From: Crossaster papposus
Lineage: Eukaryota > Echinodermata > Asteroidea > Velatida > Solasteridae
NCBI GenBank assembly: GCA_037893245.1
Contig: JBAIAA010000019.1
Coordinates: forward strand, 806,001-870,000
Direction of reading: 5' to 3'
Length of the DNA: 64,000 bases
Under the pieces are notes generated by a model, which saw only the letters and a program-made list of their open reading frames with translations, was not told where the DNA came from and did not search any database. A program made the translations under genes and the position numbers. Positions 1 to 64,000 of this stretch are shown here, one piece after another (position 1 is the first letter of the stretch; every line of letters starts with the position of its first letter).

Positions 1-237
1 TTGTTCGTTTGTCACAGCATCTAATATCTGTTGCTGGGGCTGCATGTGAGGGCCTGAGGCTGCCTGGTGGGGAGGTGGATTCAGTGACATTCCTTTCAAT
101 TGGTTGGTGGTGTTGTGGTCTATCATCATCGGATGAGGCTGACCCATGTTATGTTGATTAAAGTTGAGTTGGGGGTGTTGGTTTGGCATCGGCATCGGCA
201 TCGGCATGCTGTCATGTGGACGCATAGGATCCATGTC
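1..237 (-). CDS. Exon 12, Met/Pro/Gln/His-rich region (continues past window start)
   Basis: The exon begins after a ttatttgcag acceptor in phase 0 and stays open to base 1, giving 79 residues. The composition (MPMPMPMPNQ, HPMMIDHN, PPPHQAASGPHMQPQQQ) resembles the low-complexity body of BCL9 between HD1 and the beta-catenin-binding HD2. HD2 itself is not in the window. Confidence 0.75.
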
Positions 238-3200
238 CTGCAAATAATAAAATATATTCACTTATTAATAACTTCATAAAATGTAACGATCAAGCCGCTA
301 AAGAGTTCCAGATGTCATTGAGACGTGAAAATTCCACGAGGAACGGGCATGATGCGATTTTGCATTCAAAGCGGACACGGCCAGTAGCAGGATGTGATTT
401 CAACAAACGATTTCCAAAATCACATCCAAATGTTCCAAATTCACATCCTCAGTCCAAATCCACATCCTGGGCCAAGTTCGATCAAGGACTATAGTTAACT
501 ATAGTTTGACTAACTCTGATCGAACTCAGGCTAGTCGACGATGGTTGGACTAGTCTAGTCGACTATTCACGACCAGCCTACCGCGGTTGGTCGCATCACT
601 GGTAACCAATAGCCGCTTTAATAGCACAGTACAGAGAGGACCAGTTTGGCAGTTAATGGTCAATAGTTCGACTAGAGTCGTTCGCACTTCAACTTCAGTG
701 CACATGCCCTAACGACGTCACGAACTAACCACTAGTTAAGTATAGTTCCTTGATCGAAATTGGCCTTGGATAAGGTCGTTAAAATGCAAATTCACATCGG
801 TGGATGTGAATTTGGACTTTAACTACTTAACACAGGTTGTGAATTAAGACTAAAGATGTGAATTTGGAGCATTTGGATATGATTTTTAAAATCTTTTGTT
901 GAAATCATATCCTGCTACTGGCCGTGTCCGCTTTGAATGTAAAATTATATCATGCCCATTCCTAGTATTTGTATTGATATTAAATGTGACCTGGCACCAC
1001 GAAATTATCAGAAAGTCGCACATGGCCAAAACGAGTTATTGGCCGAAACGTTATTTTTTTCATGTGGGAGGTCGGTTTCGAGTTGTTAATGTTTTTACAT
1101 ACAAAAAGCTCATCTTTATTATTTTCCAAAATTGTATAGCTCAATTAAACCTCTAAAGTGTGTTTTTGTGTGGCTGAATTGCACTGAGTGATAGTATAGT
1201 TTGCACGATTACCAGACTTTAAACTCCGTTTTCTCAAAACAAGGTGGCATGACTTCAGCAATTTCAAAGGAGTATAGCGCCGGCTAGGAATAAGCTACAG
1301 CAACACACAAAACATCATTTGAAAGCTTAGGACTTCTTCTTTCTAGAAATGTAATAATGCCAACTTTATTTTGCAACTTTTCACCCATTTCGTGGTACCA
1401 GGTCACAAATGAATACAAGAATTAGGTGAAATAAAAAAGGAATGCCTTGATTGGATGAAAAGAAGTACGAAAATATGTCAACCACTGGAAAGCTCAAATT
1501 AACCCATCGACGACGATATTGTCAGCGTCCCATTTCTCACTGCACCAGATTACACGGATAACCGCACAGAAGTCTTTGTTCAGTAGCTGCACTGCACAAT
1601 GAACTGAGCGTGCAGCTGCCTCGCAGGCCGTGTTCTACGACATAGCACGGGCTGGCCACAGCATTATGAGCCAAGTGATACAAACCGGGATGACGTCACC
1701 TGGCAGCGTATCATTTTTTACTTCACGAACGCGCGACGGAAATCGGCCAATGATGGGCGACGGAATCGGCCAATGGCGCGCTCCAATTTGCTCATGAATA
1801 TTTATGTAATAACAGTAAATACTCACCTGCTCAGGTAGAAGAAAGTCCCTGTTTGCCGACTGCGCCCGATGAAAGGAGAGAATGGAATCCACTTGGCCCG
1901 TAAAAATAGCGTGAGCAGCCTGATTAGCTAGTCTTGTAGAGAAGACGCAGACCTCCTGTGTGCTTGTCATAGGAAAGTGTGATGGCTGCTGATATGGCAT
2001 CATAGGAGTAGATAGTCCTCCATGTCCAACACCATCTGCAATAACACAGTAATAGCAATGTCACTAGAGAGCTTTTGACTCGGGACGGGAGACAAAGATG
2101 AAGGTAAGCCGAGCTAAACAAAATCGATCTGCGTATGTCTCCGTCCTGTTGTATCTACATGTATAAAGGCTTGGGTAACCACATTTTTAAGTGTTTGGCC
2201 ATGGTGCTACCGCGGTGCTACCGCGGTGCTACCGCGGTGCTACCGCGGTGCTACCGCGGTGCTACCGCGGTGCTACCGCGGTGCTACCGCGGTGCTACCG
2301 CGGTGCTACCGCGGTGCTACCGCGGTGCTACCGCGGTGCTACCGCGGTGCTACCGCGGTGCTACCGCGGTGCTACCGCGGTGCTACCACGGTGCTACCAC
2401 GGCTCTACCACGGCTCTACCACGGCTCTACCGCGGCTCTACCGCGGCTCGACCATGGTTCGATCATGCTTCGACCATGCTTCGACCATGCTTCGACCGTG
2501 GTTTTACCAACTGGTCACTGTCCAATGTACCGTATAAAAAGTCCTATGGAGATCAGAGGTCATAACAAAGTTGTTTTGTTCATCCTAAGCCCAACAGGAT
2601 GGAGACATTTCAACATGAACAAAGGCACGACTTGAACCTGCGACCTCCGGAACACCGGACTACCACCTGAGCTATCTTGCCCTATTGTTGTGTCTAGATA
2701 GCGCCCTCTTGCGGAGGTGAGAAAGAAGTGCGCCATGTTGGATGGTAAATAAATAAAGTGTTCTTGTTCCCACTACATAACACCTATGTTGGCGGTCTCT
2801 CAAATTGCCAGCATCTTTGTTCGAGGACGGAGACATGTCGGTTTGGCGAATGCGCGGATCGGTGTTTTCGCTCGGCTTATCGTCTACTTCCCGAATCGAA
2901 AGCTCTCTATTATCTGCAATGATGAGCCCCATAGTATATAGGAAGTTGTTACAAGGTACATGTACATGTAGGTAAGGTAGGTCGAGGAGGCCTAAACATT
3001 GTGACAGTGTGTCCTAGGTTTAAACTACCATCAGCTATATCGGCCGATACAACGACAGTCCTTGTATTCGAGGCCAGCCATTATTTACCTACCTGCTATC
3101 TTATTATTTTCTCCATTGGACTTGGCCATCTTCATATTGTCTCTAACGCCGTCAGTCCCGCACCAATCCAATTCCTTCGGCTTGGCGTCACTTTTCCTCT

Positions 3201-6200
3201 TGCCGCGAGAAGGCAGCTTTTCATCTGCGATAAAAAAGTAAACTCTACTCATCACAAAAAGTATCGAGACACTCAAAAATGAGCCAATAATTAACGTCCC
3301 GAAAGGGTATGGATTCATCGAAGCAAATAACCCAGTGCATAATTTTGTTCTGCGTATTTTGACGCCTCGATTGTTGAGATACGATGTTGCGGAGCGGAGT
3401 TATTGTCATTTCAATGGTCGTAGGTCCAGTTTCAAAAGTGGCAATCATCCCTATAGAAGCAGAAGCAGAACCTGATCATTCAAAACAATAATGCAAACCT
3501 GCGATATTATAAAATGTCCGAAATGCCGTCTACAGCTACAATGAGATGAATTCTAGCACATTGGCCTGAAGATGCTAATAAAGGCCCAAATAGGGCACGA
3601 AAAACAATGATGGTTGCATAGCAACACTGTTGTCAAGGAAACCATGCGACGTACAGTGTATGCTTGTAAATATTTATGTTCAGTTTCTGCCTATACGTAA
3701 ATATGTTACCTACATCTTTTCTTTAACTTCTAATTGACAATAATAATCGTTATAAACCAAATTCACACGCGATTATAAACAGCCATTTTACACGATTCAG
3801 AAAACCCCGCGGGCCTACCACCGCAACATGTACCACGCAACCTACATGTACATTATGTATGTACATTTACATTGCACATGTACGCCTGCTATGCATAGTC
3901 ATTGCACGACTCGGGACTACCCCAATAGCGAAAGCACGCGGGCCGTTTGTCCAAACAACAAGTAGCAGAACCTGATCATTCAAAACAATAATGCAAACCT
4001 GCGATATTATAAAATGTCCGAAATGCCGTCTACAGCTACAACGTAGCTCGGGCAAAACAAAATGGCGGCAGCACTAACGTTAATTTTGGAGCAAATGTTC
4101 TGATTATTTTTGAATGATTTTTGCATTGAATCGCAACTAACAAACTGATAAAGACGTCAATATCATCAGGTCTTTTCAATAACATCTAGCAGACAATAAA
4201 TTCCTACATCGTAATTTTGCAAACACGAATTCAAGCATTGCTCGAGGGCGCAATAACTAGCTGTAGCCGCGTCCGAATTCCATTTGCCATTAGTGCCTAT
4301 GTAGACAAAGCTGTAGACAGTAGCTCTAGAAACTTTTTCGGACAAGGCCTTAGGCCGAGGGTTCTTGTATCGTGTTACGACCGAGGATGGAAACACAAAA
4401 GAGAACAAAGGGAATAATAAATTCTTGAAGGATGGTTGGTGTTCGAATTCGGTCCACAATCGTTTCGAGTAAACGCTAGGTAATGGGGCTAAGGTTATAG
4501 TACAGGAATAAAGGGAAACACAATAGGGGATCCTCGGTCGTTATGTAATTCACGACTATGGGTAGGCATACACCGAGTTACAGGGGGGACACTGACCAAG
4601 TTATTTGGACCTTTTCGTGTCCCTATAGCATTTTGGGTCTCCGGTAAAAGGTTCTAGAGGTAAAATTGGGTTAGGGTATAATGAAAGAAAATTAGGGTAA
4701 TGTTGAACATATTAGGTAGAAAGAATTTTCAGAGATTTTCCTTAACCAGTTCGCGCCAGGATTATTGTAACATTCACCGAGCCGAGGCGCGGGATTATTT
4801 TAAAAGAAACTTGATTTGAGACGGGTTCAGGCCGATGGTACCGGGAAGCACACCAACGCATTTCCGGCTTTGCTCGCTGCTGACAGACATTTCCGGACTT
4901 GTTCGTGACGTTTTTATGCACCATCCGTTTTGAATCTCGGACAAACGTTACGTGTAAATACATCCTCCGGCGCGAACTGGTTAAGCACACGTACCCTATA
5001 GAATATGGGTGTCTTTCTGAGTGTGTAGTTTTTTGAAAGCAATTTGTATAACTTAATTTTTTTTAAATGATGTGTTCCGTAACTTCCGTTTTCTTTGAAA
5101 CACCCCGTCTATTCACCTTTGTTTCCATCCGGTCCGTTGCCCAAATTGTGATCAGGTAGAAACACCGAGTCTTCCTCGTCATTATTTTTGCCCATCTTAG
5201 ATCTGCTACCTCCCCTCTCTGTTTTCACATTAACACACATCTTGCTGGATAAGTCACTATTGTCCCCCTTGATCCCATTGTCGTCTAGTCTTTTCCTCAG
5301 CGCACATTCCTCTTTGATGGTAGGTAGGGAGGGCGAGTGGAGCGTTTGGGTGTTGACTTGCAAGTCGGCGCTGTTTGCCAATTGGGCTAACTTGGTCAGT
5401 TCGTCTGACATCTTGGCAATGTCTTGTCTTTCCTGGTGCAAAATCTCCTGGTAGTCAATTTTCGGCAGGCTGTATTCTCGCTGTACAGGAAAGAATATTT
5501 AAACCATTTTATATACCAACTACTCGCCAAGTGCATTATCATGTAATGACCAGGGTTGTCACCACGCCGGGCGGCGCCGGACGGTGCTACCCAGCTCCCA
5601 AAATTTCCGCCCGGTACTCAAGGTTAAGTTCAGCCTTACCGCCCGGCTCAAATTAACTCAGGCCTCAACCTTGCCGCGATGCCCCAGCCAATTGCCGTGA
5701 AGCCCATTCAAAAAAACACGTACCTTACGGCCACTTGGCCGTCGTTCCCCTTTCCATTTTAATTATACTATGTATTCGAAAGTGTTAACGTTAACGTTGT
5801 GACCCATTATGAGTAAAATTGTACATAGCGTACGCGCGCTCCCGCACACTGGTTTTCATAATGCTGCTTGCCATGGGTTGCCACGCATCGCGCAAAGTAC
5901 ATGTACTTATCTTCCTGCAGTGGAGAACCGAACGTGGCATGGCAACCATATCAAAGTAGTTGAGTTGTTTACTACTAAAAACACGGCACCAGACTACTCT
6001 CGTGTATAGACTGGCTACAGGTCCCTACACTGAATAGGTCGTATTATTGAACGTTGAGGGCGCTGTGATTAGGAGATAATTCACGTCAGGCCGCGGATCG
6101 ATGGCACAAATTACCCGGTTCTATAAATGGTCTGGTGACAACCCTGGTAATGACCAATCAACGTTGAGAGGGTCAACGTTGAGAGGGTCAACGTTGAGAG

Positions 6201-9200
6201 GGTCAACCTCGAGGGGGTCGACCTCGAGGGGGTCGACCTCGAGGGGGTCGACCTCGAGGGGGTCGACCTCGAGGGGGTCGACCTCGAGGGGGTCGACCTC
6301 GAGGGGGTCGACCTCGAGGGGGTCGACCTCGAGGGGGTCGACCTCGAGGGGGTCGACCTCGAGGGGGTCGACCTCGAGGGGGTCGACGTCGAGGGGGTCG
6401 ACGTCGAGGGGGTCGACGTCGAGGGGGTCGACGTCGAGGGGGTCGACGTCGAGGGGGTCGACGTCGAGGGGGTCGACGTCGAGGGGGTCGACGTCGAGGG
6501 GGTCGACGTCGAGGGGGTCGACGTCGAGGGGGTCGACGTCGAGGGGGTCGACGTCGAGGGGGTCGACGTCGAGGGGGTCGACGTCGAGGGGGTCGACGTC
6601 GAGGGGGTCGACGTCGAGGGGGTCGACGTCGAGGGGGTCGACGTCGAGGGGTCGACGTCGAGGGGGTCGACGGCGAGAGGGTCGACGGCGAGAGGGTCGA
6701 CGGCGAGAGGGTCGACGGCGAGAGGGTCGACGGCGAGAGGGTCGACGTCGAGAGGGTCGACGTCGAGAGGGTCGACGTCGAGAGGGTCGACGTCGAGAGG
6801 GTCGACGTCGAGAGGGTCGACGTCGAGAGGGTCGACGTCGAGAGGGTCGACGTCGAGAGGGTCGACGTCGAGAGGGTCGACGTCGAGAGGGTCGACGTCG
6901 AGAGGGTCGACGTCGAGAGGGTCAACGTCGAGAGGGTCAACCTTGAGAGTCTCAGCTCTAAATGGCAAATCTGCAAAGTCGTGAGTCTTTGAGCTAAGTT
7001 TCTTCAAGCTACATCTACCGTACAACCAACTACTCACCAGCACCTCAGCTTCCCGACCCTCCTTAGCAGCCTGCTTCAAACGCTTCCTTCTTTGTTTGGC
7101 TTCTAGTTTTTTATCCTTAAAACCAATGGAAAAGAAGACATGTACATGTAACTCCAAGGTACCGATATATTCTATAGCCACAGATATATTCTATAGCCAA
7201 CAGGTTTTTGTTTTCTTTTTAACCTGGGGCCAATTTCATGGAGCTGCTAAGCGCAACAAATTTGCTTAGCACAAAAAGTCTTGCGTAGTAAAAGCAGGTT
7301 ACCAGCCAAAAATCCATGTGCTTTTCATGCTAAGCCAAATCCAGCTGAATACCAGTCACAAACAATATACATCACCTGAAAATTTGGTTCGTAACCCTGT
7401 TTTTGCCAAGGAAGAATGTTCATGCTAAGCACATTTTTATGCTAAGCACATTTTTTGTGCTTAGCAGCTCCGAGAAATTGGCCACAGTTTGCGTCAGAGG
7501 ACGTACAGGTATATACCCGCAACGTTTTCCCCAGATTTAAAATGGATGATGCATAAACACGTCACGGGCAAGGCCGGAAATGTCTGTCAGCAACGAGCAA
7601 GGCCGGAAATGCATGGTTGTGCTTCCCGATACTATCGGCTTAAACCAACCTCGAATACTCGAATACTTGAATACTCAAATACTTGCGAGTACTCGAATAC
7701 TCAAATACTTGCGAGTACTCGAATACTCTCGAATACTCAAATACTCGCGATTACTTGAATACTCTCGAATACTCAAATACTCGCGAGTACTCGAATACTC
7801 AAATACTTGCGAGTACTCGAATACTAAAATACTTGCGAGTACTCGAATACTCGCGAATACTCGCGAGTACTCAAATACTTGCGAGTACTCGAATACTCAA
7901 ATACTTGCGAGTACTCGAATACTCAAATACTTGCGAGTACTCGAATACTCGCAATTACTCGAATACTCGCGATTACTCGAATACACAAATACCCGCGAGT
8001 ACCCGCGAGTACTCATCAGTACTCGAATACTCAACTACTCGCGATTACTCGAATACTCAACTACTCGCGAGTACTCGAACTACTCGCAAGTACTTGAACT
8101 ACTCGAGAGTACTCGAACTACTCGCAAGTACCCGAACCACTCGCGGGACTCGAGTAATTACATTACTTGCCCAGCAGAACTTGCCATTCACGGATTAGTC
8201 TCTTCTCCAAAAGCATGCTCCTACAACCAGGCAATGATAACATACATGTTTTCTGTACAAGTACCCTTTCCAAAAGTCACAATGCACAGGCATTGCTTAC
8301 ACAGTACTCGTTTGCAAGATTCTGTTCACTGCTTCATCATGCAATGAAATAAGTCATTTTGTACAGACTTGCTCACACAAAAACCCAGACAAAGTTGAAC
8401 ATTTTAGTTTTTTATATTTCCATTTTGTTTTATTTTCTCGAGGTTACCGGCTTTAAAATGATGATTTATTTACATATGTACCTCACACTATCTTTCCTGA
8501 GGGGAGGATTTAGTGATAAAACCCTGTAAACCTAATTTTGAGATAAACAGCTTTGAAGTTCAGAAAAGCGTATTATTTCTATACACAATTGTTTCACAAA
8601 ATTGACAAAAAAGCACACTTCCTGGCGACAGATTATGTTCAAACTTAGGGAGATTGTAAATTAATAGTTCGCGATTAAAACGAACCCAAAACCTCAAAAT
8701 GATAAAATTCACCCAAAATGACTTCACAAGTACATTGTAATAAAACACATTGTGCGACTTTAGGTCCATGTTTCGTTGGAACAGGTCACATATGGTACGT
8801 GTACGTGTAAGTTTCAGTCTAGCGTGGAGTTTCGTGGCTTCGTGGCCTGGAGCATTGACTTTGTAATCTGTAGGTAAAGTTGCAGGTTGTGGGTTCGAGT
8901 CCGGCCTGGGACTACGGTGCGTGTGCCCTTGGTCAAGGCACTTTATCACTCATTGCTTCTCTCCACCCAGTAGTAAATGGGTACCTGTGAGGGCAGAGAT
9001 GGTTATTGTGGTTGATTTAGCTGATTTGCGCCGAAATGGCAGCATCGAGCTGTATACTCCCCAGGGAGCCGAGATGGTATTTGGAATGTTTCATGGGCCT
9101 AATGACCGGGGTAATAACGTGAGAGCAGCACCTTGAGTACCAGTCTTGGTAGATACGTGCATTATGCCCGCATTTCACCAAGGATTGTTTTTTTGCAATC

Positions 9201-12200
9201 GGCCCGATCTGGACCAGATTGTCCCCGATGAATCAATTTTTTTGATCGGCCCGATTGTCGCTCTGAATCGCCTTTGGACGACCAACACGACCCCGGGCCG
9301 ACGGTTTTTGATCAGCTACTGTTTTTCAACATGTTTAAAAACAGTAGCCGATCATTTTTTCGGTACCCGACCCTCGAAGGACTGAGGTGATCGCGCCAGA
9401 TCTTCTCCCGAAGGTACAGGGTAGTGCTCGACAGTGCTCGCAGGTTCCCGACTATTTTAGCAAAAATGCGGCCGATCGAACAATCCTTGGTAAAATGGCC
9501 GCTTTATATAAGAACTGCCTGTGTTGCGTACAGAGACGGTTCGGGCAAGATCGTCAGCTGTACATTAGCAGCCTTTTGCTCGTTCAGGGTGCGAGCTTGG
9601 CAGGCTTCGCCGAGGCTAAATTTCCTCATGCATTCGTCTCCCATGCTGTGCCATTCTCTTAGCATGCTGGGATCTAATAACTGAGGGGGCAACTCACCTT
9701 CAACGACTCTCAACATAAATATTGTATTTAACCTTTCTGTTTTGAGAACAAACAAATCAAAAGCATCGAATACTCATGTCACCGTTGTACCAAATCAAGT
9801 CAATTATGAGTAAAACGCACAGTCAGCTTGCATATCCGCAAATTTGTATCCCTGTAGAGACATTTCCTTGTTTTTGTGTACATTTTTGGACTGTCAACAA
9901 TTATAATGGTCCTATTTTAACCACAGTTTATTTCCTGGGTTAAAAATCGGAACAAATAGACCCTATATGTGACCTGTCAATACAAAATGAGTAAAGTCGC
10001 ACAATGTGATTCAGAGAAATCATCCAAAGTCAAAATATGAAGGGGTGGTCAATTTTAAGATTTTGCATAATTTGGAAAGCCTAAGTCCTCCTCTACATAT
10101 TCCCATTTTTGGGGTGCGATCAGATGATCGAAAACCTCTTAAATTATAGGATTTTTCGTAGTGTTTGCGTAGTTAGTGTTTGGATTAAAGTTCATTAGTG
10201 GTCTAATTAACACGGTAATTAAATATGCAAATTAGGTCCTCGTAATTACCCCACGTTTCCACAATTTTGATATTTTGTTGTTTATATAATAGTTTGTACA
10301 TGTACGTGTGACCAGGATTTGAGGATTGAGGCAGTGGTCACCCCTTCACTGAATAAATGCAAGAAATAACCGATTGATTTTAGAGGATTGAGGACGAATC
10401 CAATGTTTACATAGTCAATACGAGGATTTTTGGAGGATTGAGGATACATGTAGTTTCTAGCAGAAAAGGCCAAGGGGGTTAGGTTTAACGTTTCGGGTCG
10501 GTTCGGGTAAGGTCAAGTCAGGTCAAGTCGGGTCAGGTCAAGACAGAACGGGTCGGGTCAGGACGGGACAAGACGGGTAGGGTCAGGACGGGACAAGACG
10601 GGTAGGGTCAGGTCGGGTCGGGCCGGGTAGAGTTGGGTTGGGTCGGGTTGGTCGGAGGGTTCAGATTGGTTTCGGTTCGGATTCGATTTCTATTTTTATT
10701 GTTTCAGGTCGGGTCGGGTCGGGTCGGGTCGGGTCGGGTCGGGTCGGGTCGGGTCGGGTCGGGCTAGCCAACCCAATCCAATCCGATCCACATCATTACC
10801 TCCAATGCACCTTGGATGATGGGCATCACTTCATCAAGCAGATAATGATACAGCGTTATCTCATCGGGATGTGCACTCTTACAGATGGACTTGAGAAATG
10901 CCTGCCACTCTTCGAGTCCGTTACAGATACACTGCCAAGCAGCCTTGCCCTTCTTGGGATTCACTTGGTCCTTGTACAATCGCAAACCTGCATCCCGACA
11001 GAAATCGAACACAGTCAAACACTGTTAAAGTATACCGTTGTTATCATTTGAAGTTGTCTTGGTTGCAAGACGTCCTAATCGCGGTATGCAGCGTGCGTAA
11101 GCCGACGATGCGGCTTTTCACTTACAGTTACAAATGTTATAACTTACCATTAAAATACCAATACTGGTTACTCAGTGCATCCTGTCCGACAGAAAGAAAT
11201 CTCTGAAACAAAACAAACAAAAAACAGCACGTTTATGGTAGGGCCCGACTCAGGTGTACTTCACAAGGATAGTACAATGTACATTGTAAATAAATACCGT
11301 ACATCTACCGGTACATGTAGGTGGTTGACTTTAAGTTAAATTTGAATAACATCTTGTAAAAAACTCTTACTAAAACCGCGTTCGCATTGGACTTAATATT
11401 GTCAAAAGTTACCGTACGTGATTGTCAAAGTTCACGGTGTTAAATCCTCCGCTAGAAGCTAGGGCCTGTAGATCTTACTGTTGCGGAGGGTAAAATAGAC
11501 AATTTGACAATGTTACCGCCTGTCCGCATTGGATTTAATTTTGTTAAAGTTGACAACAGTCTCCGTAGGTTTTACCAAAAAAAGTCCAATGCGAACACGG
11601 CTTAAGGTGCTACTTAATGGGTCTCATATTCTCATACAAATATAGAGTGCCTTGACTACCAGTCTTGGTAGATACATGTAAGTGCGCTATTATAAGAACT
11701 ACTACCGGCGCCTTTGAATGACTGTATTGTCAGATACTGTGCTCCTTATAAATGCTTTGTGTTATTATTATAATTAACATGTACACTGACTTGCTCACAC
11801 AGTCGTGAACCACATAACGACCGAGGATCGATATTGTGTTTTCCTTTGTTTCTTTACTATACCCTAACCCCATTACTTAGCGCTTGCCCATACATGTAGA
11901 TCGAGGACCGAATTCGGACAAGCAAACCGTCCTTCGAGGATCCTTTGTTCCCTTTTGTGTTTCGATCCTCGATCGTAATACGATACAAGAACACACAGCT
12001 TGGCACCGTTGAACTTTCAATTCTCCAGACCAAAGACACTGTTGCCATATCACATGATTCAGGGCAAGCTCTTGCATTTACGTAACAGACGTTCAGCACC
12101 AATACATTGTTCACAATGGGTGAGAATGGCACAAAGACACCAGACCATTCCGGAGCTTGGGGTTGCTAGCAATACAAGCCTTGCAGGATTTTTGTCATTA

Positions 12201-15200
12201 CAATGTAGTCATTCAGTGCACAAGCATACATAAATAATAAAAATGAAATTATACCTTTTGGTTTTCTAGTGCGAGAGCCTAGGGGGTAAGGAATAACTAC
12301 TGAACCTGTGTGCAGTTGCTGAAGTTTGTTAGGTTTGGTATGCTTTCTAGTGCGAGAACCTAGGGGGTTAGAGTTAACTACTGGACCTGTGTGCAGTTGT
12401 TGAAGTTTGTTAGGTTTGGTATGCTTTATACTAGTGCGAGAGCCTGGGGGGTTAGGGTTAAGCTTGGGCGATACCGCGATATTATCGAAAATCGCGATAC
12501 CAGTTCTTAAACGATTACGATATCGTGTCGATTTTTTTTTAATCGCGATATCGGTAAATCGCGATATCGATGAAGTATCGCGATATCGAGGAAGTTTCGC
12601 GATGTATATTTCCTAATCGAGACGATCTTGCAACAACAAAGAGCTGTTTCAAAACAGAGCGTCACAGACTGTAACCGCAAGATTCCCCAAGTGACTGATG
12701 ACCCGAAAAGACCCACATCAAAGCTTTAGCGTTCAGGCGGTCTCACACAGACATTACAGAAAACTACAATAGCGTTACATTTAGGCGCCCACGAAGGCCA
12801 AGAACCGGTTTCATTGTATCGAGTCGGGTACCCGTAACCGAATTTATAAATTTCGACGCAACGTCCGAGACATCAGTTCAAATTGAATTACCGACCATTC
12901 CAAAACTCCATTTGGTTTTTTTCCAGTTCGAATTTAGTTTTGTTTTTACTATCTTTGATGCGTCTCCAGAAGCAAGCCCATTGTGTGTTTTTATAAAGTT
13001 TCTCGTAGCCGAAAAATGATCTTCTTTGATGCGCCGCAGATGGCGGAATAAAGTAAACAAACATTCAAAGTGGTTGGTGTTGTAATTGTACTTACACTAA
13101 CCCTTGCCTGACAGATACAGAATTTATTTAAAAGGCGTTGGTCGGTATATTCCTCGACCGAATTTATATTTATCAGTCTTAGACCAACCGATGGTCATTA
13201 AATTGGGTAACATAAGTACTTTTACAAAAGTTTGCCGTACTGATTTACAAAATGTATTAAGATGTACAAATAAAAAGATGTTAAAAAAAACCCTGAGCCT
13301 GTTTATTTACGATAACCTAGTCCTACAAAAAAATAATTCCTAAGGCTAATAGTAATTTGCCTTGTTTTTATAGAAAACAAGAGAAAGGGGACTTAAAGAC
13401 TTGTTTGAATAAACTCCCAAAAAAATTCCCAACAGTTTTCAGGGGTAAATAATAATACGATTATATTCCTAGTAGGGGCAAGAAATCTAGACAATGATTG
13501 ACAGCTGACCTACACATTGTATCAACTTAGCAGGCCAACATGTGGCCTGCCATTACTTTGGAATTTCAATAGGCTGGGGATGGGAATGTCTCTTCTATTC
13601 GTGGCATACAATTACAATCAATGAAAAAGAGAGATTGTTAGAAAGAAGGACATGATTGGACGTTTCTTTTTTATGGGATGGTTTATTAGTCAAAAGTCAA
13701 CATTACTGGTCTGGCCGGCTAGTGGAAAGAAGAAAGAGAAACCCTGTTAACAATAACAGTGCGGTGGATGAACTCAGTGAAGAATAGACATCGGGGAGCT
13801 CTTGGAAGTTCGCCGACTTTGTCATCCATGTCTTTATTAATGTAGCCTTCCTGAAGGGGACAACGAATCTTATTGGTGGTTGGGGCTCGGGTTGTTCCTA
13901 TGGTTGAACAAACTGCCGTTCATAGACCAATAAAAAAACAATTCTGCAGTTTCACTTTAGTCGGCATAATCCTTTGTGATGTGGTTAATAGTAGGCCAGA
14001 GCGGCAGGTTCTCTCCACAGCTCCCGATCCCACGGTTGGTAGCCGTTATGTTTCTTGTAAAAAAAATGCGACGCACTTTGTGAGACTATTTCTGTGGTTG
14101 TTGGCGCTGAAGTGTTGATTTTTGTTGACGTCACAAATTAATCGCGATATCATCGAATATCGCGATATATTTTATTTTGGTATCGCCCAAGCTTAGTTAG
14201 GGTTAACTACTGGACCTGTGTGCAGTTGCTGAAGTTTGTTAGGTTTGGTATGCTTTCTAGTGCGAGAGCCTAGGGGTTAAGGGTTAAGGGTTAAGGAAAG
14301 CACACTTACCATATCATCTGGACTATAATGGTCATCCAAATACTCAGTAAGGTCCTCACAGTTACAAGAATAAACTGTATCTATTAACCTTTTCAGTAAG
14401 AAAAGCTAAAAAGAAAAGGAAAAAATACAATGTCATTTTAGTACAAATTAAAATTAGTACAAATTAACAAGGTCAGATTTTTACAAGTCATAGTAGCGTC
14501 CGTCGATATATCGATATTACTCAAATACTCGATACTATTTTGACATCGATATCGCCGAAATATCGAAATATCGAAATATCGACATTTCGATGTATCAAAA
14601 ATGTAATAAACAAAGTGAAACAAAACCTTTTAAGAGTGCATGGTTCCAATGCAATGTCTTAGTTTTGTTGTGTTTTGAAGCCTGTTTTCTCAGTTGCGTA
14701 TTTTGAATTCAATTGAACCATTTATATGCAAAAACATATCACCGGAATGGGAGGGGCTATGGAGCTGTACTATGTACCAAATGAAAGCTTATATCCTGGA
14801 CTTTTATTCATGTACAGTACATAACTCTATTTTTAGTTTTTGCGACTTATGTCACCTTTTCCTGGAGCGGGTCACAAATATCCTTTGAATGAACTTACCC
14901 TATCGCTTGGGCTAAGAGCCCTGTATGGGACACTGCTCAGGTACCCCTTGCTTCTTAATGTCTTCTCTTTGATAAACTGGTGAATATGCCCTTCCCAGTT
15001 GAATATCCTACAAAAGCATGACAAAAACACTTTTATTACCTAAAAGCATCTTAACAACTGCAGCCGATTTCACGAAAAAGTGCGGAGCATGAGCCATCAT
15101 CAAAAGTGCAGGTCTTGCGCTAACTTTTTTTCCTGGGTAGCCCCCACCGGGCTAGCAAGCTGACGATTTTACTAGCCCGTTTACATTTGTGCTAGCCCGT

Positions 15201-18200
15201 ATGCACAATGCACAAAAACTATTTGCCCGCAGGTACACGTACGTACATCCATAGCAACAACGTACACAGAACAGACTCTGTATCAGACGCTACTACTAGT
15301 GACACGGCAGAACGCTCATGTACTATACAGCTACGCAGTGGGCCGTTATGGTAAGAAAGGCTGAACGATGTGAAAGAGAATAGTGCACACGTGTGCGGTA
15401 CTCTGCGCCGTGGTGCGCCGTAGTTTATACTATACTAATCTCACTGAAGCCCACCAGTCTACTCTGTTCGTGAGATCGCAGTGCACTGCATGCACGCGTG
15501 GATCGAGCGCTCCCAGGCTATCGATAATCATGCCGAAAAACACAAACAAAAGACAGTTTATACATATGGGTCTTTCCATAAATAAGGGGGCCAAAGCAGG
15601 ACATGGTGTTATTTCTCAAAATGTAATTTACTTTCTATATTCTTTGCATGTTCGTATGGTGGGGATAGCTCATACGTTTAATGTATAACTTCAATTTCTT
15701 GAATCAGATGTTTTGTTTTCATATACGATCCAAAACTATCCATCACACTGTAACGGAGACACCGGTGTCTCAGTTACAGTGTGAAGTGTGAAACTTGTGA
15801 CTTGTTTTGCCATAAATTAGTAGGTTTTCATTGAAAATTTAAATTTCAAAGGGTAATATGTAAACATCATTGGTATACTGTAATTCAGCTATTTTCAATG
15901 AAAACCTTCAAACGTTGGCCAAGCAGTAAAGGCCGACAGTTTTACACGTAACCGTGACACCATGGTGTCTTTGTTACACCGTGACTCAAAAAGTCCTGTC
16001 TCTCTTATTATGCATCATAAATGTCTGAATCTAGCAAAGTGCATAGTAATACATGCTACATACATGTACATGTAGCAGGTATTACTATGCACTTTGCTAG
16101 ATTCAGACATTTATGATGCATAATAAGAGAGACAGGACTTTTTGAGTCACGGTGTAACAAAGACACCAGTGTCACGGTTACGCGTAAAACTGTCGGCCTT
16201 TACTGCTTGGCCAACGTTTGAAGGTTTTCATTGAAAATAGCTGAATTACAGTATACCAATGATGTTTACATATTACCCTTTGAAATTTAAATTTTCAATG
16301 AAAACCTACTAATTTATGGCAAAACAAGTCACAAGTTTCACACTTCACACTGTAACTGAGACACCGGGGTCTCCGTTACAGTGTGATGGATAGTTTTGGA
16401 TCGTATATGAAAACAAAACATCTGATTCAAGAAATTGAAGTTATACATTAAACGTATGAGCTATCCCCACCATACGAACATGCAAAGAATATAGAAAGTA
16501 AATTACATTTTGAGAAATAACACCATGTCCTGCTTTGGCCCCCTTATTTATGGAAAGACCCACATACATAGTAACTAAGCCTGCAACGGTTACACGGTTA
16601 CACGGTTAACTGACCGTTCAAACAGTTACACGGTTACATTTTTCCGGTTCGGTTAATTTTTTTTGTTTTTTAAAAACAAAAAAACTACCAATTGTCAACT
16701 TTGTCCGGGTTTCGTTGGAGCTTTGGTTGGGAAAAGGGATGGTTTCGTTGGAGCAGATCACAAATAGTACAAGTGATTAAATTGTGTATGGACTGATAGC
16801 TTATCTAATAGTCGGCCTACCGGTACATTACACAAATTGATGCAGACAATTAGCAATCGCAGAACTGCGCAAACTAGCAGCGCTATTTAGGTATGCATTA
16901 CAGGCCAGTGCATTTTGTTTTTATATTTTTTTTGTTTTAAATTTTTTTAATTTTTTTTACATTGGTTACGGTTAACCGTAACCGTAAAACATACGGTGAC
17001 ACGAATAATTTAATAACCGCAAACTGGCAGGCTTACTTGTAAAGTTAGCATTTGCTAATGTTCAATGAATGCAGCCCAGCCAAGCCAGTCAGCAAGCGAG
17101 CGAGCTACTGTACCGTAATAAGGCCATCGGAGGAAGCAGGCATTTTACTAACCATTACTCACAAAATTATGATACTGGTTGAAGTATGGCATTGATTATA
17201 CTGGGAGGAAGATATTTGTTAATGTGTTATGTACTCTCAACCAAAAACAGAACTGTTGCTACATGTACATGTATTTACACAATGTGTACGTACACGCATT
17301 GCATTTTTGTATCCATCGCTATGTGTTCGTATACAAAATGGTTGGAAAATCAACAATTCTTTTTAATATTCAAAATGCTCCTACCGGTATTTCAACCACA
17401 ATTATTTCCCATACATACAAGTACGGTATGTAAACTCGTCTGTTCCTTTCTCTATGGTATAATTATACCTGCATGTACCAGTACCTGTATAATATGTACA
17501 TGTACATGTGTACATTTGCACCATGTACCAACATGTACCATTGCACCATGTACATCGTATGTGTGTGTACATGTACAGTGTATAAACTATATAACAGTAA
17601 GGTGCGAAATACCGTACCCTCTGGAGACATGAACACAATGTGTACAATGGGGACAAAACGTCTCCGGAGGGTAAATTTCTATAGATGAATAGGTCTCCAT
17701 TGGGAATTTCACGAATTAGATTTTTGGATTTTACTTAAATTACTCAAAAACTAGGATTAGGATGTGGGTTAGGGTTAGTGTTTGGGTTAGGGTATAATAA
17801 ACATGTAGGGTATATTGGGTCGAAATTTCAACCCAGGAAAAAAATTATGGTTAAAATGGGAGCATTTTGAAAAACGTGCTCGACTTTCTAACCATTTTGT
17901 ACACGAGAACAAAGCCATGTCTCCACAGTGATACAAAAATGCGAATATCAGTACCTACAGTGTGTGTACAGTACATGGGCATGACATGTACTAGATACAC
18001 ATGTACCAGTATGTACCACATGTACAACATGTTCAATAGTACACAATGTACAATACACACTATGTTCAGTACATGTACGTACATGTACGTACATGTACGT
18101 ACATGTACACTACATGTATCATACATAGTAAAGTACATGTAAACCCAGTATCACGCTCTATGCAATATTGAAGGTGAGTAGTACTGTATACTGTTTTACA

Positions 18201-21200
18201 AAATGTAGTATCAGCGCACACGTATAGTGTAATTCTACAAATTGGTTAAAGTGCAGATATCGACAAAATTTACTACCGAATTATTAGGAAATATCTTGCT
18301 AATCTGAAAGTATAAGATTCTAGGCATCCAGCAAAATGATTGCGCTAGATATCCTGTATTTTTTCTGAAAACAAAAATTTTATAAAGAAAAAAAAACAAC
18401 ACAAATAACATAAGAATAACTGCTCGACGCCAGTTGAAAACAAACGCTGTTTTTCGTGCTTTTCTCGGCATCCATGATTGTAAAACTTCGTACAGGTCAG
18501 TTAAACGATATTTACTATAAAATACAACCCCCCAAATCTACCCATTAATGATATTTCAAGCAATTACCAATGATGTATACAACCTTTAAAGGAAGGATAC
18601 ACCATTTTGTAGATATATATCAACAAAAATTACTACCGAATTATTAAGAAATATCTAACTTATTTGAAAGTAAATAATGATTGTAGGCATCCAGCAAAAT
18701 GATTGCGCTACACAAATATCCTGTAATTGGTTCAAAAAATTGAATTTTATATAAAAAAAACACAATCGCCTGGAGGGCGATCGCAAACAAACCCAATAAC
18801 AACAAGAACTACTGCCAAACGCTGGTTGAAAACAAACGCCATTTTTCTGAATTCAATTTACCGGTAGCAAAATTTTAACCATAACCCCCATAGATTCTCG
18901 CACTAGAAAGCATACCAAACCTAACAAAGTTCAACAACTCACACAGGTCCAGTAGTTAACCCTAACCCCCCAGGCTCTCGCACTACAAAGCATACCAAAC
19001 CTAACAAACTTTAACAGCTTACACAGGTCCAGTAGTTAACCCTAACCCCCCAGGCTCTCGCACTACAAAGCATACCAAACCTAACAAACTTCAACAACTG
19101 CACACAGGTTCAGCAGTTAACCCTAATCCCCTAGGCTCTCGAACTAGAAAGCAAACCAAACCTAACAAACTTCAACAGCTCACACAGGTCCAGTAGTTAA
19201 CTCTTACCCCCTAGGCTCTCGCACTAGAAAGCATACCAAACCTAACAAACTTCAACAGCTCACACAGGTCCAGTAGTTAACTCTTACCCCCTAGGCTCTC
19301 GCACTAGAAAGCATACCAAACCTAACAAACTTCAACAACTGCACACAGGTTCAGTAATTATAACCCTAACCCCCTAGACTCTCGCACTAGAAAGCATACC
19401 AAACCTAACAAACTTCAACAACTGCACACAGGTCCAGTATTTAACCCTAACCCCCTTAGACTTGGTGCCAAGTCGGTAATAGCGGTCCACTCGGTATGTA
19501 CACGGGGGAGGTTGCGGTTGCCTCGTTCCCAATGTGCAGAGTTCGAAGTTAAATTACCGACTTGGACAATTCGTTTTCAGTTTTGTACACAACCTATGAC
19601 AATCGCTAGTGAATTCTATGCGAGCACTCTGATTGGTTCAGATTCCAGAGGGGATAAAAATGTATGAGCAGCTTTATAGAGCATGTATTCTACGCTGCTT
19701 CGCGTATTGTACTGGTACCCGGTACCACTGATCTCTACAAACTGGATAGGTCGAGCGTACATTGATAGGATAGCGAGCCGTGAAGTGTTGCCTTCGTATC
19801 GTGCGAAATTCGTAGCGTGCATGCGTACCGTACGGTACCGTGGACCGTCGAGAGTGACACAGTGGCAGTACCCCACGAACAAACCAATTAATGTGCCAAT
19901 TGAATTTTCATGAAGCACACTGACATTTTCTCTGTTTAATTTTATCATAAACCTGGCACTTTTTTATTGTCTGAATGTAAAATTAAATCAACAATTTCGA
20001 AAAATGTCGTTTTTCCTTTTCCTATGGTTTGTGCATAAAGTTATGATGTGGAATTATCCTCCCCCCCCAAAAAAAAAAAAAATAATAATAATAAATAAAA
20101 AAGTAAAAATCTTGAAAATACTTGTCTGACATTTCCCATAGACTTTGCACTGCAATGCATCTTCTTACACGAATGTCTTGTATCTTTTCCCCAAAATAGG
20201 TCTATTTAGCATTCAAACTTGGCGTAAACATGTAATTCTTGGGTGTTATAGTTATGTTTAACTTAATCTTCCTCATCAAACTGGATTGTTTTTGTGATAT
20301 TAACTTCGTTTCCTGCGATATTATATACGTTTTCTCGGTCGTGCGCTAATAGCACGAACGTGTGTACGCCGGCAGTGTTTTTAAACCACCTTCACAGATC
20401 TCGTACAACACATGCGTTTAAAAGAGGTGTTTAGATACTATTCTTTTTTACATAGATCATTTTCATTACTTCAAGGGTTCGTAATTTATATTGTGTAACA
20501 TTACAAAGGTAATAATAGAGCATACACAACTCAAATAAATCAAGTGTATCACAATGATATATTTTATTGCAACACGCAATTGACCAAGCTGAGTGTGTTT
20601 GTCGTTAACATCACCAGATCTAGAAACATGTTCCCAAAGTATTGAGAAGAACTCCCCATGTAACGGAATGGATGAGTCAACATTTGCATAGCAGCGTGCC
20701 ATTGGATCTCACCGCAGAAATACATTGCATATGTATTGCGCTGCACGCATATGAATAACGGTCGAGAACGTATTGATCAAGTTGTTAGATCTGTCGCAAC
20801 TCGGCACGTTACTAGTCTTAAACCAATCGTGCCGATGAATTTCGACTGAAATTCACGGATTAAACACGACTATCTAACGACTTGTCATCAAGTCTATAAC
20901 TACTAGGCTCTCGCACAAGAAAGCATACCAAACCTAACAAACTTCAACAACTGCACACAGGTCCAGTAGTTAACCCTAACCCCCTAGGCTCTCGCACTAG
21001 AAAGCATGCCAAACCTAACAAACCTCAACAACTGCACACAGGTCCAGTAGTTAACCCTAACCCCTTAGGCTCTCTCTCTAGAAAGCATACCAAACCTAAC
21101 AAACTTCAACAACTGCACACAGGTCCAGTAGTTAACCCTAACCCCCTAGGCTCTCGCACTAGAAAGCTTACCAAACCTAACAAACTTCAACAACTGCACA

Positions 21201-24200
21201 CAGGTTCAGTAGTTAACCCTAACCCCCTAGGCTCTCACACTAGAAAACATACCAAACCTAACAAACTTCAACAACTGCACACAGGTTCAGTAGTTAACCC
21301 TAACCCCCTAGGCTCTCGCGCTAGAAAGCATACCAAACCTAACAAACTTCAACAACTGCACACAGGTTCAGTAGTTAACCCTAACCCCCTAGGCTCTCGC
21401 ACTAGAAAGCATGCCAAACCTAACAAACCTCAACAACTGCACACAGGTCCAGTAGTTAACCCTAACCCCCTAGGCTCTCGCACTAGAAAGCATACCAAAC
21501 CTAACAAACTTCAACAACTGCACACAGGTCCAGTAGTTAACCCTAACCCCCTAGGCTCTCGCGCTAGAAAGCATACCAAACCTAACAAACTTCAACAACT
21601 GCACACAGGTTCAGTAGTTAACCCTAACCCCCTAGGCTCTCGCACTAGAAAGCATGCCAAACCTAACAAACCTCAACAACTGCACACAGGTCCAGTAGTT
21701 AACCCTAACCCCCTAGGCTCTCGCACTAGAAAGCATACCAAACCTAACAAACTTCAACAACTGCACACAGGTTCAGTAGTTAACCTTAACCCCCTAGGCT
21801 CTCGCACTAGAAAGCATGCCAAACCTAACAAACCTCAACAACTGCACACAGGTCCAGTAGTTAACCCTAACCCCCTAGGCTCTCGCACTAGAAAGCATAC
21901 CAAACCTAACAAACTTCAACAACTGCACACAGGTTTAGTAGTTAACCCTAACCCCCTAGGTTCTCGCGTTCTATCAAACGTGTACGTCGCGTATTATTTT
22001 TACACAGTGCTCCGGCTAACAACACGATTATAGACCAGCTTCATCGCTCACACATACACGTCTTTGCAAATTGCTTCTAGCGGTTTAACTTTTTCCTTGT
22101 TTCTCTGCAGGCTTTCCTAGGAAGCCAATCAGCGATCGCAGTACTGCGATTATCAACCCGTACTACGCGCACGCACGAAATTCCTTTGTGAAGCAAATGG
22201 TAGTTGACTGCGTAAATAATAATAATAATAATAATATAATAATACAGGTATTTATATAGCGCTTTTACTAAGATCAAAGCGCTTTACAAAGAAGGAAAAA
22301 ACAAAACCAAAAACAATAACAATAAATACAAGGTCAACAACCTGGTATAGCACATATTAGTAATGGGTTTTGGAAAACAGGTGAGTTTTGAGGCCCTTCT
22401 TGAAAATCTGAACTGAAGGCGAGTCTCGGATATAGCGTGGGATTTTGTTCCATTCTTTAGGACCTGCGATGGAGAACGCTTTGTCGCCTGTAGCTTGTGT
22501 GTGTGTTGCTACCTGCAAACGGGATTTATCTGATGCCCCTCCCGACCAGACTGATGTGAGAATAATAGGTCTGTGAGGTAAGAGGGTGATGAACCGCGTT
22601 GGGATTTGAACACAACCAGAAGTAATTTGAAAAGTATGCGGTAATTCATTTTTGGGGCAGATTGAACGAGTTGGCCAAGACGTTCTTCTTGACAGATTCG
22701 CGGCTTCCAGAATACGTCCCCTATCGGTGGAAGAGTCGCGACGCGTATAGTGTTGTTGAGTGCACAGGCCCTCTATGGTTTTATGGTTTACTAACTCAAC
22801 AAGAACGTCTTGCACCAAGACTAAATTGGAATATAAATCGTGTCGTTAGCCTTAGCAGTGGTTTTGGGCAAAGACTAGTGCAAGTGGCGAGAACAAGTGA
22901 ATAAATACGATTCACGTACATGTACTTACTGGATATCGGTCCGTCGTAAAGCAAATCGTAACAGTCGTGCAAATAGGTCCGCGACCAAAATACTTTCTTC
23001 CTGAGCAAGGCTGTATTCGAAATCCTATACAGGTATGGAGAAGTCAAAACCAAAATAATTGGGTTGAGAATATTACCACAATATAAAAAATGACTTACAA
23101 GTAAAGGGTATATGTGACCCACCACCCCAAAACCAGACTGAAGTCGAAATTGTTCATCTGAGAGATTTTTATACCATTGGATTGTTAGCGTTTTAAGCTT
23201 TAAAATAAGCTATAGTGGACTCAAATAGGTGGTATACTTTTGAGGTTACGTCTTTTTGAAGTTAGGAAGTGTCAAGGGATGCTTTTGAGAAACGAGCACT
23301 AAAGTCGTTCATCATTATCCTACATTATTGATCAAAAATCAGGAGAAGGCCGATATTATCACATTCAGGGATTTTTTAAAAAGGTTTAAACATGAACAGC
23401 CTATAAATTAAAGTTTTAACTAACGATTTATAAAAAACAAAAAAAAACAAAAAAAAACCTCCACCAAAACACATTTGTTGTGTACAACGCCGTATCTCGA
23501 AACATTGGCATTTGCCGACTTCCGCCTGGTTTTGGTGTGGTGGGTCACATGTACAGGTCATTCTATAAATTAGGGGTCCAAAATAATTTTAACCAGTTCG
23601 CGCCGGATGACGTACCGTATAAACGCAACATTTTCCCAGATTCAAAATGGATGACGCATAAACACACCACGAGCAAGGCTGGAAATGTCTGTCAGCAGCG
23701 AGCAAGGCCGGAAATTTGGGGTGTGCTTCCCGGCACTATCGGCCTGAACCCGCTTCAGATCGAGTTTCATTAAAAAAAAAAAACCCCGCCCCTCGGCTCG
23801 GTGATGTTAGAATAATCCCGGCGCGAACTGGTTAAAGGTAGGATACACCATTTGCAGATATCGAAAAAATTTACTGCCGAATTATTAAGAAATATCTTAC
23901 TTATTTGAATGTAAATAATGATTCTAGGCATCCAGCAAAATGATTGCGCTAGATATCCTGTAATTGTTTTGAAAAATTAAATGTTAACAACAACAAGAAC
24001 AACTGCCTGACGCCGATTAAAAATAAATGGCGGTTAACCAGTTCGGGATTATTTTAACATCACCGAGTCGACGCGCGGGATTATTTTTAACGAAACTCGA
24101 TCCGAAGCAGGTTGAGGCCGCCAGTACCGGGAAGCACACCCACGAATTACCGGCCTTGCTCGCTGCTGACAGACATTTCCGGCCTTGCTCGTGGCGTGTT

Positions 24201-27200
24201 TATGCGTCATCCGTTTTGAATCTGGGGAAAACTTTGCGTTTATATTCGTCATCCGGCGCGAACTGGTTAAAGGTAGGATACACCATTGGTAATTGCATGA
24301 ATTATCATGAATGGGTTTGATTTGGGGAGTTGTATTTTGTAGTAATTACCGTTTTAACTGACCTGTTCGAAGTTTTACAGTCATTGATGCCGAGAAAAGC
24401 ACGAAAAACAGCGTTTGTTTTAAACCGGCGTCACGCAGTTATTCTTATGTTATATTTTTTTTTTCGTCGATGGCGAAGTTTTCTTCATAAAATTCTATTT
24501 TTCGGAATAATTACAGGATATCTAGCGCAATCATTTTGCTGGATGCCTAGAATCATTATTTACTTTCAAATGAGTAAGATAATTCTAAAACATTCAATAG
24601 TAAATAATGTTGATATCTTCAAATGGTGTATCATACCTTTTAAGAGGATTATCCTAGCATATAACAGTCACAAATGTGTATTGAAAAAAACTTCATGGTG
24701 TGAGAAATATTAGTATTTGGTGAAATTTGATCGATGGTTCTGAACGACACGAATACAAAGGATGTCTACATAGAGAAGGTAAGGTTCGTATGTTTTTGTG
24801 TACACCCTGTGTGTTCCAACTCAAACACAGCCCAACACACAACCAATGGCCAGTCATCACAGCCCTGATCCTGAACACTGAACAATGCATAGACCCATCT
24901 GTACCAAGTCAATCAAACTTCAACTGTCGGAGTTTGGCAGGTTTAGTACTGTTACATGTAGGTTCAGTACAGTGCACCGATAATTACTGAACCGGTGTGC
25001 AGTTGTTGAAGTTTGTAAGGTTTGGTATGCTTTCTAGTGCGAGAGCCTAGGGGGTTAGGGTTAACTACTGAACCTGTGTGCAGTTGTTGAAGTTTGTTAG
25101 GTTTGGTATGCTTTATAGTGAGAGAGCCTAGGGGGTTAGGGTTAACTGCTGAACCTGTATGCAGTTGTTGAAGTTTGTTAGGTTTGGTATGCTTTCTAGC
25201 GCGAGTGCCTAGGGGGTTAGGGTTAACTACTGAACCGGTGTGCAGTTGTTGAAGTTTGTTAGGTTTGGTATGCTTTCTAGTGCGAGAGCCTAGGGGGTTA
25301 GGGTTAACTACTGAACCGGTGTGCAGTTGTTGAAGTTTGTTAGGTTTGGTATGCTTTCTAGTGCGAGAGCCTAGGGGGTTAGGGTTAACTACTGGACCTG
25401 TGTGCAGTTGTCGAAGTTTGTAAGGTTTGGTATGCTTTCTAGTGCGAGAGCCTAGAGGGGTTAGGGGTTATGTTATTTAATCTGTCTTACCTCCAAATCA
25501 AATTGGCTGAAATGGAATTTAAATCGGAAAAGCCCCACAAATTGGTACACAGAAACTGTCTCCCACATGCAGCGTAACTGTAAGACGTCTTCCGATTCTG
25601 AAAAATACAGGCAAATAGGAAAGTACATGTATTCCAAAAATGTATCATTCTACGCATTTGTAAGGGGTTCTAAAATAAGGCAAAACTGGGCAGAGGTTAA
25701 AGGTAGGATACATCATTTGCAGATATCAAAATTATTTACTACCGAATTATTAACAAATATCTTACTCATTTGAAAGTAAATAATGATTCGAGGCATCCAG
25801 CAAAATGATTGCACTAGATATCCTGTAATAATTCCGAAAAATAGAATTGTATAAAGACAAATTTGTGATCGCCGGACGGCGATCGCGAAAAAACAAAGAT
25901 AACATAAGAATAACTGCTCGACGCCGGTTGAAAACAAACGCTGTTTTTCGTGCTTTTCTCGGCATCCATGATTGTTAAACTTCGGAAAGGTCAGTTAAAC
26001 GATATTTACTATAAAATACAACACCCCAAATCTACCCATTCGTGATAATGCAAGCAATTAACAATGGTGTATACATACTACCTTTAAAATAAGTTTTTTT
26101 AAGCATTAAAGATAGGATACACACCATTTTGCAGATATCACAAAATTTGACTCCCGAATTATTTTGAAATATCTTACTTATTTGAAAGTAAATCACAAAA
26201 TGTTTGCGTTAGATATCCTGTATTTGTTCAAAACAAATTAATTTTATAAAAAAAAATCACGATCGCCAGATAACAACACGGCAACAACAAGAACCACTGC
26301 TGGTTAAAAACATTCGCAAAAAAAACCAAAACATAAGAACCACTGCCCGACGCCGGTTGAAACCGAACGCTGGTTTTCTTGCTTTTCTCAGGACCCATGA
26401 TTGTAAAACTTCGGAAAGGTCAGTTAAACCCCAGATTTACCCATTCCTGATAATTCAAGCAATTACCAATGGTGTATCCTACCTTTAAGAAATTAAAGAG
26501 AACCTGAACGAATTCTCGATAGTCGGTACGCGACGTCTAGGTACGAGACGGATTCGCGTGTCCACGGTCGCACACATTGTTGTGTGTGTACGTACCCACA
26601 CTGTACGAATCGTGTACGCTTTGTGCACGGTAATCAAATTTCACATGGACGATTGTGAAAGTTCTTCCTCGTTTTTTGGTGAATCCGACGAAAAGAATAC
26701 TGATTCGTCGATTCGAATCACAGTTTTTCTTATTCAGACACGGACCCGAGCGAGGATAAAGATGGGGTCCTTCTAGGCGCTCTACTGCTGAAAATGGTCG
26801 CTGCAGAGGGCCCGGACCACTTCGCTCTGGTAAGCTTTACTTTGGCTGTCCAAATCCTCCGATATTTAGGATCAGCCGGAAACAAATGAAGGCTTACTCC
26901 ATCCTTAGTAGTTTTGCTACACCTAGCAGCTACACACCTAGTCAGCATGACCGAAAACTGATTCAGAATGAAAAAACATGTAAAGACGGACACTTGTTGC
27001 AATGCGCGCAGTCAGTATACGATAGGCCGGGTAGCAGCGCGGCGAGTCTCTGCCTCGATTTTCGTCATACCCCTCGCAAGGTTTTATGTTAATGAGGCTT
27101 CCCCCATTTATCACAGAAAATAAACACCACACACATGTTGTTGACAACATTATACTTTATTGATTTAGGCAAAAGAAACACCTTATTACATGTTTTCTTT

Positions 27201-30200
27201 AATAAAGCCAATTTCCAAAGCGCGAACTTTTATGAGGGATCATCTAATACACAAGGCAGTGGGTGAGACTGAGACCTAAAAAAAAAGTATCGAGACGGTC
27301 TCGAGAGGGTCTCGAGACCGAGTCTCAAGACCGGGTCTAACACTGGTAAGGAGACTTTATAAGGGGGCTTGGACAACTCGACAGGCTGGACGACTCGACA
27401 GGCTGGACGACTCGACAGGCTGGACGACTCGACAGGCTGGACGACTCGACAGGCTGGGCGACTCGACAGGCTGGGCGACTCGACAGGCTGGGCGACGCGA
27501 CAGGTTGGACGACGCGACAGGCCGGACGACGCGACAGGCCGGACGACGCGACAGGCCGGACGACTCGACAGGCCGGACAACTCGACAGGCCGGACAACTC
27601 GACAGGCCGGACAACTCGACAGGCTGGACAACTCGACAGGCTGGACAACTCGACAGGCGGGACAACGCGACAGGCTGGACAACGCGACAGGCTGGACAAC
27701 GCGATAGGCTGGACAACGCGACAGGCGGGACAACGCGACAGGCGGGACAACCCGACAGGCTGGGCAACCCGACAGGCTGGGCGACCCGACAGGCTGGACG
27801 ACGCGACAGGCTGGACGACGCGACCAGGCAACTCGACAGGCCAGGCAACTCGACAGGCCGGGCAACTCGACAGGCCGGGCAACTCGACAGGCCGGGCAAC
27901 TCGACAGGCCGGGCAACTCGACAGGCCGGGCAACTCGACAGGCTGGGCAACTCGACAGGCTGGGCAACTCGACAGGTTGGGCAACTCGACAGGTTGGACA
28001 ACACGACAGGCTGGACAACTCGCTCCCGACACAATACCTCTCGCTGAGCTGTACACGTCAAAGTCGAGTTGTCTCGACGGTCGAGTTGTCTCGCTGGTCG
28101 AATTGTCCCACCGGTTAACCAGTTCGCACCGGGATTATTTTAACATCACTGAGCCAAAGCACGGGATTATTTTTAACAAAACTTGATCTGAGGCGGGTTC
28201 AAGCCGATAGTACCGGGAAGCACACCCCCACATTTCTGGCCTTGCTCCCTGCCGACAGACATAAATTTTCGGCCTTGCTCGTTGCAAAGTGCCGAGGTAG
28301 CTTGCGGAATTAAGCTGGAAATTTCACTTTTCATTCGAATCGTAAGTAAACCTTAGTACCACAATCTTATTCGTCGATGTGTACTTGTATCTCAGATGGC
28401 TTATCCGGTACTTTTGTAGGTTTTGAGGGTGAAATCCGATGAGTGATGTTTCTTTGGGCAAACATATGGGGAAAAGTGACATTTTGATTTAAATGTAGAA
28501 AAACCAATGGGACTCCCTAGGACCCTACTATCGCAAGATCATGTCCAGATGTTAAAAAAGCGATATTTGGGGCATAGTTACTCGGACTAAGAATAGGCCT
28601 AGACATGCCCAGATGACATTCCTACCTCCATCCTAGCCCAGGTTCGACTCCTCTGTTGTGTACAACGCGACGGAGTCCAGGGTATCAATTTCTTTTTTTA
28701 TATTTTTCATATTTTTACCTGATGAAGGAAGCCGAAATCTCGCTAATGTCTTCCTTGTGTCTGGAACTACAGATCGTCATGGGTTACACAAAGCGAATGT
28801 GTCTTTGGGCTACTTATTTACAGAAAATCACAGTTTTGACGTGAACATCATGTACGAACTTCCTACGTGCGTGCGCGTGCACGCGCGAGGCCGGATCAGT
28901 TCTAGGCCGGCGCTGCTGCCGGGTACGCGCGCACGCACGTACAAAGTTCGTACATGATGTACCCGTCGAAAAGCATGGATTTCCTATTTATTTTCTGTAA
29001 ATAAGACACATTCGCTTTTTGTAAGCCATGACGATCTGTAATTCCAGACACGAGAAATATGTAAACTAAATTTCAGCTTCCTTCATCAGGTAAAAATATG
29101 AAAAAAAATTGTTGTAATTTTGTTCGCTATGGCAGGATAAATTGATACCCTAAACGTCAGTCGTAATGCAATGAAGCACGTACAAACCTGTCCCATAAAT
29201 CATGCGGGAATTTGCGCGCCTGCGCACTTGCACTCATTTGACGCCCAAAATTATCAGTGACTTTTGTGATGTAAGATTGTCCCGCCAATTTGCTGGTCAT
29301 TCCCCTCCAGTCATTCTATTTTTAACGATGCGCCGCCGCTCAATTTCCATAACAATGCATCGACGCGGGGGTCGACCGAGCCATCGATGTAACTTGATAC
29401 GTTCCCACGCCGCGTGTAGTTTATCACGTGATCCTTTGAGAATTATTGGCAAATTTTGGGAGTTTCATCTAAAAATGGCCATGCATATTGCAGGCCTCAA
29501 CCTTAAGCTTCAGAGGGTCAAGGCCACTTGGCCTCAAAGGCTCCAAAAAAGAAAGGGGCACCAAGGCCAACTTAAAGGGCACCAAGGCCATTGTCAAACT
29601 GTTATTTGTTCATCTTCGGATCACCACCGCCCCAACTCCGCCCCAACTCCCCCTAAACTCCCCCCCCCCCCCAACAAAACAAAAAAATTCAAGGCTCAAC
29701 AAAATCCGCTGTTTCAGAAAATTCAACCTTGAAGTTGATTATAAAATTTTTTCTTAGAAATAAATATGATTATAACAATTTAAAACGACCCCCCCCAAAA
29801 AAAAAAAACAACCCCAAAACCCCCAAATAATTGGCCTAGATGTAAACGTTAATATGATTATGAAAATTTAAAACGAGTCCCCGGCCCTAAACGCCAAATC
29901 ATTCGCCTACGTAACGTTCATGTTTATGCCTAGCCCAGTCTATGGCCGGCCGGCCCCGCGTCCATCAGTGCAAACAAAAAGAAGGGATTTCATGGAATCA
30001 TTCGGTCTCAAACTCAGCATGCAGGTTCATTTATTATAGCGCATCGATATTTCGGCATAATTATGACTTTTCCGTGGGTCCGTCTTGTGTAATTTGTCTC
30101 TAAATCTGCGTAAAAAAAAATTTAAAATATTCGCGATCAACGCAAAACAGCATGGCGGAACAAGTCTGCGCAGGCGTGCACAGCTCGTCGCACCGAACAA

Positions 30201-32573
30201 CAGAGGGCGCTCTGCTAGTGCCCTATGCAGAGCCGTAGATAGAGACCCTATGTTGTTCGGTGCGATGAGCTTTGCACACCGCGCCTGCGCAGACTTGGTC
30301 CGCCATATTGTTTTGCGTTAATCGCGAATTATTTTTGGCCAGTCTATACATGAGTAGTCTGGTACCGTGTTTTTAGTTGTGAACAACTCAACTACGTTTG
30401 ATATGGTTGCCATGCCACGTTCTCTGCAAGTACTTGCGCGATGCATGGCGCAAGCAGCATTTATGAAAACTAGTGTGCGGGAGAGCGTTCGCTACGTACG
30501 TCGAAACAATTTGATCTTCGTAATGGGTCACAACGTTAACAATATTTTTAATAACACTTTCGACTACATAATATAATAGAATCAATGAAAAGGGGCACGA
30601 CGGCCAAGTGGCCGTAAGGTACGTGGTTTTTTTAAGGGGCTTCACGGCAATTCGCCGGGGCATCGCGGCAATGGCCGCTGGTGGCCGCTGTAGAGGTTGA
30701 GGCCTGATATTGCTCGCGACCATCGCGCTATCAATCCGACCACCCACGTGTGTAACACCATTCGACAGCTAAACAAATGAACTATTCGGAACTAAATCGC
30801 TTGATTTCCAAAGGAAATTTTGTGAGAAAGAATAACATTATTACAAATATGGACTCTCTGAGACAGTAAGAACTTTGAGTTCCAAAAAAGGAAGACGCAA
30901 AAAGTTTTTAAACTGTCATAACTCACCCAAAACTTCACCGATTCGGAAGCTTTTTTCAGCACTAGACAGCGGCCATCTTAGCTTTTTCTCATACCATCAC
31001 TACGCATGTGCAGTACCCTATGCATAATGATTTCATTCATAAAACTGAAGCGAGTCCGTACCCGGAAGTGGCCGAAGGCGATGACGCGCGTAAAGCGAGA
31101 ACGTACGATGACGTCATAATGAGCGGCGCTGTTCACCTAATTTGCATATGGGAATTACCGCGATAAGTTTGTACGTGTGAAGAACGTCATCCAACCTGGG
31201 CTACCTCCATCCATGATCTGCCAATCTACTGTAGGGCCAGGCAAATGTTTATTTGAGTCAAGGACACAAGTAAGAAGTGGGCCTAAAGTTGTGTTCGCAC
31301 TGGATTTTATCTTGGGAAGGTTTTACTGAGACGATGGTAAAATAAAAGAAGGTCAAATTTTACCACTGTTCGCACTTGGACTTTCGACACGGGAAAATTT
31401 TACCGAGACCGCGGGAGAAGTAGCCGAGCTGTCATTACAATGACTCATGAAGGCAAATGTGATCACAATGCGATGTGCATGCATCAGCGCGCGCACGTAA
31501 ACAATGCAAAGAGCGCATGCGCGGTGTCTTGTGTAGCATGAAATCGCAGTAGGGGGCCGGATGTACGTTTTTCCGAGACGCTTTAGTTTTACCGACTCGC
31601 GCTGTTCGCATTGGACTTATAGTCTAGGGAAAAGCGGGAATAGCCGGTTAGCGGTGTACAGCCGAAGCTCCACCCAGTCTGTCTTTCCTTGGTTTACGCT
31701 GATTGGTCGAGATTGTTGATAGGTTTTGAAGTGCGGGGTTATAAATGTAAACCTCGTTTGGTGAGAATTTCGCTCAGTCTCTGGTAAGTTTTTGTCATTT
31801 TTCCCCCAAAATATTTTCTCAATGATGTTTAGAGTGTTATGAGTGGAGTCATTACACATTGCAGATCAAATCTGTGTTCTTAAAATGTGTGTCATGATCT
31901 TTAAAAGTGGTTAAAATCCGGCAAATCCGGTGACTAGTCTGGCAAAAATGGTCGAAATTATAAAAATGCCAATTCTGTACACTGTTTGACTCGTAACCCT
32001 CCGGTCTTCGACCGTCGGGAGGATGGTGGGTTACGATTATCGCAACTAGGGAAATCGATGTGCAGACATTTCGTACAACGATGCCAACGGGTCTTGCTTG
32101 GACCCTAATATCACCCGACCATGTCCAAATGTTGAAAAGGGTGATTTTTGGGTCCAAGTTACTCGGACCATGGAGGAATAATTCCTCCATGCTCGGACTA
32201 AGTGCGAACAGGGCTTGACAAACATCACTGATTATTAGATAGAGAAGGCCAACTTTAAAGAATCTGACAAGTGACACTGGCATTGACACATAGTCACACT
32301 AACATTAGACTGAAGTTAACGTAAACGTTTCATTCGATTTAGTAGCCTGTGCATTACCCATGCCCCATGGCATTACCATTGCAAACCGCTTGGGCAAGAA
32401 CCGTGCATAAACAAGTCAATGTTAAATCAGTTCCATTTCCAACCCACATCGTACATACATGCAGAGCCAACATTTCTAGTTCTACCCAAAAGCCGTTTTT
32501 ATAAATATCGTTGGACATGAAAAGAAACATAAAAGATGCCAAACGTACCTGTGGTCGGCTTCTTACGCGGCAT
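1..32573 (-). CDS. DDT-WHIM protein with a BCL9-type HD1 segment (12 exons, 3' end outside window)
   Basis: Spliced minus-strand gene rebuilt by eye. Exons: 32549-32573, 25491-25597, 22930-23024, 14899-15007, 14310-14405, 11148-11202, 10800-10987, 7038-7115, 5117-5480, 3093-3224, 1827-2035, 1-237. Every junction has GT/AG ends and matching phase (1,0,2,0,0,1,0,0,1,1,0), giving at least 565 residues. Residues ~10-76 align with the DDT domain of CECR2 (W..VSVYQFVGLF, DLE-x-ARLLRF). Residues ~77-225 match the linked WHIM region (YWYFNGLRLYK; WQCICNGLEEW; LLDEVMPI). Residues 226-300 are charged and helical, with IKEE and VKTE sumoylation-type motifs nearby. Residues 447-474 match BCL9 HD1 (VFST..AN.AA, GQV..I.SFH.Q). 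The tail is Met/Pro/Gln/His rich. In known families DDT-WHIM proteins pair with ISWI ATPases and HD1 binds the Pygopus PHD finger. A chromatin/Wnt adaptor role is inferred. No bromodomain is seen in the window. The alternative is two neighbouring genes whose exon phases agree by chance. Confidence 0.8.
339..963. mobile_element. Inverted-repeat element with a second one nested inside
   Basis: The outer arms are AGGAACGGGCATGAT...GCATTCAAAGCGGACACGGCC (339-~395) and the reverse complement at ~905-963. Between them lies a second element (470-766) whose ends GGCCAAGTTCGATCAAGGA / TCCTTGATCGAAATTGGCC are inverted. A related copy of the inner element is at 51032-51731. No coding capacity. Confidence 0.7.
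986..1409. mobile_element. MITE family with TGTGACC...GGTCACA ends
   Basis: Inverted ends TGTGACCTGGCACCACGAAA and CGTGGTACCAGGTCACA enclose AT-rich non-coding DNA. Relatives with TGTGACC/GGTCACA ends recur at 23112-23552, 37580-38025 and 38388-38768. Confidence 0.6.
1827..2035 (-). CDS. Exon 11, BCL9-type HD1 (Pygopus-binding) segment
   Basis: The exon is 209 bases, phase 1 to 0, with a tattgcag acceptor and a GTGAGT donor. It encodes EVCVFSTRLANQAAHAIFTG and then QVDSILSFHRAQ. BCL9 HD1 reads VYVFSTEMANKAAEAV, GQVETIVSFHIQ; VFST, AN.AA, GQV and SFH.Q are all kept. In BCL9/Legless this helix binds the back face of the Pygopus PHD finger. Confidence 0.85.
2203..2505. repeat. 11-bp minisatellite (GGTGCTACCGC)
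   Basis: About 17 near-identical units of GGTGCTACCGC are followed by diverging units (GGCTCTACCAC, then ATGCTTCGACC). It lies in intron 10 of the DDT-WHIM/HD1 gene. The open frames through it are artefacts of the stop-free unit. Confidence 0.95.
2605..2700 (-). mobile_element. tRNA-derived SINE fragment
   Basis: The minus strand shows a tRNA-like head (GGGCAAGATAGCTCAGGTGG, B box GGTTCAAGTCG) with the family 3' flank TTTGTTCAT. Relatives are at 36675-36790, 50165-50280, 50380-50462, 50615-50705 and 50835-50920. Confidence 0.6.
3093..3224 (-). CDS. Exon 10, basic linker before HD1
   Basis: The exon is 132 bases, phase 1/1, with a tatcgcag acceptor and a GTAGGT donor. It encodes LPSRGKRKSDAKPKEL and a polar stretch. 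BCL9 has a similar KGKGKRERSISAD-like basic patch upstream of HD1, so this may be a nuclear localisation signal. Confidence 0.6.
3464..3541 (+). repeat. 78-bp direct repeat, copy 1
   Basis: The sequence starting AGCAGAACCTGATCATTCAA is identical to 3964-4041, exactly 500 bases away. The spacer has no recognised gene. Confidence 0.9.
3964..4041 (+). repeat. 78-bp direct repeat, copy 2
   Basis: This copy has the same sequence and orientation as 3464-3541. The flanks differ, with CTACCCCAATAGCGAAAGCA upstream and ACGTAGCTCGGG downstream. Confidence 0.9.
4200..4560. repeat. Dispersed repeat (AATAGGGGATCCTCGGTCG type)
   Basis: Its right part (GGGAAACACAATAGGGGATC) recurs at 37225-37285 and, inverted and degraded, at 11800-12000. 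The left part has no recognised content. Confidence 0.4.
4746..4980. mobile_element. MITE with CCAGTTCGCGCC ends, TTAA-flanked (piggyBac-like)
   Basis: It is flanked by TTAA on both sides, with inverted ends CCAGTTCGCGCCAGG and CCGGCGCGAACTGG. About 235 bases, non-coding. TTAA duplication is typical of piggyBac transposition, so this is probably a piggyBac-mobilised MITE. Confidence 0.75.
5117..5480 (-). CDS. Exon 9, helical and acidic linker with sumoylation-type motifs
   Basis: The exon is 364 bases with a cctgtacag acceptor and a GTGAAT donor. It encodes about 121 residues. The first ~40 are a predicted helix (YQEILHQERQDIAKMSDELT). The rest is a polar linker carrying IKEE and VKTE, both fitting the psi-K-x-E sumoylation consensus. 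No family domain is recognised. Confidence 0.65.
5655..6025. repeat. Dispersed repeat, inverted relative at 30335-30715
   Basis: The pieces GGCCTCAACCTTGCCGCGA, ACGTACCTTACGGCCACTTG, GCATGGCAACCATATCAAA and ACACGGCACCAGACTACTC are found in reverse order and orientation at 30335-30715. Two copies of one element lie in opposite orientation 25 kb apart. Confidence 0.65.
6164..6948. repeat. 15-bp minisatellite (GGGGGTCGACCTCGA and variants)
   Basis: About 52 units in four consecutive variant blocks: AACGTTGAGAGGGTC, then GACCTCGAGGGGGTC, GACGTCGAGGGGGTC, GACGGCGAGAGGGTC and GACGTCGAGAGGGTC. One G is missing near 6650, which shifts the frame of all open readings. Each unit carries SalI-type GTCGAC sites and CpGs. 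It lies in intron 8 of the DDT-WHIM/HD1 gene. Confidence 0.97.
7038..7115 (-). CDS. Exon 8, basic coiled-coil segment
   Basis: The exon is 78 bases, phase 0/0, with a GTGAGT donor and a ttttaag acceptor. It encodes 26 residues rich in Lys, Arg, Ala and Glu (KQRRKRLKQAAKEGREAEVL). It is likely a basic helix continuing from the WHIM region and a nuclear localisation signal. The 15-bp minisatellite starts about 90 bases downstream in the intron. Confidence 0.65.
7226..7484. mobile_element. MITE with GGGGCCAATTTCATGGAGCTG ends
   Basis: The ends GGGGCCAATTTCATGGAGCT and AGCTCCGAGAAATTGGCC are inverted, and the inside carries GCTTAGCA-type repeats. Other copies are at 38248-38935, 45143-45633 (two nested), 51941-52184, 52186-52437 and 53231-53478. 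Confidence 0.8.
7495..8155. repeat. Truncated TTAA-MITE running into an ACTCGAATACT minisatellite
   Basis: Bases 7495-7645 match the CCAGTTCGCGCC-type MITE (GGATGATGCATAAACACGTC, AAGGCCGGAAATGTCTGTC). Where the MITE should continue with its GATCGAGTTTCG end, an irregular array begins (7648-8155) of CGAATACT, CAAATACT and TGCGAGTACT words in 8-26 base units. The array looks like an expansion that started inside the MITE. Confidence 0.75.
8375..8795. mobile_element. Non-coding inverted-repeat element, relative at 52440-52850
   Basis: The left end ACCCAGACAAAGTTGAACA and right end GTTTCGTTGGAACAGGTC match, inverted, the copy at 52440-52850 (GAAACCCGGACAAAGTCGAA). The interior pieces AATTGTTTCACAAAATTGA and ATAATACGC are shared too. 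No intact ORF. Confidence 0.55.
8826..9140 (+). mobile_element. tRNA-derived SINE
   Basis: The head has Pol III boxes (A-box-like TGGCCTGGAG, B box GGTTCGAGTCC), followed by a conserved middle (TGGTCAAGGCACTTTATCAC, GGGTACCTGTGAGGGCAGAG) and a 3' part (TACCAGTCTTGGTAGATAC). A 3' fragment of the same family is at 11646-11690. Confidence 0.7.
9300..9360. repeat. Short imperfect hairpin
   Basis: TTGATCAGCTACTGTTTTT and AAAAACAGTAGCCGATCA are inverted around ~9332. The surrounding 9170-9470 has several GATCGGCCCGAT words and no recognised gene. It lies within intron 7. Confidence 0.5.
10490..10765. repeat. GGGTC pentanucleotide repeat
   Basis: A degenerate (GGGTC/GGTCA)n tract spans 10490-10640 and becomes perfect (GGGTC)n at 10706-10765. 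It ends 35 bases from the exon 7 donor (10800). Confidence 0.9.
10800..10987 (-). CDS. Exon 7, WHIM2/WSD region
   Basis: The exon is 188 bases with an atgcag acceptor and a GTAATG donor. It encodes GLRLYKDQVNPKKGKAAWQC, then CNGLEEWQAFLKS and LYHYLLDEVMPII. It matches CECR2 (GTRMYKE; WWLLCQTEEEW; LYKLLSEDFLPEI). The exon ends in phase 0. A run of GGGTC repeats starts about 35 bases downstream of its donor. Confidence 0.8.
11148..11202 (-). CDS. Exon 6, WHIM strand (QDALSNQYWYFN)
   Basis: This is a 55-base micro-exon with a tgtttcag acceptor and a GTAAGT donor, phase 0 to 1. It encodes RFLSVGQDALSNQYWYFN. CECR2 (LGEDNSGALYWYFYG) and RSF1 (IGRDKDGLMYWY) have the same G-x-D...YWY signature, the most diagnostic motif in the N-terminal part. 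Confidence 0.8.
11371..11604. mobile_element. MITE with CGCGTTCGCATTGGACTTA ends
   Basis: The ends AAACCGCGTTCGCATTGGAC and GTCCAATGCGAACACGGCTT are inverted. A related copy lies at 31275-31622 (TGTTCGCACTGGATT, GTTCGCATTGGACTTA). Non-coding. Confidence 0.7.
12258..12458. repeat. 81-bp telomere-like repeat block (2.5 units, split by a hAT-like insertion)
   Basis: The unit, read on the other strand, is TTAACCCTAACCCCCTAGGC, then CTCTCGCACTAGAAAGCATA and an ACAGGTCCAGTAG end. This block continues at 14196-14290 on the other side of the insertion. Other blocks are at 18885-19465, 20895-21965 and 24986-25470. Confidence 0.85.
12459..14195. mobile_element. hAT-like non-autonomous element (1.7 kb) with 8-bp duplication
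   Basis: The terminal inverted repeats TAAGCTTGGGCGATACC and GGTATCGCCCAAGCTTA are perfect over 17 bases. The flanks GTTAGGGT (12451-12458 and 14196-14203) form an exact 8-bp duplication, the hAT length. Subterminal ATCGCGATAT repeats occur on both sides. No hAT transposase motif is visible in either strand, so it is non-autonomous. It splits an 81-bp telomere-like repeat unit. Confidence 0.85.
14310..14405 (-). CDS. Exon 5, WHIM1 motif
   Basis: The exon has a ctttttag acceptor and a GTAAGT donor and is 96 bases long, phase 0/0. It encodes LFLLKRLIDTVYSCNCEDL and then EYLDDHYSPDDM. It corresponds to the leucine-rich helix (KLALLKYLCE, EILHRLCD) that precedes the MRLQPIG/RVEPLG strand in DDT-WHIM proteins. 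Confidence 0.75.
14490..14600. repeat. ATCGATAT-rich palindromic tract
   Basis: The tract contains many ATCGATAT and ATATCGAAATATCGA words, similar in style to the subterminal repeats of the hAT-like element at 12459-14195. It may be a solo end of a related element. Confidence 0.4.
14676..14880. repeat. Dispersed repeat, relative at 61535-61755
   Basis: Shared words in order: CCTGTTTTCTCAGTTG, a GGGGCTAT core and ACCAAATGAAAGCTTA, ending near GGAGCGGGTCACA here and GGAGTGGGCCACA at 61750. Non-coding. It ends 19 bases from exon 4 of the DDT gene. Confidence 0.6.
14899..15007 (-). CDS. Exon 4, DDT-WHIM linker
   Basis: The exon has a ttttgtag acceptor and a GTAAGT donor and is 109 bases long. 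It encodes a segment with NWEGHIHQFIKEK, a KGYLSS stretch and ALSPSDR. RSF1 has the same layout (W..YL..I, then KGYLEMS and a short helix leading into the WHIM1 motif). Confidence 0.72.
15100..15566. other. No gene seen (15100-15566)
   Basis: This holds GCTAGCCCG words at 15155-15205 and otherwise no recognised coding or element structure. The open frame at 15383-15688 runs into the palindrome and is not credible. Confidence 0.4.
15567..16562. mobile_element. 1-kb near-perfect palindrome (fold-back element) with 8-bp duplication
   Basis: The arms of about 494 bases read inward from TGGGTCTTTCCATAAATAAG (15567) and its complement at 16562, and meet at TACATGTACA (16061-16070). Differences are few, e.g. 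GTGTCTCAGTTACAG versus GGGTCTCCGTTACAG blocks. The flanks TATACATA and CATACATA differ at one base and look like an 8-bp target duplication (hAT-like). The sequence is non-coding. Confidence 0.9.
17250..18145. repeat. TGTACATG-rich low-complexity tracts
   Basis: Two clusters (17255-17620 and 17940-18140) are dominated by TACATGTACATG and ACATGTACGT words. The area between includes GGTTAGGGTTAGTGTTTGGG. Open frames here are Cys/Tyr/Met/Thr-rich artefacts of the repeat. Confidence 0.7.
18240..18850. mobile_element. Two adjacent AAGGTAGGATACACCA-type MITEs
   Basis: Two copies (18240-18592 and 18592-18850, the second truncated) share AATTATTA(A)GAAATATC, GGCATCCAGCAAAATGATTG, a GATCGCC block and AAGCAATTACCAATG. 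Other copies are at 23836-24010, 24270-24650, 25696-26092, 26108-26486, 35390-35656, 36470-36953, 40850-41100, 56123-56473 and 57766-59966. Confidence 0.75.
18885..19465 (+). repeat. 81-bp telomere-like repeat, about 7 units
   Basis: The unit starts TTAACCCTAACCCCCTAGGC and contains CTCGCACTAGAAAGCATACC and CTAACAAACTTCAACAACTG. Units differ at a few positions. Confidence 0.92.
19466..20894. other. Intronic DNA between two 81-bp repeat blocks; nothing recognised
   Basis: This is part of intron 3 of the DDT-WHIM/HD1 gene. It includes a C8A13 run near 20062 and several short open frames with no family resemblance. Neither strand shows an exon with DDT-like content here. Confidence 0.5.
20895..21965 (+). 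repeat. 81-bp telomere-like repeat, about 13 units
   Basis: This is the largest block of the family. Units alternate between CAGGTCCAGTAG and CAGGTTCAGTAG, and between AAGCATACC and AAGCATGCC with CCTCAACAACTG. This suggests duplication of two- or three-unit blocks. Confidence 0.95.
22216..22540 (-). mobile_element. Non-LTR retrotransposon 3' end (CR1/L2-like)
   Basis: The minus-strand frame from ~22540 to 22357 encodes ATGDKAFSIAGPKEWNKIPR then YIRDSPSVQIFKKGLKTHLF and a stop. This is the typical C-terminal end of LINE reverse transcriptase proteins (GDRAFS.A.P.LWN.LP..IR...S...FK..LKT.LF). It is followed by AAGCGCTTTGAT...AGCGCTATATAAATACC and a TTATTA-type tail (22216-22245), as in L2/CR1 3' ends. 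The upstream sequence in other frames is degraded, so the copy is 5' truncated. Confidence 0.75.
22930..23024 (-). CDS. Exon 3, C-terminal half of DDT domain
   Basis: The exon has a cctgtatag acceptor and a GTAAGT donor and is 95 bases long, phase 0 to 2. It encodes DFEYSLAQEESILVADLFAR followed by LLRFALRRTDI. This follows the CECR2 pattern FE..EL..AL...D...ISDL...LL.G...R.DI. Confidence 0.75.
23112..23552. mobile_element. MITE with TGTGACCCACCACCCCAAAAC ends
   Basis: TGTGACCCACCACCCCAAAA and TTTTGGTGTGGTGGGTCACA are inverted ends about 440 bases apart. A GGTTTTTTTTTGTTTTTT-type run sits inside. Non-coding. It starts ~90 bases upstream of exon 3 of the DDT gene. Confidence 0.75.
23593..24650. 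mobile_element. Cluster of four TTAA-flanked MITEs of two families
   Basis: Elements with CCAGTTCGCGCC ends at 23593-23831 and 24038-24266 alternate with AAGGTAGGATACACCA elements at 23836-24010 (truncated) and 24270-24650. They share TTAA junctions at 23832-23835 and 24267-24270, so both families appear to use the same TTAA target. Confidence 0.75.
24780..25470 (-). repeat. Composite of a 200-bp dispersed repeat and an 81-bp repeat block
   Basis: Bases 24800-24985 (AACACAGCCCAACACACA, GACCCATCTGTACCAAGTCA, GAGTTTGGCAGGTTTAGTAC) recur at 56760-56950. Both copies are followed by the 81-bp family (about 6 units here, one degenerate unit at 56950-57040), so the two parts belong to one larger repeat. 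Confidence 0.75.
25491..25597 (-). CDS. Exon 2, N-terminal half of DDT domain
   Basis: The exon has a tttttcag acceptor and a GTAAGA donor and is 107 bases long. It encodes 35 residues including LRCMWETVSVYQFVGLF. This matches the first DDT helix of CECR2 (LRSWWEVPAIAHFCSLF) in the position of its Trp, Val/Ile, Phe and LF residues. Confidence 0.75.
25696..26486. mobile_element. Two AAGGTAGGATACACCA-type MITEs
   Basis: The copies 25696-26092 and 26108-26486 start ~100 bases upstream of exon 2. Each has the GATCGCCGG..GCGATCGC hairpin or its remnant and the GGCATCCA(GCAAAATGATTG) core. Short open frames on the minus strand are shared by many copies and are not genes. Confidence 0.75.
26780..26957 (-). 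pseudogene. THAP zinc-finger remnant with frameshift
   Basis: The minus-strand frame MLTRCVAARCSKTTKDGVSL HLFP continues with DPKYRRIWTAKVKLTRAKW, giving the first cysteines, GVS.H.FP and the R..W..V...R..W core of a THAP DNA-binding domain. The expected final CSxHF does not follow in this frame. It appears as ALCSDHFQQ in another frame, then a stop. A small indel therefore breaks the domain. THAP domains occur in P-element-type transposases and host THAP proteins. No transposase core is nearby. It sits in intron 1 of the DDT-WHIM gene. Confidence 0.6.
27370..28030. repeat. 17-bp minisatellite (GGCTGGACGACTCGACA)
   Basis: About 39 units with ordered variants: GGACGACTCGACAGGCT, GGACGACGCGACAGGCC, GGACAACTCGACAGGCC, GGACAACGCGACAGGCG and GGGCAACTCGACAGGCC. 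It lies in intron 1 of the DDT-WHIM/HD1 gene. Three long open frames per strand exist only because the unit lacks stops. Confidence 0.96.
28119..28290. mobile_element. 5' part of a CCAGTTCGCGCC-type MITE
   Basis: It begins at TTAA (28115-28118) with CCAGTTCGCACCGGGATTAT and runs to TTTTCGGCCTTGCTCGTTGC. The other end is missing. Confidence 0.65.
28660..29160. mobile_element. Fold-back element (500 bp)
   Basis: The left arm (ATTTTTACCTGATGAAGGAA, CAGATCGTCATGGGTTACAC, CATCATGTACGAACTT) is repeated inverted on the right (AAGTTCGTACATGATG, GCCATGACGATCTG, TTCCTTCATCAGGTAAAAAT). The centre is a GC-rich CGTGCGCGTGCACGCGCG stretch. Non-coding. Confidence 0.8.
30128..30335. mobile_element. 200-bp inverted-repeat element
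   Basis: ATTCGCGATCAACGCAAAAC, GTCTGCGCAGGCGTGCA and CACCGAACAACA are mirrored by TGTTGTTCGGTG, GCGCCTGCGCAGAC and GTTTTGCGTTAATCGCGAAT. Non-coding. Confidence 0.75.
30335..30715. repeat. Dispersed repeat, inverted relative of 5655-6025
   Basis: It shares GAGTAGTCTGGTACCGTGTT, TTTGATATGGTTGCCATGC, ACGACGGCCAAGTGGCCGTA and GGTTGAGGCC with the earlier copy in the opposite direction. Confidence 0.65.
31275..31622. mobile_element. Relative of the CGTTCGCATTGGACTTA MITE
   Basis: It carries three GTTCGCA(C/T)TGGA(C/T)TT words at 31291, 31367 and 31606 and internal GGTAAAATTTGACC-like stretches. Ends are less clear than in the copy at 11371-11604. Confidence 0.5.
32549..32573 (-). CDS. Exon 1 (start codon) of the DDT-WHIM/HD1 gene
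   Basis: The exon encodes MPRKKPTT plus one base of the next codon and ends at a GTACGT donor. It joins in phase to the exon at 25491-25597, where the split codon becomes Glu. A basic MPRKK start is common in chromatin proteins. The start is supported by the phase fit and by a YY1-like promoter motif about 50 bases upstream. Linkage over a 7-kb intron is inferred from phase and content only. Confidence 0.6.
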
Positions 32574-32632
32574 TTTGGAGTCGAAAATGCCGTTTAAGTG
32601 TCATGGTTAGTGTGGGTCGGCCGCCATTTTCC
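32563..32632 (-). promoter_or_regulatory. YY1-like core promoter motif and two upstream ORFs
   Basis: On the minus strand GGAAAATGGCGGCC (32619-32632) matches the YY1 element (AAnATGGCGGC) often found just inside transcription starts of TATA-less genes. Its ATG opens a 6-codon upstream ORF (32607-32627). A second upstream ATG (32602-32604) opens a 13-codon ORF whose stop overlaps the main start at 32571-32573. Both could lower translation of the main frame. The transcription start itself is not visible. Confidence 0.45.
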
Positions 32633-32639
32633 ATTCTTA

Positions 32640-33848
32640 AATACGTTCTCTAATATATCCTCGGCCCCCGGAACGCTGGATTTAGAGTCGTAGGGGGGAC
32701 ATGTCCATGATGTCCGCCATAGAATTATAACATGCTTATGTATGTTTTGCCCATCGAAACCTCCATCGTTATATCCCCCATCATCGTAATTAAAACAACA
32801 TCAGTTATACCAGTGTGTATTTCAAGATTGGAACCTTTTTCATAAAAAAATGACACCATAAAGTGCGTTCCTTCTCGCGGATTCTGATCCGTCGTTCACC
32901 TTAATTTTTCGTGCATTTTGCATGCACAGAGCATAGTACTATATCACACGTACATACGTACGTACGTACGAAGTCGACTAAAGGTCACGTGCACAATCGC
33001 AGTGTTCTTATTGGTCAATTAATCATGATCCAATTACAATCTCGAAAATACTTTATAAACAGATTGTTTTTAAACGGATAGCAGATACTGTTCTTTTAAA
33101 AACGTTTACGTCACACCCTAGATATCGTGCCGGTAAAGGAAATATGAGTGTAGATATTATTTGTAAGACAGGGAATAATTTGTAAATGTTACTTCCATTG
33201 GACTATATAAAAATAGGGACGATTGTTACGTGTAGTGATCCGTGCTAGTGCTACAACATGATCAACGGTTGGGGGACGGTGGGGTGGGGGGGGGGGGGGG
33301 GGGGGGGGACTCCCAATCCAATAGGTGGGGATTGTCACGGGGATGACTGGCATCATGATCAAAAGGTGATCTACACCAAGACATCATCGCCTTAAACAGT
33401 TCACTGGAAAATCGCGTACTTTTATCAATTCAGTGTAGTGTACACAATTTCCCTCAGTCGCATTTAGAGCCCCGATCGACTCAGGCTCGAAGTTGCCGAC
33501 AGGGAAAATATTGGGTGGGGGGGGGGGGGGGAATCCCCCCACCCCTGGTCGCTACGCCCCTGACTATCAGATATGTTTAACAAAACTGTTTACATATTGA
33601 TGAGGCAGCCGTACTTTTTAGGTGTGGCACCCTGTGAAAAACAATCAAATTGAATTTATAATTGTCTGGCATTGTACTTGTACTTGTTATGAGCCTTCGT
33701 CAAGGTGTTCGTCACAGCGTGGCCACTCATCTTACAAATTATCTTGTTATAACAGGTACCTTGTATTATCTCAGTAATGAAAAAAAAGGACTCAGGACCT
33801 ATTTTGTCCTCGTTATAAGCATCATGTTGTAACCCTAACCCCCTAGGC
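32640..33848. other. Upstream region of the DDT gene; no gene seen
   Basis: It contains poly-G runs at 33286-33308 and 33517-33531, ACGTACGTACGTACGTACG near 32955 and a fragment of the 81-bp family at 33830-33848. No coding frame of interest on either strand. Confidence 0.5.
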
Positions 33849-34575
33849 CAGGGGGGGGCGGAGGGGGGGCCCAACAAAGTGCGCCACCAACGTTGAAATG
33901 TATCTCATTCGTTCTTCCACGCTCATGAGCCACACATCTCACACAGTAAATACGTACAGATCGCTACCGCGAAGCGCCCCATTGAAACACGTACAAATTT
34001 GCTCCGTGTATCGCTCTCCGAATTCAGTGATTCATGCAACGTCCGCAAAGCCAGGTACACAGGCACGATCTACACGAATTTGTTTTGGGGCGATGTCATT
34101 TTCTGCCATTTTCGTTCGAAAACAACACGATAAAACGCAAGGGGTTCACAGGCAGATTTTTTTTAAAATTCAGTATATCACTGCTACATCCTTTTTAAAC
34201 GTATCCATGGAAAAAAGTGAGTGGGTTCGAAGCACGATTTTTCACAATTTATCGATTATTTTTGCCCTTTTTAGGGGAGGTATTTGTCAACGTCGTTTTA
34301 GTATTTGTGCACAATCTCTACGTGCATCAACGGTACGTCAACGCTTAATTTTTTCGACTGCTTTTTTTATTTTCAATACAATTTTTGTCATTGGATGATA
34401 AAAATTAAGGTAAATAACAACCTTTTACAACTACAAAAGACAAGATGTTAAGATTGGATGCCAAAAACTCTTGATTTTTTGCGTGAGAAAATTGTTCCCC
34501 CCTATTTTGAGAATGGACGGTACGTCAGCGTTGCGCAATCACAGTCTCGAAGGGCCCCCCCTCCGCCCCCCCCTG
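33849..34575. mobile_element. hAT-like non-autonomous element with 8-bp duplication CCCTAGGC
   Basis: The ends are CAGGGGGGGGCGGAGGGGGG and CCCCTCCGCCCCCCCCTG. The flanks 33841-33848 and 34576-34583 are both CCCTAGGC, an exact 8-bp duplication. CAGGGG ends and 8-bp duplications are typical of hAT elements. The 166-codon frame inside (33898-34398) has no recognisable domain. The target is a fragment of the 81-bp telomere-like family. Confidence 0.85.
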
Positions 34576-34583
34576 CCCTAGGC

Positions 34584-35389
34584 CTTACTTTGGGCTAAAG
34601 AACTGCGTACTACAGAATACTACTTAGTATTTTGTAGCATTGGGTCTCTCTGACTGATGATTGGGTGTGTACTGACAGAGTACAGATACTGCCAACTACA
34701 AAGTACTAACAGTGGCAATACAGGTCAGTAATACTTACCTGGCAAAAAATGCAGTAGTCCAGCCTTGACCCATTGCTGTGTCCCAAGTACAATTTTTGCT
34801 GTAGAGTTTAGAACACCTTACACAGCATACATGGGCCATGCACACTCAGCAAGCAGAGGGACACAATGCTAAAAAGTACCGTAATTAATTAATAGAGGGC
34901 TGCGTAATATACGGGTGCACTAGCCTAATTCAAACCCCAATGAAAAGAGTGTAAAATCAACAACGTTCAGGTCCAAGTTCAGGCGCCGATCCGGGGGGGG
35001 GGGGGGGGGCCGGGGACCGCGGGGGCACGTGCCCCCCGGGTGGAAAGAGGGAGAGGTTAGAGAAAAGGAAGGGAGCCTGAGGAAGATCGAATCGGAGGAT
35101 CTGCTGTGTCTAATTTTTGGCATAATATAATACTGACAAAAAGGGTTATCAATCCATGGAACCCCAGTTTGCGACCCACACCCGTTCAATTTCTCCATGC
35201 ACATATGAAGCCCTCTCAGGGTCTCTACTCGCAGCGGGAGAGCGAGGCCGGACATTGGTGTTATCCGCAGAGGACAACCTGAACCCGCCTGGCGTGCATC
35301 TATCCGCTTGTTGTTGGTATCAGAGGTGGCTCCGTAAAATCGTCCGGTGATCAGAATTACGGTCAAGTTTGGTAGAATCATGGAGGAAT
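34584..35389. other. Intergenic DNA, no supported gene
   Basis: It contains a poly-G run (34997-35010) and GC-rich sequence around 35000-35040. The open frame 34920-35537 on the minus strand is of mixed composition, runs into a MITE and resembles no family I know. Confidence 0.4.
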
Positions 35390-35787
35390 AAGAGCAGGAT
35401 ACACCGTTGGTAATTGCTTGAATTATCACGAATAAGTGGATTTGGTGTGTTGTATTTGAGAGTAAATATCTTAACTGACCACTCAGAAGTTTAATACAAA
35501 AAAGCATAATAAATGACTTGATAATTTCGTCGGGCATTTTTTAAAATTATATTTAATTCAACTTTTTCTGAATATTTACAGGTTTATCTAGCAGTCACTT
35601 TGACGGATGCGTATAATAATTATTTACATGTACTTTCAAAAAAGTAAGACATTTCTAAACCAGTTCGTGCCAGGATTATTTTAAAATCACCGTTTTTGGC
35701 CTTGCTCGTGACATTATGCGTCATCCGTTTTAAATCTCTCGGGGGAAAAACTTTGCGAGTATATACGTCCTCCGGCGTGAACTGGTT
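35390..35787. mobile_element. Adjacent degraded MITEs of two families
   Basis: 35390-35656 is a diverged AAGGTAGGATACACC element (GGTAATTGCTTGAATTATCA and later TTTGACGGATGCG). 35657-35787 is a short internally deleted CCAGTTCGTGCC...GGCGTGAACTGG element. Confidence 0.6.
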
Positions 35788-36469
35788 TATTCGGTAGTAC
35801 AAATTTTATATCTGCAAATTTGTACAATGTTTACAATGAATTTAATTAATGGAAAAATGGTATACGTATGTACTTTTATTATAAGGGTTATACTAGGATA
35901 TCGTTTGTTGTGACCTGACACAAGTCGACATACATTTAAGTTTTTGACATATACATAATTTACATTGGTACAAAAAAGGGTACGTGGAACTTTGTTATAA
36001 CAAACATCTAGTACATGTACAGTGTATAATGATTTTCCGCCGGTCTATCAAGATGGCGTCAGGTCTCTTTAAATAGCGCCCTCTTGCTGCCTAAATCTAT
36101 AAAAAAAAAAAACAGGTGGTGGAAATATGACTAATTTGCATAAATCGTTAATCCTATTATATTATTATAATTTTTTTTTCGAAAAGTTTATTTTGGTGAA
36201 TCTACTTACACATCCTTACTTCAATAACATTTTTCAAAGCTTGTAAGTGACTGAATAATTATCAAAATATAGTAATGGTCAAAAATGCCTATTGAAATTA
36301 GTCATATTTCCACCACTTGGATTTTTGGAGATTTTGAGTACCGGGTATGTCATTCTAGGGACCTTATAGAAGTGCACTGTGGTGAAAAATATTCTATTGC
36401 AATTTGTGTGAGGTCAACAAAACCAAATTAAGTATTTTTCTGTACTAGTTATAGCAGTGTTTAGTTTAG

Positions 36470-37193
36470 CGGCGTTGTACCTGTACTACATATTTTATAG
36501 TAAATACCGTTTAACTGACCTGTCTGAAGTTTTACAATCGTGGATGCTGAGAAAAGCAAGAAAAACGACGTTCTTTTTTTAAACCCGCGCTGGGCAGTTG
36601 ATCTTATGTTCTAATGAAGGGCTTGGGTGCAGGAGGACTGCAACTGTACTTCCAAGATCTCAATTAGTTGAGAATGAATTTGAACAAAGAAATTGGCAAG
36701 GCAGGACTCGAACCTGCGACCTCCGGAATACCGGACCGGCGGTCTACCATCTGAGCCATCTTGCCCTATGTTGGCGCTGGCGGTCTCCCAAATTGTTAGT
36801 ATCGATTTTTCGGAAAATATACAGGATATTTAGTGCAATTTATTTGCTGGATGCCTATAATCAATTTACTTTCAAATAAGTAGGATGTTCCCTAATAATT
36901 TGGTACTATGGTAGTAAATTTTGTTGATATCTGCAAATGATGTATCCTACCTTTAACCAGTTCGCGCCGGATGACGTATATAAACGCAAAGTTTTCCCCA
37001 AATTCAAAACGGATGACGCATAAACACGCCAAGTTCAAGTTCGAAAATCTCTGTCAGCAGCGAGCAAGGCCGGAAATGCAAGGGGGTGTGCTACCCGGCA
37101 CTATCGGCCTGAACACGCTTCGGATCGAGTTTCGTTAAAAAATAATCCTGCCCCTCGGCTCGGTGATGTTAAAATAATCCTGGCGCGAACTGG
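36470..37193. mobile_element. AAGGTAGGATACACCA MITE interrupted by a SINE, then a CCAGTTCGCGCC MITE
   Basis: 36470-36600 and 36795-36953 are two parts of one MITE, split by a tRNA-derived SINE on the minus strand (~36605-36790; B box GGTTCGAGTCC at ~36710, A box TGGCTCAGATGG). 36957-37193 is a full TTAA-flanked MITE with CCAGTTCGCGCCGGA ends. Confidence 0.7.
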
Positions 37194-37307
37194 TTAAAGT
37201 GTACGATAAGTGAATTGGGTTAGGTTACAGTACGGGAACAAAGGGAAACACAATAGGGGATCCTCAGTCATTATGTAATACATGACTGTGTGCACTGTAG
37301 TTTTGGT

Positions 37308-51894
<14,587 letters not shown>

Positions 51895-51940
51895 CCTGCA
51901 TCTATAGACAAGTACACAAACACAATTCCATCTGTGACCT

Positions 51941-52437
51941 GGGACCAATTTCACGGAGCTGCTAAGCACAAAAATTTGCTTAGCATGACAATTTGTCCTT
52001 GGCAAAAATAAGGTTACAGACCAAATTTTCACCTGTTCTTTATTGTTCTGGATTGATAATCAGCCTTTCATTGTGCTTAGCATGAAAAACACGTATAATT
52101 TTGGCTGGTAACCTGTTTTTAATGAGCAAGACTTTTTTGTGCTAAGCAAATTTTTGTGCTTAGCAGCTCTATAAAATTGGCCCCAGGGACCAACTTCACG
52201 AAGCTGCTAAGCACAACAATTTGCTTAGCACAAAAAAGTCTTGCTCGTTAAAAACAGGTTACCAGCCAATATTCTACGTGTTTTTCATGCTAAGCAAAAA
52301 AACAGTCGATTATCAATCACAAACAGTAAAGATCAGGTGAAAATATTGTCTGTAATTAACCTTGTTTTTGCCAAGGACACATTTTCATGCTAAGCAAATT
52401 TTTGTGCTTAGCATAGCAGCTCTGTGAAATTGGCCCC
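51941..52437. mobile_element. Two tandem GGGACCAATTTCACG-type MITEs
   Basis: 51941-52184 and 52186-52437 are full copies with inverted ends, placed side by side just upstream of the UBE2T start. Confidence 0.8.
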
Positions 52438-52439
52438 AG

Positions 52440-53228
52440 TTCAAACGAAACCCGGACAAAGTCGAACAATGTGTTTTATTATAATGTACTTGTAAAGTTA
52501 TTTCAAGGTGGATTTTACAATTTTGAGGTTCTGGGTTTTTCTGAATCACAAACTATTAACAATCTCCCCAAAATTGAACTCAATTTGTCACCCAGAACTT
52601 GTGTAATTTGTATCGATTTTGTGAAACAATTGTGTATAGAAATAATACACTTTCTGACATTCAAAGCTGTTTATTTCATGATTTAGGTTGTATAGGTTTT
52701 ATCACTACACGTTAATCCTTCCCCCAGGGGAGATCAGGGGTTGGGGGGGGGGGGGGGTACATGTGTAAATGATACATCATTTTAAAGCTAAGAACCTAGA
52801 GAATTTGAGAGAGAGAAAAAAAAATGGAAAAAAAATGGAGCAGGTCACATTTATTTGTAGTTTTTATTTTTAATATTGCTACTGTAGGATGCAAAAAAAA
52901 GTAGTACATGTATAATTATAGGGCAAGAGTGGGTATATACGACCGGAGGGGGGGGGGGAGAATTCAACCACAGTTATTTTTAACGAAACTCGATCCGAGG
53001 CAGGTTCAGGCCGATGCGATGGTACCGGCATGGTACCAGGAAGCACACTGCAGTGCACACCCATGACATTTCCGGCCTTGCTTATAGTATAGCTGCTGAC
53101 CGACTTTTCCAGTTTCGCTTGTGGCGTGTTTTAATATGCGTCATCCGTTTTGAATCTCTGAAAAACTGTGCGTTTAATATAGTAATAGTATACATATACG
53201 TATACATATATACGTCTCCCGGCGTGAA
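52440..53228. mobile_element. GAAACCCGGACAAAGTC element and a diverged TTAA-type MITE
   Basis: 52440-52850 is the inverted relative of 8375-8795. 52735-52757 is a poly-G run. 52970-53228 is a CCAGTTCGCGCC-family MITE lacking its left end. Confidence 0.6.
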
Positions 53229-53230
53229 CT

Positions 53231-53478
53231 GGGGCCAATTTCACGGAGCTGCTAAGCACAAAAATTTGCTTAGCAGAAAAAAGTCTTGCTCATTAAAAAC
53301 AAGTTATCAGCCAAAATTCTACGTATTTTTCATGCTAAGCCTAAGCAAAAACCAGCTGATTATCAATCAAAAACAATAAAGATCACGTGAAAATTTAGTC
53401 TGTAACCTTGTTTTTACCAAGGACAAATTTTCATGCTAAGCAAATTGTTGTGCTTAGCAGCTCCGTGAAATTGGCCCC
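53231..53478. mobile_element. GGGGCCAATTTCACG-type MITE
   Basis: Full copy with ends GGGGCCAATTTCACGGAGCT and AGCTCCGTGAAATTGGCCCC. Confidence 0.85.
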
Positions 53479-54026
53479 TGGCCCTGGTTTAAGAAACAAG
53501 CGTGGAAATCACGCACCCCGTGCATGCCGTGCGGCGCCAAATAGTGCGTTAATTTACGGCTGTTTGCCATATTATTACAAGACCATACACATGTCTATGG
53601 TTTGTCCATAGAGCAAGGCATGGTGCATTAAGATTTTGAAAGCTCTTTAAGATAAAATCATTGATCAATGAATTATACAACTTCCAACTACTACATGTAC
53701 TTTGAAAATTGATGATTCTTCTTACCTGTCTTCTGTACTGTGCGCCACTAGGATAAACATGTAAACCCCGAGTCAAACGAGGGCGCACTACGATTTTAAA
53801 AAAAGCTTGCACACTGCAGCTATCGATGACGCCTTGGACCAAGACTAGCTGCAGTCTTGAAGTTAAGTAAACATTAACAACAGCTGCTGCTGTTTTGCGC
53901 AAATTGAACACGTGGCATGGCAAACTGACATTTTCTTTCGACAACGTACGTTGGTGGAACTGGAAGACTAGAGTCTGAAGAGAAGACTGCTGTCCTTCAT
54001 TAAAATAATTGACTTTCTGTTGAATA

Positions 54027-54248
54027 ATGTCGGAATCTGATGAATATGACCATTATAATTATGACCCACCAATGCGTAGTGGAGGCGCCGGCGGAAAAGG
54101 GCGGACGAAACGTGAAGCGGTGGATAAGCAACTGTCGAATGAAAACAAACAACACGGAACCAAAGATGCCAGAAAGGTGGAACAACAGATCACGAATGCA
54201 GAGACGAAACAGAAGGAGAAGATGAAGAAACAAAACAGCAAGGACTAA
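54027..54248 (+). CDS. NUPR1: NUPR1/p8-like stress-response nuclear protein
   Basis: This is a complete 73-residue frame. The N-terminal part is acidic and Tyr rich (SESDEYDHYNYDPP), followed by GGAGGKGRTKREAVDKQ and a basic helix with RKVEQQITNAETKQKEKMKK. NUPR1 family members share the D-x-Y...Y acidic start, the GRKGRTKREA signature and the ERKL..KLQNSERKKR tail. Vertebrate NUPR1 is an 80-odd residue, disordered, HMG-like chromatin cofactor induced by stress. The length and order of parts fit well. The coding region has no intron. An AACCAG|GTGAGG donor follows the stop by ~35 bases, suggesting a 3'UTR intron. The start is the first ATG and precedes the acidic block. Confidence 0.88.
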   Translation: MSESDEYDHYNYDPPMRSGGAGGKGRTKREAVDKQLSNENKQHGTKDARKVEQQITNAETKQKEKMKKQNSKD

Positions 54249-54329
54249 CGCTCAGTATAGAGAGGAGTTATAGTGAAAACCAGGTGAGGTATAGACGGCA
54301 GTTAAAACCCGGACCTCCCGGACCCTAGT

Positions 54330-55204
54330 CCAAGGTGTTTCACGGTAGGCCGTTGCTATTCTTAATTTTTACGTGACCGTAATCCAACGTACTTTTACTC
54401 CTTCTATTCTTACGTGAGTTCCGGTAGCGCATGCGCAGTCCCTAGTTAAATGTATACAGTCCCTAGTTCAGTAGTTGTTCGTATACAGTCCCTAGTTTTT
54501 CGTATACACGACTTTTATACCTTTTTCTATAAGACCCTATCTATTCTAGATGAGAATATTAACCAATAATTTTAGTTAATAAAAAAAGGTTACGTAATGA
54601 AATAATACCAAAAACAATGGAATTAACTTATTACACATACATACAATAATAACCTATTCCTATTATTACCTACTGAACACTACAAACTTAGCTATTGCCG
54701 TTGTTAGTATTATAGTTTGCTTTTATGAAAAAATGTCAAAATTTGAATACGAATGAAATGTAATGTGAATTTTTCACTATGTTTGCACAAAAATCGAAAT
54801 TCCATCTCGCGATCGTTTAAATAATTACATATTATGGTCAAAAAAGTGCATTTTGGACTAAATACCACAATTTAACATCGACTATATAGTATATTGCCCA
54901 AAAAAAATTTCCTGGGTGGTCTTCATACGTTCCGCGCGTATTGAGTTTCCCTTGTCTGTGTCGGGAACCAGTTAAATCACGTAAGAATAGAAAAAGTACG
55001 TAGGGTTACGGTCACGTAAGAATAGCAACAGCGTTCACGGTAATATGCGCCATCTTGTTCCTGGGGCAAATTGAACACGCGTTGCTAGACGCGCGCGCAT
55101 TTTAGAATGAACGCATGATGACTTGGAAGCGCAAAAGTTACACAGCAACGCGTGTAAATTTGCCCCGTGAACAAGATGGCGCATATTATTACCGTGAAAC
55201 ACCT
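54330..55204. mobile_element. Fold-back element downstream of NUPR1
   Basis: The outer ends AAGGTGTTTCACGGTA and TACCGTGAAACACCTT are inverted. A second inverted pair (GTTGCTATTCTTA..TACGTGACCGTAA and TTACGGTCACGTAAGAATAGCAAC) and a third hairpin (CGCCATCTTGTTC..AACGCGTTGC type, 55047-55190) lie within. Non-coding. Confidence 0.75.
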
Positions 55205-55251
55205 TATATTTTGGATCCTGCATCTCATTTAAATTGGTCCTATTATATATT

Positions 55252-55733
55252 CACCGCGACAACACACCGCGACAACACACCGCGACAACACACCGCGACA
55301 ACACACCGCGACAACACACCGCGACAACACACCGCGACAACACACCGCGACAACACACCGCGACAACACACCGCGACAACACACCGCGACAACACACCGC
55401 GACAACACACCGCGACAACACACCGCGACAACACACCGCGACAACACACCGCGACAACACACCGCGACAACACACCGCGACAACACACCGCGACAACACA
55501 CCGCGACAACACACCGCGTCAACACACCGCGACAACACACCGCGACAACACACCGCGACAACACACCGCGACAACACACCGCGACAACACACCGCGACAA
55601 CACACCGCGACAACACACCGCGACAACACACCGCGACAACACACCGCGACAACACACCGCGACAACACACCGCGACAACACACCGCGACAACACACCGCG
55701 ACAACACACCGCGACAACACACCGCGACAATCT
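55252..55733. repeat. 13-bp minisatellite (ACCGCGACAACAC)
   Basis: About 37 units, almost all identical (one ACCGCGTCAACAC at ~55516). Such homogeneity suggests recent expansion. It sits between the fold-back element and the acceptor-like site at 55770. Confidence 0.97.
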
Positions 55734-55770
55734 TCTAATTTCCTTGCATTTTTTTTCACAGAAATGTTGT

Positions 55771-56040
55771 GGCCAGGATCTACCGATTGCTTGTTACATA
55801 TATCGGGGGATGAAGTATCAACATCTAACATTGCTGGGATCCAACACTACCAACTCCAGTGACTCTTCATCGCTCATATTAATTACAAATCAGAAATACT
55901 TTTATGTATGCCAGTATGATAAAACAACAAGGTATTGGACACTTTATATAATAATTGTACAGAAATCTGAATGTGTCTACAATTTAAAAGCTGATGTCAG
56001 CAACCATATACCTTGTGAAGTTTGATTTCGCTGTGTGAAA
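55771..56040 (+). other. Possible 3'UTR exon of the NUPR1-like gene
   Basis: A strong acceptor (long T run then cacag, ~55770) follows the 13-bp minisatellite and faces the donor near 54283. The downstream sequence is AT-rich, unlike the nearby MITEs, and has no recognisable coding content. Reading it as the last non-coding exon of NUPR1 is an inference. No certain poly-A signal was identified. Confidence 0.3.
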
Positions 56041-56122
56041 ATGTTTTTAAATATGCAACTCCAACAAACTTTGCAGCCAATGTTTTGTCATGTTTGTGAA
56101 ATCAATATTGCTGCATGCTAAA

Positions 56123-56473
56123 AGGTAGGATACGCCATTGGTAATTGCCCGAGTTATCACAAATGGGTGGATTTGAGGGGTTGTATTTTATAGTAAATAT
56201 CGTTTAACTGACTTATCTGAAGTTTTATAATTATGGATGCCGAAAAAAAAGGGTTCGTTTTCAACCGGCGTCCTGCAGTTGTTTTTGCGATTGCCTTCCG
56301 GCGATCATATTTTGTTTAAATAAAATTCCATTTTTCGGAACAATTACAGGAATATCTAGCGCAATGATTTTGCTGGATGCTTGGAATCATTATTTACTTT
56401 CAAATAAGTAAGATATTTCTTAATAATTTGGTAGTAATTTTTTTGGGATATAATGGTGTATCCTACCTTTAAC
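56123..56473. mobile_element. AAGGTAGGATACGCCA-type MITE
   Basis: Full-length copy with ends AAAGGTAGGATACGCCATTG and AATGGTGTATCCTACCTTT. Confidence 0.8.
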
Positions 56474-56759
56474 CCTAACTACATGTACTACAAGCCCATC
56501 AAACTCCAACTGCAGGTTTTGGCAGGTTGGGTACCAAACATTAGCCACTTGTTGTTTGACTTCGTTTGACTCATCAGTACCAAAAGCCCAGGGAGACCCT
56601 GTTGATGAGGTCTGTGAGGTTCAGGGCATAAATACATGAGACTTGTAAAAATATTGGAGTTCCTGGGAATGCACAGACATTTATTCGTGAGTGATCTCAG
56701 GCTGGTCACAGCTCGGTTCCTGGTCAACTGTAAGTGTGATAAGTTAGTTTGCGGTAACA

Positions 56760-57040
56760 CCAAGTGTGATGTGTACACACCCTGTGTGTCCCCATTCAAA
56801 CACAGCCCAACACACAGAACCAATGGCTAGTCATTATACAGCCCTGATCCTGAACACTGAGCATAGACAGTAGACCCATCTGTACCAAGTCAATCAAACT
56901 TCAACAAGTTGGAGTTTGGCAGGTTTAGTACCGTTAGGCTCAGTACCAATCATTCTTGAACTTGTGTGCAGTTGTTAAAGTTTGTTTAATAGGTTTGGTA
57001 CGTTTTCTAGTGCCAGAGCTATAGGGGGTTTAGGTTAAGA
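56760..57040 (-). repeat. Second copy of the 24780-25470 composite repeat
   Basis: It shares CCCAACACACAGAACCAATG, GACCCATCTGTACCAAGTCA and GGAGTTTGGCAGGTTTAGTA, then one degenerate 81-bp unit. No coding content. Confidence 0.7.
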
Positions 57041-58023
57041 TTTTCTTGCTTTCTTCAAATTAAATTTACACTACATGTACATTGATCAAACAAAGCATTT
57101 TAGTTGCATTTCAAAAAACATAAACCAGAATTAATTATATCTTGAGCGTGTGTGTACAAAAAACAAATTGTCAGTTTTCTTCATGGTTGTGGTCAATTTA
57201 TTGTTTTGACAGGTTTTATGTATTTTATTGAAACACTAACCCTAACCATCCCAAATTCTCTTAGCAAATTGCAAGATTTTGCAATTTAGAAAACCACCAT
57301 GGACATATCTCCTGTAATCTGGAAAAACCTAGTAAGTCAAATTTTGGTGCAAATTGAGTTAGACCCATATTTGGACTTACTAGGTTTTTTCCCTTCAGTT
57401 AAAAATGTTAAAGTGCGTAAAACTTTCCCCGAAAGTCGCGAATATTGACGTCAATATTCACGACTTTCCTCAAAAGTCGCGAATATTGACGTCAATATTC
57501 ACGACTTTCCTCAAAAGTCGCGAATATTGACGTCAAATTTCGCGACTTGCACCCAAAGTCGCAAATATTTTGACGCGATTTTTTTTCCAGCATGCTAGGT
57601 TTTGGCTAGTCTTGCTCCAAGACCGAGTTTTTATTTGTCCGGGGCGCGCCGTCTCTTCAACAATCATCCATACTCCGAAAACGGGCTTATTGAGGGCGCC
57701 CTCGATTGTCACGAGAGATCAGTGGATTTGTTTCAAGGTCGGAAACAAATCTCGTGAACTGCACTTAAAGGTAGGATACACCATTTGCAGATATCAACAA
57801 TATTTAATACCGAATTATTAAGAAATATCTTACTTATTTGAAGGTAAATTATGATTCTAGGCATCCACCAAAATGATCGCGCTAGATATCCTGTAATTAT
57901 TCCGAAAAATATAATTTTTCGGAATATAATCGCGATCGCCGGACGGCGGTTGAAAACAAACGCAGTTTTTCGTGATTTTCTCGCCATCCATAAATTATTG
58001 TAAAACGTCAAACAGGTCAGTTA

Positions 58024-59882
58024 GGCCATTTAAAATTAATAAAAGTTTTACATCGCTGAGATTTAAAAAAATTGGTGGGGAGGGGAATTTATATTTTATA
58101 TGTTTACTTTTGTACTTTCCTTCATATCCAAGGTGTCCAAATTATACGTAGCGATCGTTTACTGTTCATTGTTTATTTAATAGTATCAATACAGTATGGC
58201 TTGAACACATTGGAATGGTAGTCATAGTGGAAGGAATAGGGCATACATCTGACATCGTTAGCCACCTGTCCAGCGTGCAGCGACTTGCCCTGTTGTCTGT
58301 AGTCTTTAGGCAAGACGTTGCTTAATCTGCAGCCACGAGAGGGCGCTTTCGCGACAAACCATCATCACTCACGAACCTGTCGGTTGCTAATATGATGGTT
58401 TGTCGCGATAGCGCCCTCTCGTGGCTGCAGATTAAGCAACGTCTTGCCTAAAGACTATGGCGATCTTTTCAGAGCGCGCTATTGCATGCGACTTTTCTGA
58501 AGGCGGGTTTTGATGTAGTCTTGGCCAAGACCAAGCTAGCCCGTTCATTTGTTCCGCGTCGCGCCGTCCGTATTATCTGGGATTATTGAGGGCGCCCTTT
58601 ATTATCGCCATAATTCCTGGATCTCTTCCAGTAGCTTGGTCTTGGCGCATCGGTCACGTGAACCCGGAAAATTCCGAGGACATTCCAAGCATAGCTCAAA
58701 TAGCTACTCGCCCCCGCATGCGCACTAAGTCGTTTTTGTTTAATGTGGTGTTCGATTATTATAGTCTGGTTCCCAGACCAAATATTTCTGACTATTTGTG
58801 ATTTTTCATTTATTATTTAGCCGTTAATGTCACGTGACCAACAACTGGAGGAATTGCTTAACGTTCGCGATGTTCGAGTGTTTCCAGGTTTTTATAAAAT
58901 AAAACTCACATTAGCAAAGGTCAACACCAGACGAAATGCCTAAGACTATCACAGTCATTGTAGTCATTGTGCTATTTTTTTGGAAAGAGCCGTTAGAATT
59001 TGAATTGTTGCGTCGTCATAGCTACGCTGCTTGTATCATCGCGTCATTATCTATTTGTTGTCGCCGGCGGCTACCTGACCTACACTACAATTTAGACGTA
59101 TAGCCAAATGTGGTTTCTTACACGTCCGGTCAGGTAGCAGCCGGCGACAACAAAATAGATAATGACGCGATACAAGCAGCGTAGCTATGACGACGCAACA
59201 ATTCAAATTCTAACGGCTCTTTCCAAAAAAATAGCACAATGACTACAATGACTGTGATAGTCTTAGGCATTTCGTCTGGTGTTGACCTTTGCTAATGTGA
59301 GTTTTATTTTATAAAAACCTGGAAACACTCGAACATCGCGAACGTTAAGCAATTCCTCCAGTTGTTGGTCACGTGACATTAACGGCTAAATAATAAATGA
59401 AAAATCACAAATAGTCAGAAATATTTGGTCTGGGAACCAGACTATAATAATCGAACACCACATTAAACAAAAACGACTTAGTGCGCATGCGGGGGCGAGT
59501 AGCTATTTGAGCTATGCTTGGAATGTCCTCGGAATTTTCCGGGTTCACGTGACCGATGCGCCAAGACCAAGCTAGTGGAAGAGATCCAGGAATTATGGCG
59601 ATAATAAAGGGCGCCCTCAATAATCCCAGATAATACGGACGGCGCGCCGCGGAACAAATGATATGAACGGGCTAGCTTGGTCTTGGCCAAGACTAGTTTT
59701 GATGAAGCGATCGCGTACATCTCCCTACAAGCACTGGATGGCGCGCGCAGTTGTTATCGACGATCTTAGACCATCAATTGCATGCACAGAAGTAGAAAAA
59801 ACACAGTTTTAGAAAAAATATAAAATATAAAAAAATATCGGGACGGACGGCGATGTAAAACTTTTTATTAATTTTAAATGGC
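58024..59882. mobile_element. Harbinger-like element, TTA-flanked, containing large palindromes
   Basis: The ends GGCCATTTAAAATTAATAAA and TTATTAATTTTAAATGGCC are inverted, flanked by TTA (58021-58023 and 59883-59885). GGCC-type ends with a TTA duplication are typical of PIF/Harbinger elements. No transposase is present. Confidence 0.7.
58512..59697. repeat. Palindrome with ~570-bp arms
   Basis: The left arm starts at AGTCTTGGCCAAGACCAAGC and the right arm ends with its complement at 59697. The arms meet around 59083-59128 (TGACCTACACTACAATTTAG side versus GTAGCAGCC side). An identical-length 71-codon frame occurs in both arms (58586-58801 plus, 59405-59620 minus) with one amino-acid difference, showing very high arm identity. 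Confidence 0.9.
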
Positions 59883-60498
59883 CTTAAACGAGATTTACTA
59901 TAAAATACAAGCCCCCAAATCCACCCATTCATGATAATTTAAGCAATTACCAATTGTGTATCCTTTAAAACAAATCCACTGATCTCTCGTGACAATCGAG
60001 GGCGCCCTCAATAAGCCCGTTTTCGGAGTATCGATGATTGATGAACTGTATGGGCCTTTTCGAATCCCTGGCTTCGTCTTTGGCTTAAGGCGATTTTTGA
60101 CTCCCAACTGCGAGATCTCCAGCCACATTCTGACGCCTGTTGTACTTCAGAAACATTCACTCGATTGATGTGAACCCAAAAGTTAGACTATTTCAATTTT
60201 CTTCCATTTCTATTTGCTTCTCAGTATTTCAGAATTCGGAGGCGAAGCCAAAGCCAAAGACGAAGCAACGGTTTCGAAAAGGCCCTATGTATAGACTAGT
60301 AGAGACGGACGGCGCGCCCCGGAACAAAACTCGTTCTTGGAGCAAGACTGCCAAAACCTAGCTTGCTTGAAAAAAATTCGCGTCAAAATATTTGCGACTT
60401 TGGAGGCAAGTCGCGAAATTTGACCTCAATATTGACGTCAATATTTGCGACTTTGAGGAAAGTCGTGAAATTTGACGCGAATATCGACGTCAATATAT

Positions 60499-61019
60499 TT
60501 ACAATCTGCGTAGTCCCTTCAGGGCCACCATATTGGGCTCATCTCGTCTTTTACGCTTTCGACTTTCCAAGTCTTTCAAAGCCTCTTCTTCGGCGATTTT
60601 GACGGACTTTTGCCGGTCGGGAGATAGGTGATGAATGGTCTTTTTATCCAGATGCGATACCGTCGCCCAGCCGGCCTTGCTGCTATCCGCAATGTGGATC
60701 TTCTTTTTCTTTCTTTCAGCTAGCAACTCCTCGGCTTCCTCGATGGCTTTGATGGCGGAATCGGGGTCAGATCTATATCGGCGAAGGCTACCTTAATCTT
60801 CTCGAGTGTAATTTTAAGCTTGCCGCAGAATTCAAATTTGGCGATATTTCCCGGTCTGGAAATTTCGTTAGCGTCTAGCGTATTTCTCAGTTCTCTTACA
60901 GAGGTAGAACTTTGTTTCGGGGCTTCGATAGCATTGACGCGCCGATCAAAATAGTCTTTAAATTGTTCGAACACTAGCGTCGTGCTCGCATCAGAAGCAC
61001 GATTCCCTTCGGTAGACAT
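60499..61019 (-). pseudogene. Retroelement ORF1/gag-like gene, frameshifted
   Basis: The frame starts at 61019 with MSTEGNRASDASTTLVFEQF and continues through GNIAKFEFCGKLKITLEKI. Near 60770 the coherent reading moves to another frame: SDPDSAIKAIEEAEELLAER, then IHIADSSKAGWATVSHLDKK and a Lys/Arg-rich end (ESRKRKRRDEP). The order GN..K.F...+...LE, EEA..LL..R.K.I.IADSS..GW.TV, then a basic tail is familiar from invertebrate retroelement ORF1 proteins, probably of DIRS/Ngaro type. The family name is from memory and not certain. No reverse transcriptase or recombinase lies nearby, so this is a broken remnant. Confidence 0.55.
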
Positions 61020-61534
61020 AATCAATGGAGTATGCAAGTATATCAGTAACTTGAGCGTATAGCAGTAGCTGCATTCAGCGATTGTGCACGAGCCTAAAGT
61101 GAGAGGCGTTGGCCGAAGACACGTTATATACCTAACAGTTATATTGTTATCCAAATTACTGGAGAGGACGAGAAGAAAACGCTATAGTGATTACGTAATA
61201 AGGAATCTGGTCTATTCACCAAACAAAACTAAATATATTTTGTAGGCAGAGATACAATTCATGATAAACACAACATTTAACAACATTAATTGGAGATAAT
61301 AATGCCGGCTCTACAAAAAAAGGTTTTAAGTCGTGCTGTGCATTATCATGTAATGGCCTACTCAAAGTTGAGAGGGTAACGATTTCATCGAAACCTGATT
61401 TACATTTGTTGTCATGAATAACATCTTTAATGCATACAGTTTCAGGTTTCATTCACAGAAATCTTAATTTTGATAATTAAAGTGAAAAAAAAATACAATT
61501 TTGTGTGCATCGTTCTGTTGTACTGCAATAAAGC

Positions 61535-61755
61535 CGGCTTTTTCAAAGCCTGTTTTCTCAGTTGTGTAATTTGAACTCCAAGGAAGTAATCAATATGCAA
61601 ACATGTCGTATCTCCAAAATGAGTGGGGCTATATAGCTCTAATATTATATACCAAATGAAAGCTTACATTGTGAGCTTTTTAACCATGCATATAACTCAA
61701 TGTCACTGTTTTGTGACATAATAGCCATTTTTTTGTGGAGTGGGCCACATATATA
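61535..61755. repeat. Dispersed repeat, relative of 14676-14880
   Basis: GCCTGTTTTCTCAGTTG, GGGGCTATATAGCTC, ACCAAATGAAAGCTTA and GGAGTGGGCCACA are in the same order as in the other copy. Confidence 0.55.
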
Positions 61756-61797
61756 CATGTATACGCACTTCTCATTTTATTTATCCATCTATTCAGG

Positions 61798-61965
61798 TTA
61801 AATTGTTTTTTTTCCCGAAAAAGATTTTTGTGACCGACCAGCCGAACTTCAAAGGCAAACAATGTAAGAACCCTAAAAACATAAAGAGATGCCCTTACGG
61901 GCAATATTGCAGATGTCCACAATCAAAATATTATTTGCGTTTACACAAAATAATGAACATTGAGT
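61798..61965 (+). CDS. Possible terminal exon with a Cys-rich motif
   Basis: After a ctattcag acceptor an open frame reads FVTDQPNFKGKQCKNPKNIK, then RCPYGQYCRCPQ and a short basic end before TAG at ~61965. The spacing C-x8-C-x5-C-x-C could be part of a small secreted Cys-rich protein. There is no signal peptide or upstream exon that I can link, and the sequence matches no family I recognise. It could be chance. Confidence 0.2.
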
Positions 61966-61969
61966 AGCC

Positions 61970-64000
61970 AAATTGAATTTTAGTGATGAGAATATTTTTG
62001 AGCGTGAGCTATGCATCCTGAGTAATTGTGTACTTGGTAAGCAAACATAATATTCTTCCAGTAAAGTTTAGACTTTTAGGTTTTTATTTAAAAGCAGAAA
62101 ATAATGTTGGTTTTGTTAGGTGTTTGAAAACCACAGGAAACAGGTATTTTAGGTGGCATTAACAGGATTAATTCAGTCTGCCTTGTGGGAATTATAATGT
62201 TTCTAAAAATTAAAACTCTCCAGAACTAAAAAAAAACCTGTAAATGCAAATCTCATGTCAAATCAGCAACACATACGCAGTTGTAGCCGGGAAGGAGTTG
62301 CTGATTCTTCTTTGTCTTTCAAACTCTTGTTTCTACGAACTGGTTGGAGCAGGTATAGCGAAGTAAAAAGAAAAAGGAAAGTGGTTTATGCTCCCAATAG
62401 ACTGAACGAAACCGTGATCAAATAAGCCCAACTTATTCCGACGGGAGTACAAATCGAAGATTGATATATTTAAAAACACGTACCAAACTACCAACAGTGC
62501 CCTAGCGTTCGCGTTAGGCGTGCTGCTGGTACTGTCCGCGTTCAGTTCAGGTTAGCACCTAAGTACAGGCTCAAGGCACGTTGATCACTCGGGGATCAGG
62601 GTTTAGGACGCCGCCTTGGTTCCTCCTTTGCACGGTTGCTCGGCCCGTCGGGCTACATGAATGGACAGGGAAGGAGGCGGTGGGCCAGGAGAACCGAGAG
62701 CCCAAAAGAGCCCTAGTGGATCGGTCATGACTCATGAGCCCCTGGGCAATTTGCGTCTCAGCTGGAGTTGAGTTCATTGTAACTCCGGCCCCCGAATGCT
62801 CGGTCAGAACACTCGTAACTTGTTGTTTTCTCCGACGGCAGTATAAATCGAAGGTGGATATATATTTGTGTGTAAACGTCCCAAAGTACAAACAGTACCC
62901 TAGCGTTCGCGCTCGGGGCTTATAGGGCGCCGCCTTGATTCCTCATTTTGGCAAATACTAACAAGGTTAACCTCGTACAATTTTATATTTTTCAGAAAAA
63001 TGAAATTGTGACAAATTATTACCGTAATGCAAGGTTAACCCCTTACAATGTTAATGTATTTTGAATTTTGAATTTGAATTAAAACGCAAGGTCCATATAG
63101 TTTCTAATCCCCCCCCCGGTTTTGTAGAATCCGTATTTTTTTCCAAATAAAATTAACTGGCACATGTATTATAGACATGTATCACACTAAGGTATAATTA
63201 TATGCCCTCATATGTTTTCCCCTATTTGTTTGGCAATGAAACCTATACAAAAATGAGCCTACCTACAGGATAAACAGGGAGACGAACCCTGACCCCTGAC
63301 CCCTGACCCCTGGATATATACTTTTGTTCTTCGATTTTGTCTGAAAAATGAAAATGCATGAAACTTTCAGATAAAATGCATACAAATGAGGGTTATGATG
63401 GGAGTCCGTGGGACTCACGGAGCAAATGAACGATGGGAGTAGGCCGTGAGCAGGCCGGGAGTCAGCCCGTAGTTTGTACTGCGGGACGTGGTCGGCGGGA
63501 GTAAGCGTCACTATTTTAGCGACCACTATAGGTCGGCGTTATTTTCTGTATTTTATATACTATATATGCTATATTCCTAAGGAAACTGCCGTAGTGGCGC
63601 CCGCTGTTCTATTTACCCAACCCGTACAATTGTCGCCTTCGCCATTGACAAGTGTACAACAAATCTGAGACAATCGCACCGTTCGGCCCTATGGGCGGAA
63701 CGGCGTGAGTTGCCCACGCAGATTGGCATGGCTGCTGCTGTTTACCCAACCCGTACAATTGTCGCCATATCCAAGGGTCGGGGTTAGGGGTTTGTCGTGT
63801 TTGACTAGTTCTTCACGTTGGCGAACGTTATTTGTATAGCGCGCCCTCTTGTAAACGAAATATGTTGGGTTATTTTGTTCATTATTGTTTGACCATTATT
63901 TTTGATATTAAACGCACTTTACGGTCATAATGCAACCAATTATTGGATGGGGCTTTACTTCAATGCATTTGAATTCAATTTATTTCAATTTAATTTACGA
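61970..64000. other. AT-rich intergenic DNA with a duplicated 120-bp segment
   Basis: 62440-62620 and 62825-62945 share TATAAATCGAAG, ACAGT(G/A)CCCTAGCGTTCGCG and CGCCGCCTTG blocks. 63599-63640 and 63730-63765 share TTTACCCAACCCGTACAATT GTCGCC. No supported gene. Confidence 0.45.

What the first reader, a model, noticed from the sequence alone, without database searches (positions are those of the whole stretch)
1..32573. A DDT-WHIM remodeller module and a BCL9-type HD1 segment appear in one gene
The sequence shows 12 minus-strand exons whose phases all fit. The first seven encode a CECR2/RSF1-like DDT-WHIM region and exon 11 encodes a BCL9-like HD1 (VFST..AN.AA, GQV, SFH.Q). In known families DDT-WHIM binds ISWI-type remodellers and HD1 binds Pygopus. 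A single protein carrying both would link Wnt/Pygopus transcription to nucleosome spacing. I know of no description of this architecture.
Basis: partly seen in the sequence, partly recalled or inferred. Interest (0 to 1): 0.9.

Follow-up and report, generated by a model that had tools for sequence, protein, structure and literature searches.

The report
Chromatin-remodeller and Wnt-cofactor domains fused
One animal gene appears to encode a single protein that joins the part of CECR2 that holds ISWI nucleosome-sliding motors to the part of BCL9 that holds the Wnt cofactor Pygopus, an unexpected combination that transcript data should now confirm or break.

Summary
On the minus strand, 12 exons with GT/AG splice sites run from an ATG at 32573 to the window edge, and all 11 junction phases fit. 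Exons 2-7 encode a CECR2-type DDT-WHIM region: Pfam DDT E=4.9e-7, and a colinear 186-column match, 28% identity, 70.5 bits, to human CECR2 recalled from memory. Exon 11 encodes a BCL9 HD1: E=6.5e-6 to the crystallised BCL9 peptide, with all five invariant Pygo-contact residues kept. An exon scan with coding scores not trained on these exons recovers most of the chain. Exon 9 needs a coding exon before it, and exon 8 is the best candidate found. A two-gene split, most plausibly at exons 9/10 or with an early end in intron 7, is not excluded. Most likely it is one gene whose product ties ISWI to Pygopus/Wnt enhancers; that function is inferred. Not shown: transcripts, orthologues, the species, and the beta-catenin-binding HD2, which would lie beyond the window edge. 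Queries pairing BCL9 with DDT, CECR2 or SNF2H, or Pygopus with ISWI, listed no such protein (listings only).

The parts
32549..32573 (-). exon 1: start codon and MPRKKPTT, phase 0 to 1
   Evidence: ATG at 32573, donor in the top 0.3% of GT; weakest-supported exon, 25 bases
25491..25597 (-). exon 2: first part of the DDT domain (from 25562 down)
   Evidence: Pfam DDT residues 21-71; site found by splice scores alone, where an acceptor at 25669 in another frame scored slightly higher
22930..23024 (-). exon 3: second part of the DDT domain (to 22944)
   Evidence: Pfam DDT; recalled CECR2 alignment
14899..15007 (-). exon 4: end of the DDT region and start of WHIM1
   Evidence: found by splice scores alone; Pfam WHIM1 residues 100-121, 14.2 bits, below cut-off
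14310..14405 (-). exon 5: WHIM1 region (LFLLKRLIDTVYSCNCEDLTEYL..)
11148..11202 (-). exon 6: start of WHIM2 (VGQDALSNQYWYFNG)
10800..10987 (-). exon 7: WHIM2 (LRLYKDQ..AAWQCICNGLEEWQAFLKS..LYHYLLDEVMPII)
   Evidence: no Pfam hit
7038..7115 (-). exon 8: charged basic linker, phase 0 to 0
   Evidence: coding score above 4,000 of 4,000 random open stretches; donor in the top 0.2%, acceptor only in the top 6.0%
5117..5480 (-). exon 9: linker without recognised domain; by eye hydrophilic, with two SUMO-site-like motifs (IKEE, VKTE; motif recalled); phase 0 to 1
   Evidence: best-scoring internal exon of minus 1-33000; 0.8% of random open stretches score as high as its first 23 codons; an in-frame stop follows two codons past its donor
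3093..3224 (-). exon 10: basic linker, phase 1 to 1
   Evidence: second-best internal exon of minus 1-33000
1827..2035 (-). exon 11: contains HD1 (1958-1869), the Pygopus-PHD-binding segment
   Evidence: PDB BCL9 E=6.5e-6, Pygo2-BCL9L 5.5e-5, 'protein BCL9 homolog' (Legless, name recalled) 4.1e-4
1..237 (-). exon 12: Met/Pro/Gln/His/Asn-rich stretch, runs off the window; true exon end unknown
   Evidence: acceptor in the top 0.1%, open frame
6161..6938 (.). 15-bp minisatellite inside intron 8, between the two halves; a possible assembly weak point
   Evidence: unit found nowhere else in the window

Best explanation
A single gene encodes a nuclear adaptor protein. Its N-terminus is a CECR2-type DDT-WHIM1-WHIM2 module; after a linker of 217 residues, in which no bromodomain was detected, comes a BCL9-type HD1, then a Met/Pro/Gln-rich region that runs off the window. 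Inferred mechanism: DDT-WHIM docks an ISWI ATPase (SNF2L/SNF2H type), HD1 docks the Pygopus PHD finger, which reads H3K4me, so one polypeptide carries nucleosome remodelling to Pygopus-marked Wnt enhancers. Shown here: the exon chain, DDT and HD1 homology, the kept HD1 contact residues, and that exon 8 is the best coding partner found for exon 9. Inferred: that one mRNA spans both halves, and both binding activities.
For: 11 of 11 junction phases fit, frame open over 565 codons. DDT E=4.9e-7 against Pfam. Match to recalled CECR2: 52/186 identical in one piece (residues 15-197 of the model), and 15/63 in a second piece for WHIM2; local score 187 against at most 59 in 300 shuffles (its BLAST E-values, 5e-18 and 5e-4, are for a two-sequence set). 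HD1 to six BCL9-family PDB sequences, with T182, A185, N186, A189 and I200 kept and V201 as L (residue roles from passages of PMC2726290). Exon scan. With strict splice scores, 14450-32549 gave 4 open candidates, all at the sites of exons 2 and 4 (exon 3 fell just under the donor cut). Exons 8-10 carry coding signal, and so do the 23 codons before the first Met of exon 9. Outside the minisatellite, intron 8 has no ATG exon with a phase-0 donor above 0.5; intron 7 has two above 2, with coding scores -3.9 and -0.8. The 5480 acceptor is the best within 7037-5300. No AATAAA/ATTAAA on that strand between 5763 and 1370. From passages read: CECR2 needs its DDT domain to bind SMARCA1/SNF2L (PMC7948406); deleting HD1 disrupts the BCL9-Pygo-LDB1-SSBP2 complex (PMC10287724).
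Against: No transcript or orthologue could be examined. Without splicing, a stop follows exon 9's donor by two codons, and an ATG at 3252 opens into exon 10 with an unreduced coding score (8.7 against 8.5 for exon 10). Intron 7 holds short possible terminal exons for the DDT-WHIM half: 8984 (acceptor 4.7, above exon 9's 4.3; 12 codons, score 0.0; AATAAA at 8470 and 8434) and 8867 (17 codons, score 2.1), neither repeated elsewhere in the window; they would leave exon 8 without a home. One ATTAAA (5763) lies in intron 8. Exons 9-10 resemble neither recalled CECR2 nor the recalled N-termini of BCL9 or Legless, so they tie the halves only by frame and splice sites. Minisatellites in introns 8 and 10 could hide a misjoin. 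WHIM1 is below cut-off, WHIM2 without Pfam hit. Exons 2 and 5 have negative codon scores; 36% of random open stretches score as high as exon 2. Exons 2-7 were joined partly by eye for likeness to CECR2, which inflates that comparison.
Confidence: 0.75

Rival explanations
1. Two neighbouring genes on one strand: a CECR2-like DDT-WHIM gene that ends in intron 7, intron 8 or just after exon 9, and a separate BCL9-type gene that starts at 3318 or 3252 or inside exon 9, 10 or 11.
For: Stop two codons beyond the exon-9 donor and an open frame from ATG 3318 or 3252 into exon 10. Possible terminal exon at 8984 with AATAAA 0.5 kb further on. In-frame Met codons at 5411, 3135 and 2003. Known CECR2 and BCL9 are separate genes (recalled).
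Against: A split at exons 9/10 must ignore a donor in the top 0.4% and an acceptor in the top 0.3% of the strand that fit in phase; none of the 16 other acceptors above 1 in intron 9 leads to a terminal exon with AATAAA/ATTAAA within 600 bases; only variant signals such as CATAAA occur in 5116-2036. The start at 3252 reads through what looks like the polypyrimidine tract of the exon-10 acceptor. A split after exon 8 would need a terminal exon at 5914, 6062, 6143 or 6970, all with negative coding scores (-7.0, -3.5, -1.1, -88); 5914 and the ATTAAA at 5763 lie in an interspersed repeat (5671-6015, 78% identical to 30338-30671). A split after exon 7 leaves coding exon 8 unexplained, and its AATAAA at 8470 lies in a repeat (8435-8785).
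Confidence: 0.16
2. An assembly misjoin across the intron-8 or the intron-10 minisatellite has put two unrelated loci together.
For: A 778-bp array of 52 copies at 98% match lies between the halves, another of 22 copies in intron 10.
Against: Neither array's 14-mers occur elsewhere in the window; the phases match across the arrays; no first coding exon for the second half was found in intron 8; the window holds no N.
Confidence: 0.05
3. A chance chain of open frames with splice-like ends, with no real gene.
For: Exons 1 and 6 are short; several codon scores are near or below zero; one plus-strand candidate, 26738-26829, scores 19.5 in the same scan.
Against: Two independent significant domain matches and a chain of in-frame exons.
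Confidence: 0.01

Closest known systems
CECR2 (CERF complex accessory subunit)
   Same: DDT, WHIM1, WHIM2 in this order at the N-terminus; colinear match to recalled human CECR2 13-193, 28% identity
   Different: WHIM2 follows without the long insert of recalled CECR2 (second BLAST piece); no bromodomain detected; continues into an HD1
BCL9 / BCL9L / Legless
   Same: HD1 with all five invariant Pygo-contact residues; Met/Pro/Gln-rich stretch after it (likeness to BCL9 recalled)
   Different: A DDT-WHIM module precedes it; exons 9-10 resemble neither recalled N-terminus; HD2 and HD3 not seen because the window ends
RSF1 and other DDT-WHIM ISWI subunits (BAZ1A/ACF1, BAZ1B, BPTF; recalled)
   Same: DDT-WHIM layout (recalled)
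   Different: weaker match to recalled RSF1, 32.7 bits; BAZ proteins and BPTF were not compared

Membership tests
DDT-domain ISWI accessory proteins | DDT domain above the Pfam cut-off | tested here: met
   PF02791 30.2 bits against 22
DDT-domain ISWI accessory proteins | WHIM1 and WHIM2 motifs | tested here: inconclusive
   WHIM1 14.2 bits, below 19.1; WHIM2 no Pfam hit; both align to recalled CECR2 and RSF1
DDT-domain ISWI accessory proteins | binds an ISWI ATPase | not testable with these tools
   needs a pull-down
CECR2 | DDT-WHIM at the N-terminus, colinear | tested here: met
   the reference was recalled from memory
CECR2 | bromodomain after WHIM2 | tested here: inconclusive
   no bromodomain hit in the three minus frames of 1-7000 and 7000-16899 with stops as X; one search also missed the WHIM exons in unspliced form, and the gene runs off the window
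BCL9/Legless | HD1 with the Pygo-contact residues | tested here: met
   E=6.5e-6; 5 of 5 invariant contacts listed in PMC2726290 (passages)
BCL9/Legless | HD2, beta-catenin-binding helix | not testable with these tools
   would lie beyond the left edge of the window
BCL9/Legless | HD3 (ChiLS binding) and C-terminal TLE-binding region | not testable with these tools
   would lie beyond the window; roles from passages of PMC5352222

The most novel reading that the evidence does not exclude
In this animal, and perhaps in others, the BCL9 orthologue itself carries a CECR2-type ISWI-docking module, so the Wnt enhanceosome has its nucleosome remodeller built in; flies and vertebrates would have lost the module, or this lineage gained it.
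Probability: 0.5. Interest if true: 0.78.

Novelty: new variant of a known kind. Interest (0 to 1): 0.62.

Why it matters
BCL9 and Pygopus recruit partners that act on chromatin at Wnt targets. A natural protein in which an ISWI-docking module and the Pygopus-docking segment share one chain would be a 'Rosetta' fusion: it predicts that CECR2/ISWI and BCL9/Pygopus work at the same enhancers in animals where they are separate proteins, which can be tested directly by co-purification and genomic mapping.

Tried and rejected
No whole genome is held for this window, so the species and other loci could not be searched. The window's recurrent 81-bp repeat gave no match in prokaryote or viral contigs; for exon 11, 63 stretches of prokaryote contigs matched a pattern but none was confirmed as a relative. 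No eukaryote collection was at hand. Pfam on long unspliced frames found no DDT or WHIM because single exons are too short. PDB search with the DDT-WHIM half gave two weak, irrelevant hits (E=0.4 and 0.55). Weak, sub-threshold hits were set aside: NCBIfam BcsR_only, Pfam DUF3110, FBF1 and CBP_BcsR. Extensin and pentapeptide hits fall by position in the minisatellite. CpG ratio: exon-1 bin 1.43, bins 3501-5000 1.11-1.26, all unmasked bins of 1-34000 0.44-1.75; not decisive. Structure prediction and fold search were not used: the stated rule admits only unspliced window translations. Considered and rejected: exon 9 as first coding exon of BCL9; 9736-9698 as an exon of this gene (frame does not fit exon 7); 9773-9507 as a CECR2 exon (no family hit; a part of it none).

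Full report
What was claimed.

The chain. I searched the minus strand for open frames with GT/AG ends and rebuilt the chain. The 12 exons listed in 'parts' give 1,695 bases, 565 codons, no stop, 11 of 11 junctions in frame, open at the window edge. Against every GT and AG of that strand, donors of exons 1-11 lie in the top 1.6% of 4,359 and acceptors of exons 2-12 in the top 6.0% of 3,518. With strict splice scores and an open frame as the only criteria, 14450-32549 gave four candidates: 15007-14899 (exon 4), 25597-25491 in two frames (exon 2) and 25669-25491, an alternative acceptor for exon 2 that scored slightly higher. Exon 3 fell just under the donor cut there.

Control. With a coding score not trained on the exons, nine non-overlapping candidates reach 10 on minus 1-33000; eight are model exons (exon 6 in shortened form), the ninth is 9736-9698. 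Exon 2 scored 8.3, and exon 4 was displaced by a shorter overlapping candidate. The other half-strands gave 3 (plus 1-33000), 5 (minus 33001-63900, one of them an exon of the UBE2T-like gene below) and 1 (plus 33001-63400). One plus-strand candidate, 26738-26829, scored 19.5, more than all but two model exons. The case therefore rests on the in-frame chain and the domain matches more than on single scores.

The first half. Pfam finds DDT at residues 21-71 (E=4.9e-7, 30.2 bits, cut-off 22) and a sub-threshold WHIM1 (14.2 bits, cut-off 19.1). WHIM2 has no Pfam hit. Against human CECR2, recalled from memory, model residues 15-197 align in one piece (52 of 186 identical, 8 gap columns, 70.5 bits) and WHIM2 in a second piece (residues 176-238, 15 of 63 identical, 27.7 bits). 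The local score is 187, against at most 59 in 300 shuffles. Recalled RSF1 gives 32.7 bits and 96, against at most 51. The BLAST E-values (5e-18, 5e-4, 1e-5) refer to a set of two sequences. I had picked some exons partly by their likeness to CECR2, so this comparison is not fully independent; the Pfam DDT match has the same caveat in milder form. No bromodomain appears in the three minus frames of 1-16899, but one search also missed the WHIM exons in unspliced form, so this is weak.

The second half. The only PDB sequences that exon 11 matches at E up to 10 are six BCL9-family ones: BCL9 (best E=6.5e-6), Pygo2-BCL9L fusions (best 5.5e-5) and a 'protein BCL9 homolog' (4.1e-4). Passages of PMC2726290 list the HD1 residues that touch the Pygo PHD: invariant T182, A185, N186, A189, I200 and semiconserved V201. 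All five invariant ones are kept; V201 is L. HD2 and HD3 would lie beyond the left edge.

One gene or two: for one. Exon 8 has no stop and no ATG and scores as coding above 4,000 of 4,000 random open stretches, so it needs a coding exon on each side. The 23 codons of exon 9 before its first Met also look coding (0.8% of 4,000 random stretches score as high), so exon 9 needs a coding exon before it. Intron 8, outside the minisatellite, has no ATG exon with a phase-0 donor above 0.5; intron 7 has two above 2, both with negative coding scores. The exon-9 acceptor is the best in 7037-5300. Terminal-exon candidates in intron 8 with acceptor above 1 (6970, 6143, 6062, 5914) all have negative coding scores, and 5914 with the only ATTAAA (5763) lies in an interspersed repeat.

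One gene or two: against. Two codons past the exon-9 donor is a stop, and ATG 3252 opens into exon 10 with an unreduced coding score (8.7 against 8.5). A split there would have to ignore two strong, phase-matched splice sites and lacks AATAAA or ATTAAA from 5116 to 2036 (CATAAA and other variants occur). Intron 7 has short terminal-exon candidates for the first half, the best by acceptor at 8984 (4.7, 12 codons, score 0.0, AATAAA at 8470 and 8434); 8984 is not a repeat within the window, while 8470 is in one. An early end there would leave exon 8 unexplained, so it may at most mark a second, short transcript. Minisatellites in introns 8 and 10 leave room for a misjoin; their 14-mers occur nowhere else in the window.

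How it would work. CECR2 needs its DDT domain to bind SMARCA1/SNF2L (PMC7948406, passages). BCL9 HD1 binds the Pygo PHD finger and strengthens its binding of methylated H3K4 (PMC2726290, passages), and deleting HD1 disrupts the BCL9-Pygo-LDB1-SSBP2 complex (PMC10287724, passages). On one chain the two would bring an ISWI motor to Pygo-marked enhancers. This step is inference from the domains.

Novelty. In the library of open papers, 'BCL9' with 'DDT domain' occurs in 0; 'BCL9' with 'CECR2' in 8, 7 listed; 'Pygopus' with 'ISWI' in 9, 9 listed; 'BCL9' with 'SNF2H' in 5, 5 listed. By title and start of abstract none describes such a protein; I opened none of these. Wider queries gave 231, 16 and 274 papers, of which 20, 15 and 15 were listed; nothing there pointed to it either. 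Of the papers cited here I read passages only. Protein databases, where an unnamed prediction of this kind may sit, could not be searched.

Setting. Upstream on the same strand lies a UBE2T-like ubiquitin-conjugating-enzyme gene: two exons, joined with one assumed residue, hit UQ_con at E=3.5e-9, and further pieces lie at 47285 and 45039; the name UBE2T is recalled. The species is unknown; that it is an animal is inferred from the genes.

Noticed in passing
51888-44985, minus strand (possible C-terminal exon 37553-37311): A UBE2T-like (name recalled) ubiquitin-conjugating-enzyme gene: pieces [13 protein letters not shown].., [57 protein letters not shown] and [29 protein letters not shown]; UQ_con E=3.5e-9 for the first two joined with one assumed residue. 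The 37553 piece, with no Pfam hit, is assigned by position only.
   Followed up: partly
27011-26733, minus strand, and 26738-26829, plus strand: A THAP-domain fragment just under Pfam's cut-off (23.0 against 23.9 bits), inside intron 1; the opposite strand there holds the best plus-strand exon candidate of the scan (19.5).
   Followed up: no
36693-36766, minus strand; 2622-2690; 50189-50264: A tRNA-Thr (GGT); the stretch 2622-2690 in intron 10 is 82% identical to it and 79% to one near 50.2 kb, which suggests a tRNA-derived repeat family.
   Followed up: partly
2203-2446, 6161-6938, 27370-28022, 39490-40830, 41424-44804, 47419-48454, 55252-55730: Many long minisatellites of different units; the 16-bp array at 41424-44804 begins just beyond the last sure piece of the UBE2T-like gene.
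   Followed up: no
3461-3541 and 3961-4041: An 81-bp stretch duplicated at 98.8% identity within intron 9.
   Followed up: no
8984-8434, minus strand: A possible short terminal exon with AATAAA signals in intron 7, which could give a truncated DDT-WHIM transcript.
   Followed up: partly
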